This document shows, one piece after another, positions 1-64,000 of a DNA stretch of 64,000 nt. Each line of letters opens with the position of its first letter. Position 1 is the stretch's first letter. Below the pieces are notes generated by a model. That model was not told the DNA's origin. It saw only the letters and a list, made by a program, of their open reading frames with translations, and did no database searches. This DNA is from Moniliella sp. 'wahieum' (lineage: Eukaryota > Basidiomycota > Moniliellomycetes > Moniliellales > Moniliellaceae): positions 846,694-910,693 of the forward strand of contig RSEE01000016.1 in the NCBI GenBank assembly GCA_003971905.1, read 5' to 3'. Both the position numbers and the translations under genes were made by a program.

Positions 1-281
1 ATCACAACACGTGTTAGTTAAGATCCTAGCACAGGAAGGGAGAGAAGGTAGCGTACCCCGGTAGGGTGCTCCGTGAGCGGCTTGAGTTCGTCATAGCTCA
101 CGTCCTTGTGCTCGGTCCACGCGTCCAAACGAAGAGCCGAGGCGACCAGCGTGCGCGAGCTGATGCGCGGAGGAAGAGGGACAGCGACAGCCATGCGGGT
201 GGTGGTAGGCAGGGGCCCACGCACCCCCCTCAGAAGGGCGGCAGAGCATGAGGGCACAGCACGACGCACGGAAGCCAGCAT
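1..281 (-). CDS. Mitochondrial rhodanese-domain protein, first exon (cut by window start)
   Basis: Starts at ATG 281 and runs leftward. The N-terminus is Arg/Ser/Ala-rich with few acidic residues, as in a mitochondrial presequence. It is followed by a segment around YDELKPLTEHPTG that matches the entry of a rhodanese (sulfurtransferase) domain, just before the usual LIDVREP block. Exon 1 ends at 57 with a GTACGC donor at 56-51 (minus strand). A good branch point, TTAACTAAC, lies near 14-22, so the intron acceptor and the catalytic-loop exon lie outside the window. Rhodaneses of this type transfer sulfane sulphur and in yeast (Rdl1/Rdl2-like) are small single-domain proteins. The family call rests on only about 25 residues plus the splice signals; the active-site Cys is not visible. 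Confidence 0.55.
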
Positions 282-687
282 GGGGGAGGATATGGTGTTA
301 TTGGCTCGAGAAGCTCACAAGTCCGGCCCAAGCCTCCCCGTCCGGCTGCTTCAAGCCGAGGGTTAAGCGGGCTGAGCGCCTGAGCGCAGGCAACGGGCCT
401 CCTCCAGACGTCACGCTGCCAATATTCAATGTTCAATCCCTCAGCGCCTCAGCAACGATGGCGTCACAGGCGGACATGACAGGATGACGCAATCATCATT
501 CCGCCCGGCGTGAAATTTGAAAGGGGATGCGCAAAGACGATGCATACGCATTGTTGGATCCAAAGACACTAGGATATAGTGCCTACTAGTTGATCATGAT
601 CGTGTGGGAGGCGAGCAAAGCAAGGGTCAGAATGGTGAGAGTGCAATCCGGGGGAAGGCAGCCGGAGGGGCAACAGGAAGGGGTGGG

Positions 688-732
688 ACAGAGGCGGAAC
701 AGAGGCGGAACAGAGGCGGAACAGAGGCGGAA
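688..732. repeat. Tandem repeat, four copies of an 11-bp unit
   Basis: The unit ACAGAGGCGGA is repeated about four times head to tail with almost no variation. It lies in noncoding sequence. Confidence 0.85.
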
Positions 733-1788
733 CGGGGCCGCCTCGCACAGATCGTTACACTGGATTATACGCTGGCATCCTGACTGGGCGCCTTGGCCAC
801 ATGAATAGTTGAGCGCGGGTCTTCGAAGCTTCCTATAGCACAACCAAGGCGAGGAGAAGTCGGAGACACAAAAAGAGAAATCTCTCTACCGACTGAATAT
901 AAATGCGGGTGTGTCAAGTAGTTCCGCCATGTAACACTATCGTGGTTTTGGCAGGGTTGTTGTTGTACACGAGGAAGAGAGCACCGCAATAAAACGCCCC
1001 TTTGGAACTCTGAGAGAAGGTGCTGCCTTTCGACTGTTGGAACAAACTGAATGCGAAAGAACACCAAGTACCAGGGCATTCAAGAACCTTTCTCTCCTTT
1101 GGTTAATATGACGTTGCGAGAAAACACTTTATGCTGCCAAGACGAGACGAGCAATATGTTTGGGCACCGATATGGAGGACGAATTAACTACTACTGAGTC
1201 TCAATCATGGAGAAACCGTTAACACGTTCACACCGCTCGGATGCCTACCACAATCATTTGTATCCAAGGGCACTACCTAGGGTTTGGAAACTGATGGTGG
1301 GCGCCAGAGGGTCCTCATATGCTGACGGTTCCCACGGTTTCCTATTAGACAGGTTTTTGGCGCCAACAAGCAACACACGCCATCAGATGAGCAAAACCGG
1401 TCGGTATAGGCTCAGCATTTCTTTTTGTCCCAGTCTAAGCTTTGTCGATGATATCGTTACAGTGTAAAGAGGCTTAGGAATATCCAGAAACAGAGAGTGA
1501 TTGTAATGTCTTCTTCAGCGTAATGATAGCGTATCATCACTGGGTCGTTTTTGTTGCTGCATCTCTCTCTCCAATTCAAGTACAAAATGAACTGTGGTGC
1601 CATGAACACCATACTAGTACCAGACATTTTTCCTTGGTATATAAGCATCCTGCAAAGGAGTAGGAGATTTATAACCGATCCCTCCTGTGACTGTTTCGCC
1701 TCTCGCGGCAAATCTAACATGAACGAAACAGAAGGGGACGGTTTGATTGGATCGAATCCCTAGTACGGCTCTTCTGATCGGCAAGTAT

Positions 1789-2110
1789 TGTCATGGGGGG
1801 GTAGATGGACCGACGTTTTGGGGAGTAATCCCTTGGACGAAGTGTAGGAGCGGAAGATGCCCTCTCAATTTGGGTTGCCTGAGTGAAAAGGCGGTGGTTG
1901 AGACCCTCCGAGCACGGAGCGGCGTATTATAGGTCGTTCAACCCCGGGTTGTAGAGACTTAGATGGTCTCGGGGGTAATGTATGTAGTACCTTCCGGTTA
2001 CCAGGATCAACGCTGGTAATAGGCGGACCGAGACGGGATGTCGGGATCAGGCGTACGCCTGGTTCTGCACATATAGTCACCAGATTGGCTGAACCCTTAT
2101 GGGTTCTACA
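1789..2110 (+). mobile_element. Solo-LTR-like segment, copy A
   Basis: Begins with TGTCATGGGGG, a start typical of Ty3/Gypsy LTRs. It shares an ordered series of blocks with the segment at 59449-59800: the TGTCATGGGGG start, a CCCTTG block, a GCCT...AAAGGC block, AGACCCTCCGAG, and AGGTCGT. Identity between blocks is low, so these are old, divergent relatives. No reverse transcriptase is visible nearby. It could instead be another kind of dispersed noncoding repeat; both ends are approximate. Confidence 0.4.
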
Positions 2111-2923
2111 CCTGTTTTTCCCCTTTGTCTATGTTCTTCCAAGATTCATGTCCGGAGAGGCAACCTGACTGTCTCCATAACACTTGAAGTATATAGTATG
2201 AAGCATTGAGAGGGAGTTGTAATGTAACGTTCCCCATTTGGAGAGGGACTGCCCAGCTGTTGGTTTCTTCCACCCCCAACGGGCGGCATTTTTGAGCCAA
2301 TTTTGCCGGCGTATTAAACGTGAACATGCAACAGCATAGGGCATGATCTGCGTGATCTGCTTGATCTGTCAGCATAATACACAAAAGAAAAAACACACAA
2401 CCGTTACCAAATGCCGCTTCAATATAATAGCTTGGGCATCAACTATATGTCGCTGAATGAAGGGGCAGTGATAGCGTGTATAAGAAAGTAGGACCAAACC
2501 AAGTTCAGACGCGTGCCTTTTTGGCTGATTTTAACTCACCCCGCCGACAGCTTTTTTCGCTTCAGTTCGCCTTCCCTTCGTGTACTACCGCTTCACTTGC
2601 TGTCAACATAAGTTCGCTTCGCCTACCCCCTCTCTCTCCCCTATAACTTTTTCCCCTGTCGCAGGCACCCGTGCGCAGGCTTCCTTTTTCTCAAGTCCAA
2701 TCGAAAAGGTGATCTCATCTCATTAAGTCTTTCAGATATCATTGGAGATGGTTCATAGTTCACATCAGGTCTACCCCACACGCATTCTTTTCATCCATTC
2801 GCCACATCCAGGTTGGAAGAGAATATGGCGGGATCCACACACAATCTCCTAAGCTCATCAGTGTTGGCGACACCTCATCGCCTTCCTAACTGGGCTAGCA
2901 GATCTACCAGCGCATATGCCGGG

Positions 2924-2953
2924 TGAACGTGGTGAACGTTGAACGTTGAACGA
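2924..2953. repeat. 7-bp-period array (TGAACGT units)
   Basis: TGAACGT occurs at 2924 and, after two extra bases, at 2933 and 2940, followed by TGAACGA at 2947. The core ACGT is self-complementary. Confidence 0.8.
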
Positions 2954-3908
2954 AGAGCTCGGCAGATGATAGTGTTTCTTTGTCCTTCTCTCAGTCTTTT
3001 CAGTTGTTCAAGTGCTGCTATATATGAATGCAGCAGTATATATATCAGAGGGGCTATAATGGGGACTACATCATGTTAGACTGATGTTGTGGGCGGACGC
3101 TTCATCTCGTAGCAAAGAGTCTTTGATATGCAATGCACGCGGCGATCAAGTTACAGCAACTGGCAATGTAGTAGTCTTAATGGATGAGAAGGTTTTGAGA
3201 GAATAACTGTATAATAACTCGTTTGCACGTGCTGTGGTGAAGGGTTTTTCACGAGTGCCACGGTTTTTGGCACAGCAGAGCACAACAGAGTACTGACTGA
3301 GAGAGTAGTATAGCCTTGCCAGTACGTTGTTTCAGACTAGTAGTCACGAAGCAAATACTAATGATTAATGAGCCTGCCGTGCGTGATCTACAGATCTTGG
3401 CTTAAGAGTAGGAAGCACAGTATTAGCACTCACATGTCACACCCCCTACTATTATTAGTACGGATACGCTATTGGCGTAGATAGGATGTGGTTGCTGGCA
3501 AGACGCCAATGGTCTACTATTAGGTGGGGAACCTCTGTTAGATGCGATTGAGACACATAATCATATGACGTCTTCATAAAACGATGTGCCACACTTGTCA
3601 AGCGGCCAGTGGACTTCCTTGAACTTGAAGTAAAACGTTCAACGTTCACCCATAAAACAAGCTGTGCACATCTCCAAAATGGTCTGGTAATCGCCTTAGA
3701 AGAGGCTGTTTGGCGCCGCTATTCTGATGTATATCCGACAAAATGTTTGGTGATATGCACTGCGTTTTGTGTATATCTCAAACGGTGTCTGTTGGCATCT
3801 CACAATGCCTTCAGGTTCCACAGCGAAGTTTGACGATAACCAATTCGATCATTGTCGGGTCAATCGACAATCCCGCATCCCATCCATCTCTCGGACTCTC
3901 ATTTCTGC

Positions 3909-3940
3909 TGATGCACTGATGATCGATGACATGTGACCTG
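3909..3940. repeat. 7-bp-period array with changing cores
   Basis: Units TGATCGA (3920), TGACATG (3927) and TGACCTG (3934) follow each other in exact 7-bp register. Three different tetramers follow the constant TGA, and the first two are self-complementary. A looser TGATGCAC precedes them. Confidence 0.75.
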
Positions 3941-4091
3941 TAACACCTTATGGGAGCTCTACTCTTTTCGTTGTATGCGGGAAAAATGCCCGAGGCTGAT
4001 AAAATGGTTTTCAGTATGCCGCCCGCAAGACAAGCACGGTACTGATGAGACCTGGAGTCCAGATGGTCCTCGAGGGTGATGCAATCGCACT

Positions 4092-4120
4092 AGTGGTGGT
4101 GGTGGTGGTGGTGGTGGTGG
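4092..4120. repeat. GGT trinucleotide microsatellite
   Basis: About nine GGT repeats in noncoding sequence, flanked by unrelated DNA. Confidence 0.9.
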
Positions 4121-4312
4121 GTCTAAGCCAACCAGCAACGCCTACAGAGGAACATCAAGCAGCGCACCAGGGGCTAAGCTGCGGAACAAGGAAAAACAGG
4201 AGAGAAAAACAACGGAACTCCTAGGCCTGAAGAGGAACTGAAGGGACATTGACCAAAGCACGAGCCACCTGATGGCTCAACAGGTACAGCACTTGGATTT
4301 GAGAGAGAGGCT

Positions 4313-4398
4313 TGAATCTTGAAGCTTGACGGAGGAAAGGCTATGTACGAGAGCTTGAAGCTTGAAGCTTTTGACGCTTGAAGCTTGAACGTCTTGAA
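4313..4398. repeat. 7-bp-period array (TGAAGCT and relatives)
   Basis: TGAATCT and TGAAGCT (4313-4326), two TGAAGCT (4356-4369), then TGACGCT, TGAAGCT and TGAACGT in register at 4372-4392. The constant TGA and the changing tetramer are clear. Confidence 0.8.
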
Positions 4399-4686
4399 CA
4401 AAAAGTGTATCTCCGACGACGAAGCTCAGCGCTCATGCACTCACATGGCGCTCATGATTATCATGTGCCTATTTTGTGAGTACCTGATGCCGTGGGTGTC
4501 CAGCCATGATGCAAGGTCATGCATGAACATCAAATACAGGAAGAGACCCTGTGTTACGCCCTGATGAGCAAGGAAGCGCATCATGCACATCATACAACAT
4601 TCTCAGATCTCATAATGGACCCTCCATGAGAATTGTGGTAATGCGATGATTTTGAGATGTGACATGTGGGATCTAGCAATTGGATC

Positions 4687-4864
4687 TGAGATCTGAGATA
4701 CTGAGTACGTACGGGCGTAGCACTGGCGTAGCAGGGCGTAGTAGCACGTTGAGGCTGTTGTGTTTGTGTGTGTTGTGACATGTGATGTGAACATGTAAAT
4801 ATGCAACCAATGCATCATGCGATGCATGTGATGGATGTGATGTTTAGATCTCAGATCTCACATC
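4687..4864. repeat. Two small 7-bp-period arrays (TGAGATC / TCAGATC)
   Basis: TGAGATC and TGAGATA at 4687-4700, with TGAGTAC at 4702. On the opposite strand sense, TCAGATC and TCACATC lie at 4851-4864. GATC and GTAC are self-complementary cores. The DNA between the two arrays is rich in related words (TGACATG, TGCATCA). Confidence 0.7.
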
Positions 4865-5555
4865 TTTCCGAATCTCGCACTCACATCATTAGCACAGGTC
4901 ACTTCATTGGCATGTAAAATGATTAATGACGAAGGTACTGAAGACAGAAGGTTGAATGTTGAGGGGAGTATCATGTACCGCGTATCTCATTCTCAGGGCG
5001 ATTGGCAGCCAGGGGGCTGATCGAGAGGGTCCGACATACTGATGGGTATACAAACACTCCAGGTAGAGAACCCGAACAGCGCAACGGTCTGGAGTGTGGC
5101 GCTAGAGCGTGGTACCCGGTACCGTGGCGTCGGTGATACGTGGGATGGTGTGGGGGATGCAGGCGATAAAAACGCAAGCATCATGCACATGCGTTATAGG
5201 GGGAGAGGGTGCCATCATATTAATCCCAATTCAGAAAGAAGGATGGGAGGTCGGCGTGTGGTGAAGCTTGAAGGGAAAGCGTGCCCCATATGATGGTGTG
5301 GAATCGTGTGTATTGGGATGCTGTGGCCGGTAGTACTATAATAGGTGTGTGCGATTACTTGCTAGTTATACAACAGGGCACTTGGAGCACAGAGAGACAG
5401 AGATATTCAATGCCCCACCTGACATGCCACATACACAGTTGCCGCAACTTCGCATCATGCACATGTGTGCACATCATGTTTCATGCATCTTTTGCTTCAT
5501 GATGCCATCCGTAATACTTCTCAGTACCTAATAGTAAACACATATAAACACGCCC

Positions 5556-5576
5556 TCAGGCCTCAGGCCTCACATC
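5556..5576. repeat. 7-bp-period array (TCAGGCC units)
   Basis: TCAGGCC twice in register, then TCACATC. The GGCC core is self-complementary. Confidence 0.8.
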
Positions 5577-5782
5577 CTATATCAAGATCAACACATAAGA
5601 CAATGGCAGTGCATTAACTAGTAAGAAGTGCAACAAAACTTGATCTGGCATGCTGCACACGGAGAGTTCATCCCCCCGACGGGGCCCCTACCGGCCCTAT
5701 CCCCTCAAAATTGCCTTCTTGTGGCCGGTTATAACATTCTGGCGAAGAGAGATCTCGATCAACGGCAGAGTGGTCGCAAGTC

Positions 5783-5828
5783 TCACTAGTCACTATAGTC
5801 ACTTTCGTCACTAGTCACTATAGTCACC
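5783..5828. repeat. 7-bp-period array, duplicated 25-bp block
   Basis: TCACTAG plus TCACTAT at 5783-5796 is repeated at 5808-5821, so a 25-bp block containing two heptads has itself been duplicated. Confidence 0.8.
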
Positions 5829-6053
5829 TTCTGGCCACCCTTGTCCGCTTCCTCCCAACCGTTCTTGTGACTGTAACAGCCTCGGTCCTGTTGGCGTCCG
5901 TTCCGGCGCACGCGACCATGCCAGCACTGCAACACCGTGGCTGGTACAGGGTAGTGCCCCCAGTGCAGCATGTAATACAACAGAGTTTAATCCCATACAG
6001 ATTCCGGCCCCTTGTCTGGGACACGAGCCAAACTGTAACGTTCACGCGTTGCC

Positions 6054-6134
6054 GTTTAACGTTTAACGTTTAACGTTTAACGTGAATCTTGAATGTTGAA
6101 TGTCGTGAACGCGTGACGCGTGAAGCTTGAAGTT
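6054..6134. repeat. Long compound 7-bp-period array
   Basis: Four copies of a TTTAACG-type heptad (6054-6082) run straight into TGAATCT, TGAATGT, a 9-bp variant, TGAACGCG, TGACGCG (6114), TGAAGCT (6121) and TGAAGTT (6128). One array therefore passes through at least four different core sequences, nearly all in 7-bp register. Confidence 0.85.
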
Positions 6135-6471
6135 AAGCAGCACTGAGCCTGAGCGCTGAGGCGCATATAGTTTTGCCAGTTACAGCCTCAGGCCCAAAAA
6201 GCCCGACGGAACTAAATGTACTAAACCCCAACTGTTGTGCTAATCATTTTATCAAGTTTTTTTTGCAGTGGGACCCAGTGGCCTTCAACTGAAGGTGTGA
6301 ATCACATATTCACACAGAATGTACGCCATTACTAGGTCTTTTATATATCTTGTAAAGCCGCCCTCGCCCCTGGAATCGCCATTCACCTCCCTCCCACCGT
6401 CCTTACCCGTTTTCAACGTTGGTTTCGCCACAGCTCATCGTCCTTTCTTCCATTCATTACTTCTTACGATC

Positions 6472-6939
6472 ATGTCGAGCGCTTACTGCGGCAACGCGTT
6501 CAGCACCTTCTGCCTGCCCTTCTTGGGCCAATGTACGTCGAATCTTCTTGCCTTCACTTCTTTTTTGATGCCTACCCACGCACCTCCACCTAAGAAGCCG
6601 GTGATTGACATTACCTTCCCTAGTCCGCATCTGCCAAGTGATTTGTACATGTGGCTGCTTGGACCATCGCTTGGCTGTGGCTGGGATGCTGGCGAGTTTG
6701 ACCATGCGGACCAGGCAGAGGACGATGCTGCGGCCGAGGCGGCCAATCTGCGAAGGAAGCAGGCCCTCCTTGCCAAGAAGGGCCCTAGCATGGCCCCCTC
6801 GGCTAGCTATGCCTCCACGGAGGCAGAGAGGCAAGAGGAAAAACAAGTTCCGGAACAGACCGAAGCCGAAAACTACCAGCACCAACCTCACCCTCGCGAC
6901 ACAGCAAGTCGCGCCCGCGACTGCCCCCTAATAGTCTAG
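6472..6939 (+). CDS. Hypothetical small protein (about 155 aa)
   Basis: I do not recognise a family. The open frame extends upstream to an ATG at 6319, but the coding-like part begins at ATG 6472 (MSSAYCGNAFSTFCLPFLGQ). The N-terminus has three Cys and hydrophobic residues. A central PPKKPVIDITFPSPHLPSDL stretch is followed by a short segment with a Trp/Gly cluster, an acidic/alanine-rich stretch (EDDAAAEAANLRRKQALLAKK) and a polar, Glu/Gln-rich tail ending at 6939. A GTACGT donor-like site at 6533 with an AG at 6593-6594 would create a stop if spliced, so I read through it. A real but lineage-restricted gene is plausible; chance is not excluded. Confidence 0.35.
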   Translation: MSSAYCGNAFSTFCLPFLGQCTSNLLAFTSFLMPTHAPPPKKPVIDITFPSPHLPSDLYMWLLGPSLGCGWDAGEFDHADQAEDDAAAEAANLRRKQALLAKKGPSMAPSASYASTEAERQEEKQVPEQTEAENYQHQPHPRDTASRARDCPLIV

Positions 6940-7507
6940 ACGCAAGATTTCCCCGTGTCAACCGCCGCAATGGAGGCGAGCGATGCATGCACCAATTTCG
7001 CCTTCCCCGACACACTCTTCGGGGTTTGCTTGTTTAATATCCCCACCCCGGTCCCTTATTCTTGTTACGGAAAGAACGGGTGTTTTTCCCTCATCCTCCG
7101 ACACGCCGTTTTTGGTGTTCTGATTATATTCTGCATATGTTGCTCCCACCGATCTTCTATTTTTTCGCTCAGGTACTTTTCATATTTCTTTATTGTCCTC
7201 GTGCAAGCAACAACATGTACTGTGACCCTCTAAAACGGGCCCGAGTCATCATTGGGGGGAGAGACCATTATGTGATGATCGTCGAGCGCATGGTGTCTTG
7301 TAACTGAAGAAATCCAACAATGGCTCACAGATGTGTGGTTGAGGATAATTGTACGTTCAGCTATATTGCACTTCACGAACCATGTCCGGCTTAAAAGATC
7401 CCAAAGGGTCACCTCATATGGTGAACGCTCCAATGCCAATGGAGTCCACAGTAGTTACGCAACAGTTGATAGAGATCAGACTTCACGTATGATACGGGCT
7501 CACCTTT

Positions 7508-8057
7508 TTAGTGGAGCGCCTGATGCCTTTGACGATAAATCATGTCGTATTCATTATCATTTGAAAAGAAAAACTTAGCAGGGACACTCAAGAAACGCTG
7601 TGCCAACCATACGAGCTTGCTCACCCGGCGTTTCTGACAGCTCACGCCATCCCAACCAGGAGACCATGGTGTTTTCCCACCAGATCGATGGAGTAGGGGG
7701 GCTTCCGCCCCATTCGTTGCTACACCGGATGCAGTGCCATTATTGGTAGATGTATACGAATGGCGTATCTCTCTTGAAACTCTTCTCTGCAAGTTCCTTC
7801 CAGCAGAGTTCAAACATCTTTTCATGACAGTATTGGTGGCGCATAGTTACCCACAGTGTGTTGTCATAGTCCAAGGTGGAAAACGGGCTTTGAGTGCGTC
7901 CGTGGAACTTGGCGTTCTTGTCGCACATACGGCTCGCTCGAGCCCTAGATGCAGATCCTCTCCCCGCACTCCTCAGGCACTGATGAGACGATTCCTCGTG
8001 TATCAACACATTATTTGTAAGTAACGCACCCTTGCCCTCATTCGTCCCGAGTCTCAC
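7508..8057 (-). pseudogene. Transposon-like coding remnant
   Basis: Two overlapping minus-strand frames read as one broken protein. The upstream part carries CDKNAKFHGRTQSPF and then HEKMFELCWKELAEKSF; the downstream part carries ATNGAEAPLLHRSGGKTPW and then CQKRRVSKLVWLAQRFL. The CDKNAK peptide recurs, with conservative changes, at 31609-31664. This suggests a repeated, once-coding element, possibly a transposase or other element protein. No catalytic motif is identifiable and the start is unknown. Confidence 0.3.
7877..7930 (-). repeat. Dispersed repeat encoding CDKNAK-type peptide, copy A
   Basis: About 46 of 52 bases match the segment at 31609-31664, in the same orientation. Read on the minus strand, both encode CDKNAK(F/Y)xGRTQxPF. 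Confidence 0.6.
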
Positions 8058-8528
8058 AAGATGTGTAACACTTCCATCCCTGATCCAATAAAAGCACCTT
8101 GGGGCCTCCCCCCTGAAGTCCTTTTACGCCTAGAGCTATTATCTCTCGTCGCGATTCCATACACTTCTTCCCCCACAACCGGTCCATTGAAATAGAACAT
8201 GAAGGTATCCCAAAGATGAAGCGCACAACTGAAAATGGGCTTCCCCATTGTCTCGTGCAGGGGAATGCTCCAAATCCTCTGGCGCCTACGCTACAGCCTT
8301 CCGATCTTAGAACGTTCGCTGAATCTCACTGTGATTAGTTAGCAACTCCCCCGTGTGGTCACGTACAATCTACCAGGCAAAAGAACACCCGGCGACCATC
8401 CCCACAAATAGCCCACATCCTGCCCAACGTGCAGTGCTGATGGCCTGAACGGCCTGAACATTTCTTTCTCTCCTCTCCCTGTGCCGTCACGTGGTATGCC
8501 AGCCACTGGCCTCCACGCCCTTCACTTC

Positions 8529-8567
8529 TGACGTCTGACGTCTGAGAGAGATCTGACGCATGATGTT
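8529..8567. repeat. 7-bp-period array (TGACGTC units)
   Basis: TGACGTC twice in register (8529-8542), then an 11-bp variant, TGACGCA and TGATG. Each TGACGTC followed by T resembles a CRE half-palindrome, but the context is the same heptad pattern seen elsewhere. Confidence 0.7.
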
Positions 8568-8649
8568 GCTCCCCAACCCCTCCACCTCACACCCACCTCA
8601 CACCCCCACCTCACACCGACTAGCACCCATTGGCCATTACACCAACAGG

Positions 8650-9040
8650 ATGGCGACGATGGTCCCCTCCAATGCCGCTTCGTCTTCGCCGCCAATCCCT
8701 CTGCACCGGGAGGACCTCAGCGTCATCCTCCACAGTGCTAGCGCGCCTGATCCACTTCTGCGCCAATCGGCGTATGCCTGTCTTGCCTGGGCATCGGCCT
8801 CAGCCCGCATACCGACCCCTCTCGCCCTACCTGCCCCCTCCCTCTCCTCTAAATTTGGCCAGTCCTGAGAGTGCGGGTGCAGCTGCTGCAGCAGGCGCAG
8901 CAGGTGGCGCAAACGCTTCCCCTCTCACACTTCCCTCAGCCCCGGCGCACACCGTCTCCCTATCGTCAAGCCCGCCGATGACGCCTCCCAGAAGGAGATA
9001 CCACCTCCACACCCAGCACGGACCGACCATCTCTTCTTGA
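8650..9040 (+). CDS. Hypothetical protein, frame broken
   Basis: ATG 8650 opens a frame (MATMVPSNAASSSPPIPLHR, then an apparently folded stretch around EDLSVILHSASAPDPLLRQS) that stops at 8868. A second frame overlapping it continues with Ala/Ser/Pro-rich sequence (ESAGAAAAAGAAGGANAS) to 9040, as expected for one missing base. No family is recognised. It could be the 5' part of a longer decayed gene, since nothing coding follows before 9994. Confidence 0.3.
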
Positions 9041-9794
9041 GGCTTAAAAGCTTGAGCGCTGGACTCGGCACAGAGCGCTCGACGTGCTCAACGCTCACCT
9101 TTTTTGCCATGACTTCGGCTGTCCTCCGTTGAGGCACGCGCCTTTACCACACCTCACCACTTCGCATTTCACTAGTAACTCTTGATGGCTTCGAACTCCA
9201 AACTTCAACCCATGATCCCTGTTACGCACTTCTCACTTGGGATTCCTCTGGTCATGGCGGCTTCCTTCAGGCCTTAACAGCGGCCGCATCTCAGAGTGAG
9301 GCTGCGCCAACGCGCGCAGCGCTGTGAATATCAGGCTCAATCAGCCTATCTGGGAACCCTTCTTTCCTTCCCATCGACTCGCAATGAACACTCTAAATTA
9401 CCAATGTTTTCTTCTCCGACCGAGGATAGATGGGGCAGAAGGGCAGGTGTCGCACGCCGGCGCCATCGGCCATGGGCTATCGATTGGGCCAGGACACAGT
9501 GCATTATCCGGCCACCGCAGTCACATTACGCACGCATCGACATCAACGTTCGATGAACAGGTTGAGCCTTGTTGGCTTTCCAACGTGTGCAACCTCCAAT
9601 CTCCAACATCGTCCGATGGCTGATGGCCAGCAACTGCCGTTGCCGTCTGATGTTGGGCCGGACGAATAGGAAAGGTCACGTGCAAGCCCGGCGTGAGCGA
9701 CCAGACGCGTTGAACATTTGACAATGCCATTTTTTCGATCCACAGGGGTTGCTGTGCGTCAGTGTCGCCATACGTCATGGTCACCGTGGGCACC

Positions 9795-9866
9795 TCAGGC
9801 AGGCCTCAGGCCTTAGGCTGGCCTCAGTGCCTCAGAGCATCCTCAGCGCTCCTCAGCGCCTCACTC
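9795..9866. repeat. Loose array of TCAGGCC and TCAGCGC words
   Basis: TCAGGCC, TTAGGCT, TCAGTGCC and TCAGCGC units recur, some in 7-bp register and some at 10-bp spacing. GGCC and GCGC are self-complementary. It lies about 130 bp upstream of the aldo/keto reductase start. Confidence 0.6.
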
Positions 9867-9993
9867 TCAGTGCAGCCAGGTGTCACAATGTCAGCAGGTG
9901 TCAGCTCAACGTCATCGGGTGTTAAGGAGCTGTAGTGCAGGCGCCACTGGCCTCTCTCACCACCACCGTTGCGAACGTTGGCCAGAACAAGCA

Positions 9994-10829
9994 ATGGCCG
10001 AAACAGTTGCTCTCCTAACATCCCCCTCAGCTGGGGCGGCTTGCGTTCCCCGTTTTGGCCTGGGAGTGTACGCGATGCATGGCCGCGTGGCCAGCGAGGC
10101 GGTTGGCGAACGCGCTGCGTACCGGCTACCGCCGCTTGACACGGCTCAACTTTGGGTAACGAGCGGGAGGTGGGCGAGGGATTCGTGAATCGGGTGTGCC
10201 GAGAGAAGAAATTTTCCTCGTAACCAAGCTATATGGGTTCTCTTCGGGGGGGATCGGACGGCGGGCGGCACTACAGTCACTGGACCATGGGCACGTACAT
10301 TGATCTATGCTGCTGCATGAACCTTCGGGGGTCAGCGGGGCGGCTGGACAGTTGAAGGTGTTGAGGAGTTGGTCGATCCCCAGAAGGGTCGCATTCGTGC
10401 GCTGGGTGTGTCCAACTTTGGCGCTACCCAGCTTGCGGAGCTACTTGCTTCCGCAAGGCCCAGCGGGTGCGTCCGGTGGTCAACGAGATTGAGTGCCACG
10501 TGTTTTGCCAGCAGCGCGATCTCCGTTCCTGGCTCATTGACCACGATGTGGCATGGCTACTGCCCCCTTGGCCAAGCCTCCTTTTTGAACGATCCCACTC
10601 TCTGAAGGTGGCCAAGGAGGTCGGCGCGACCCCCGCCCAGGTCATGCTACGAGGGCTGTGCAGCAAGAAACGGGTGGTGCCCATCCCTAAATCCTCCAAG
10701 GCAGCCAGGCAGAAGGAGAACGCCGCTGCACTCCTCTCTCTCTTACCTCGGCGCAGATGGACACTCTGGCTAAGCTTGACCGTGGGTTCGCGGGGCGTGG
10801 TCGATGGCTGGGCATCATACCAGGAGTAG
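9994..10829 (+). CDS. Aldo/keto reductase
   Basis: An NAD(P)H-dependent oxidoreductase of the aldo/keto reductase (AKR) superfamily, which reduces aldehydes or ketones. Start ATG 9994 precedes PRFGLGVYAM, the first strand of the barrel. It is followed by a YRLLDTAQ-type segment with the catalytic Asp region, an NEREVGEGIR-like helix, EIFLVTKLYG, and then GRIRALGVSNFGATQLAELL, the AKR signature. Later come VVNEIECHVFCQQRDL (the position of the substrate-binding QxE...) and the C-terminal VGATPAQVMLR and KKRVVPIPKSS, which bind the cofactor. The total of about 275 residues fits the family. The reading moves through all three frames (breaks near 10100, 10330, 10460, 10560, 10750), and the stop at 10829 is the likeliest one. 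It is convergent with the Zds1-like gene. The substrate is unknown. Confidence 0.8.
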
Positions 10830-11062
10830 ACAGCGCTAATCAATTTTCAGCTGTGCTGATGTACTATTCCACAAGTACAGTACTCCTGCGTATATTAAAC
10901 GACCATGCTGAAGGTGGTGCACACGAGCTGAACCAGAATATACACTGTGTAGACACGGAAAAGGATATGCAACGAGCTCTAAATATAAAGGAACGACAGG
11001 ATGCTCAACATCAGCAAAAGATGCAAGAATACGAGAAAGATGGTGCACAATGGCGATACGCG

Positions 11063-12704
11063 TTACGCCCAGGCTCTTTCGTCAAGCACGGGAGAAAACT
11101 GCGGTGGGGTGGGCGAGGCCAAGGGAAACTGGTGGGATGATGCGCGTGTTTTGACCAGCCCAGGACGCTCATATTTGCGGCCTGAGCGCGTCGAACGGCG
11201 TTGCGGTTCAGGTGGTGCGACAGGAACATACCCATCATCAGGATCCTCCAGCATTGGTGCATGACCCAAAGGATCAGAGTACCCCACGGACCAAGGGATC
11301 TCTCCACCATGGTACGCGGTGTGGGTCGAACTAGGAATCTGGACCTGTACCGCCCTACTTACCCTTTCTTCTTGTAGGATGAAGGGTCGACGACCGTGGC
11401 CTCCCCGTTTCCATAACAACATTGAGGTAGCCCATCATGAAGGACGAGATGAGCACTTGGTCCCGCAGATTCCGTCGGGGATGAGCTAGCTTCAAGTGAC
11501 TTAGACGGTAAATGGCGTGCTCGACATGCAGCGGAAACCGTGTAACCGTCACGTCCCTCAATTCCCCCCAACGCCCCTCCCCATTCAGCCGGAATGCCAC
11601 CTGGCCTCGGTTCCATTGGCATTTGCAGTTTGGGTGTTTTTTTCTTGCCAAAGCGACCGAAGAACTTGCTTTCCTCAGCATGCCCTTGGTCGAGAGTAGA
11701 TTTGCGGCGCTCCAACTCCCCCTTGGGCTCCGAGCGATCATCCGCGCGCCCGCCAGCCACCCAACCAGATTATTCCTTTTCTTCCGTCCCGATGGTGTGG
11801 GAGAGGGCGGTCCTGAAAAAGGATACTCGGCGGGGGAAGATGGATGTTGGCCCAGTGGAAGAACTTACAGGGAGTGAATACGACCGTGCTGGAGTCTTTT
11901 CCTCTTCCACAGGTCCGGAAAGATGCCAATGCTCCTGTGCAACCTCAAGCTCCATCATTGGTGCGGGGAGAGATGGAAAAGAATGCGGGGAGACGGAAGG
12001 AATCATGTCTACCCCGGCGGGCCATTGTTCGGCATCTTGAAATTGCTCGGAGGTAGGCGAGGTGGTGGGAGAAAGAGACGGTGTCAATCCCATCTGCTTC
12101 CTCCTCAGAAGACCGAGAAGAAGGGGGGCTCTCATTCCCGTCACTCTTTTCAGAAAAAAGGGAGGCGGCGAGCGACGGAGTCAGGGAATTGGATGAAGAA
12201 GGGCAGGAACTCGAACCGGAGGATGCAGTGGAGCAAGTGTCCTCCAACGCTGCCGAATTTAATCCGCCTTCTCCAGGGGACGGGTCTCCTTTCCGGGTAC
12301 CGCCAACGGACGAAAAGGATCAGCTTTACTCAAGTCTACCTCGTTGGCAAGTAAGACCAAGCCAGATGGACTGGCCGTGGGGCTGGCCATTCTCTCCATT
12401 GGGAGCGGTTCTGGATGTTGCCTCGATGCGTACCACAGGCGGGACGAGTGACGGGCGAAGGTAGGATGGGCATGCTGCTGATGATTTTCGCTCGCGTCCT
12501 CCGCTCCGGACAGGGGGGGCGGTGGGTTTCCCCGTCTGCCTTCTCTTTCTCAGTGAGGACAAGGGAAGGGGTGGCTTCGGAATGCGCCCGGGCGGGTACC
12601 CAGCCATCTTTGGGTCGCGACGGTCCTCGTTTCTTCCGGATGGAAAGACGAGCAACGAGCGTAGGCTCCCATGAACTTGTCGCACTGCGTCCTCCCGAGG
12701 GCAT
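11063..12704 (-). CDS. Zds1-type protein (Zds_C domain), cell-polarity and mitotic-exit regulator
   Basis: The diagnostic part is at about 11430-11560: PLHVEHAIYRLSHLKLAHPR, then RNLRDQVLISSFMMGYLN. This is the Zds1/Zds2 C-terminal domain, a short fungal-specific helix that in yeast binds PP2A-Cdc55 and promotes Cdc14 release. Upstream is the expected long disordered region: Ser/Pro-rich blocks with basic patches, KKRGPSRPKDGW near the N-terminus, and FFGRFGKKKTPKL before the domain. I take ATG 12704 as the start; another Met may exist further up. A GTAAGT donor at 11362 (minus strand) suggests a last intron. A plausible final exon reads PWSVGYSDPLGHAPMLEDPD and ends at 11063. Frame breaks lie near 12330, 12110, 11950 and 11765. 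The domain call is confident; the ends are not. Confidence 0.7.
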
Positions 12705-14032
12705 GGTCTATGGGCCGAGGCGGTGGTCCAGGATCAAGAGGTCCAGATGGAGGAGAGAGGAGAGGTCTATTTCTAGCCTGGTCGATATCTATGCAGCATA
12801 ACGCAGGGCGTTGGCGCAGGGCCGCGTTGGCCCATGCACCCTCGCCGCTATCGGGGTACTACATAGGTGTGGACGCCCTCGTCACGCGTGTCATGTGATA
12901 CGAGATGCGTGACATGTGACATGCGTGGTGCCTGCTGGCTGTACGAACGGGTGACCGGTGATTGGCTTGTCGCTGGTGTGATCTGTGACACTGTGATCTC
13001 GTGACATGCGCCATCCTGCATCCTACTCCTGTGGCCGACGTGGCGCCCCCATCGACCATCCATCTCTCCCTTGGCTTGGCAGTCCTGGGCAGGGAGGGCA
13101 AACATGGTGATCGGACTAGAGCTGCCCTTCAGCAGGGCAGCGCCAGGTAGCGTGCGGGACGATCGCACTACCGTGCTGCTCTGACGCCCTTTTCCTTTGC
13201 GCACACGGGCTCAAGAACATCGTCTACATGTGATGAAGAAACACGGAGGGGATCGACTTTGCCTCTCTCACTCGGGGCGCCCAGGAGAGGTGCACTCGTT
13301 CATTCCTGAAGCGACGGCTGGCGTTGCGAGCACACGTGCACTCACGTACTCAGGACACTCCGATCGACTGGTCCGTCCGCAGAAGGCCTGAGTTAGGCCT
13401 AACTGCTGAGCTCCTGATTCAGTTAACCCTTCTCCTGCACCGCACACTGCCCTTCTCCTCCGCAATCGGTTCGGGATCGACGATCTTTTAAAGCGCACAT
13501 CTGGCCTGTGGTTGTGCTCTGTTGTGCCCTCGATAACTTTTACCGTGAGAGCTTGTCTTGATCGCAATCGGGTCGATGAGGCCGACAGATGATCGATGGA
13601 GAGCGGCCGCTCATTAATCATTCCCGCAACCTGAGGACACCCTGGGGTCGGAAAGGCCCCTGGGGGGGGGGTGTAACTTTTGTTGGTCCACTGGGAGAAA
13701 GAGCCTGTCCGCGCGTAAGAGCTATCATGCATCGTGCCAGTGACTGCGATCACACATCATGCATCACCCATGTTTCAAGCTTCAACTTCACCGCCGTCCC
13801 ATCCAACTCTCTTCCCTCCTCTCGACGGGCACCTCTGGATAGGATGGAATACGAATATCATTGCCTCCTGTGACTTGCCTTTCATAAAACCAACACTGTT
13901 GAGTTGGGGATAACCACTGTTGAAGCAGGTCGGTGAGATGAATCTCCTGTGTTGCTCATTACGACGAGTTAGGGATCCTGGGGCCTTACAATGGATGCGT
14001 GACGGTAGCGAACTGAAAAAGTGAAAAAGATG
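12705..14032. other. Intergenic, no gene recognised
   Basis: Contains a 7-bp-period array and scattered open frames of up to 161 codons on the minus strand (13268-13753) without any recognisable family or compositional sign of coding. Confidence 0.5.
12882..12925. repeat. 7-bp-period words (TCACGCG, TGACATG)
   Basis: TCACGCG at 12882, then two TGACATG units in register at 12910-12923. More TGA/TCA words (TGACCGG, TGATC) follow up to about 13000. Confidence 0.65.
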
Positions 14033-14138
14033 TGCACTCGCCGGGATTCGAACCCGGGCAACAACTTTTGCTAGCTCACCGTGATGGAACCCCAAATGGA
14101 ATGGGAAAGTTGCATCTTAACCACTTGATCACGAGTGC
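14033..14138 (-). tRNA. tRNA-Gly (CCC), with intron
   Basis: On the minus strand the acceptor stem GCACTCG (14138-14132) pairs perfectly with CGAGTGC (14040-14034), followed by discriminator A (14033). The D arm reads ATC...GAT around AGTGGTTA. The anticodon stem CAACT/AGTTG is separated by the loop TTCCCA, an intron of about 35 nt after position 37, and the closing base. The T arm is CCGGG-TTCGAAT-CCCGG. The anticodon reads CCC. The C2-G71 pair and A73 suit a eukaryotic tRNA-Gly. The exact intron boundaries could shift by a base or two. It lies 150 bp upstream of the SF3A3 start on the opposite strand. Confidence 0.85.
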
Positions 14139-14289
14139 GCTGAGCCTTAGCCTCTCTGCCTACCTTTTGCGTGGGGCTTCCAATGGCAATTACGTAACTT
14201 GTTCTGTTGCCTTTCGGTTTCCTCTTTTCATTTGGTAGAACGCTGATTCCACTTCCGCCACCTACCCCCATCGCCCCTCCCAATTCGCC

Positions 14290-15825
14290 ATGGCGGACAC
14301 ATCTTTACTGGAGGTTGCACGTGCGACGCACGAGGAGATTGAGCGATGCGAGCAGGCTATCGTCGACATCCTTCTCTCCGCCCCCTCCTCCTCCGTTGGG
14401 CCCGTCTCGCTCTTGGCTCACAAGCTTGCTCTTGAGCGCGATCACACCATCTCCCACTTGCTCGACCGTCTGGTCCAACGCAAAGCCCAATTGCGCGAAT
14501 TCTATGCTGACGAGCCCGAGCGCGCACAGGAGTTGTCCCAGCTTCAGAGTGAGGACGAGTTCCACAAACGTCTGGCCAAGCTGCAAGAGTTCCACGCCAA
14601 GTACCCCCAAGCAGCGCCAGAGGCCATCCAGCTCGACCCCACTGCCCTGGAGGCCGGAGATGTGGACCGGCTCTTCTCGGGGGAAGAGATGGTGGGCAAG
14701 TATGTTGACCTGGTACTGCAGCATGAACTTTTCACCAATTTGAAGGGGGTGCGCAAGGTGCCGTATGTGACGTATCTGGGACAGTTTGACCAGCTTGCCG
14801 AGCCGACGGTACCGACGCAGACCAAGAAGACCGAGGCGTACCGGAAATACCTCACCAGTCTGCGGGACTACCTCAACTCTTTCCTGCGCAAAACGGGCCG
14901 CTCTCGGATGTGGATGCAATTGAACGCGAGGTGGAAGCGCGCTTTGCTCCCCAGTGGGACGCAGGCCAGGTCGAAGGATGGAGCAAGTTTGGTCCTGTCT
15001 CCTCGTCCGGGCAGGCGGGGAGGGGATTTGGTGCGCTGCATGCCGCAAGATGTACGCCAAACAGACGGTGTACGATGCTCACCTCAACTCCCCCAAACAC
15101 CACAAGGCGGTTGCCAGGTTAGCCCAGTCCGCCACAGACGATGCCAGCGTCCAGGAAGCAAAAGGCGGAGACAAATGGCGTCATGTGGCGTTGCTGGAGC
15201 AGTATGTGGGGGCCTATGCTCACGCCCTCGAAGATGTGCGGCAAGAGACCCGGTCAAACATTGAGCGTCGCGCGGCGCTCACCGAGCGGGAGCGTGAAGC
15301 TGAAGCAGAGGCGGCCGAGGCTGCGCTGCATGCTACGGGGGAGGAAGCAGAAGAGGCTGTGCGGGAGGATGATCCTGAGGAACGGCTGTACAATCCTCTG
15401 CGTCTCCCTTTGGCTTGGGACGGCAAACCGATCCCCTACTGGCTGTACAAGTTGCACGGACTCGGGGTCGAGTTCAAATGCCAGATCTGCTCAGATTATG
15501 TTTATCAAGGCCGACGGGCATTCGAGCGGCACTTTCAAGAGGCACGCCATGCGTTTGGCATGCGTGCGCTCGGCCTTCCAAACACCAAGCATTTCTTTGA
15601 GATCACCGAAATTGCGGACGCGCTAGCTCGTACGTCCCCGCTTCCCCTTGCTCACCAGATGATGATGATGAGGATACTAACATGAATGCAGTGTCTGAGA
15701 AACTGAAGAAGCAGGGTCGCGAGCTGGCCGAGGAACACAACGAAGCAGAAGAGGTGGAGGACGAGGAAGGCAACGCCTACTCCCGCAAAAACATGGAGAT
15801 GATGAAGCGCCAAGGACTGGTCTAA
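14290..15825 (+). CDS. Splicing factor 3a subunit 3 (SF3A3 / Prp9-like)
   Basis: A subunit of the SF3a complex of the U2 snRNP, needed for prespliceosome assembly at the branch point. ATG 14290 opens a helical N-terminus typical of the family (LEVARATHEEIERCEQAIVD). The KTEAYRKYLTSLRDYLNSFL helix follows, then a first C2H2 finger (IWCAACRKMYAKQTVYDAHL, with NSPKHHK). The conserved C-terminal block LYNPLRLPLAWDGKPIPYWL comes next, then the matrin-type finger CQICSDYVYQGRRAFERHF. An intron at 15630-15691 (donor GTACGT, branch TACTAAC, acceptor AG) joins to an exon ending EEVEDEEGNAYSRKNMEMMK and stop 15825, the usual SF3A3 tail. Two frame breaks, near 14890-14910 (in a GGGCC run) and near 15020 (in a G-rich run), need one base each. 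The length of about 490 aa is right for the family. Confidence 0.93.
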
Positions 15826-18584
15826 CGAATGCATTGCAAATTCAAGTGATCCCCCACATTGGGAGGTGATGGGCTGTACTATTGCAGAACGTTCAACGTA
15901 TTCAAGGGAAGATGGGAAGGTCAGACGGTGAAGAGGCAATCACAGATACAAGCACCATGAGAGGAACACGAGACTAACGCGCCAAGTCGCAACAACACAA
16001 CCCAGTAGTAGATTAGTCACTGCACTCCCCTCCTATTCATTCGTTGATCAACTCCGAGTCTGGAGGGGGACAAGGGGCCCGAGCCAGGCATGGCTACCAA
16101 GGTGGAAGCAGAGTCTGATGCGGCATTGGATGCCGGAATAGGCACAGTAGGGCCTGGAAGCGTGAATGAGAAAGTAACAAAAGGCTTGGACAAAAGGAAC
16201 AGGAGCACCAGAGACGCAGTGAAGCACGAAGCGTTGCGCCCGTTGTACCCAAACCATTCAAACCGGAGCGACAGGGCCCACACATGAAGAGCACCACATG
16301 GAGCTCGAACCAGTCCGCACGATGTAGGCGCACCCTCGCCAGCGATGCACGGGTTATGGTCAATAAATCAACATAGGGGGAAGTGTGCGCCTTTCCTTTG
16401 CGGGAAAAACGACAAGCGCAGGAGGGATATAGGTTCGGTGGTTGGACATGCACAGAAACAGCGTGCGCGCCATGCTGCCGTACTACTCTCAATTGGATGT
16501 GTTCTCAATGAGCAGACTCATGTCGGGTCACAAGTAGAGAGTGGTATCGCAGAAAAACGGTCTTACAGCCCCCCTGGTCTGCACTCATCTACGCCGCTTT
16601 CTCTCTGTTCAGATCCCCTTCACTTTTCTCCGGCTTATACCTGCCGGCTTACCCCCACCACCCGACGCACCCCACCTGGGACTCTCCATCCGAAGAGTAA
16701 ACAACTCATTTGGGACGAGAGAAGGCTGAGGCCAGCGCATTTCCACATAGCAGGTGGTTGGGCATCGTCATTACTAGTCGCCCTCCTCCTTTTGGTCCCA
16801 AGTAATAGGCGCACGTCGTTGGATCGCCAAGACAGGCAGTGAGAAAACGTTGCGTTTGCTACTGAGCCTCTCATCAGTTCTTCAGCCCGCCCTGTAGATG
16901 CAAGATGAGTCTCATTCCTGTCCCCCTTTGATGCGAGGCCGCACGCAAGTTGCCGCATCGGTCGCGGGCCGCTGACGGCATCGGAGATGTGCGTGATGAG
17001 AGGTCCAAGAGTCCCGTTTCCATTCCCATTCCCTCTTCCTTCCTCAGGCTCAGCCTCACCTTCACCCACACGCGCTGAAACCTTCGACAGCGGGCCGTTT
17101 GCAGGATGCCTAGACGGAGAGGGGGGGTGGAATTGGACTCGGGCCTCGGGTCAAAGGGTGGCTAGTATGCTTCTCTGATGGAAGGGTTTAGGAAGGCTTA
17201 GTACGCGGGACAGAATTTCAAACGCGGATGTGCGGCGCGTGAAGAGATTGACGAGAACGCAACCAAAGAGAAGTGGGAGTGGGAGCGCGAGAAGAAATGG
17301 CTGCCAGATTGCGACGTCAGACCTTGGGGTGTCAGGATCTCAGGCTATCATGGTGCGGGTGTGTGGGCGAGGACAGGCGTCGCTCAGACAGACGCCGCCG
17401 GGGGGGAGATGGTGTGCATGTGACACTTTGGGCTGGAAGGATGCATGTCCCAGCTGTTGCATGGTGTCGAGCCGAGGCATTGTGCAATGGCATGCGACAT
17501 GTGAATGTGAGCTGTTTATTCGATCCTCAGCGATGCATTGATCCGTGCCGGAGAGGGGATTGAACAGTTGGAACAAACAGGCGCGGGGGGGGCCTCGAGC
17601 GATGGATTCGCGATTACGTACGGAGATGGTGATAGGGCGGGGTACACTGCATGCCGCCCAGGCCGGCCCGCACGTGCGTCTGGTTCGGCGGCACTGGCCC
17701 GCAGGGGCGGCGGGTGCGGTGGGCCGCGGTGGGTTGCCTGGGGGTGCGTGCCTCGGCGCGGGCATTGTGTCTGCAGCCGGGCGGTGGTGGGTTTGGCGTT
17801 TCGTTTGTTGTGCAGAGCAGTGCCTGCGCGTGCGTTCGTGCAGCGCGCTGGCGCCGGGGTCACATACCGGCCGCTTCGTTGGCGGGCGCCGAGCGCTAAG
17901 CAGCTGCGCTGACTTGCCTCGTGCGGCAGGCGGAGCTCCCTGGTGGGTGCTCCACACTGCCGCCCCATGCGTGTTTGAACCGCGGGGTGCAGCTGGCGCG
18001 GCGTGCGCACTGCTCGCTCCCCCCGATTGCAAACCACAGTGTGCTGCCCTGTGCTGCCCTGTGCTGCCCTGTGCTGCCCTGTGCCGCCCCGGCTGCCTGG
18101 CCCTGCCCGGCACGGAAGGAGCGCTCTTGTGGCAGCGTGCCCGCACGGGGGCTGTGCAGCCGCCGTCGTTGGGGGCAGCCGACTGGGGCCAGGGCTGGTG
18201 AGTCTCGAGTAGCGACTTGCCCCACCGGGCCTCCAGGAAGGAGGAGACAAGGCAACGCCCGCTGGCCGTTTCCTTTTTTTTCTCCCCCCTCGCCACCACC
18301 CGTCGCCCACCCGTTCCCCCCACCTTTTCTTCTTCTTGTCTTCACCTCGTCGGATCCTTGATCAGTGTAGCTGGACTACACCTCGCCCGCACGTCTTTTC
18401 ATCTCGTATGTTCTGCCCTCTCGGCGCTCAGCCGGCTCAGTGCTCCCAAGTGTTCTGACGCCCCTCCCCCTCAGTCTTCGTATCCGCCCGCCCCCGTTGT
18501 CTCCTTTCCCCTTCGTCCAGCCGTCATTTCCCCATCATCTTTTACTGTGCTCACCTCCCTCTTCGCCACTCACGTCCATCCGTC
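15826..18584. other. Long intergenic region, no gene recognised
   Basis: 2.7 kb between SF3A3 and the bZIP gene. The last kilobase (17.5-18.5 kb) is very GC-rich, with long but low-complexity open frames on both strands. These look like chance in GC-rich DNA and a long bZIP promoter/5' UTR. A CT-rich tract at 18270-18340 precedes the bZIP gene. Confidence 0.5.
18041..18090. repeat. Decamer tandem repeat
   Basis: GTGCTGCCCT four times in perfect tandem, with a degenerate fifth copy. It lies in the GC-rich region upstream of the bZIP gene. Confidence 0.9.
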
Positions 18585-19562
18585 ATGTCCCTCATCACGT
18601 CCCCCTCCGCGGCGCCGGCCGCGAGCCGCTCCGCGTCGCCTGCTTCCAGCATCTCCCCCAACTCCCCGACTGCCATCAAGCGCGAGCTCGATAACGACGT
18701 TACTTCCCAGGTCAACCTGACGCCGTCCAACAAGCGGACGAAGCCGATGAGCGCCGAGCGCATTGCCCGTCTCGAAGCGCGGCAGGCGCGCAACCGTGCT
18801 TCGGCCCAGGCCAGCCGGGACAAGAAGAAGGCCTTTTTCAACCGGATTGAGGTTGAACATCGCATGCTTTCCCAAGAGAAAATTGGCTGAAACAGCAGAA
18901 TCAGCACCTCTACTCGGCCGTGATGGACTTTGAGAAGCGCCTCCAGATGGCCGAGGGGGTGATTGATGTGCTGACGAACCAGACCAAAAAGACGCAAGGC
19001 ATGACCTTGGCTCAGGCTCAGGATCTCGCCCGGTCGCATTTGCCTCCAGCCAGCCCGGAGGCCAATTCTCCCCCCGCGTCGAGCCTGGCCCACGCACCCG
19101 CTTCGTCCCGTGCCTTCCCTCCGTCATTGGGGTCGTTGCCGGCTCAGGGTCCACTTTCGGGTGCTGGCCCTCTCCTCACTCCGCCCTCGATCCCGGGAGT
19201 GAACCAGTACTCGGCGTTGGCTACTGGCTTCCCCTTCCCATCCGCTGTGCCCACCAGTGTAGCTCCCAAGGAACTTTCTACCCTCTCGCCTTCCAACCTG
19301 TCGCCCACTCAGTCCATGTCCGCCGCGCCCGCTCAACTCGTCACCGGCTCCATCTCTCTCCTCCTCCATCTCTTCCTTGGGTGAGCAGACGGTCGTGGGC
19401 GACTGGGACTTCCCCTCGTCGGAGAAGAAAGAAGGTGCCGAGAATCTGCTGGGGCAAGACACGGCGTCCCCTGCGTCGCTCGGCACGGGGTTTACCGTGT
19501 CGATGCGCAAGTTTCCCTTTGAGCCAGCCTTTGGTGCGCCTCTTGCGTCCGCCCTAGAGTAA
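18585..19562 (+). CDS. bZIP transcription factor, Hac1/Cib1-like
   Basis: ATG 18585 begins a Ser/Ala/Pro-rich N-terminus with a SPTAIKRELD motif. The basic region follows (residues about 60-80, RIARLEARQARNRASAQASR), with the bZIP N-x7-R signature in NRASAQASR, then a zipper-like stretch. The frame stops at 18890 (SQEKIG) but continues one base off as WLKQQNQHLYSAVMDFEKRL. This completes the leucine zipper and runs through a Ser/Pro-rich region to 19384. A third segment (GEQTVVGDWDFPSSEKKEGA) ends at TAA 19562. The ARQARNRxSAQxSR basic region resembles that of basidiomycete Cib1/Hxl1 (Hac1-type) factors, nuclear activators of the unfolded protein response. The late break near 19370 may be a missing base, or it may mark the unconventional Ire1-spliced intron known for such genes. 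Confidence 0.75.
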
Positions 19563-21141
19563 TGGGTGTGTACTTTTGTGGCACTCTTTCCCCCCACTTC
19601 CTGTGCGCCGGCCGCATGCCACCCTCCCCCCCCCCCCCCTGCTTGCCCCTGCGCACCCTCTATTTTTCCCTCTCTCCCTTTCTCTCCGCTGGCCGGATTA
19701 ATGCGTTTGCCGTCATGTGGTTGTGTTCCTGCTGATTTGTTGCCTGGTTTTGGCCCTAATGCGTGGAGGATGTGTTGCCCAACCCTTGAGCTGCGATCGA
19801 GATGAACGATGTTTTGTTGTATATACATGTTCATTTGGGCTATTGTGAATGAGGACGAGATCTACAGAGAGAGAGAAGATGATGGGTCGATTCCAAGAGA
19901 GAAGCCCGGTCGAGGCAGAATATAGGGAGATCGGACAGAACAGCACCAGGTGTGATGGAAGGTTGAAGGTTGAACGCACGTGGGAGGTAATAGCCTGATG
20001 GAGAAATGGAGCAGTTCCGTATCCCAAATAGAGCCGCGAATCGGAGCTGCTACACTGAGCCTGGGGGCACTGGGCTGGGCCGTGGGGATTGGACCTACAA
20101 ACATGGTCCGAACGGGGACGGGCCTCCCAGCCTGGCTTGCATCCACGCGGGTAGATGCATCTATGTGCCACGGGACACCGAACGCAAGCCAAGACCCATA
20201 TGCGAACGGACTCATAGCGAGCCCGCAAGAGGGGGAGAGCGATACCTTTTAAGCCCTGTTTTGCCCATGTGCTTATGGTTGAAAGAAGGGCTGGAGGGGG
20301 GACTGTATCCGTCCGTACTCGACCCCGTATTATAGAGAGAGGTAGACAACCCACTCTGCCTCTCCTGCTTCGGATGTCCACTTGCGCCACGAAACGCGCC
20401 TGCAGGTCCACATGCGTAGACCGTCCGAATCCCGTTCTGGGATGTTGAGGCGAATGACGTGAATGACGGACCGGCAAGCGAGGTGGATTTCTGCGATATA
20501 GATGAGGACGAGAGACGAGAACCAAACGCCGCCACTCACTCCCACGTGCGGACTTGGACGCACCAGCGGAATGCAGTGGGAAAGGGCTGCCAACAGCGTC
20601 TTTGGCCGTGCCGATGATGGCGACGATAGATGACCAATCTATGGCACGTGAGATGTGAGATGTGAGATGCCAATGATTAGTGAGCTCGATGAGCGTTCGC
20701 TCAGCCACGCATCTCCGGCCACTGTGCAGGGACTTGAAAGCGTTGTGGGTTGCTCCTATTGTGTTGTCACTAGTCGCTACCATGGTCAACTGCCTTACGA
20801 GCAGGCCCCCAGGTGGCCAGGTAGGAGGGTATGGGGGGGGCAGTGCATGCAGTGATGGCCGCAATAGGGTGGCATCCGTTTTCTTTCTGGCCGCCGAGCC
20901 GGTGTGGATGCGGGTGGGTGGCGACGTTGGCGACGCTGGAGATGGACATGTGGACAGGGCGGAGGGCTGCTGCTGCCTGGAGCAAACAGTGGGAGCAGGG
21001 TAGGGTTAGCGGATCGCCCATGGGATCTGGGCATTACCGTGACATGCATGACATGCATGCCGCCTTGAATGCTGGAAGGAGGTGCGACGTGGAAGGCTGC
21101 GCTGAACGTGGCACGAGGCCAGGCAGGCCAGCGCGCTGAGC
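19563..21141. other. Intergenic, no supported gene
   Basis: A minus-strand frame stays open for 383 codons (19713-20864) but its composition is not protein-like and nothing in it resembles a family. The stretch also holds a TGAGATG array at 20649-20692. Confidence 0.5.
20649..20692. repeat. 7-bp-period array (TGAGATG units)
   Basis: Three perfect TGAGATG units (20649-20669), then after four bases TGATTAG and TGAGCTC in register (20674-20687). Confidence 0.8.
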
Positions 21142-22194
21142 TTGGATCGTGACACGGCTGCCGTGCGTGGCCGTGCGGGGCGACGGCTGGTGCGATGGCC
21201 GGCGCAGCGGTGCAGCACACGTGGGCTGGCAGGTGGGCCTGTCACATGCACGTCACAGCGCACGGCGCCAGTTGCACGCTGCCGGAGTCGGCTGCTGGTG
21301 GGACTGGGTGCGGGATGCTCCGATCAGCGGTCGGCCCCACTGGCTGAGCTGTCTGCTGCGCGGCCTGCTCGCCTGCTATGCCTGGCCGGTGGGCTCGCGG
21401 TGCTGCGGGCCTTCGCCCCGCTGCGGTCCAGCGTCCCCACCATCCGCCTGCTCCTTCTCGCCTCACATGCCCCAGGCACTGCGGCCGAGCGGCGGATCCG
21501 TCTGCCTGCTGCGCCCTCCTCTGCTTCCGCCTCTGCCGCTGCTTCTGCTTCCGCCTCTGCCTCCTCCTCGCCCGCCTCCTCAGCCCTGGGCGGCTCCCTG
21601 GTTGCCCACCTGCGCCGCTCCACCCGCCTCCACCCCAAACCCTCCGCCCCCTGTCTGCCTCGCCGCTGCGACTGCCTCGGGGCCTGCAGCCGCTCTGCAC
21701 GCACTGCCCCCGCGGCCCCCGCCTCGCTCGCCCCGCCCTCGGCCCAGTTCGACTCCCTCTACACCCCGTCCCCCTCCATCTCCCACTGGCAGCTGCCTCC
21801 CTCAGCCCCGACGCGACCCGCCTCTCTTGTCCCACCCCGACCCCGGCGCCACCACCCTCACGCCGCCCCTCTTTCCGACCACGCGTCTCTCAACAGCAGC
21901 CACAGCCGCAGCCCTACCCCCAGCCCCCGCCTGCGCAGCAGCAAGCCTCGGCACCCTCCTCACCGCCACTTCCTCCGCTACCAACCTCGTCGGTGGCCCC
22001 GCCGCCTCCTCGCCTGCCTCCCCCAACCTCGCTGGATCTGTCTCCGCGACGGCGCCCTCGCCGACCGATCTGCTCCCCCTCTGACCGCCCATCACCACCA
22101 AAAGTCCCGCTCCACCTCCACCGGCCCAGCGGGGACGTGCGCTTCCCCATCTCCCTCTTGCGTTCTCCGCTGTCACCCCCCATTGGACGACAGG
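21142..22194 (+). other. Pro/Ser/Ala-rich open frames upstream of the F-BAR/RhoGAP gene
   Basis: Two overlapping plus-strand frames stay open for 394 and 521 codons, both extending past 22.5 kb, in very GC- and C-rich DNA. The sequence is low-complexity (Ser-Ala-Ser, Pro-Pro-Ser). It may be the disordered N-terminus of the next gene, with frame breaks, or a GC-rich 5' region open by composition. I leave it out of the CDS because no start can be chosen. Confidence 0.35.
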
Positions 22195-25051
22195 ATGCCG
22201 GGTTCGCTCATGCATGCGCCCGCGACAGCGCCTTCTTCTCCCTCCGTTGCTCCTGCCCCGTCTTCGTCCCCAGCCGCGCCTCTTGCCGTTCCGCCCTCCA
22301 CCTCGTCCGATCCATCGTCATCATCTCCTCGGCTACCCCCACTCCGGCTACCTCCCAAACTCCAAGTGTTGTTCTCTCCGATGAACCGCCCTGGGATCGG
22401 CACCCCTGCCCGCATCGGCACGACGCACTGCAGGCGGGAGCGTTCCGCCTTCCTCCTATTCACCCGCTTGCCACTCCTCTTGCAGGCTCGGTTTCCTCGG
22501 GAACACCCAGCTTCTACTCTGTCCCACCAGCAAGCGCTGTATCTCACACCACCCTCTTCTGACCTCTCTGAACCAACCGGGTCGATTGTGGCGCAGGCGC
22601 CACTGGCCGTATCTGGCATGGTGCCCCAGCCCAACTCGGACCCGGGTGAGACGGCTGGCTCAGTTGCCCGCCTCCCGGCAGCCCCGTTTTTTGCCTCTTA
22701 CCCATAGCAGCCCGCGCCCACTCCACCATGCGCATTCAGCCTCAACTGTCTTGGCGCTTTCGCAAGACGATACAATTCTGACCACGACACGGTCCCCATC
22801 ACCGGTTCCTCCACATCAGCTTTTGCTGGTCCGAACAGCGCTGCGCACATGCGCACCTCCTCCAATGCCACCTCCATCACTTCGTCCAGCACATCCAAGG
22901 GCGCTTCGCTTGTCGGCGCGCTGGTGCGGTTTAGTGTCGACTCGACCACCCTCTCTGCCCGCCTACGATCCGTTTCCGCTTCCGACGATCGGGCGGAACG
23001 TTTGGACCGATTGGAGCGCCCCATTACTGCTGCTTCGGTTCGCCAACCTTATCCCAGCCCCAGCTCGGGCCCCAATTTGACCCTGGAAGAATCCAGGGCG
23101 GTCCCGCATCTGTCCGAACCAGCCGACTTGTCAAGGCAATCCTTGGACGTACATGGACCGCGCTTCCATCCCCATGGCCGCGTAAGCGCAGAGACGTTTC
23201 AGCAATTGTGCGAGCTTGAGGTGCGTATTGTTTTTCCGTCTGATGTGATGGCGAACCTAACCCATTCTTTTGCCCCTTTTTTAGTTTGGCATTGCGCTGT
23301 TGGTGGACCGGGCAAAGGATAGTGTGGCTGCGGCACAGGAGATGGCCACCTTTTTAGGCGGCGTGCTCAGTTGGAAGACGAATTTTCGCGTGGCCTTGCG
23401 CGGGCAGCCAAGGCATCCGGCGAGACACTCTCCGCGCTGCTTGGGACGCGCAGCAGGCGAAAAGAGGAGCCTTCGTTGTTGGGGTGTTTGCGGCGCACGA
23501 CCGTTGCCTCTGCGCGCGCCCACACGGCACGGCAGGTCCTTTCCTTCGCTGAGCGCCTGGCCAACGTTGCCCGCGACGGCGATCGGAAGGCCAAATTGCT
23601 ACGCGAGACGAATTGCAAACACGAACGACATCTTGCCGATGCCGAGACGGCAGCGGAGAAGGCGCGTGCGCGCTTGGATCAGCTGGCCGAGGAGTACGAG
23701 CGGTTGAGGTTGCTGCTGGTCCCGAGGGGCGTTCGTCGCCTTTCGAGGGAGAAGACGGATCCCTTGCCCCGTACGATACCACTTCTTCAGCTTCGGGCGC
23801 AAGTCAGCACTCGCGGGACAGCGAGTCGGCCTCCGAAAAAGCTGGCTACGCGCAACCTGTTTGGGTCCAAATCCCGTTCCCTCGCCCAGCTGGCCAAGCA
23901 GCACGACGAGCTGCGGGGCAAATTGCGCAGTGCGAGTGAGGTAGCGGAGCGCGAGGCGCGCACCGAACGTGACCTGAAGCAGACGTACTTTGACGTGCAC
24001 CTTCCCCAGCTCGTCATGGCGCTGTTGGATGCGACGGATCAAGTGGATCACGGGGTCCGCGAGGCTCTCTCGTCCTATGCTCAGTGTCTGGCACAGCAAG
24101 CCCAGAACGAGCCCATCAAGCCGACGGCAGCCAACCGTTCGCTTTGCCTGCCCTGCTCCAGAAGTGGGAAGAGACCATGGACGTACAGGCTTACTTGGCG
24201 CATTGGCAGCCGCCTCCTACACCAGGGAGGAAAGAGCCACGTCGAAAGATGAAATTGTCCACTGTGTCCCATGCCCTACCTCGGCGCCGGCAGGGCCAGG
24301 AGTGGGAGGATGAGCCGACGATGCGAACCCGTCTGTTTGGGCGCCACGCTGCCACACCAGCCTCGGCGCCAGCAGGACCTGTCAATGGGGCTGCCGGGCC
24401 AGAGCAAGCCGTGTTTGGGGTGGATCTGACCCAACTCATGCTGCGGGACGGGGTGGATGTACCCCTGTTCTGGCTCTTTGCATCACGATCGAGAAACGCG
24501 GCTTGTCAGTGCAAGGCTTGTACCGGCAAAGCGGGGCGGGATCCCGTGTGACTTCGATCAAAAAGGCGTTCGATACGGATCTTGCGCTCGCCTCCCGTCT
24601 GCTCGCCGTGGAAGCCGAGACGGACGTGCACACCATCACATCGGTACTCAAGTTGTGGCTACGGGAACTGCCAGAGCCCCTGATTCCTCACCACCTGTAT
24701 CAAGGGTTATCGATGCTGCGCGCATCCCCAACCCACGTCTGCTTACATCCGCATCCACGAGCGCGTCAACGAACTTCCCGACGCGCACTATGCCACGCTT
24801 AAAGTTCTTATGGCCCACCTGCCCTTGTTGCCCAACACGCCGAAACCAATCAGATGACCCCGTCCAACTTGGCAATCGTCTGGGGCCCCACCCTGTGCCG
24901 TCCCTGGGTCGAAGGCGATAGCCCCGAAGCCCTTGCGGCTCACCACCTCGACCGTCTCTCGGAGACGCCCCTGCAAAACCGGGCGGTGGAGACCATTGTT
25001 GAATTTTTCAAGGACATCTTTGTTCACGACGAAGACGAAGAGACGGCCTAG
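22195..25051 (+). CDS. F-BAR and RhoGAP domain protein (Rgd1-like)
   Basis: A Rho-family GTPase-activating protein with a membrane-curving F-BAR module, as in yeast Rgd1, which acts on Rho3/Rho4 in polarity and cell-wall signalling. The N-terminus is Ser/Pro/Thr-rich (ATG 22195 is a guess). The F-BAR starts at FQQLCELE. An intron at 23221-23284 (GTGCGT donor, CCTAAC branch) leads into FGIALLVDRAKDSVAAAQEM. After a frame break it continues RAQLEDEFSRGLARAAKASG and the coiled-coil part (QLAEEYERLRLLL, LPQLVMALLDATDQVD). The RhoGAP domain has the arginine-finger motif GLYRQSG near 24510, LWLRELPEPLIPHHLYQG, and SNLAIVWGPTLCRP near 24860. It ends IFVHDEDEETA at TAG 25051. Further breaks lie near 23760, 24110, 24480, 24720 and 24850. 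Confidence 0.85.
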
Positions 25052-27275
25052 CTATGCGATGAAACCAAGACCGGAACGAATGCTGGAAGCAGTTAGCAGT
25101 TCGTTCCCTATTGTGATTTCTCTTTTTTTCATTGCGTGTGTCGTCTTGGAAGCTCTCGCGTACTGCGCTTCCCTCGTTCTTTGACTTGCTCCATCGTCCA
25201 CTTTTTTGTCTGTGTTACTTATTCCCCCTTTTGGTGGCCGCTGGCCTTTGGACTGGCTCGCCCAGCCTGCTTCTTGACCCATACGGGTTCCCTGGATCAC
25301 ACTTTTTACTTCGGATCGGGTTTTGGTGATAAAAAAAAACTCAAAAGCCTCCATGGAACATATGCCCCCCTCCCCTCCGCCCCTTGGCACCTACCCCCTC
25401 CATGCCTACTTAGAAAGACCCACTGTGCTATGGACTGCTACCTCTCCTAATCCCCTCGTACTCTTTCGGTCTGTGCCCAGGCGTAGCTCAGTGCTAGTGA
25501 TACACGATGCAGTCTTATTTTGTGCCACGTGCTGCAACCAGGCAGACATGCGGGCATATCTGAGTTCCCGACAAGGGTAGGCACTATCGTCGCGGGACAT
25601 GAAAACCCACTCCGCTGTACAGCGTCCGACCGGGACAGGCCCCTGCTCAGCACACTAAGCTCATCCCATTCTCAGCGTGTCCAAGCTGGATGGACGGATA
25701 GTATTCCACGGGGCGCCAGTGGCCCGGGGACACGAATTCAAAGGGCTTCTGCCAATTCGTGGGCTTTGGTATGCTGCCGCGTCCCCGCGCTGTCGCAGGC
25801 CATAGTCTCTTGGCTCTTGCCCCCCCCTCCTCAAACCAACCAGACCGACCCAAACAGCAGACCAGCCCAACCGGGGAAAGAAAGTGACGGGATCCATCGC
25901 ACATGAAGCGCATGCAGGCCACGGAGGCAGAAAAAAGACCGAGGGGGGAGGCAGACAGCGCGTCGTCTCCCAGGGAGCTGGGTCCAGTCTGCCCTGAAGA
26001 TAGCCTTGGCGCACTTGCACTGCGTGTACGTGCGATTAAGTCAGTGCTTTATCATCGAATCATCGATCATCGATTAGAGGCAAGGCACGGACTGGCAAGC
26101 TAGGCGCTAGGCAGAGCCAAAAGTTCCCCTGCATGGAATCGACGCGTGACGCGGTTCGTTGACGGCTGACGCTCGTTGGCAGTAGCTAGTAGTGTTGGAA
26201 GAAGGGTTCCGCTCGCTGGCTGCGCCCTGCTCACCCCCCTGTTGCCCCATCTGGCCTTTCGTGTTTGGGTCTCGTGTCTCTTGTCTCTTTCCCTTCGTCT
26301 GTCTATGGTCCAGCAAGTTGCCTACCAACCAGGCGATGTCACGGGCTGGCGGCGACACGAGATGGTCCGACCCAAGCTAAGGCCCGCCTGCTCCGCACAT
26401 GCCCAGTAGAGCGTGCTCCGCAGGCCAACCAAGTGTGATGATGGTTGGCTAAATCAAGTATCGTGGCCGAAGGGCCATGCTCCGCGCGACAATAGTCGCC
26501 CCCCCAAGTCCAAGTCGGCCGGCCTAAATAAGGCACCGAGCTTCCAGTGCCGTGGCGGCATCTGCCGTCCCGTCCCCGTTTCCGTTCCTTTCTCTGTCGC
26601 GCCTGCGGCGACCAACCCCGCTTTTGACATGTCTCCTTTCTACACCCCCTCTTGTATCCGTTTCCCTTTTGATCCTGCCTGTACCCCTGGTTGATGGGGA
26701 TCTTTTCCCCACCTTCCATTCTCGTCCCCACTCTCGTCATCTCTCGTCTCCACCTTCGTCCCTTTCCCGCCTATCCTGTCCGACTCCTGCCCGTTTCCAG
26801 CCAATTGATCCAGTACAGGCAGCTCTTCTTGTTAGCGTCCGACTTCTCCTCCGACCTCGTCCTCCAGCCCTTCGTCAACCCCATCGCGCGAGCCCTCCTT
26901 TGGCCGCGGCGATTCCAGTCTCAGTTAAGGCAGTGTTTGTCCGCCGCTGCCTCCTCCCGTCCCTAAGTCCCGAGGCTTCAGACACGTTACTACGGCCAAG
27001 CCGGTGCAGACGCAGCCTTGCCACACGTGCAGCCGCCCCACCAAAGGCCTCCCCTCGTCCCTAGCTCCGCATCGGATACACCAACCAGCCCAAGCCCGAA
27101 ACTACCGTGAGTCGTCCTTCCGTCTCCTAAGGGATTGTACCCCAAAAACCCCAGGCGGGCCCCTGGCGGCGCCCGCCCGTGACAGGCGAGCTCTTCTGAT
27201 ATGGGTTTGCTGTCGGTCAGCACGTTTCAGTGCGTCAGCGTTCAGCCCGATCGTAGTCACACGGCACGTAGCATG

Positions 27276-27303
27276 TCACGCGTCACGTGTCACGCGTCAC
27301 AAG
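27276..27303. repeat. 7-bp-period array (TCACGCG / TCACGTG)
   Basis: TCACGCG, TCACGTG, TCACGCG and TCACAAG in exact register. The first and third have a CGCG core. A mirror-sense array (TGACGCG, TGACGTG, TGACGCT) follows at 27350. Confidence 0.9.
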
Positions 27304-27349
27304 CACTGATCACCGATCGGTGCGCTCAGCCAGCGCTGCCCCCACGCCA

Positions 27350-27370
27350 TGACGCGTGACGTGTGACGCT
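27350..27370. repeat. 7-bp-period array (TGACGCG units)
   Basis: TGACGCG, TGACGTG and TGACGCT in exact register. This is the reverse-sense counterpart of the array 47 bp upstream. Confidence 0.85.
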
Positions 27371-27526
27371 TTTGAAGGAGCGCGGAGCGCTCACTGCATG
27401 CGCTCCCATGTAACAAGTGTGCAACAAACAGGTATCATATAACTGCCAGACCCGGTGGCTTGAGTGGGCAATGAGCTTGCCGCGGCTTCGCGCGGGGGGC
27501 GAAAGACTTGTATCTGGCAATCGGTA

Positions 27527-27547
27527 TCATTAATCAGTACTCAGTAA
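27527..27547. repeat. 7-bp-period array with changing cores
   Basis: TCATTAA, TCAGTAC and TCAGTAA in exact register. Two different self-complementary tetramers (TTAA, GTAC) sit behind the same TCA. Confidence 0.85.
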
Positions 27548-27930
27548 GGCCCATCGCAGACTGTGATGATTAATGAACCCCTCTCCGATCTCCAGCTAGC
27601 TTGAAGAGCTTGAAGTGCTTGGGGCCTGAGGATCAGGCCTGAGGGCCTGAGTATCCTAAGTTCAAGCTTGAAGCCAAGCTTGAGCTTGCTCCTCCTTGCT
27701 TCTGCGGGTCGGTACAGATCGGCACCCTGCAAAGGGTCTACGGGCGGAGCGCCAGGTCGGGGTACCCTGCGCTTCGGGAGCCAGTATAACATGCATCACT
27801 CAATACTTCGATCATCGACAATCAGTACGAAGTTGACAAACAAACGCGCTGGAGAAGGTATTGCCAGGTTATGGTATGCCCGACGCAGAGGGGAACAGCG
27901 TTTGGCCGGCCAGGACGTTAAAACGTGAGT

Positions 27931-27958
27931 TGAACGTTGAACGTTGAACGTTGAACGT
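27931..27958. repeat. 7-bp-period array, four perfect TGAACGT
   Basis: Four uninterrupted copies of TGAACGT, the cleanest single-unit array in the window. Confidence 0.95.
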
Positions 27959-28003
27959 CGACCTCAAAGGCTGGTCAGTTGAGCGGGGCGTCCGGCCCCT
28001 CTC

Positions 28004-28036
28004 TCAGATCTCAGGCGGTCTCAGACCTCAGGCAGC
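28004..28036. repeat. TCAGATC / TCAGGC array
   Basis: TCAGATC (28004), a 10-bp variant starting TCAGGC, TCAGACC (28021) and TCAGGCAGC. Confidence 0.65.
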
Positions 28037-28260
28037 ATACGATCAGAGACAAATGCCTAGTATGGATTTCCAACGATTGCATTTTCTCTGAGATCTGATG
28101 TCCTATGGGATGCTAACGATTCAATTTCCTCTTCTGATGCCATATGCGACAGCAGGCGACAACATGCGACCACGCCCGTATAAAGTGTGTCGGGCGGGAG
28201 CTTTTTTCCGATAAAATCGAAAGTCAATTCCCCTTCTGCGCGTTCAACGTGTTCAACGGT

Positions 28261-28347
28261 TCATGCATCATGCATCATGACATGTGACATCAAGACATTC
28301 ATGTGCATGATTATCGATCTCGATTATCAATTATCAACGATCAAGGT
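28261..28347. repeat. 7-bp-period arrays (TCATGCA, TGACATG, TCAATTA)
   Basis: Two TCATGCA units (28261-28274), then a switch of strand sense to TGACATG and TGACATC (28278-28291). A second array at 28327-28347 has TCAATTA, TCAACGA and TCAAGGT in register. Confidence 0.85.
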
Positions 28348-28730
28348 ATGAAGACATGAAGATGGCCAACGCGCCAACGCAGCGCTCCACCAGCTGTCTA
28401 TGTTGTCCTGTCCTGTCGAGAGAAAGAGCAATTGGTATCATGCATGCATCACGGGCAGATCCAGGCCCCACAGGGCCTCAGGGCAGCCTTCTTCAGAGAG
28501 AAAGGCTGTTTATTATGGCATACTGTTGACTGCACTAGCTCTGTACTCAGACTGACTACTGAGCGCGTACATTCAGGGCTCAGGCTGAGCCTTACAGCGC
28601 TGAGCGCTCCGTGAGCCTAAGCCACTCTTGCCTCAGCCACTTGTGCCTCAGCCAGAGCGCCCGAGCAGCGCTGAGCCACAACAATAATTCACTGGGAGGG
28701 CCCAGCGCCAGCGCCGCCAACGCCAATCGC

Positions 28731-28751
28731 CCATCGCCCATCGCCCATCGG
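28731..28751. repeat. 7-bp-period array (CCATCGC units)
   Basis: CCATCGC, CCATCGC and CCATCGG in register. The period is the same but the prefix is not TGA/TCA. The complementary word GATGGGC forms a similar array at 54110. Confidence 0.85.
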
Positions 28752-28917
28752 CAGACCAGTCAAATCCTAATAGTCAGAGTATGATCAGTACATCAGTGCA
28801 TCATGCATCAGGTGATACCTAGTGAAACATGGCGGCGGTGGGGCCGGTGGCGCTTCCAGCTTCCCGCTTCCAGACAGGCCATGAAGTTGGGTTAGGGGTT
28901 CTCGGTTCTGAAGCAGC

Positions 28918-28949
28918 TGAGCTTGACTTGAAGCTTCAAGCTTCAAGTC
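28918..28949. repeat. 7-bp-period array crossing a strand switch
   Basis: TGAAGCT at 28929 is followed in exact register by TCAAGCT and TCAAGTC. The unit changes from TGA- to TCA-sense without losing the 7-bp phase. Confidence 0.8.
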
Positions 28950-29955
28950 TGCCGAAGCGCTGAAGACCTACAGCCTAAAAAGGAACGATAGAATACGGCC
29001 GCGACAACTGGGTTTCAGTAGTTGCACAATGCCACAAACCCAATAGGCAAACCCAACCATCGCACACTATATCGACAAACCGTCATCAACAAATCTGTCG
29101 TTTCCCCCCCCAAATGCCTAGATTGCCTGGATTGGCTGCTACAGCAAAAGGCTCACGGTTGTTTGGCATAACCTCTAGGATACAACCTGTAACAGCCTAT
29201 CGCGTAATAATGAGCAACAAGGGGTGACGGTACCATGTAATAGCATGTCACCGATCATCTACATGAAACGCGAAATCTCTCTCTTCCCAATACGCAATGC
29301 TCAAAGCACTGTACCGCCCTTTATCTCTGTGAGAGTCTGCGCCGCACGGGTGAACGAGAGCGCTGCCCCCAATCTGTAGGCGAAGACCTGATGTCCAGAT
29401 ACACCCGTTGGACCGTCTGCAAGCCACACGAAACCCTGTGTACTCCTCACTTCAACCTCGCCCTACGTAACCACAAGGATGGTCGAGATAGTTGAACGTT
29501 GATGGCTACAGTGTGATCGATGATATCAGCGGCAGCTGCCTCAGCGTCTCAGCGCCACCCGACCCAATGGTCATCCTCTTCAGTGACTGCGTACTCACTA
29601 CACCATGTCAGAGTACCGATCGTGCTGATCTGTGTGAGTTGAGATGAGATCTCTGAGAGGCGAGGCGATGGAAGCAGTGGTCCAGCTTCAAGCACAAACG
29701 CGCGTGCTCCTCTCGCTACCGTCGCCTCGAGTCTGGTACTGGCTGGTCCCAATCCCAGTCCCGTCCAGTTCTAGTCCCAGTTCTCCTCCCAGTGCCAACC
29801 AGCATCGTCCCACCACTTCCAATCTCTCTTCAAGCTTCATCCTCACCACCAGTGTCTTCTCGTTCGCTTTCTTTTCTCGCAATCGCCTAGTCGCAGCCTT
29901 CTCCTGTGAAGACTGTGCCATATCCTTTTGTTCACCATCCCCATCCTATTGAAGA

Positions 29956-31561
29956 ATGGCGTCTGCACTTGACGCGTCTGTGACACTATCGATGCCCTCT
30001 CTGTCTCCCATGGCGGCTGCTCCGGCGGCAATCGGTGCTGGAGCGGCAGATTACACCGTTCATCGCGACTCCGCAAGCACCATCAACCGTGCGCCACGTT
30101 CTCCACATTCTGATGTGATCTCTGCTACCTCAGGCGGTCGTAGTACCAATGTCGCGCCTGCATTTTCCTTGGGTGTTGGCTTCTCGTGGGGGGGGCAGGA
30201 CGGGTCCCAGGCCAACGGACCCCCCGCCTTGCACGCTCCTCCTACTGTGACGGATGCAGTCGCACGCAAGTCCCAGCCACCACCTCTCCTCTCTCCTTGA
30301 CGAGGAGGAGGAGGAAAAGAGGAGCATTTGAACCCTGGGGTTCTACTATGTGCATGACGCCCTGGCCCCCGTTGGTGGGTGAGCGCCTGCATCACTCTCT
30401 TCCCTATGCCCCTGATTCGGCTCCGGTCACCTCTTGTTCCACCTTCCAACCTGCCTCAAGTCCTTGTTCTCCCACATGGCTCCCCTCTCGGCCCCCGCAG
30501 GATCCATGGGGTTTCACGCCGATTCTCCCGCAAGGCTACGAATCCTCATTGCCGCCGCCGAACCAGCCGAAAGAAGCGGTTCCGGGCGTCCGACGTGCCA
30601 TCTCGCTTAATACCCTTTCTACCCCATCCTCTGGCCATCAAGATTCTGCTCCCGAGCAGAAGCATGCCATCAAGTCGGATCCGATTCAGATCCCTTCAGA
30701 AAGCCTTGGAAATCCATCCCCACCCACCCATGGCTCGGCAGTCCCCCTCGCCAATGACTCCATCCCCCCAATGAAGATGCCAAAGCCAGTGGCAGTGCAC
30801 CCAACAAGGGCGGGGAAAAGGACCAGGAAAGGGAAGAAAGGACTTTAAAGGCCTTCCTCGTTCTTTCGCTTGCTCCGTCTGCGGCACCGCCTTTGCACGC
30901 AACCACGACCTGAGGAGGTACGTTTCCATCCCCTTTCTTTTCTTTCCCTTTTTCTCCCAAGCTGATTCCCTCGATACCTTTCTCTCTCTTTTCCCAGGCA
31001 TACTTTCATCCACATGCAGGACAAGCCACACAAGTGCCCTCACTGCCAGAAACAGTTCTCCCGCAAGGACGCCCTCAACCGCCACTTGTCGGTCAAGACT
31101 GGGTGCCAGTTCGCCGCCGCGCTCACAGGTTGGGCCTGGGGGGGGTGCAATCGCCGTCGGCCCCGTTCCCTCCAACCCACGCTGTTGATGGGCTTTATCC
31201 TCCTCCGACTGGTCCCATGGAATACCAGCCTTACCCCGTCGGGCTGGAATCGAACAGTGTACTGCCCCGTACCACTGAGGGTCCATTCGGGGTGCCCCTC
31301 GTCCCGCCGGGACAGATGTTGTACCCGGACTATTCACGCGGGAGCTACCCCGCTCCAGGGAAGATGATGGCGCCCGCCTACCCTTCCCATGGTTTCCTCT
31401 TCCCTCGGACACGGCCGCTCCGGCGCGCGGTAGAGCGGCAACAGTGTCGGGCTCAACGGGGGGAGTGTGGTCGTCGTCCATGGTGTCATCCCACCCAACT
31501 TCCTCCCAAGGTCCCAACCCCTACCCAGTCGGCTTCCTCCCGCTCCACGCCCCGCGCCTAG
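29956..31561 (+). CDS. C2H2 zinc-finger transcription factor, Ace2/Swi5-like
   Basis: ATG 29956 begins a Ser/Pro/Ala-rich region (first frame stops at 30300, then continues one base off to 30848). After another break the DNA-binding region reads FACSVCGTAFARNHDLRR. An intron at 30918-30997 (GTACGT donor, pyrimidine-rich acceptor) interrupts the finger, and the next exon gives HTFIHMQDKPHKCPHCQKQF and SRKDALNRHLSVKTGC. These are two adjacent C2H2 fingers with the ARNHDL and SRKDAL(N/K)RH signatures typical of basidiomycete Ace2/Swi5-like factors. The C-terminus is Pro/Tyr/Gly-rich (VPPGQMLYPDYSRGSYPAPG) and ends at 31561, possibly after one more break near 31400. A nuclear regulator is certain in kind; the target genes are unknown. 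Confidence 0.82.
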
Positions 31562-31608
31562 CTCCGATGACCCCCTTCCTCCGATGTGGCACTGAGTTTC
31601 TGAACCAG

Positions 31609-31664
31609 GGGGAAAAACGGCTCTTGAGTGCGTCCCTGGTACTTGGCGTTCTTGTCGCATTCTG
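31609..31664 (-). repeat. Dispersed repeat encoding CDKNAK-type peptide, copy B
   Basis: Matches 7877-7930 at roughly nine bases in ten. The minus strand reads CDKNAKYQGRTQEPF. It lies 50 bp after the stop of the zinc-finger gene. Confidence 0.6.
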
Positions 31665-32041
31665 CCTGCTGCATATAAACGCCAGCCTCGGGCGCTCTCT
31701 GCTGCTTCCACCCACCACGCATGGTATCATCCATCGGCGGGCTGCCTTCTAGCCTTGCCGTCACTTGACGTGATGGGAAAGAATAGCCAGCCCAGACAGC
31801 AGCCCTCTCTCGCTTTCCCGTATGCCCTCTCCTTTTCTCACCACCACCCCTCCCCTTTCCCCGCTGCTTCGCTCGGCTTGATACTTGGACCAATACTCGC
31901 TGGCTGGTCTTTCTAGAGACTAGGTGTCTTACCGATCGTGTCCTTCTGCGTCGCTCCAGATCTATCAAGTCGAGCGTACGTCGCTTCCCGCGTTTCTTCC
32001 TCGCTTCCTCCTCGTTTCCTCCAATCTCTCGCTCCTCAATC

Positions 32042-33366
32042 ATGGGCATTCGCCCCCCCACTACGCTCGAGCCCTGTGTATCGACTACCGAAATGGGACA
32101 CCAGAGTTCCCCGGCTCCATCCCGTCTTTAGCTTCCGCAGGAGACCCCGCCGTCCCTGCGACAGCGCCCCCTCAGTTTCGCTGGCTGCCGGCCCCGCCAC
32201 CCCCAAGCCTCCCACTTCGGCCACCCCAGCCACTCCGTCCACCCCTACGCGCGAAAAAGGGACGCTGAGTGAGTCCAAGGGAGCCCGCACGCGTAGACGA
32301 CTACCAAAGCAGGATCGTTCGGCCCTTTTGGCCGAGCTTGCCACCTCTAGCGATACCGATATCTTGGAATTGTGCCCGGCTCTTCGCCCCCGCTTCGACG
32401 ATCTCACGCAAAAGGTTGACGATCTCACGGAGAAGCTCGACGCCTCACAGGCCCCGGCGCTGCGCACCCCCAATTTCCCAACCTCCGGCCTCCCATTCCC
32501 AAATGGTCTGGTGATCCTCTGGAATTGAACATGTGGATCCGCATTGTTGAGATGCACATCCAGGACTTTGGATGGACCGAGAGGAACGCATGGTCCAAGA
32601 TTGTGACCTCCGACTCGTTGACTAAGATCGAACCGGTGTGGGAGTCCCTTATGGCCTCGGCAGAGGACGACGATATGACGTGGACTAACTTCAAGTCCTA
32701 CCTCCTCGCCCGAGTCAACGTTGCCGACGCAGAGTACGCCCTCCGGTCCCGCCATAACGGCCAAATCTACCGTTCGGCCGCTCCGCGCGACCTGGTCAAA
32801 TTGGTGCGGCGCCACGTGGTGCGCTTCCGCAAAAATCCTGAAATGCTCCGCCCGATCCTGGCGGGTGCCCTGACGGGTGTGCCACCCGGACATCGATCGT
32901 CGCTTCTGATCCATTACGTGGGCTCTTTGGATGCGGATGGCTTCCTTGTACACCTGCCACTTCTGATTAAAGAGGCCGAGGCGAACGGCCATACGTGGAT
33001 TGATCGCGCCGTTGAGAGCGTAACCACGGCCCAATTCACTGTGACGCCAGTCGTAGCTGGGGAAGCTGAACCCAGTGTCATCGAGCGTAAGCCCCGCTCC
33101 AAAGTCTCGCACCAGCGCTCCCACAAGAAAAAAGGCGCTATGCCCCGAAAAAACTCAGGGACATCGTCCGTCTCAACGGCGGCAAGCAATTCGTCCTAGA
33201 GAATGGCCGGTCGAAGCCTGTGCTTCGCCAATGGGCCCATGGCGGTGTCTCAGTCCCCCGATTGGACAGGACCTGGATTCCTGATGTTCCCAGATCGGCA
33301 AACCTTTCTGGCAGCCATTGTCGAGTCTACGGAGATCGCCCATGCAGGCCAACTCTGCGTCACTGA
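32042..33366 (+). CDS. Gag-like protein, no adjacent pol
   Basis: ATG 32042 opens a Pro/Thr-rich N-terminus that shifts frame near 32120. A charged region with a short coiled coil follows (FDDLTQKVDDLTEKLDASQA). After a second break near 32520 a Gag-like core begins: LELNMWIRIVEMHIQDFGW, then TWTNFKSYLLARVNVADAEY, then KNPEMLRPILAGALTGVPPG. This layout (Trp near the start, TW.NF..YL, then a helix pair ending in L.G.P) is that of retrotransposon Gag/capsid domains of Ty3/Gypsy type. A basic, Lys/Arg-rich segment follows. A third frame (IVRLNGGKQFVLENGRSKPV) ends at TGA 33366; the alternative stop is 33199. No zinc knuckle, protease or reverse transcriptase follows, so it is either a truncated element or a domesticated gag. 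Confidence 0.5.
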
Positions 33367-34963
33367 GCCCTCTCGTTGTGAGATGGTAGTGCGAAGGGTC
33401 CCTTGCACTCTTCCAAATTTGTTTAATGGCGCTCGCTTAGTTTCGCGGATTCGTTCCGCGCGCAGGCTGTGTGCATCCCCTGTCTGCTTTGCTTGTTTCT
33501 TTTGTGCCTCCTTTCCCTCAGCATACTTGAAGGACAAGTGGATAACCATCCTTCCTTCTTGCACGTCTTGAAGGCGCACCCTGCTTTCTCTGTTCTTGTG
33601 TTATTCCTCGCAATGAAGCACATGCGTGAATAAGGCTGTCAGTCGCACACCCGTTCGGACCATTGAACCCATAGTGTGGATGATCTTGCGTCAGCCTTAA
33701 GCTTCAAGACGCTCTTATTCCTTGTTTGAGCGCAGATACGGCCAGACCTTCGCCATCCTGAAGTACACAAAGCGGTCCAGACGAGTTCCACATTCCATGT
33801 TCGAACGGCAGACGACAGTAGGTGTACCATGCATACCGCGCGCTCACTGAGCTTCAAGGCTCAAGCTCAAGTACCACCCTTCCGGATCTGAGCTGGTGTC
33901 GAACAGGGCCGTGTGAGCGCTGGTGACGCAGGCCGACACCGTTCTTTTCCGCGAGCTTCTCATCAATCTCACTGGCGTGCTCCACCAGCTCCGCCATCTT
34001 GATTGCGAATGCAAGAAACAGGCGGTTACCGGCAAGCGCTTATTCGGTGCCGGAGTCGATAATCGATAAGCGCCTGCGCGTATGCCGTGATCGATGATTA
34101 GATTGATCGATGATCCATCAAGATTAGTGGTCACCGGTCACCGGTCACTAGGTCATGGTCAGCGCTGAGGCTCAGCGTTCAGCGAATGCGGTTCCGGCGA
34201 TCGAGCCGGTGCAGTGCTGCTGCGTGCTGCTGCCAACAATTCCGGGCGTTCCGTTTCCCGCCAGTCGATGACGCGATTCTTGTCTGACGCGCTGACGCGA
34301 AACAACCTGTGGGTTTTGTGGTCGCGGATTCTTGCACCAATTTCGCGCCAGCCCGGCGGTTTTGCGGCTCGCATATCTCCCGCGACTCTCATGGGTTGCC
34401 CCTGTCATCTCGCAGGGGTACTTAGATCTGCTTCTCTCTCTCGAGCGCTGTATCCGCTGTGCTTACATGGTATAGAGACTGTGTTGTCTCGGTTACGTTT
34501 TTGATATAGTTGCCTCGCTACAGAGTTACATCGGGGCCCAGTCACGTCTCGAGACACGAAAGAAAATCGGACGAGTTATATTTGGGACATTCATGTGGCC
34601 AAGGTCTGTCGGGCGGGGTTCGGATGCTCATCTAGAGCATATCGTGGCGGCGAGAGCTTTGTCGTTTGACCCAATACGCCACCCAGATCTCTTTTGAGAT
34701 GGTGATAATAAGTTCTTTTCCCCTGGATGGGCGCCGATGGAAGGCGGCGGGGACGGGAGGGGAGGCTGGACAGTCGTGGGTGATAGTCGTGGATTGGAGG
34801 CCGAGAGGGGACGAACGGATACGAATGAGATGCGGTAACATTGGAAAGGGTCGTGCATAGGGGCGTCGAAAGAGGATATGGCGGTGCAGTCGCGCACCTG
34901 AGCGGTTGGGGGGGGGGGGATTCCGCGGGCGTAAAGATGGAGGGGATGCGTTCAAGATACGTC
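33367..34963. other. Intergenic, no gene recognised
   Basis: Only short frames. Contains the 34088-34151 array and AAGCTT/TTCAAG words around 33700-33870. Confidence 0.5.
34088..34151. repeat. 7-bp-period arrays (TGATCGA, TCACCGG)
   Basis: TGATCGA and TGATTAG in register (34088-34101), TGATCGA and TGATCCA in register (34104-34117), then TCACCGG, TCACCGG and TCACTAG in register (34131-34151). Three different self-complementary cores occur within 64 bp. Confidence 0.85.
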
Positions 34964-36077
34964 TCAGCTGAGCAGGGCGGAGGGGGGACGAGTGATGCCT
35001 GAGCCCAAGGCGCGAAGCGAAGGATGGCCGACCCAAAGGTTCAACAAGCTTGCTAGTTCTGTCCGCAACAAAGCAAATAGCTCTCTTGGTCCTTCTTCTT
35101 CCCGTGCCGAGACCCACGCACCAGGCCAGATATCTGACGCAGATGGCACAGCCGCACTTGGCGCCGAGGCGAACATGGCCATACGACGCTGCATTGGGGC
35201 GGGTACAGGGGTGGTCGAGCGCATGCTCACCCCTGCCACGGCGAGTGTGACGAGAGTGTGGGTAGATGTGCTGGGGCGCAGGGGAACTACCTTCGGAACG
35301 GTTTGCGCACGGGGTAAAAAGTAGGCGCCGACTCAAAGTTGAACATGTGTGCACCACTGATGGGGGAGCTGAGCCAGAGCTGACGCAATGCATCCTGTTT
35401 CTTTAGCAGGTATTCGCCGTGCGATCCGAGGCCAAGGGTAACCATTCCCGACTGCGAGGGGCGAGAGAGCACAAGCCACGATCAGCACAACCATATTCAC
35501 CGCCAACAGGACCAGAAAAAAAGCAATGAGGGTATACTCACAGTCCCAACAACGTCCCAGTCCTCCTCGCCGTGCGAGTGGGCACGGTCTGCAGCGATGG
35601 GGCATCATCCACAGACTCCAACAGGTCCTCCAGCTGCGTCGTGATGGCCGACAAGGTCTGGTCGGCGCATTGGTGGTATTCAACAGGCGAGAGACTGCTG
35701 TGTCCAAGCCGAGGGTGAGAGAGAGTGACGCTTGAGTCGGACGCCAAGGGCCTGAACAGACTGCTGGGCGACAGGGTGCGGGAACACGAGGCGTCGGATG
35801 CCGTGCCAGGGGGCAGGACAATACCAGGAAGAACATGGGCGTGGCGCCGGCTGCTGCGGCGCGGGCGCTGGAACGAAGCGGGAAGGTCTTCGTGGAGGGA
35901 GGTGCGCGAACCAGCGCACGAGCCGCACGACGAGCAGGACGAGCCACAGCCGGCGACGCGGTGGGTGTGCGAGTGGGCATGGGCGGCACCAGCGGTGGTG
36001 GAGAGGGCGCGGACAGCAAGGCGTGGAAGCCGAGGAAGCGACCGCTCCAACGATACGCAGGGACGGACAATCGACAT
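34964..36077 (-). CDS. YFH1: Frataxin
   Basis: A mitochondrial matrix protein that serves iron-sulphur cluster assembly on the Isu scaffold with the Nfs1 desulfurase. ATG 36077 begins a presequence (MSIVRPCVSLERSLPRLPRL, then AVRALSTTAGAA). The acidic first helix is VEYHQCADQTLSAITTQLED, LLESVDD. After a frame break near 35590 the exon reaches EEDWDVVGT. An intron at 35452-35541 (GTGAGT donor, CGCAG acceptor) joins to SGMVTLGLGSHGEYLLKKQ and ALRQLWLSSPISG, the frataxin signature strands. A probable second intron (GTGCGC donor at 35310) separates the last exon, where EEEGPRELFALLRTELASLL matches the C-terminal helix. It ends at 34964. Gene order, lengths and motifs are all as expected. Confidence 0.9.
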
Positions 36078-38702
36078 GGCGGGGACCAAGCAGAAGGGGG
36101 GGAAAGAGGGGGCAGGCGCGCAGGAGGTGACTGCAGAGGCAAAATATTTATAGCACTTTGCTTGGCGGCGGATCAGCTTGACCAGCGGCTCAGCCATCAT
36201 GCATCAGGCCTAGGCACCGGTCATCGATCGTTCGATGGTTGGACCCTCACCATGCGCACCCGTGCTTCGGGAGCAGCCCAAGCAGCGAGCAGCGGCTGCC
36301 TCGGCGGATGGGATGGGCTGATTGGCGCAAGGGAGCCCAGTTGACAATCGCAGGGCCCAGGAATCATGCCCAATTCGGGATGCATGATGCGTGTGGCACT
36401 GGTTTTTCTCAATTGCCGCGTGGCGCTTAAATGAGTGGCCGCTCGCCAGTGTGCAGACGGGCCGGCACCCCAACCACACCACACTGGCCCAGAGCCAAAG
36501 GGCGTTGGGATGGCCCGCATCCGCCACACAGCCCCCGCGCCCGGCACGCATCGCCTAAAATGGGCCGACATGGCAACCCTACTGCCCCCTGCCCCTGTCA
36601 TGGACATCCGCTCCCCCCTGAGCCTGAGGCCTGACCGGCTGACCAAAGCGGACTCTGAATCTGGCCAAACCCTAAGGCTTTCTTATTAGGTGGCACCGAA
36701 TACTGAGTACTGACATGTGGCAGACGTCCATCTCAGCCGCGGAAGCTGCTGAGGCTCAGCTCACATCGAGAGGCAAGCGCCAGTCCCAACAGCTCTGCAG
36801 CCATTCTTTTCACACTGCTTCCAGTTTCCCCCTTCCTTCGCTCCTTTTGTCTCTGATCCTAGGGCCCACAAATCAATACAGACCATCGCCTTCCCTTCCA
36901 TCACCCCGGCAAAAAAGTCATACAGGATGCAGGACCAGAGCTAACCCGCGGGCAACGCACCATGTCCAGGCGAAGGCTCAGCCAAAATTCAACAATTGCA
37001 ACATTCACGTTCAACGATCAACACGTGTGGGCCCAGGCCAACGTTCAACAGGCAACAGATTGAAGTCGTCAACAAAAGGGGGAGCGGGTGGGAAGCGACC
37101 CTGGCGGAACAGAGAGAGAATGGGGTCGTCTTGCCCTCGCATCCAAGCTGCGTTGCACATCCAAGTGGTGCCCCCGTAAATGTAACGGGGGGGTTCATTC
37201 CTTGAGATTTTTTTTTACCGCGGGAGCACCAGGACCTGCTGTAGTTTTTGCCTCCTTTTTATGCGATTCGACGACCAGTGGTAAAGCTGGAGTCGAAGAC
37301 ATCCAAGGAAGGAGAAAATTGGTTTGCAGGTGTTTCGTACATCAAGGCCTTCTCTCCCTCTGCACAGAGTTGGACGGAGCTTTTGGGTTGATTTTTCTAT
37401 GGCGATTTGCCTTCTTCCCTGCCCCTAGCGGGGACATAAATATAACAGTACGACTATAGAGACCTGGCGCTTTTCAGATCCAAAGCCAGTTACTAACACT
37501 ACACTGCCGTCAACGTCAAACCTTCTGGAGTAGACCTTGCTAGTCGTAGGGCAGAACTGCACGCATACAAAACCACGTAAAATGTGTTGAGTTGTGCTCG
37601 TTAGGGGTCAGTTGGGAAGGCGGAGGGGCGCCAATGGATAAGGGGGACAGACAAGCTAATCTAAGGGTAAAATTCTGTACTCTATAGAGGGCGTTTAGAT
37701 CAAGAGGAAAAAGGAGGAAAGGAAATGGGCAAGGAAATGATGACCGGGTTAGCCATCTCATGAATAATTGGGATCGAAATAGGGGATAGATGTGTTATAG
37801 TATACTATGCCAAGTGCACACGGGGAGCCATAAGGGGTTTCAGGAGAATAGACGATTGAGGTTAGCAGGTTGGACGATACAAAAGCAAGCGGGTGGAGAA
37901 CGACGGAAACACAATGGATCTAGCACAGGAACAAAGGGGGGAGGAGCGGGAATGTCTCCGCCTGTTGGAACGCGAGGGGATGACTAAGAACATCGTAGTG
38001 GTCAGTTGGTCAGCTGGATAAGATATGAAGCACACGGAGCGCGGCGTAAAGGAAAGCGACAAATAACTGGGCAGAGAGTAGGGGGGATATATGAAGCAAT
38101 ACAAAAAGAGTTGGGGCAACACACGTTACGTTAGTAATAGTAGGCCAGTGAGGTTGAGGGAAACTTGCTCTTTTGGTTGATGGTCATCCCACCCATCAGG
38201 GCACCCCCTGATGTGGCAAAGATACACGATACACTTGTACTAAATGCTGTCTGTACATCCATTAACCCACCCACAGCCGTCAAATCCATGCATCCCACAG
38301 GCTCATTTGTACTCCTCCATCCTTCATCAAAACGCTTCAGCCTCATTGATCCTCGTCAGTGCTACCTGTCGGTAGGCAATCTCGCTAATACAAGAAGTTG
38401 ATCTCCGCCCCAAACTTACCCCCGTCCGTTTTAAATTCCACAGTCAGTGACCGTTAACGGCCCGCCGAGTCTCCACCTCCATCCTACACTTCAAGACCTC
38501 CCAGATCTATAGTGGGGTCCATTGTGCATTTATTTGGACACATCTTCACTGTCTCTCTGATGCAAACATAATGACTCACGTCTAGCAAAACGTTCTAGCG
38601 TGCCGAATGAGGACGCACCTGGAGGCGATGGTACAAAAGGCGATCCGCAGCTGGCATTGCCAAATATAGCCTACGCCACCCTTCAATCGACACGCCCCGG
38701 CT
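36078..38702. other. Intergenic, no gene recognised
   Basis: 2.6 kb without family resemblance. Holds a TGAGTAC/TGACATG pair at 36704-36717 and a segment at 36236-36280 whose minus strand repeats about 30 bp seen near 615-650. Confidence 0.5.
36704..36717. repeat. Two heptads in register (TGAGTAC, TGACATG)
   Basis: Different self-complementary cores (GTAC, CATG) follow the same TGA. Short, but consistent with the pattern elsewhere. Confidence 0.55.
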
Positions 38703-39026
38703 ATGGGCACAGAAGCCACGGTAATACTGCAGGCCCGGAACCTGCATGTGCTGGGCGCCACGAAGCCGGACGTCATTGGTTGGGGGCGTGTGTGCAACGG
38801 GTTTATCTACAATCGCGACCGCCGTTGCATCGTGTTGACAGCAAGACCTACACGCTGTGGGCCACACTATGTGAAGTATGAGCTCCACGGCCGTGGGCTT
38901 TCCCTGGAGCACATTCAGGCCATCATGAAGCAACTCGGTTTCTCCTTCTCGCCTCCCTTCATGACGGATAACCAGGGCTACATCCATGGCAACCTCACTG
39001 TAGAGAACGTTCAGCTGCATGGCTAA
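38703..39026 (+). pseudogene. Hypothetical coding fragment cut by a MITE
   Basis: The frame from 38703 has a protein-like composition (DVIGWGRVCNGFIYNRDRRC, then GLSLEHIQAIMKQLGFSFSP, then DNQGYIHGNLTVENVQLHG) but no family I recognise. The last two codons and the TAA stop come from the MITE that begins at 39018, so the insertion truncates the frame. Sequence after the MITE (39135 on) stays open without a stop for about 75 codons in one frame and may be the severed 3' part. The true 5' end is unknown; the frame may extend upstream of 38703. Confidence 0.4.
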
Positions 39027-39134
39027 TCGAAATTCTTGTGCACAATCTTGCACAGCCTTGCCCACCTTGAATTTTGTACGTAGTCCTCACATATCTATCC
39101 GCAACCTTGTTACCAGCGTTTTCGATTAGCTATG
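39018..39134. mobile_element. MITE, copy 1 (117 bp)
   Basis: Bounded by imperfect terminal inverted repeats (CATGGCTAATCGAAA at the left; the right end reads TTTTCGATTAGCTATG). A second copy of exactly the same length lies at 60892-61008 with about 90 per cent identity. No coding capacity. A target-site duplication is not obvious. Confidence 0.85.
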
Positions 39135-40124
39135 TGGATAGTACCGCCGCAGCTCTCTCCGACGGCCCGAATCTATCCAAGAACGGCGAGCTGGTTCTCC
39201 ATTCCTCTGCTCGCCGATGATCCATGTGATGAAGGACGGGGGCGAGCCACGCCCGCATCCGCCCTAGCACAGCACCAGGCCGAGTGTGTTTCCCAAGACC
39301 TGCCGTCCACCCGATGTCACAGTCGGGGCTCAGGCAAGGGAGACCAGAATCGAGATTAGGTCAAAGGATGTAGCAATCGTTCGTGGGGAAGAAGCAAGAG
39401 CAGAGGACATGGTGCGAAGTGGACGGAACGGGGAAAGAGCGAGACGCTCGGGGCGAAGAAATTGGAAATGGGAGCGAAGAGATCGGCCAAAGTATGATAC
39501 CCGAGGCGCTGCTTTTTTCGCGATTCACCAAGCGCGGTCCACTGGCAGGCACGAACATGCCGCGAGTCGACCCTTCGGACCTCAAAGAGATTGCGCCTTC
39601 CGGTGTAAAACTCCGAATGGCCCCTTCCCTGGGGGAGCGGTCCGCGCGGGACACCAGGTCATAGCTGGCGGTAGTTCCTCCGTTGGCGCGTTGAACGTTG
39701 AGACGACACTGGCCGCACCGACAACAGTCCAACACGAAGCTCCCACCACAGCCTCTCTCTCATCCGGCCTTAAGACCTAAAGCCTATACTATGAAGGCCG
39801 AACGCCTAACGCCTAAGTCCTAACGCCTAAGACGTACTTCCGGAGCCGGCGGGTGCGGTCAGTATCAGTGGGTGATATTAGGAGTAGAAGCGCGTGTTTG
39901 ACTCGCTGACAAAAACTCCGGCCCGGTCTCGGACGTGGCTCGGCCATCGGAGGTAAGCGAACGGCAGCACCACGTTGCTATCAGATTCCCGCCATCACGC
40001 GTCACACGTCACAAAAAGTGCTGCAGCTTCATAAGAAGCCAAGCACCGGCGACACGAGCACCACCGCCAGAAACCCACCGCCTCCATCTCCCTCTTTCCC
40101 TCCGCCCGCCCAGCCGTTGCCGCC
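39135..40124. other. Intergenic or remnant coding sequence
   Basis: Two plus-strand frames (39286-39780 and 39383-39664) carry protein-like pieces such as IPEALLFSRFTKRGPLAGTN and PSDLKEIAPSGVKLRMAPSL. They could be exons of the gene cut by the MITE or a separate unknown gene. No family recognised. Confidence 0.3.
39806..39833. repeat. 7-bp-period array (CTAACGC / CTAAGTC)
   Basis: CTAACGC, CTAAGTC, CTAACGC and CTAAGAC in exact register. Here the constant part is CTAA...C rather than TGA. Confidence 0.85.
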
Positions 40125-41527
40125 ATGCTGCGCAAAATGTTCTCCACCGTTGGCCTGCCAGGCAGCGTCTCTCCCGAGGCGCAGCTCGACGCATTGGGCG
40201 TGCCGTGCGCCGCATGTGGAGCGTGCGATGCGCCGCTCGAGGGTCTCGCTGCCGAGCCTAGTTTCCTCCGCGCGTGGAAAGGCCAGGACATCGACACCCC
40301 ACCCCGTCTTGGGCGCGACCAAGCCGTTTCTGCGCCAGGCCATCATCAGCTCTGGCCGCACCGACTGGCCCGCGACATTGCCTCGGTTGAGGGCAGTGTG
40401 GCGCAGCTGCTGGAGAAGAGCGTGGAGCGCTATCCGCCTGCTTCTGCCTCTGCCAAGGGCGGCATTTGGACTTCCGCTGCCGACGGCCGCTCCGATCCCG
40501 GCGGTGCCACCCGCTTGCTCGTTCAGAACGGCTCCTTCCATTCGGCTGCAGGCGAAGGGCAGGAGTCCGCACTGGTCTTCCCAGACTGGGTCATGCTCTC
40601 TCCCTTGCCCACAGGCCAGCAAGCCCAAGCCAAGATCGATGCCGTGTACCAATCCCTCCTCCTGCCGCCCCAGCCTGTGCACCGGAGCGGGGTCGGAGCA
40701 GTGAAGCGTAGTGTCCTTCCCTATTCTGCCGTCATTATGGTGTGCTCGCATCGCAAGCGCGATGCTCGTTGCCATCTTTCCGCAGCGCCGCTGAAGGACA
40801 GGTTTTGCCGCGCGGCCCACCAGAGCGGGTGGGAGGTGGATGAACGCGGAGATGAGTTGCCTACGCCCGACTGCACTACGTGGGACTTGCCACGCGACGA
40901 GGAGGGCGCGAAAGAGACCGAGCTGCGCTTGCGCAAGCAGGCGTCTCAACACAAGGTCCTTGGCCTCTTCTCCATCTCCCACATTGGCGGCCACAAGTTC
41001 GCGGGAAACGTCATTATTTATTTCCCAAACGGTGCTGGTATCTGGTATGGCCGCATCGACCCGTCCAAGCCAGGGGAGGTGGAGCGGGTATGGCACGAAA
41101 CGGTGCTGGAGGGAAGGTGCTCGCCAGCCACCTCCGAGCAGGGATCAATCTCCAGAGCCCGGGCGGCAGCGAGGCGGTGTCAGGGTCGCGGGAGGAGTTG
41201 CGGGTGGGTGTCCGCGTGGTAGTGATGTTCGCCGTCCCACGAGGAGAAAAGGAACGGATGAGGTTGGGGAACGACTGCAGTGGTGTGCTTTCTGGTAGCG
41301 GTGCTGGAACAGATAGGGATGCAGCTGGGGTGGCTGGGGTTGGGGCGTGGGGCGGGGGGGCGGATGCGTCTCGCTGCATATATAGATGGCGCGCGAGGCA
41401 AAGACGGGGACAGAAGTCGCAAAGTGGTAAGCGAGTTGCCAGTAGCGGTGGCGGTGGCGGTGGCGGTGGCGGTGGCGGTGATGGCGATGACCTCAATGAA
41501 TCATCGATGAGGACAGAAGATCGTTGA
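40125..41527 (+). CDS. Sucrase/ferredoxin-like Fe-S protein (Apd1/Aim32 type)
   Basis: A thioredoxin-fold protein of the Suc_Fer-like family that in yeast Apd1 binds a [2Fe-2S] cluster through two Cys and two His and is linked to redox-drug resistance. ATG 40125 is followed by CAACGACDAPL. The region around GATKPFLRQAIISSGRTDWP is reached through a pair of compensating frame breaks (about 40300-40375). Then come SVLPYSAVIMVCSHRKRDAR with the C-x8-C pair, and SISHIGGHKFAGNVIIYFPN with the HxxxH ligands and GNVIIY signature. WYGRIDPSKPGEVERVWHET follows. The last conserved part (GKVLASHLRAGINLQSPGG) is one base off, so the stop is uncertain (41222, 41298 or 41527). A tail with a Gly/Asp run comes from the GGTGGC microsatellite if 41527 is used. 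Confidence 0.85.
41446..41488. repeat. GGTGGC hexanucleotide microsatellite
   Basis: About six GGTGGC units ending in GATGGC, between the Apd1-like gene and the MAPKKK gene. A GATGGC run also opens the coding region at 56632. Confidence 0.85.
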
Positions 41528-41632
41528 TCGCTGAAGCCACCGATCGATAATCTCGACAATCAATAACCAGTGGATTTCCGCGTCATTTTTAATCCCACCA
41601 CCGCCACCACCATCTCCCACGACCGACGACCC

Positions 41633-44600
41633 ATGTCCAGTCGACGTCTCCGGCACGTTGCTGGTGGCCGGCCAGCGCTCTCTGCGTTGCCAGAGGATGC
41701 GATTGATGAGCGCCCACGCACCCTCGCTGTCGGCGACCATCTTGCCCAGCGCACCGTTGCGCGTTTCCTCCGCCGCACCCGCCCCCGCGTCGAGGAGGAG
41801 CAATTTCTCCACTCGCCCACCCTCTCCGCCCAGGTGGAAGACGCACTGCCCACTTCCACCACCGTTCCCAGCGACGACGATGCCGACGCCGACGCCGAAG
41901 CGCTCCCGCCAGCTAAGGCCGCTCAGGGCGACACGCCGCACGAGCGGCTAGAATGGCAGACCATGTTCCAAAGCGCGTTGCGGAGCGAGGTGCTGCGGTC
42001 CGAAACCAAGCGCATCATTTCGGTCGACTCACCCGAGGAGACCAAGACAGGAGCATGTTCCAGCGATGGATCGAACTCCGAGCCTACCTTCGCACCGGCA
42101 GCCACCCCCGCCCTCGCCCACCCTCATGGTGCGCGAGGGCCAGCTGCTCCATCGCGGTTGGCCCAAGCTATTGGACGAGCTGATTGACGCTGTGCTCGCT
42201 TTCCATCTCGAATATCGCGAGGACGGTCACGAAGAAGCGTTGCCTCTGTGGGCCAGCTGCTTAACCAGGTGGACCAGGTGGAGCAGCAATTCCCCTCGGC
42301 CGCAAGATGGTTGAGGTTGCCCCGCTGGGGCACGCCAGAGATCCAGGACCGACTCGCAGCACTTTACAGCTGGTACAACTGCTTCAATTTGATTCGCGTC
42401 CAGCTTTCGGTGCTGCGCCGCTGGACCGGGTCGGAAACATTGGAGGTGCAGGTCCCCATGCCGCCGGCGCTTGGCCCGGGGGAGGGGGCGCCCGTGCCCG
42501 CCCGCGCCCGGCCCACGCGACCCGACGGAAAGAACAGGAGGAGCCATTTGTAGAACGTCTGTTGAAAGACAAGGTTCTGAACCAGGCGTTCGAGAAGCGC
42601 ACGCTCCCGCTACCTCAACATCATGCTCACCAAGGCCCGGGATGCCCTGCTGGATCAACACCAGCAGTACCGCGAGATTGGCCTGCCCTCGTACCAATCC
42701 CATATCATGCAACTGGCCACCTTCCCCGTTGCCCTGATGGAAGGAGTGCTGAAGGTGCGGCTGTCGTACGAGTTGACACTGCGGCAACAACCCCCGAGTC
42801 TGATCATCATTGACTCGTTCATCCTTGATGTGCGGTCGGCGCTGGCGCTAGCGTGCAAGATCAAGGACGAGTATGCCCTCTTTCTCCACCCGGATTGCGA
42901 GCGAGGCTGGGATCCCAGCGAGGCGGTCGCACCTGGTGGGGACTCTTTCGACCAAGTGCTAAGGGAAGCGTTGGTGCTCTTCTTTAATCTGCTGGACCGT
43001 AAACTCAAGGTATCTGCCTTCTTCAAAGAGACTGAGATCCTTGAGCCCGAATGGCTCTTCCTCTCCACTGCCGCTGCCTCCATCAAGGGCGGAGACATTA
43101 TCGTGGCCAATCGAATCACACGCGTGGTGACCCAGGTATGTTTCGGTTTGCTTTCTTTTTGGAGACAATCGACTAACCTTCTCTCCAGCTCTTTACCCGG
43201 ATTGAGCAGTACTTTCGTCGGGAGATTGACGTGCCCATCCTGCGGAGCGAGGCACACCCACGCAAGGGTCCCGCACTCGAGGAAGGGATAGGACCATCCG
43301 CCGTCCCACCACATTTGGTGGATTGACAACCGGCCATTTGCTGATGAACCTCCGCGAGGCCGAGTCGTGGATTCGTGCTGTGGCGGAGAATGTGCGGATC
43401 CGGTCGCGTCGGCTCCTGGCCTTTTCCCGGGACATCCGTGCCCGCCTGGACAATGCAGCAGAGTATGATTTGGCTTCGCTCCCGCCCGCGAAGCGGGGCG
43501 GGTTCCTGCGCACCCTCCAGGACGCAGGCTTTTTCCTCGTCCATTCCCACTACCTTCCGAACGGGGGATCTATGTCTGGCTTTGCCTTCGCTGCACGACC
43601 AGCCCGACTTGGTACTTGATCTGTTGACCAAGTGCTTGCGCTCCTTCGACCCGCCCAGGAACGCGAACCCTACCCAGTACCATCGCTTTGACCACTAAAC
43701 GTCTGGGGCGAGGATGCGTTGACCCAATTGAGGATCTGCGACCCCAGCGATGGGATGAGGGTAGGTGGTGTGTCCCTCACCCTCGGGAGCGAGCTGCGAC
43801 CGATTCTCGTGCGGGTTTAGAGGACGTGCGGCGGGCGCAACAGGCCCGCCTGGCACAGCGGACAGCCCGTGTCGGTACTTGCTACTGCTTTCTCTGCGTG
43901 ACGACTTTCTCTGGACCGGGAAGTGAAGATGCCCCTGGACATTCCCGAGGTGGACATTCAGATGCATGCCAGCCGGATCCGCCTGGTGGCCGATGGTTCG
44001 CGCGCCGAACTGCAGCGCTGCAAGGACCACCTCTACGACATTTTTGCCCGTGCACAGGGTGAAACTGAAGGAGCGTCTGCCACGTCCTCCGTCGCGGTGG
44101 CCAATGCGCACCGCGCCGCCTTCCCCTTGAGACTGTGGCAGAGTACATGGCCCACATTCATTCGGTCCAGAAAGAGGTGGCAAAGATCAACCAGGGTATC
44201 TACAAGTTGGCGGCGGCGATCATCACGGAGGTGCCCAAACACGCGGAAACGCCTCCATTTCCAGCACTACGACCCCACGGTCAAGAGCACTGGCAAAGGT
44301 GGGGATGTGGACGAGTTGATTCAAAACTGCTATCAGATTGCGTCGGAACATGCACTGCGCTCTTTGCCCTTTATTGTCTCGGCCAAGGTGCGGGCCGAGA
44401 TGACAGTGGCGATTGGGCACCTGTCCATTGACTGGATCTCGTTCATCACCGACGATTGTGTGCCGACCGATCGGAGGACGTTCAAGTGGGGCCGTCACGG
44501 CGCTGGAGCATGCCTCCATCTCGACCAATGGTGAAAACATCCTGAAACTCGAAGGGAGCGAATACGCCTTGTTGCAAAACAAGGTGGGCATCTGCATCGC

Positions 44601-46480
44601 CTCTTGATCTCCCACTTTGATATCCTGGGTGCTCGGTCGAGCATGGCTGCCAAGGCGCGGGAAGCGGCGCAAAAATTGGAACTGGAGCAAATGGAGCGTA
44701 AGAAGGTCGAGGCTGCGAAGGAATTGAGGTGGAAGAGGTGCGAAGGGATGCCGCCGACCAACCGTCCGAGGCCGCTGTGGCGGCGATCCTGCTCAATGCT
44801 CAGCAACCAGAGCGGGAGGAAGAGCGGATGCGTGCACTCAATGCCCTCGAGGAGTCCAAGGAAGAATATTGCGTGAGCTGCAGTTCCGCGGGCGCGTGCT
44901 GGACGATTCCCGAATCGAAGACCGCGGGCTGCAGGCGCTTGCGCAGTCGTCGGCGCGTTCCATTGGCAGGTGGGCCAGGTTGTGGGTCAGGCACGTTCGG
45001 AACGGTGTACTCGGCACTGGATCTGGATACGGGTCACATGATGGCCGTGAAGGAGATCAAGTTCCAGGACATTGCGTCGCAACCCGGCCTTTTTCCAGCA
45101 GATCAAGGACGAGATGACGGTCATGCAGCTGCTGGACAACATCAATGTCGTCCAGTACTATGGAATTGAGGTTCACCGCGACAAGGTGTACATCTTTGAA
45201 GAGTACTGCGAGGGCGGATCCCTTGCCCACCTGCTCGAGAGGGCCCGATCAACGATGAGCGCGATGATGCAGTTTTACGCGTTGCAGATGCTCGACGGGC
45301 TTAGCTACTTGCACGGCATGGGGATTGTGCACCGCGACATTAAGCCTGAAAGTAAGCTGTTTTTCCCGGCCCTGGGTGTGTGCTTTGCGGGATGCAGCGG
45401 CTGAACTAACCAATGCTTGTTTGACATAGATATCCTGATGGATCCGTATGGAGTGATCAAGTATGTTGACTTTGGCGCGGCCAAGATTCTGGCCAACAAC
45501 CCCCGCACCATCTTGCAGTCGGGGCGGGGAAGACGATGCGGTCGTTGCGCAACTTGGATGGAAAGAAGGCGATGAAATCGCTGCAGGTACGCCGATGTAC
45601 ATGTCGCCCGAGTCGATCAACCCGGAGCTGATGCGCGGAGTCGACAAGAGCAAAAGGGCGCGATGGACATTTGGAGTGTCGGGTGTGTGTGGTGCTGGAA
45701 TGCGTGACGGGGGAGCGGCCCTGGAAGCTGGACAACGAGGGGCGATCATGTACCACATTGGGCTGGCCAAGGAGCATCCGCCTCTGCCCGACCCGTCGCA
45801 GCTGTCAGCCGATGGAATCGACTTTATCGCGCGCTGCCTGACCATCGACCCGAACGAGCGTCCGACGGCGGAAGAACTGCGTGCGCACCCGTGGATCTTG
45901 TCGTTCATTGAGGACAATGCACGCGAGGCCGCGCTGGAGGAGATGGAGAGCACGCGTATCTTGCCACGCCGTCGCAGTCGGAGTACTCGGAAGGCACCTC
46001 TCCCTGGCCGGCGCTGACGCCGGGGTTGACGCCGGGCTCGAGCCACGGCTGCGCCATGGATCCATTTCCAGCGAGTCGGCAGCCGTGCCGGAAGGGCCGA
46101 CGACCCCAGGACTAAGCAGCTTGCGCCGGCCGCAGCTGTCCCCTCGGCCCTTCTCCCGCCGTTCTATCCCCACTTTGGGACAAGGTCAGGCGTCGCCGGG
46201 CGTTGGTATCGCCTCGTCTCACGCAGGGGCGCTGCCGGAGTCGGACCCATCGGGGCCTCGTCGCCAGCGCGAGTGGAGGAGGAGGCGGCGGCGGAGGGCG
46301 GCGGCGGACGAGGAGGAGGAAGGGGAGGACGAGGGGGAGGGAGAACGGAAGAGGGGGCGGGACGGCGTAAGGAGGGTTGGTGTTGGGGCGTCTGGGCTAC
46401 TACTACTTTTGTGTCTGCAACCTGTAAAGTATCTGTGTTGCTCATCGGCGGCTGTTCTGTGTGGATGTCATGTATGGTAG
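41633..46480 (+). CDS. SSK2: MAP kinase kinase kinase, Ssk2/Ssk22/Wis4 type
   Basis: The MAPKKK of the high-osmolarity (Hog1/Sty1) stress pathway, activated by the Ssk1-type response regulator. ATG 41633 starts an Arg-rich, then Asp-rich N-terminus followed by HERLEWQTMFQSALRSEVLR, a hallmark of Ssk2/Wis4 proteins. The long regulatory region (LYSWYNCFNLIRVQLSVLRR, LPSYQSHIMQLATFPVALME, SLIIIDSFILDVRSALAL) continues across an intron at 43136-43188 into LFTRIEQYFRREIDVPIL. The kinase domain has GSGTFGTVY, AVKEIKF (Lys near 45050), EEYCEGGSL, and GIVHRDIKPEN split by an intron at 45352-45429. It then has KYVDFGAAKI, GTPMYMSPESINPE and ARCLTIDPNERPTAEELRAH. There are at least twelve frame breaks. 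The Ser/Thr-Pro-rich tail to 46480 is less certain; 46017 is an alternative stop. Confidence 0.88.
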
Positions 46481-47118
46481 CGTCCGTCCCGACGGGAGCA
46501 GCGCGTGCGGTTGCTGGGTTCGCCGAGGGCGGCGCTTGGTCTGTGTTTGTCCGGACAGGCACGCACTGCTGCCTCGACCACGCCGACGCCGACATGACCA
46601 ATGTCGATGACGTGTCATATCACACAACAACACTGTGAGGGCAGCGGCCCATCCGCTGTCGATCGATCTGACCACGCGCCGGCCTGAGCATATAGGTGTT
46701 TTGAGTAGAGGCTTAACCAAGAGATCCCGCGTCTCCGATTCCAGCGCGATGGCTGTTCACGTCAGCGGATGCTGTCCTTAAAGTCCTTCTAGGGAGAGAA
46801 GGGAAAAAGGCAAGCTGCGGTTAGCCCAATGCACGCAGATGCCGTAGGGGAGAGCACACCACCGCGCATGGACAAGCGGATCGTAGGATCAGCGGCCATG
46901 GGGATGGTGATGGAGCTGCTGATGTCGACCGTGAGTACTGAGTGTGGTCAGATTCAGATCGGCGGCGGGGTGAGTGGGGCTGAATCATTAATCATCTATC
47001 GATCATCGATCATCCTCGTATCCTTATCGAGCATGCTAGGGTTGTCGCTGGCGTCGCCGGCAACTCAGATCCCTCTTAAGGTTCAAATGTACTAACCCAG
47101 CCGAGTCCGCCCGCCAGG
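46481..47118. other. Intergenic between MAPKKK and PP2A genes
   Basis: No gene recognised. Contains a TCATTAA/TCATCGA array at 46985-47015. Confidence 0.5.
46985..47015. repeat. 7-bp-period array (TCATTAA, TCATCGA)
   Basis: TCATTAA (46985), an 11-bp variant, TCATCGA (47003) and TCATCC. It lies about 100 bp upstream of the PP2A open frame. Confidence 0.75.
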
Positions 47119-48398
<1,280 letters not shown>

Positions 48399-48655
48399 TC
48401 TGAATGTTGATTGTTTTGCTACCCACTTTTTCGTTCTCCTCCCTCATTTCTCCCTTACACAACTTTCATCCTGTTTTGATTTATCCTGCATAGTTCGACG
48501 ACGGAGGTGCGTCGCGAGATGGCTGTTTCAGGCGACTGCACCATGAGATCGTGCTATGCGATATGGATGCTCATCATCGGTGTTCGTGGTTTAACATGAT
48601 AGGCTTTAGGACGCTAGCCATGGATTGGAGGGCAGGAATGGCATGCAAGGTGCGA

Positions 48656-51600
48656 TCACGTAGGCGAGAGTATGGCCTGGAGACAGGTCTTCACACGCGC
48701 CGCGGCCGACTGAGCGTCCGGCAAGGAAGTCCACGCTGTCGAGAGCAGCAGGTCTTCGCACTCGTCCCGCGCTTGCTCTTGCCCATCCGGATTTGCTTCG
48801 TCCAGGTGGGCGTCTAGCAGATCATCCAGCGAAAGTGTAAGGGCCTCGCTCGTGCTCACACGTATCTGAGCGCAAGGAGGGTTGAGGGGTGTTAGTTTGT
48901 TTTTTTTTCGTTCTGGTCCACAGAAGGCAGAGGGAGTGAGAGGGGCGTACACTGGGATCGAGATGAGCCAGGAACCAGGCCAGATGGTGGATGAGCGGGA
49001 TGGGGTGGCTTTTGCTCGCACACAAAAGGGCGATGCAGCTAGGAGGTTGGGGGAGGGGAGGGGTCAACTCGCTAGGAGAAGGAGGAGGGGAGGGACGTAC
49101 AAATCGCGTGAGGCGTCGAGCCGGGTTACGTTGCGGACTTTGGGCAAGGCTCGGAGGGCGGTTTTGCCTAGTTGCTCCAACCTGGGCGGGATCAACGGTC
49201 CATGGTCAGCCCATGCGCGTCATCAGGGAAGGAAGGGAGGGGGGGGGGGACGCACACGCCGTCCAGGCCGTCCGGGCGGTCTGTCGAGCTCGCCCGCACA
49301 CGGCCGAGCTCAAGCGCAGGACAGGCACCATGATCTTGTTCTTGGCGAGGCTCGTCTGGCCGTGGCCTGGACGAGAGCCAGCAGGGTCCGCAGCCGCTCG
49401 GGGCTGGATTGGATCCAGTGCTGGATGCTGCCGACGGCCTCGTTGTTCTGGTGGGGAAGGGGGAAGAGGGAAGAGGGGCAGGCGGTCAGTATCCCAGCTG
49501 CATGCGTGCGGATCGAGCACCCACATAAGCGTCTTTTGCTTGCCCCCCGAGACGAGGAGGCCCTGCAGCACAGCGCCCCCCAGCGCCGCATCCGAGACGC
49601 GGCACATGCGCGGGAACAGCCTGCCGCATCGCTCATCTCCACCCGCGCCCTAAGCATCCGTCAGTACGTCGTCTCGTGCGCATCGCCGCGGCAGTCCAGT
49701 ACACACGCTTCAATCGCCCCACCAGGCCCCCAACGCCCCCGACCGCTCCACTTGTCCGCCCATCGACCTCACCACCTCCACCAATGCCCTTGCTCCTTGC
49801 CACGGACCCCATCGTTGCGCTCGCCCATCTGCTTGAGCATCGCCCCTTCCACCTTGCTTGCATACCTCTCGGCGCCGCTCCGCACAGGCCGTAGAGCTTG
49901 CCCAAGGCGGCCATAGACGCACTGCGCACCCACGAGCCCACGTCCCCACGCCGATCCACACTGTAGTCGTCTGTGCCTTGGAGGAGTGTCTCGATCAGAC
50001 GCGCAAGAACGGTGTCGGGAAGCGGTGCTAGCAAATGTGTCAGCATTGCCGTCGCGCGAGTGAATGGGGAGGGCGGGGGGGGGGGCATACCTTTCACCTT
50101 GTTGGTCAGTAGCACCTGCAACCACTGACCCTGATGCGTCCCTTCGCGCTTCCACAACTTGCGTATAGGCGGCCGAGGAGGGTGTCAGCACTTCCAGCAG
50201 AAAGTCACCTCCTCCCACCTCAGGGCTCAGCGGGAGGAAAGGTGAATGCGCCTAGGGCTTTGCTCCATCCTTGTTGTTCGCGGCCGGGTCCATGGTGTGC
50301 CATCGCTTTTGACTTGCTGCAGCAGGCTTTTTGCAGTGCCCCATCCGATCGGGCGTTACGGTCGCGGGCGTCAGTTAGCGCCCTTAATGCGTCGTCCACG
50401 CGGCCCATTGGACACCGGCTTCCGGCCGCACCAGGGCCTCTGTGGTGACGCTGGTAAGCCGGGCGAGAAGGGTGCGCCCAGACTCGCCCTTTTGCCATAA
50501 GAAGTGGTACACGTCCTTGTCCAAACTCTGGGCCAGAAGGTGGCAGACTGCTTCGTACATTTGGTGTCCGCTGGGGGTGGGGGTAAGAAGTCGTTGCACC
50601 GCAACGCACATTCGAGCACCTCGGCTCGCTGCGGGGGGAAGATGCTCCCGGGCCAAGGGGGCAAGGGAGGTGAGGGCGAGGAGGCGACCGTGTTGGAGGA
50701 GTGGATCCCGGGTCTCCTTGCTCACTTCGAGCATCACCCCGAGAAGAAGAGAAGGGGTGGCATGCACCACCAAGGCTAGCGCTTGTGCAGCCAGCTCGCG
50801 CATCCCCGAGTCCCAGTGGGCCAACGTGATGGACTGGAGATGGGCCACAAGGGCAGATCGGTAGGGCTCGAACTGTGCGACGGCAGGAAGGACAGAGAGG
50901 AAGCACGTCCTTCGCACCCCCACTGCAAAGAAGTCGGCCAAGCGGATCACGTCCAACCCATGGGGGAACAAGTCGAGGCGGCCCGCTCCTTCTTGGAACG
51001 CTGCACTGGCCGCACGACGAATGGAGACCTCGCGATCGCAGCAGGCAACGCACACCAGACTGGCTGCGATCCCGTCGGGCCCAGCGGCATGAGGGGCAAT
51101 GCTTTGCATATCATGCGCCCGTGCCAAGGCCCAGAACACGTAGCACGCCCCATCCCGCACCGCTGTCCCCACCCCGCGCCCACCACGGCGAACGTCAAAC
51201 TTCAATGCTCGCTGCACCCCGTCACAGCATCTTCCTCCCCCCCGCAGCCGCGGCGAGCAGGTCCCTCCGCGCCAACTCAGCAAGGCAAGACAGGCCCCTT
51301 GCCAGCTCGCCTCGGACGCAGCATTGAGATCAATAGATCCATCAGGAAGACGCAGCGAGTTGTCCGAGAAGAGGGCCAAGATGGAGTCGAGGATTTGAGC
51401 GACAAAGGCAGACGGCAGCCGCTCGCTAATTCGCGCCACCCCCTTTGCCGCCGAGTAGCGCACTTGGGAGCTCTCATGCTAAACCCTCCAATAGTTCGCC
51501 CAGATACCCCTCCACCGCTTCAGGGACGTCTACCTCCTCCTCCTCCTCCGCCTTCTCCTCTGAGGCCCATTCCCCCTCAGATGGTGCAGAACCTAAAGGT

Positions 51601-52779
51601 CGAAGATGCCTTTTTCTGCGCGGACGGGGGGCAGCTGTTTCAACGCCAAACGCCCAATCAACTTGGTGTATCCTTTGGCGATCTGAGCATTGCTCGCATG
51701 CAGGTCAGTGTCCTGGTGAGCCTCCCGAGAAGCCTCAACCACAGCCAAGACGGTTTGGAAGAGCGAAAGCATCTGTGTCACCCGTCCAGGCTCAAGTACT
51801 TTGAGCAGCTCACAAAGAGAGAAAAGGATGCCCGTTTGAAGGTAGATAGACGCGCCTGCTTCTGGGCCAAGGGTGGTGGCCGACCAGTGGAGGAACGAAT
51901 GCAATGCGTCTTGCGTCTCGGGCCTGAATGGGATCAGTACGGTGCACAGGAAGGGAGGAAGTGCGAGAGAGAAGAGGAGGGGACGTACCTTTGGTACAAC
52001 CGTCCCACCAGAACGACAGAAGCTCCCTCTCAATACCGGGGACGCCAATGTAGGCGCGTGCTAGGTGGGCGATTTGGTCGACGTTGTCTGGGCGGGACGG
52101 TCAAACTGCCGCAGATCAAATGGGATCATACAGACGAGGGAGAGCCAGAGAGAAGCGTATAGCGCACCTCCCATTCCATTACCAGCACAACACGGCCTTC
52201 TCTTGAGGCGGATGGGGAGCGGGTAGAATTGCGAGATCGGGGGTACCAAGGATGCTTCCAACACATCCACCAGCGGCCGCAGGTCTTCCACCTCGTGGGG
52301 GAAAAAGTGGACTGGGGGGCAGGGGGTCAGTGGGTCTGTATGTGCAAAGAAGCCAAGCATCCAACAAGGTACGTACTGATGGTTTTGTAGCCCCGGATTC
52401 GGCTGTAGAGATAAAAGATGCGCCCGAGCGTGTTGAGCGCAAGCACAGCCTGTGCGCCTGGCTGCGCGCCCTGGCCCATGCCCGCGTGCACCGCCCGCAC
52501 ACAGTCCGCAGCGCGGCCGAGACGGGGGCAATCATGCGGTCAAGGTACGGATCGAGGAGATATGTCTGCGCCTGCTCGGCATAGGGATCGAGCATCTCGC
52601 GCATCTGCTTCAGCAGCTTGTCCGCCCCCGTCTGCACCGCGCCCAGGTCAACAGGGAAGTGCTGCCGCCCGAGGAGCAGAGGCGGGGACAACGAGCTGGA
52701 GGCATTGGTCGAGGAGCGAGAAGAAGGCGTCGGACGAATCAAACGTGACCAAATCCCTCTCTTCCACGCCATCGTCCAT
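48656..52779 (-). CDS. Tubulin-folding cofactor D (TBCD / Cin1 / Alp1)
   Basis: A HEAT-repeat chaperone that holds beta-tubulin and assembles alpha/beta dimers. ATG 52779 gives MDDGVEERDLVTFDSSDAFF, then MREMLDPYAEQAQTYLLDPY. RIRGYKTI is followed by an intron at 52312-52376 (GTACGT donor) and FFPHEVEDLRPLVDVLEA. LVCMIPFDLRQFD and the YTKLIGRLALKQLPP segment come next. Then the clearest block, from 51463: MRYSAAKGVARISERLPSAF, VRDGACYVFWALARAHDMQS, DREVSIRRAASAAFQEGAGR, and LDLFPHGLDVIRLADFFAVG. The C-terminal domain has DDYSVDRRGDVGSWVRSASM near 49950. The last exon ends LLLSTAWTSLPDAQSAA with the stop at 48656. Several introns and frame breaks are present. The length of about 1,150-1,200 aa fits the family. 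Confidence 0.9.
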
Positions 52780-53409
52780 GGTGGTGGTCGGGGGGGTGGA
52801 TCGACGCAAGAGGTGCAGAGGTGGTGCGTGCGTGGACGCTGACTGGCCGGTCGTCGCCGCCGCCTCGCCTGCCTGCCAGGACAGGACGGCGGGGCAACCC
52901 TAGCGCCTGTTCTTGCGCCACCCATAACCCTAGCGCTGCGCGATTGACCGTTAAAGCACGCCGCGCACGCGTGCAGTGTGTGCTCGTTTGCGTTGTGATG
53001 GATGATGGATGATGCATCGCCTCCCGGATCCCAGATCCCAAGCCCCCTTTTTGTGTGACGCTTGGAAAGAGGCTCTCATGTATATCCACTCTGCTGCGCC
53101 CTCTGTTGGCCTCACTGCTATGTGCCTCTCGAAGCGGACGCTTGACAGTGACCGCTGTATCCAGTGACGCTACATGGAGGACCGAATGCCCTAGGCCCTC
53201 ATCCTCTGTCGTCAGTCGCGGCCAAAGGGTAGTCGTAGTATGAACAGCCGTATGAACACCGCGTCTCTTCATACATCTTGCGGCTTCGAGAGCCGCAATC
53301 CATGCACTCCAAGAGGCTGACCGCCGATGAGGGTGGTGGGAACAAGACGAAAGCAGGGGAAGAATTGAATCGTTATGCGTCAGTCGCCACGCCGACTTGG
53401 CTGGCTACG
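52780..53409. other. Intergenic, no gene recognised
   Basis: Upstream region of TBCD and downstream of the PMP3-like gene, both on the minus strand. Nothing protein-like. Confidence 0.5.
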
Positions 53410-53793
53410 CTAGCGTGCCGTACTGTGATGTCTATCGGTTAGTGCTGTGAGGTCATTCTCACAGTAATAGGGTGGGGCCAGGTATTGGCGTACCTGGCGA
53501 GGCGGACCAGCGGGCGGCGCGACTGGGGCAGAGGAGATGGTGGTAGGCAGGATCGGTTCGTAGCGACCCTGTCCCACATACACAAAGCCCTGCAGACCAT
53601 ACACCTCGCGCGCCTGGATGTACTTGTAGATGCAGTAAAACGCCCACAGGTGGCCCGGGAGCACACCGAGAAAGGTGAGCACAATGCTGATCAACATATC
53701 CCACGTGCACAGGCCCGCAATCCACGCCACAGGCGCAGGGGGGCAGATGAGTGCCACAAGCACAAGCAACACGTCGGAGCAGTAGACAGTCAT
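53410..53793 (-). CDS. PMP3/RCI2-family membrane proteolipid with C-terminal extension
   Basis: A small two-helix membrane protein of the Pmp3 (UPF0057) stress family, which in yeast affects plasma-membrane potential. ATG 53793 gives MTVYCSDVLLVLVALICPPA. The first helix runs into the CPP motif. WDMLISIVLTFLGVLPGHLW is the second helix with the family L-G-x-LPG motif, followed by FYCIYKYIQAREVYG. The family is usually 50-60 residues; here about 70 further polar residues follow (GRYEPILPTTISSAPVAPPA) to the stop at 53410, as in many fungal paralogues. The frame appears intact, unlike most neighbours. A poly-G/poly-C tract begins 21 bp upstream of the ATG. Confidence 0.85.
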   Translation of the reverse strand: MTVYCSDVLLVLVALICPPAPVAWIAGLCTWDMLISIVLTFLGVLPGHLWAFYCIYKYIQAREVYGLQGFVYVGQGRYEPILPTTISSAPVAPPAGPPRQVRQYLAPPYYCENDLTALTDRHHSTAR

Positions 53794-53813
53794 TGTTGGT
53801 GAGTGGTGGTCGA

Positions 53814-53846
53814 GGGGGGGGGGGGGGGGGGGGGTGGGGGGGGGGG
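53814..53846. repeat. Poly-G tract (21 G, T, 11 G)
   Basis: One strand is almost pure G for 33 bp, directly upstream of the PMP3-like start, so the transcript leader would carry poly-C. The true length is unreliable in long-read data. Confidence 0.9.
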
Positions 53847-54848
53847 CTGGTGCCAGGTGCAGGGGTAAAAAAGCGGCGGGGGTGGGGCAACGGAGCGCGA
53901 TGAGTTTTGCGAGTTGGCCGCCGCCGGTTATTATATGTGTAGCCCCCATCAGGCCCCAGCTAACCTCAGGGGCGTAGACGGTTATAGGAGCGGCGTTACA
54001 TTAGCACAGCATCCGAGGGGCAAAACGTGTGTGCTCCGCCAGCTGCTCAGCCTGAGCCCTGTTCTTCAGCCGCGCGCTCTGAACGATGATCTCTGCCAGG
54101 GAGACGGCCGATGGGCGATGGGCGATGGGCAAAGGCCACTTCAGCTCCAAGCTTCAAGCTTCAAGCTTCAAGAGTCAAAAAGAGCGTCAGGCTTCATGCT
54201 TCTGGCAGGGCGCTTGTGTCCTGCCCAGCAGTGCTCTGTTTCTGGTGGCAGAGGCGCCACGGGTTCCCAGCGCCTCCTCCTCGGACCCAGCCGTGCCCCC
54301 ACACGTCCCCACCGCACGGGCCTCTCCACCTACGGCGATTACCGACAATCGATGAGATGTACCAACATGTAGATGCGCTGCCAACTCCACCCGCGGAGCT
54401 GGGTGTGCTGGGCGCGAAGCTTGAAGAGGGCCCGAAACACGTAAAGCGAGAGAGGGTTAATCGATTTCATCAGTGGTAGAGGTGGATCACGCGCATCATG
54501 GCCGAGAGCGTCACGGTGGGCGACTGCATGCGGACCACTTCTCGCAACATCCGATAAATACGCGTAATGGGAACCAAGAGGGATGCTGCGTGGTGGCGAC
54601 ACTGGTGACCTTCTACTTTTGGTAGGTGCCCGACAGCCATAGCGTCAGTCAGCGAGCGAGCTAGAGGTAGTGTATATACTAGCGTTTCCCCCGTCCCTGC
54701 CTGCATGGTGCAAATGATAGTTTGGTACGTTGAGAGGGACGACTCACAAGGACAACAGGTTCCCAGACGAGGGCAACAAGAATGTTGAGCGCCATACATT
54801 ACCGCATGTCGTTTCGGAAGCCCTCGGTAAGATCCATCAGCCCTTCGG
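53847..54848. other. Intergenic, no gene recognised
   Basis: Open frames on both strands are short and unconvincing. Holds two 7-bp-period arrays around 54110-54180. Confidence 0.5.
54110..54180. repeat. 7-bp-period arrays (GATGGGC; TCAAGCT)
   Basis: Three GATGGGC units (54110-54130), then TCAAGCT, TCAAGCT and TCAAGAG in register (54154-54174). Confidence 0.9.
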
Positions 54849-56215
54849 TTACTGAGCCTGGAGACCAGCCTGAACCAAACCACCCTTGCTGTCCAGCACC
54901 GCCACACGTTCTGGGCGAGGGACATTTTCATGTCCACACAGCCCGGCTGACGGGACGAGAGGAAGAAAGCGAGGCCATCCAAGACGCTGTACTCCTCAAA
55001 TGGAGGGCAAGCCAACAATGGCGCTTCTTGCTCCAAGTCCATCCCGTCGTACATCCCGCTGTACAACCAATGCGTCGTCATGAAACCCCCTGGTTTGGAC
55101 CAAGGGTAGGTGGAGTGCACCTCATTCCAGTGGGGTTAGCAGCGATCCATTCGACCGTGCGCTTCATTTCCTCTCCTTGGGGCGCTGAAGCGTATCGTGG
55201 ACTGCCTGTGCCACTTGAGCCAACGTCCCATGAGCCAACAGGTCTGGATCAAACTCCATAGGCAAGGGGTGAATGGCGTTGGGAAAGTACTTTTCGCCGA
55301 GATTAAGTCGATCCCACGCCGCATGTCCATGGAGGTGAATGCATGAGTGGTATGGTGCTTTGGATCGACAGTCTGGCGAGCGCGGAAGACAGTGCAGTAT
55401 AGAACGGCGGAGAGCGTGATAAACGTAGAGAACGTAGCTTTGTCACCTGTTGCAGGCCGTCCGCAGGCATGTTTAAGGGCCAATCTCCGTTGGGGTAAAG
55501 CGGAAAAATCTCCCCTCGGTCTTAGGCGGAGTAGGCACATTCACCGTCTCAGGCGGTGCAAGGGTATACACATTGGGGCAAAATTCAAGTGCTGCTTTCC
55601 GTTCTTCGGGGGTGAAGCTCTTGTCGGCCAAAAACGAGTTCAGCAATGGCACTTCTAATGCCTCGCCGCGGTAGAGGCGCGCCAGGTTGCGGAGCAGCCT
55701 CATGCTCCCTCCGAAGTCGCAAACGAGATGGTGGATCCGCGCTGAGAGAGCAGCAACGCCATTGGCAAATTCAGTGACTTGAATGGAGAAAATTGGCTCG
55801 TCTTTCAGCTTTTCCATGTCCATATGGACCGCGTCAAAGGGAGGAAGAAGATCACCGCCCTTTTGAGGGGTGAGCTGATCGACAAAGTTGACGCTGGGGT
55901 CAAATACCAGCTTGTCGGGCGAGGACGCAAGATAGAGTTTAACGCCTCCCAGGTGTGTCAGATCGACTTGGGGTTTTCCCGAGGGACCGGAACAGAGGCG
56001 ACCGCAAAGATGCGGGTAGGCCTTGAGCAGCTCCAAGAGGGCTTCGCGCAGGCGGTGACCTCGATGCGCGAGTAGAGGTAGAGATGGGGGATGGTGACGG
56101 CGGGGAAGGTGTACCAGTCCAGCGGACCGAGCGGGTGCACATCTCCTGGCACAAGGTTCGGCGATAGCACGTTTTCTGCCGAACGGACGGTGATGGGGGC
56201 CGAGGTGAGCGCCAT
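54849..56215 (-). CDS. HxxxD-type acyltransferase (BAHD/transferase family)
   Basis: A CoA-dependent acyltransferase of the transferase superfamily (plant BAHD enzymes, fungal O-acetyltransferases). ATG 56215 starts MALTSAPITVRSAENVLSPN, then GPLDWYTFPAVTIPHLYLYS, the usual N-terminal strand. After a frame break come LREALLELLKAYPHLCGRLC and SARIHHLVCDFGGSMRLLRN, which holds the catalytic HHLVCD (HxxxD) motif. After 55473 the frame moves again: LKHACGRPATGDKATFSTFI, SMDMRRGIDL, then WLYSGMYDGMDLEQEAPLLA, the position of the family DFGWGKP loop. The end reads ERVAVLDSKGGLVQAGLQAQ with the stop at 54849. The DFGWG motif itself is degenerate (YDGMDLEQ), which is common in fungal members. The substrate is unknown. 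It is divergent from the next gene. Confidence 0.8.
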
Positions 56216-56301
56216 GGGGATGGTGTGGGTGGGGCAAAGGAGAGCAAGCGGGCGACAGACGGAAGCACCCGAGCAACACCGCCCTGATGAGCACTAGGGA
56301 C

Positions 56302-56360
56302 CACGTGACTAGTCGAGTGACCCTAGTGACTCACGAGGTCATTGGCGTGACGTCACTAGT
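56302..56360. repeat. TGACTAG / CACTAG words in a divergent promoter
   Basis: TGACTAG, TGACCC, TGACTCA and TGACGTCACTAG words are clustered between the divergent acyltransferase and zinc-domain genes. The register is less strict than in other arrays. Confidence 0.5.
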
Positions 56361-56631
56361 AACGAGTGTGTTGCCACGTCACCCCCGGTGGCTTGCCTGC
56401 GGCCTGGCTCCTGACTCGTACGAAAGCTAGGCCCTAGGGTTGTAAGATCGTTGGCGTAGCCAGCCCCACCCACTCGTCACGTGCAGGCCGGCGGGCAATA
56501 GGGTTGCACACTTTTCTTTGCACCCTCCGATATAGCAAGTAGAGATGCGACCGCCGTATCACACGTCACGTGACGCGTGCATCTCGAGCGATGCTTGCTG
56601 TCTCGTGTCCGCTGCTGTTGCTTGTTCCTTG

Positions 56632-59487
56632 ATGGCGATGGCGATGGCGATGGCGATGGCGACGGCGGCGGCGATGGAAGTGGCGTGGACTTCGGATGGG
56701 ACGGTGTACCCGACGAGGGAGATGGCGGTGGGGCGGGTGGTACAGCAGCAGTTTGCCGCCAACAAGATTGCATGGCTGCGCTCTTCGCCCCCGCATCTGG
56801 CCGGCTTTGCCGAGTTGAACCTTGAGTGGGCCGCGGCGTCCGCGTCGTCTTCTGCGCCGGAGGCGACCTCCGCCTCGTCAGAGAAGGGCGAGTGGGCGGA
56901 TGCGCCGGAGGATGCGTCGGAGCGCCCTGCAACGCCGCCAACGAGCAAATGTGCACCCACGCCACCGCCAAAGCGCCACGCGACGCATTCCCGCACCGGC
57001 CTGGGCCCTTTCTACCGCCTTCTGCCCACGTCGGTCCCATCCAGACCGCCTTTACCTGCCGCATCCATGACTGCCCCTTCCTCCTCCTCGTCCTCCCGCA
57101 CATCGCCGCTGCCGCCCATCCCGCCACCTCTGCCGCACCGACGATCCTCCGCCCGCGGGGTGGACCATCCGCACCTACACTGCCCACGCCGACGCCTGCC
57201 CCTGCCTGCCCACACTGGCCAGGGGCTCGCCGCTGGGCTGGCGCGAGGAGGTGTTAGCCGCGCTCGCTCGCCTCGATGACCACACGCTGCTGCACATGAC
57301 GCCCAAACTCGTGCTCCAACAGCATCCCTTGACCTGGACCGTGCGTGTCTCCTCCATCCCCATTCGCCCCCACTGACCTCCTTCTTCTCCCGGGCCGTGC
57401 GGCTCCTGTCTCCAGAATCCATACATCTGCGCAATGAATGTGCTTCGCAGCGCCCGGAAACGGCGTGCTATCGCCGCCGACATGCAGTCGGCGATGATAC
57501 CGCTCCCGCTGCCCCACGCCGCGCCCGAGCGCGGTACCGAGCCTATGGCTCCGGCGCAGGCTTTGCGTGGCTCACGGATCGCCGGTTTGACAGTTACGAA
57601 GCGGCCTTGGCCTATGTTGCCTCGACGCTCTTCATCCACCATCCCGGCAAGTTGTGGTGCCTCCAACCCTCGAACACTTCCTCGCGCTCGTACAAATTGG
57701 CACCGGAGACGGCGAACCAGCATCGTCTCGCCAACCCGCTGCAGCACACGTTCACTTGCGTTACGTCCGGCTGCCCTTTTTTGCTGTTGATGGTGTGCCT
57801 GAACCGGTTGCCAGTCCCCCCGATCTGCCCTCATGGGGTGCCAGTCGAGCCATCCAGTGGTGTCTACGCCTCGTCCACTGGCACGCGCACTCTTGCCCTG
57901 ACCGAGCGGTCGCGAGCAAGGGGGCACCTCGCTGTATCCTCACGCTGGCCAGGAGCTTGGTCGCGAGCCTATCGACAGACGAAGTGCGCCAGCTCGCGCC
58001 AAGGGAGCTGTTGCGTCGACTCGAGGTTTCCTGGTTCGCATGGGTGCGTTTTCCCTTTGAGCTACGGCGTGCGCTTAACCCCTCGCTGCCCCCGTGTTGT
58101 ACCCGTTTGTAAATCCAAACTCGAGCCCTGACCGTCTGTTTTCCTCTTTTCTGAGCAGGCCAACCGCGCGGCGTGCAATGTACTGCATGCCACACTCCGA
58201 GCCCCGCACTCGACACGCACGCATTCTGACCCGGCACAGAAGGACGCTGCCCAGGACTCGCACTCGGCGGGGGCTAGCACCTCCTTTCGCGTGGTGCCGC
58301 TTGGCGCTCGGCGCTTCCTGATCAAGCGCAGGCGGGTGTGCGTGCAAGAGAAAGCGCAAGAGCAAGCGCAAGAGCAGGATGAAGTGAATGTGGATGTGGG
58401 GGTGCAAGGCGAAAGGAGGAACGAGGGGACGTTCGCGCCCGCGTCCAGTTCGTCTGTGGCGCTACCCACAACCTCCCAGCCCCCGCGCTACGCGCGTCCC
58501 CCAGCCCCCCGGCACCGGCACCCGTCACAACGCAAGCGAGTGCGGGGCCTCTTTCTCCTACTTGGGTTTCAGCCGATCAATCCACTTCTACTTCTACTTC
58601 CACTTCTAGTTCTGCTTCCGCTTCCCTTCCCCTACTGCTTCCCCTAGTACTTTCCCTACAGTCGTCCACACTCCTGTTGCTACCGCCAGGATCGACCTGA
58701 CCAGCGAGCCTGTGGACGGGTGCTCGTCGCCGTCTTCGCCACCGAGCGGGTGGTGGGAGGAGCTGAATCGCACCCTTCGCGCCTCGACACAAGCAAGTGC
58801 AGTAGTGCCTGCATGGGGTACTTCTGGTTCTGCGGACGCATCCGCTTCCCATACCGCATCCGTTCCTATTCTCGCCAACAGTCCTGTCATGTCGTCGCTG
58901 GAGGATAGTTCGGGTGTGGGGGAGCGACGTGAGCCCGACGGGTGGGACGCGATGCAGAAGGATGTTGTGGCTGTCGCGCCCTCGACTACCGACGCACTTG
59001 GTGTGATGGGCGAGGTGACCGAAACGCCTGCAGAGAACCTCAACCAGCCAGAGGCAGTGGGTAACTCCCCGCTACCCCTGACCGTTGGCTTCCTTGCCCC
59101 AGTCTTCCGCTTGACGAGGTGGATTATGACGCCCCGGCCCCGCCCCGGCAGCACCTGCCACTAGTCCAATGGGAGATCTCCCAGATCCGGAGGTGTGCTC
59201 TCACAAAAACCATGCGTCGTGGCGGACGTTCCGGAAACAAGCGAGCAAGGTTCACCTGGAAGGAATCCGGGCAAGAGGGCAGGGTGCGCGCGAACAGGGA
59301 GAACTTTTTCAATTCCGAGATGGCCGCTCGAACGTTGTGGAGGAAATATGGCCTGAGTTGGCGTTCGATGGTCGAACTTAGCAATACCCCCGGCCCAATC
59401 GTATATGAAGACGAAATGCGGGAATATGTTGCCGTTCCGCAAGGAAACTGTCATGGGGGAGTTCCGAGGTGGGACCCACCCCTGTAG
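56632..59487 (+). CDS. Putative regulator with two tandem WRKY/GCM1-like (FAR1/Aft-type) zinc domains
   Basis: The likely start is ATG 56632 or 56674 (MEVAW); a GATGGC microsatellite encodes an Ala/Met run between them. Domain 1: TVYPTREMAVGRVVQQQFAA, then FTCRIHDCPFLLLV (C-x4-C), then WTIRTYTAHADACP (H-x3-C), a helix, and an intron at 57341-57415. Domain 2 repeats this plan: RRFDSYEAALAYVASTLF, FTCVTSGCPFLLL, WCLRLVHWHAHSCP, a helix, and an intron at 58044-58158. Both introns have GTGCGT donors in phase 0 and both are followed by a NVL-containing helix (CAMNVLRSAR / AACNVLHATL). The long tail is Lys/Arg-, Gln/Glu- then Ser/Thr-rich. A final basic block (RRGGRSGNKRARFTWKESG) ends at 59487. 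Frame breaks lie near 56930, 57160, 57520 and 57800. Aft1-type iron regulators and MULE transposases carry related domains; a function as DNA-binding protein is inferred. Confidence 0.6.
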
Positions 59488-59800
59488 TTTAGGGGTATAA
59501 ACCCTTGTGGATAGGCCAATCGGAGTCTCGTACGTTAGGTCCTGCCCCAGATCCTGATTGAACCGAACGGGTATAGAGGCGAGGGAGAGACACTCTGGTT
59601 TGAGTGGCTGCCTACGTGCAAAGGCCGCAGCTTAGACCCTCCGAGGTAGGAGCCACGCACGTAGGTCGTCGGACCAGTTGAAAAGGGGTCCAGGCGCTCC
59701 GGGTGACCGGTAACGCTGCGACCGGCAGTGTCACACCAAACTCGCCGCGCTGTAGTCGGCAGAATCAGACGGAGTCCTAAAGAAGTGCAAGCGCTACTGA
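59449..59800 (+). mobile_element. Solo-LTR-like segment, copy B
   Basis: Starts TGTCATGGGGG and shares the ordered blocks listed for 1789-2110 (including AGACCCTCCGAG and AGGTCGT). Its first 39 bp overlap the end of the preceding open frame, so either the reading frame runs into an inserted LTR or its true stop is earlier. The right end is not defined. Confidence 0.4.
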
Positions 59801-60891
59801 AAGTATCCGCGGCATGGAGAAGGTTCCTTCTGGCTCTCTCTCCCTAGTCTAACGGACTGACACTGCGTGTTTGGATGAGATGTCTACGACATGCGGGGAT
59901 CAGCTTCCTTTAATGGTGCGGAGAGAAAGTGGCAGGTAGTGGCACCGGGGTGATTATCTAGTAAGTATAGCGGCGCCGACGTCGCGCAGGATAGTATCGT
60001 GAAAGTGCATGAACACGTCTAGTACTTGGGCATGGCCGTTAGGCTAGTAAGCTTCATCGAAACGCATGTGCGCACCAAGTATTGCAGAGATACCGCCCAT
60101 ACATCTCGGTAACAGCTAATCGCATCATGTTGGGAGCGGCGGAGACGTCGGGCCACCTTCTTGAGGCATGCACACTGATGGTGTACAACACTGCACGCAA
60201 ACAGTATCAGGGCCACAAAGAGAACAAAGATGATAGCAGCAATACATAATGACAGGCAGACGACTGTATTCGCAGCTGGCTCAAGGAATGGGGCCGCACG
60301 GGATGAAGCACTGAAAGGCGTATCGAAAGCTATGTCTCACTATACCAACCCCTAAGGAAATTCCACTTATAGAGGGGCGTTGCCTCTTGGAAGAGATGGC
60401 ATAAAAGCCGTAGAAGGCCAGATAGGCAGTAATCGAACATCAAGCATTCCTTTCGCCGGCGTTTGAAGGTAGTGGCAAACATACGAATGACCCTCCAGGG
60501 AATCCCCATATCGCACGTAGCCCCACACCCCGTTGAAAACATGCACGGAAAACGGTGCACCTTCGCGGGGCGACAGAATAAAGAAAGTGGATCCGACGAT
60601 GTGCTAGCAAGGCTCAAGGGCACATTGGCCATCGTGTTGTCTATGTGTCGATAAGGAAAACGTAGTGCAGAGGAAACATGCGTGGCCAAGTGGTGATGGT
60701 GTTTCTTAAAGAGCATACTAATTCCCTCTTCCTAGAAGCTCAGAGTGAGCCCAAGTTGTAGCGAGGCCTCTTGTCCTCCCAACTAGTTTGGGTCGATGCT
60801 AGTGAGTTGCACATTAGTTGTAATGCCCATGCTGTTTTCATATGCGGAAGTCAGTGATGTGCAAACGAAGCAAAGGTGAGGACTTAGTGCA
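59801..60891. other. No gene recognised
   Basis: Short frames only, the longest 128 codons on the minus strand (60330-60716), with no family resemblance. Confidence 0.5.
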
Positions 60892-61008
60892 CATGGCTAA
60901 TCGAAATTTCTGGTGCACAATCTTGTGGGTCTTGCCCACCTTGAATTTCGTACGTAGCCCTCACATATCTATCCGGAACCTTGTTACCGGCATTTTCGAT
61001 TAGCTATG
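60892..61008. mobile_element. MITE, copy 2 (117 bp)
   Basis: Same termini (CATGGCTAATCGAAA / TTTTCGATTAGCTATG), length and orientation as copy 1 at 39018-39134, and about 90 per cent identical. Confidence 0.85.
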
Positions 61009-61818
61009 CAAGCACTGCATGTATGCAGCTGATGAGTAAGCTCACGGTCGGTATGTCCTTTTTGGACGTGTAGGGCGTGTGTGTGAAAGGAATGCAGGAT
61101 GGTCTCAATGCTTCGCGCCGGGCTGAGACCAAGAGTTGAACGTAGCGGCTGTGAGGATGGAACGGCCCAACAGCCTTTCTGCAATTGAACATCCCTGTGG
61201 GCACCCCTCCATATCCCATTTGTTTTCGAGTGAGAGGGGATTGAGCACCGTCTCCGGCCAATCAAGCCGGAGCTGCACACCCACGGTACCTCCAAAAACC
61301 CTACATTGGTCGTCCAGTCGGAGTAAGCTGGCCTAACGAACATGCTGAAAGTGCTGGCCGGAACATTGGCTTGGCATACGTGGCGGTGGCGGTGGAGGGG
61401 TAAGGGAGCAGCCCGGTACACCAGACCAATTGGGATGCGCCAACCCGGCAGATACACATGCACGGGCTTATGCGGCAGTAGGGTGGGAATAGGTGGTGCC
61501 ACGCCATACTAACAACGCCTAAGGGAAGAACGGTATTGATCCAGTATATGGCTGGTGTTCTATCCAAGTGGTATCAGTTCCAATAGAAGAGGATGGGTAG
61601 GAGAACAGCTGGGCAGAGAGTAACGTTGGGGAGAGGTTGAGGTCGGTCGTGTGGGCCGAAGCACCATGGGGGCTGTTGGGAAGTACTATATGGTGTATAG
61701 CTGCTTACTGTAGCGGGCCGTGGGGATGGGGTATCTTAGAGCAATGAAGCTCTGGACGGGGACTCATGTGTGGGAGGAGATGCAGCCGGGCAGAGGAGAA
61801 TGCAGAAAGAATGACGGC
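61009..61818. other. No gene recognised
   Basis: A minus-strand frame of up to 172 codons (60984-61502) starts here and runs into the MITE. It is not convincingly coding. Confidence 0.45.
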
Positions 61819-61921
61819 ACCGAGGATTCCCACGTGGGCCTCTCCTATTCCATCGCGGTATCGTATACTGAGACAGAGTGATGCTGTGGTGCCCATCGTA
61901 GATCGGACGGGATGCAGTCAC
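61819..61921. repeat. Imperfect direct repeat, left copy
   Basis: Begins ACCGAGGATTC and ends with GATCGGACGGGATGC. It is matched by 62128-62230 at roughly two bases in three, in the same orientation. Confidence 0.6.
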
Positions 61922-62024
61922 GCTTGCACAAGCGCGGGGTGGATCTTGAGAGGTGGAGGGTGCAGATAGAAAATGGCACCGAGTGTGAGAAGGCACAACC
62001 CGGGGAAATAGTGAGGAAAAGAGA

Positions 62025-62094
62025 GGCTCCAATGGGAATCAAACCCATGTCATCGCTTATTGGCCAGGATGCGTTACCACTACGCTATCGAGCC
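62025..62094 (-). tRNA. tRNA-like sequence, probably a pseudogene
   Basis: On the minus strand: acceptor GGCTCGA / TGGAGCC (one mismatch), D arm GCG-TAGTGGTAA-CGC, and a perfect T arm ATGGG-TTTGATT-CCCAT. The anticodon stem does not close properly (two mismatches in five) and position 33 is not U in the best fold, so no anticodon can be assigned. Indels in the assembly or true decay are both possible. It sits between two direct repeats. Confidence 0.5.
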
Positions 62095-62127
62095 GGGATA
62101 AGAGCAGCTGTAGGATCACAGTCTAAC

Positions 62128-62230
62128 ACCGAGGATTCTCATGGGGGCTCATCTTCCATTGCGATTATATACACTGACTGAGTCATGTAGTGGCGACCGT
62201 CGCCGATCGGACGGGATGCGGTGCGGTCAC
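62128..62230. repeat. Imperfect direct repeat, right copy
   Basis: See 61819-61921. The two copies lie about 310 bp apart and enclose the tRNA-like sequence. Confidence 0.6.
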
Positions 62231-62762
62231 AGTTCTATGGTGGCGGTTGATGGTAGTGGTAGAGTATATGGGGGAATGCATTGGTCTGTGGAAGGATGGG
62301 GAGAGCAGTCCCGTGCGGGGGATACAGGGGGAATCGAACACTACTTTCGGCGCGTTGCCGGAACACTCTGCCCAGGTGGCCTGGCTGAACAGTATATTCA
62401 TAAGTCAGCATCTGCAGGGGTCAGTATACGCACAAGTCGGAAAAGGGTTAGTATACCACAAAGTCGGACCCTTACAGGGGGTTCCGTAACAGAGAGAGGC
62501 AACAGATGAACGGGGGAGGGGAGGGGATCAAACGGCAAATGCACTTTCTTTTCCACTCTTTTTTCTATGCTAATTTGTCGTATGGTTCGGTAGGGTTGAC
62601 TTTCAGGGTGCAAGGCCCCCTCTCTCCGAAGAAGAGGGGGGAATCAGATACCAACATCTCAAACAGGACCGCGAGGGACATCCATCAGATACGGACAGTG
62701 GGAGTCTCGTTAATCCATTCATGCGCGTCACGAATTAAATGACGAGGCATTTGGCTACCTTA

Positions 62763-62798
<36 letters not shown>

Positions 62799-62814
62799 GT
62801 TGAATCTCTTCACT

Positions 62815-62848
<34 letters not shown>

Positions 62849-63347
62849 CGTCAACACCACGTTATGGCCATCGCAATGCTATGTTTTAATTAGACAGTCA
62901 GATTCCCCCGTCCGTACCAGTTCCAAGTCGCTTGTTCAGCGCACCTTTCGGACCGCGCCGCAGCGCGCCGCCGCCCAGCCGCCAGGAGCTTGCGCCCCCG
63001 GCAGCCCAGGCCGCCCACCCGCACGCCCCGCCAGCACCCAAGCCTTGGAGCCAATCCTTCTCCCTAGACATATTTTGCGGAGTGTGGTGGGAAGATTCCG
63101 CTCCTGAATTGGGTGCCAGAGGAACAAAAGTACCTGGGTAGCCCCCATGCCGTCTACGTGGAGGCGTTTGGGTAGAAATCGTTTCTCCTCTGGCTGGCCG
63201 TCCGACCTTTCACGGGGTGGCCTGGCTGGGTGACCCGTGAGCGCCTACCGCTGACCAACGCTGTAGGCGCCGCTGGCAGCGGCCACCAGATGTTGGCGCG
63301 CGCAAACAAATAATCCAGCGCCGCCACCGCCACCACCACCACCACCA

Positions 63348-63379
<32 letters not shown>

Positions 63380-64000
63380 GCCACCGCCGCCACCACCGCC
63401 ACCCCTCCTCCACCACTCCCACAGCCTCTCCCACCACCGCCAAACTTCCACCACCACCCAACACTTCATCCAACATACACCCTCCTGAAATGACGCGCAT
63501 CGTCCATATTAATGCTTGTTTGGTGCTAGCACACCTGCATGCGCGCCCGCTCTTATGGTGGGGTGGTGATGGATCTGACGCATCCCCTCACCAATCCTTG
63601 CTTACCGCTAACTCCATGCCAAGTTTGAGCTGGAACGGTCACAACGGCTGAGATATGGTCATTTTGGTACCACGGCATACACCAACATCACACCTCCGCC
63701 TGCCACGATTAAAGCCTCAACCCCCGAGCCTCAGCCGCAGCTTACTCCCTTGCCTTCCGCCAGGGCAGGCCTGCACCGACTAACAACCGCGTCTGCCACC
63801 AGCTCAAGCGTCTCGTACATAGCAGTTCAAATACGGGCAGGTCGGTGGTGATGGTACTGCCGCTCCACCAACTGTCTTCCGGTCTACGAGCTGGTCACGG
63901 CTCATGATGCACAGCATCTGTCGCTTGCAGGGGAGGTAGGCGCACCAGGATTGGGCCAGCACCGGGGTCAGACACTCCCAACATCAGATGTTTAGCTCGA
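62231..64000. other. End of window, no complete gene recognised
   Basis: At 62930-63170 plus-strand frames contain a Pro/Ala-rich stretch and then NWVPEEQKYLGSPHAVYVEA in a neighbouring frame. At 63620-63830 a frame reads KFELERSQRLRYGHFGTTAY. Both look protein-like but match no family I know and may be pieces of a gene leaving the window. Confidence 0.3.
63319..63412. repeat. CCACCG / CCACCA microsatellite
   Basis: About 90 bp of CCA and CCG triplets. The complementary strand reads as poly-Gly or Val-Ala/Trp-Arg in different frames, which has no coding meaning. Confidence 0.9.

Follow-up and report, generated by a model that had tools for sequence, protein, structure and literature searches.

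Arrays with a 7-bp period in Moniliella sp. 'wahieum' follow a flank-templating rule and may be footprints of a transposase-like enzyme

Results

We have analyzed a stretch of 64,000 nucleotides (the window) from contig RSEE01000016.1 of Moniliella sp. 'wahieum' (positions 846,694 to 910,693), in which TNA triplets separated by palindromic tetramers form short arrays. The two bases adjoining the TNA serve as template for the tetramer, and matching empty sites with a single copy of the target are present in the second haplotype, the direction of change being unpolarised without an outgroup. The arrays are probably serial insertion-and-excision footprints of a transposase-like enzyme that would make a 7-bp target duplication and cap the flanks with hairpins, leaving P nucleotides.

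Extent of the 7-bp arrays

The arrays with a 7-bp period reported in an initial annotation, more than 20 in number, were confirmed and greatly exceed chance expectation. The window contains 29 exact period-7 runs in which 8 or more positions match, compared with 1.55 in shuffled sequence; for 12 or more matches the figures are 14 and 0. In the main sample of 314 kb, composed of the window and 25 further 10-kb pieces from this 69.5-Mb basidiomycete assembly, a palindromic tetramer (P) between two TNA triplets with the same N was found 298 times, against a shuffled mean of 13.3 and a maximum of 22 in 50 shuffles; the window holds 69 of these same-N TNA-P-TNA sites. The control triplets ANT (12 versus 11.0), CNG (22 versus 36.0) and GNC (40 versus 35.7) showed no excess in the same 314 kb. 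Genome-wide, counting both strands and overlapping matches, CTTGAAGCTTGA occurs 4968 times against 1 for the reversed control, and TTGAACGTTGAACGTTGAACG 175 times against 2.

The period by itself is not the feature, because periods of 6 (26), 9 (24) and 12 (21), each against fewer than 2, are also raised in the window, and a palindromic tetramer is missing from 11 of its 29 period-7 runs. Nor is the period strict, as had been claimed: 7 bp is dominant, but spacings of 8 and 9 bp are also present in the 314-kb sample. Among the 15 distinct positions quoted in the initial annotation, 14 have a same-N TNA-P-TNA within 15 nt; at 9843 (GCGC) the spacing deviates from an exact 7. Among palindromic spacers 4 nt is the sole strongly enriched length, those of 2 (37 versus 38.6) and 6 nt (6 versus 3.0) lying near background and those of 8 nt numbering 4 against 0.4. 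Thirteen of the 16 palindromic tetramers had been recognized, without AATT, ATAT and TATA; the window holds 14, AATT occurring once, and the 314-kb sample all 16, the scarcest being ATAT (3), AATT (2) and TATA (1). Tetramer frequencies loosely track local dinucleotides (r = 0.59).

The unit had been given as TGA or TCA plus a palindrome. TGA/TCA is indeed the commonest triplet (216 versus 7.4 in 264 kb), but the triplet is TNA, since TAA/TTA is enriched too (46 versus 1.6). In the same 264 kb, ATG/CAT (37 versus 9.2) and ATC/GAT (20 versus 6.2) are likewise enriched, perhaps as the same arrays in shifted register.

Copying of the tetramer from the flanking bases

If a site is written aa-TNA-bb, with a prime for the reverse complement, the rule is that aa-TNA-bb becomes either aa-TNA-(aa'aa)-TNA-bb or aa-TNA-(bb bb')-TNA-bb. 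In unambiguous cases, where the templates share no letter, aa'aa was found 38 times against 0.4 and bb bb' 40 times against 0.35, and the plain 7-bp duplication (bbaa) 16 times against 0.55; 335 further same-N sites, being ambiguous, were left out of this test. Sorted by flank match, the 175 single same-N sites comprise 58 that match on the left only, 53 on the right only and 23 on both sides, P agreeing with at least one outer flank in 134; the 41 that fit neither count against our best explanation. Flank identity is ~0.6 over two positions on each side and drops to 0.3-0.4 beyond (168 sites). A templated or enzyme-guided process, one of the inferences initially offered, is thus supported. 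The reconstructed target is TSA-centred only (78 events); TSA-containing heptamers may also be present in the intergenic DNA of smut fungi.

The net length change clusters at +7. The complete 7-mer aaTNAbb is also found duplicated around two filler bases (40 versus 0.94) or one (18 versus 1.3), the two-base filler being the reverse complement of aa or bb in 27 of 40 cases and the single base the complement of its neighbour in 17 of 18. An example is CCTGAAC+GG+CCTGAAC (8444..8459), whose filler is the reverse complement of CC. N was flipped to its complement 38 times against 11.5, an excess that is expected if some hairpins opened further in. The unit is better described as an NNTNANN 7-mer duplicated with two inverted bases than as TGA or TCA plus a palindrome. 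Full 7-mer duplications with 1-2 filler bases are rarer than the TNA-P-TNA class.

Slippage of one unit had been judged insufficient, and we agree, since it is unable to make mixed arrays. These are 8 of 47 same-N arrays (four more with differing N were excluded from the mixed count), and their outer flanks agree with the predicted template in 13 of 16 cases; the one-boundary rule is barely tested, because only three of the eight hold three P. Both outer flanks fit in cg-TGA.CGCG.TGA.AGCT.TGA-ag (6114..6130), whose AGCT unit is missing from L058, of the second haplotype. In TGA.TCGA.TGA.CATG.TGA (3920..3936) the left flank fits and the right is one base off, L058 having one more TCGATGA unit. 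In TCA.TTAA.TCA.GTAC.TCA (27527..27543) the right flank fits and the left deviates by one base; the GTAC unit of this array is right-templated (bb=GT) and absent in L059. The window also holds TGA.CATG.TGA (12910..12919), a TGA.ACGT array with three P (27931..27954), TCA.TGCA.TCA.TGCA.TCA (28261..28277), a cluster of TGA.TCGA.TGA and TCA.CCGG.TCA.CCGG.TCA (34088..34147), and TCA.AGCT.TCA.AGCT.TCA (54154..54170).

Empty and filled sites in the second haplotype

A comparison of array alleles, run on the two haplotypes, covered 31 clusters in ~6.1 kb, and 20 of them differ in site number. Thirteen of 14 hand-picked string pairs differ in length, by 7 bp (8 pairs), 14 bp (2), 8 bp (2) or 13 bp (1), and all seven pairs with a 4-nt P and flanks predicting different P follow the rule. 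The left-templated TCA.GGCC.TCA.GGCC.TCA (5556..5572; aa=CC, bb=CA) corresponds in L058 to a clean empty CC-TCA-CA (14 bp), and the left-templated TCA.ACGT.TCA (3639..3648; aa=GT) to an empty GT-TCA-CC, with an 8-bp difference (7 plus 1 nearby). Conversely, the window is empty at 3942..3954 (CC-TTA-TG), where L058 carries CC-TTA.GGCC.TTA.GGCC.TTA-TG (14 bp), and at 27542..27556 (AG-TAA-GG), where L059 carries a right-templated TAA.GGCC.TAA. At 28469..28486 the window reads CC-TCA-GG and L059 has one more 7-bp unit (TCA.GGCC.TCA), and at 4539..4549 AG-AGA-CC corresponds in L058 to AGTGACC+T+AGTGACC, a 7-bp duplication with one filler base.

Relative to L058, the array TGA.ACGT.TGA.ACGT.TGA (2933..2949) is one unit longer, TGA.TTAA.TGA (3362..3371) lacks one additional 7-bp unit, the AGCT-type array at 4356..4388 (TGA.AGCT.TGA at 4356 and 4379) differs by 16 bp, and a homogeneous TTA.ACGT array with three P (6056..6079) is longer by 13 bp. 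Two copies of TCA.CGCG.TCA with a CGTG spacer between them (27276..27299) correspond to a sequence 15 bp shorter in L059. Some of the haplotype differences reflect simple slippage of units or base substitutions: TCA.GATC.TCA (4851..4860) is absent in L058, which differs by substitutions. The repeated TCA at 5783..5826, with spacers CTAG (4-nt), CTATAG and CTTTCG (6-nt), is identical in both haplotypes.

Discussion

Proposed mechanism

The enzyme would attack NNTNANN (aaTNAbb), and staggered joining would produce a 7-bp target duplication. Its release would leave the two flanks as blunt hairpins with tips bb and aa, which a host nuclease would nick ~2 nt off the tip to give the palindromic 4-nt overhangs bb-bb' and aa'-aa. 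Candidates for such a nuclease would be MRE11 or a Pso2/SNM1-type protein, for which one PF07522 match was found (C175:29408-29614). End joining in register, with one overhang sequence surviving, would yield aaTNA-bb bb'-TNAbb or aaTNA-aa'aa-TNAbb, and the net insertion would therefore be exactly 7 bp. Because every product keeps a TNA target, further hits would be possible, and repeated hits together with ordinary unit slippage may build the arrays, those on both sides of the original TNA giving mixed ones. Two features of excision footprints were found, i.e., direct target duplications flanking the joint (the filler and plain classes) and the single-copy, though unpolarised, empty sites of the second haplotype.

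Search for the element and its enzyme

A scan of 338 kb based on terminal inverted repeats (TIRs), which would miss elements without them, found no convincing element with a 7-bp NNTNANN duplication; it gave 11 candidates against 2 for the ANT and 2 for the CNG control, ten of them resembling array pieces and the remaining one lying at L016:1392-2003. This lack of an element counts against the proposed mechanism. Only 13 of 1433 inverted-repeat pairs had identical 3-bp flanks, one of these being TNA and array-like. Domain searches gave no match to the hAT dimerisation domain (PF05699), KDZ transposase (PF18758), RAG1 (PF12940) or P-type RNase H transposase (PF21787), with controls also silent, nor to the Mutator-like MULE transposase (PF10551; control rang in 3 of 14 genomes) or the PIF/Harbinger DDE_Tnp_4 domain (PF13359; 1 of 14). 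Since neither such an element nor a transposase match was found (six families, most controls silent), the enzyme is one that we infer from its presumed products.

Two dispersed-repeat families of the window with clear borders were rejected as the source element, since they resemble LTRs, ending in TG..CA and flanked by duplications of 5 bp. There were no footprints in 17.0 kb of LTR copies (20 copies), and an alignment of 23 LTR copies showed no TNA-P-TNA insertion. Both results count against the proposed mechanism, but scar-free LTRs are either uninformative or a sign that LTRs are spared or young.

Alternative explanations

Ordinary microsatellite slippage does not fit the palindromy, the TNA phase and the mixed arrays; it may contribute to the homogeneous ones. 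Another alternative is template switching during replication at very small quasi-palindromes, in which the nascent strand would fold back, copy two bases in inverse orientation and resume at the TNA. This would yield inverted 2-nt copies and a 7-bp gain, and realignment is conceivable because TNA is self-complementary except at N, products with a flipped N being indeed seen. However, it predicts ANT, CNG and GNC equally, and is already disfavoured by this control; it also predicts variable palindrome lengths, when only 4 is strongly enriched, and fails to predict 7-mer duplications with filler bases, so that we consider it improbable. Very unlikely, in our opinion, are footprints of a Tc1-like TIR transposon, with a 3-bp TNA duplication and two terminal bases left per end, palindromic through the inverted ends. 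They would account for the palindrome and the identical TNA, and TNA is a known 3-bp target type of IS1031/PIF-like elements, which favours element-derived footprints. Yet P should then be unrelated to the outer flanks, and this TIR-remnant reading was dropped because P agrees with them; it would require elements that between them end in all 16 dinucleotides, the PIF search was negative with a control that rang in 1 of 14 genomes, and the 7-mer duplications with filler are left unexplained.

The very numerous events, and the absence of an element from the sample and of matches in the domain searches, would suit a nuclease or domesticated transposase working without a mobile element, through paired nicks at NNTNANN, a hairpin or overhang, and end joining between sister copies. 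This seems unlikely to us, as a 7-mer duplicated in a single event is most easily understood as target duplication flanking an insert and would otherwise require sister-chromatid exchange. We regard as rather unlikely, and only tentatively entertain, a transposase-derived enzyme without a resident element whose templated 7-bp insertions at TSA sites would have left tens of thousands of scars, being mutagenic and still separating haplotypes. Arrays bound by transcription factors or other proteins, with spacing kept by selection, would fit the location of the sites, most of which avoid long open frames (2.26 per kb outside versus 0.26 per kb within), and TGA resembles a bZIP half-site. Nevertheless, the selection on spacing that had also been suggested is unsupported: all 16 tetramers are present, flank templating is given no reason, and cluster sizes vary between haplotypes, which makes binding arrays extremely unlikely. 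Overall, the interpretation of the initial annotation is partly supported.

Comparison with known systems

Even-symmetry P nucleotides arise at RAG V(D)J coding joints and with Transib, where the flanks are capped by blunt hairpins that are opened close to the tip; the Artemis opening offset is 2 nt and the Transib/RAG target duplication 5 bp. The arrays, judged by pattern alone, appear to carry even-symmetry P nucleotides as well, but 7 bp are duplicated, which also sets them apart from the 3-bp TNA/TWA-only duplication of PIF/Harbinger. Hairpin opening by Artemis is described in PMC8450076.

Ac/Ds, of the hAT group, leaves P-nucleotide footprints in fungi, and its footprints in plants, yeast and Candida albicans share with the arrays the target duplication, hairpin-capped flanks, inverted-copy bases and small trims (PMC5873905). 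The hAT palindromes have odd symmetry, centred on the complement of the element-bordering base, whereas here even 4-nt palindromes dominate; the arrays differ further in their mostly +7 length and serial hits, C. albicans Ac/Ds being less uniform in length, with 28 footprint types among 128. The basidiomycete DNA transposons hAT7 and Kyakuja have 7-bp target duplications like the arrays (PMC12730594), but the transposase searches here gave no match, with silent controls. Galileo, of the P superfamily, has a 7-bp duplication palindromic except at its centre (GTAGTAC; PMC2775673); no such consensus was found here, the 78 reconstructed TSA-centred targets lacking GTA..TAC. Dada transposons, with 6-7 bp target duplications, come near the 7 bp of the arrays, but they target small RNA genes (PMC3706591), whereas the sites here are spread through non-coding DNA. 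A rice genome comparison likewise read excision scars from empty and filled sites of related genomes (PMC4423477); there 8 of 94 excisions were perfect and the joints mainly irregular, whereas here one class dominates.

A full-text literature search returned no title or abstract opening describing this repeat grammar. What is new, to our knowledge, is how dense the footprints are, their constant length of +7, their occurrence in serial arrays and the lack of an element.

Significance

If the proposed origin is true, the genome would preserve a readable fossil record of a single DNA-cutting chemistry, its joints showing, at about one site per kilobase, how long the duplication was, where the hairpin opened and which strand was chosen. 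Such records could expose vanished transposases and gauge end-joining habits in non-model fungi. The arrays would also represent an indel class with a known template, which programs for alignment and repeat finding may mistake for microsatellites.

Abundance and Distribution of the Footprints

Exact runs of the 7-bp period described in the initial annotation far exceeded Markov shuffles both in the window (29 runs vs 1.55) and in 200 kb outside it (86 runs with at least 8 matches vs 3.2). Both data sets also had elevated periods 6, 9, and 12, as expected of coding DNA. The specific signal is the unit TNA-P-TNA, i.e., the same TNA triplet on either side of a palindromic tetramer P; we call one unit a footprint or scar and several in series an array. 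When N is identical in both triplets (same-N), 262 such units were counted in 264 kb against 9.0 expected, and 298 against 13.3 (maximum 22 in 50 shuffles) in 314 kb, a non-random sample made of the window plus 25 ten-kb pieces of contigs C1-C15. Same-N pairs with a non-palindromic spacer showed only a slight excess in the 314 kb (257 vs 193.6). Control triplets of the same symmetry had no excess in this sample (ANT, 12 vs 11.0; CNG, 22 vs 36.0; GNC, 40 vs 35.7). In a triplet survey of 264 kb, ATG/CAT (37 vs 9.2) and ATC/GAT (20 vs 6.2) were also elevated, perhaps representing TNA arrays seen in a different register.

The assembly comprises 69.5 Mb in 223 contigs with about 57.5% GC, and extrapolation gives an estimate of about 0.9 sites per kb, or some 60,000 in total. 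That the feature is genome-wide is supported by exact whole-genome counts of two array sequences (4968 vs 1 in the reversed control, and 175 vs 2 in the control).

The arrays had been placed between genes. They are dense outside stop-free frames 450 nt or longer (244 units in 108 kb, 2.26 per kb) and sparse within them (54 units in 206 kb, 0.26 per kb), a contrast that is overstated because TGA and TAA are stop codons and bias the count. Twenty copies of a single LTR family (17.0 kb) were free of scars. Reconstruction from 78 events gives T-(C/G)-A as the empty target; apart from a slight TNA-like bias at a distance of one unit, no further preference is clear. In the 314-kb sample, tetramer usage loosely fits the dinucleotides flanking TNA (r = 0.59); compared with these, there is an excess of AGCT and TGCA and a deficit of GCGC and of the A/T-only tetramers AATT, ATAT, and TATA.

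The Tetramer Is Templated by a Flank

Let aa and bb be the two bases to the left and right of the original TNA (aaTNAbb), with a prime for the reverse complement. Among 175 single same-N sites, agreement of the outer two bases with the predicted template was confined to the left in 58 and to the right in 53, extended to both sides in 23, and was absent in 41. Identity is about 0.6 at each of the two nearest positions and 0.3-0.4 further out. Where the two templates have no letter in common, P was bb bb' in 40 sites (0.35 expected) and aa'aa in 38 (0.4 expected); the plain duplication bbaa was found in 16 (0.55 expected), and each remaining class shown had at most 7. These class counts exclude the 335 same-N sites with a letter common to both templates, of which 199 are palindromic (5.25 expected) and 136 are not (85 expected). 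Therefore, P is not free: it consists of one flank and its reverse complement, either side being used equally often.

Under this rule, one original TNA with unlike left and right neighbours yields a mixed array. Eight of the 47 same-N arrays with at least two P in the 314 kb are mixed, a count that excludes four additional mixed arrays in which N differs. Their outer flanks equal the predicted template in 13 of 16 cases, the remaining three being off by one base. P changes once in every mixed array; this is automatic in five, which have only two P, so three test it. The initial observation is real and has been sharpened to a predictive rule.

Alleles on the Apparent Second Haplotype

Window positions 2300-6300 and 27185-29300 are collinear with C4:894400-898250 and C4:927600-929800 (about 95% ungapped identity). 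This partner seems to be a diverged second haplotype or subgenome, and the assembly probably represents a dikaryon, a diploid, or a hybrid. Across the two aligned regions (4.0 and 2.1 kb), 31 footprint clusters had more sites in the window in 12 cases, more in the partner in 8, and equal numbers in 11, some differences being substitutions. Among fourteen allele pairs hand-picked from the alignments and confirmed as exact strings, 13 are of unequal length (by 7 bp in 8 pairs, 14 in 2, 8 in 2, and 13 in 1) and the remaining one shows a substitution; the window string of pair 12 is found inside the partner's longer array as well. In all seven cases with a 4-nt P and two flanks that predict P unlike each other, P was flank-derived; at 3340, one of these, aa is also substituted in the empty allele. 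At 5551 the window reads CC-TCA-GGCC-TCA-GGCC-TCA-CA and the partner CC-TCA-CA. The scars are not confined to one haplotype: at 3942 the window is empty and the partner filled. The indels also include many differences of 1-3, 5, and 6 bp.

Duplicated 7-mers and the +7 Length

In the 314 kb, the whole aaTNAbb is doubled around two filler bases 40 times (0.94 expected) and around one 18 times (1.3 expected). The two-base filler equals aa' or bb' in 27 of 40 (chance about one in eight), and the single base complements a neighbour in 17 of 18 (chance up to 7 in 16). These classes support a duplicated 7-bp target with P-nucleotide-like bases. In the end-state matrix the excess lies along a total length of +7; the top classes have one side trimmed by two and the other extended by two (175 and 168), and those between them (119-127) overlap with homogeneous arrays.

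Search for an Element and an Enzyme

A TIR-based scan of 338 kb, which is blind to TIR-less elements, gave no convincing case of an element flanked by 7-bp NNTNANN duplications; 10 of its 11 candidates look like array pieces, which leaves one candidate. Both hAT7 of rust fungi and the TIR-less Kyakuja of Laccaria are described as making 7-bp duplications (PMC12730594). Domain searches, in which introns split eukaryotic genes, gave no match for MULE or PIF, with positive controls for both, and zero matches for hAT, KDZ, RAG1, and P-type, with silent controls. An SNM1/Pso2-type domain was partially matched (27.7 bits, E 1.3e-4).

Other repeats occur in the window. A solo-LTR-like insertion (26337-27184; ends TGTCAC..GTGACA, 5-bp duplication GGCGA) has an apparently empty site in the partner (L059), and among the matches listed (40 scored of 619 candidates) 39 of 41, its own copy included, span 827 or more of its 848 bases. 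A second LTR-like repeat (4043-4282, minus strand; TGTTGAG..TCATCA, duplication GTACC) lacks a copy in the partner and has 39 further near-full-length genome matches. A MITE-like 117-bp pair (39018-39134 and 60892-61008; 90% identical, TIR starting CATGGCTAATCG) has flanks that suggest a 2-bp duplication. The window lies at the end of contig C16 (910,693 bases), near which are an isolated eukaryotic LSU rRNA fragment (62696-63081, minus strand; Rfam model 1914-2341 of 3401) and, beside it, a tRNA match (62024-62094). The best named relative of both its SF3A3 (50%) and its sucrase/ferredoxin-like protein (38%, further basidiomycetes coming next) is Tilletiaria anomala, although unnamed metagenome proteins score better. 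These matches identify the host as a basidiomycete, which may lie close to the Exobasidiomycetes.

A Possible Mechanism

Short inverted copies at the joint of direct duplications are the hallmark of breaks with hairpin ends; examples are V(D)J coding joints and the excision of hAT elements. A RAG-like reaction produces blunt hairpins. The palindromes of hAT centre on the bordering base, whereas the symmetry here is even, which points to blunt RAG-like hairpins rather than to those of hAT. Hairpin-type footprints are described for Ac/Ds in Candida albicans in a paper that also cites yeast and plant work (PMC5873905). A nick two bases from the hairpin tip would leave palindromic 4-nt overhangs, whose joining in register would fix the length at +7; copying of one strand or the other may then generate, we infer, the two equally frequent classes. 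Flips of N to its complement (38 vs 11.5 in the 314 kb) fit openings at least four bases from the tip. An enzyme presumably lies behind the scars, which would be excision-type footprints with P nucleotides, a known kind of trace, set apart here by their very high density, their mostly fixed +7 length, their stacking in arrays, and the lack of a visible element.
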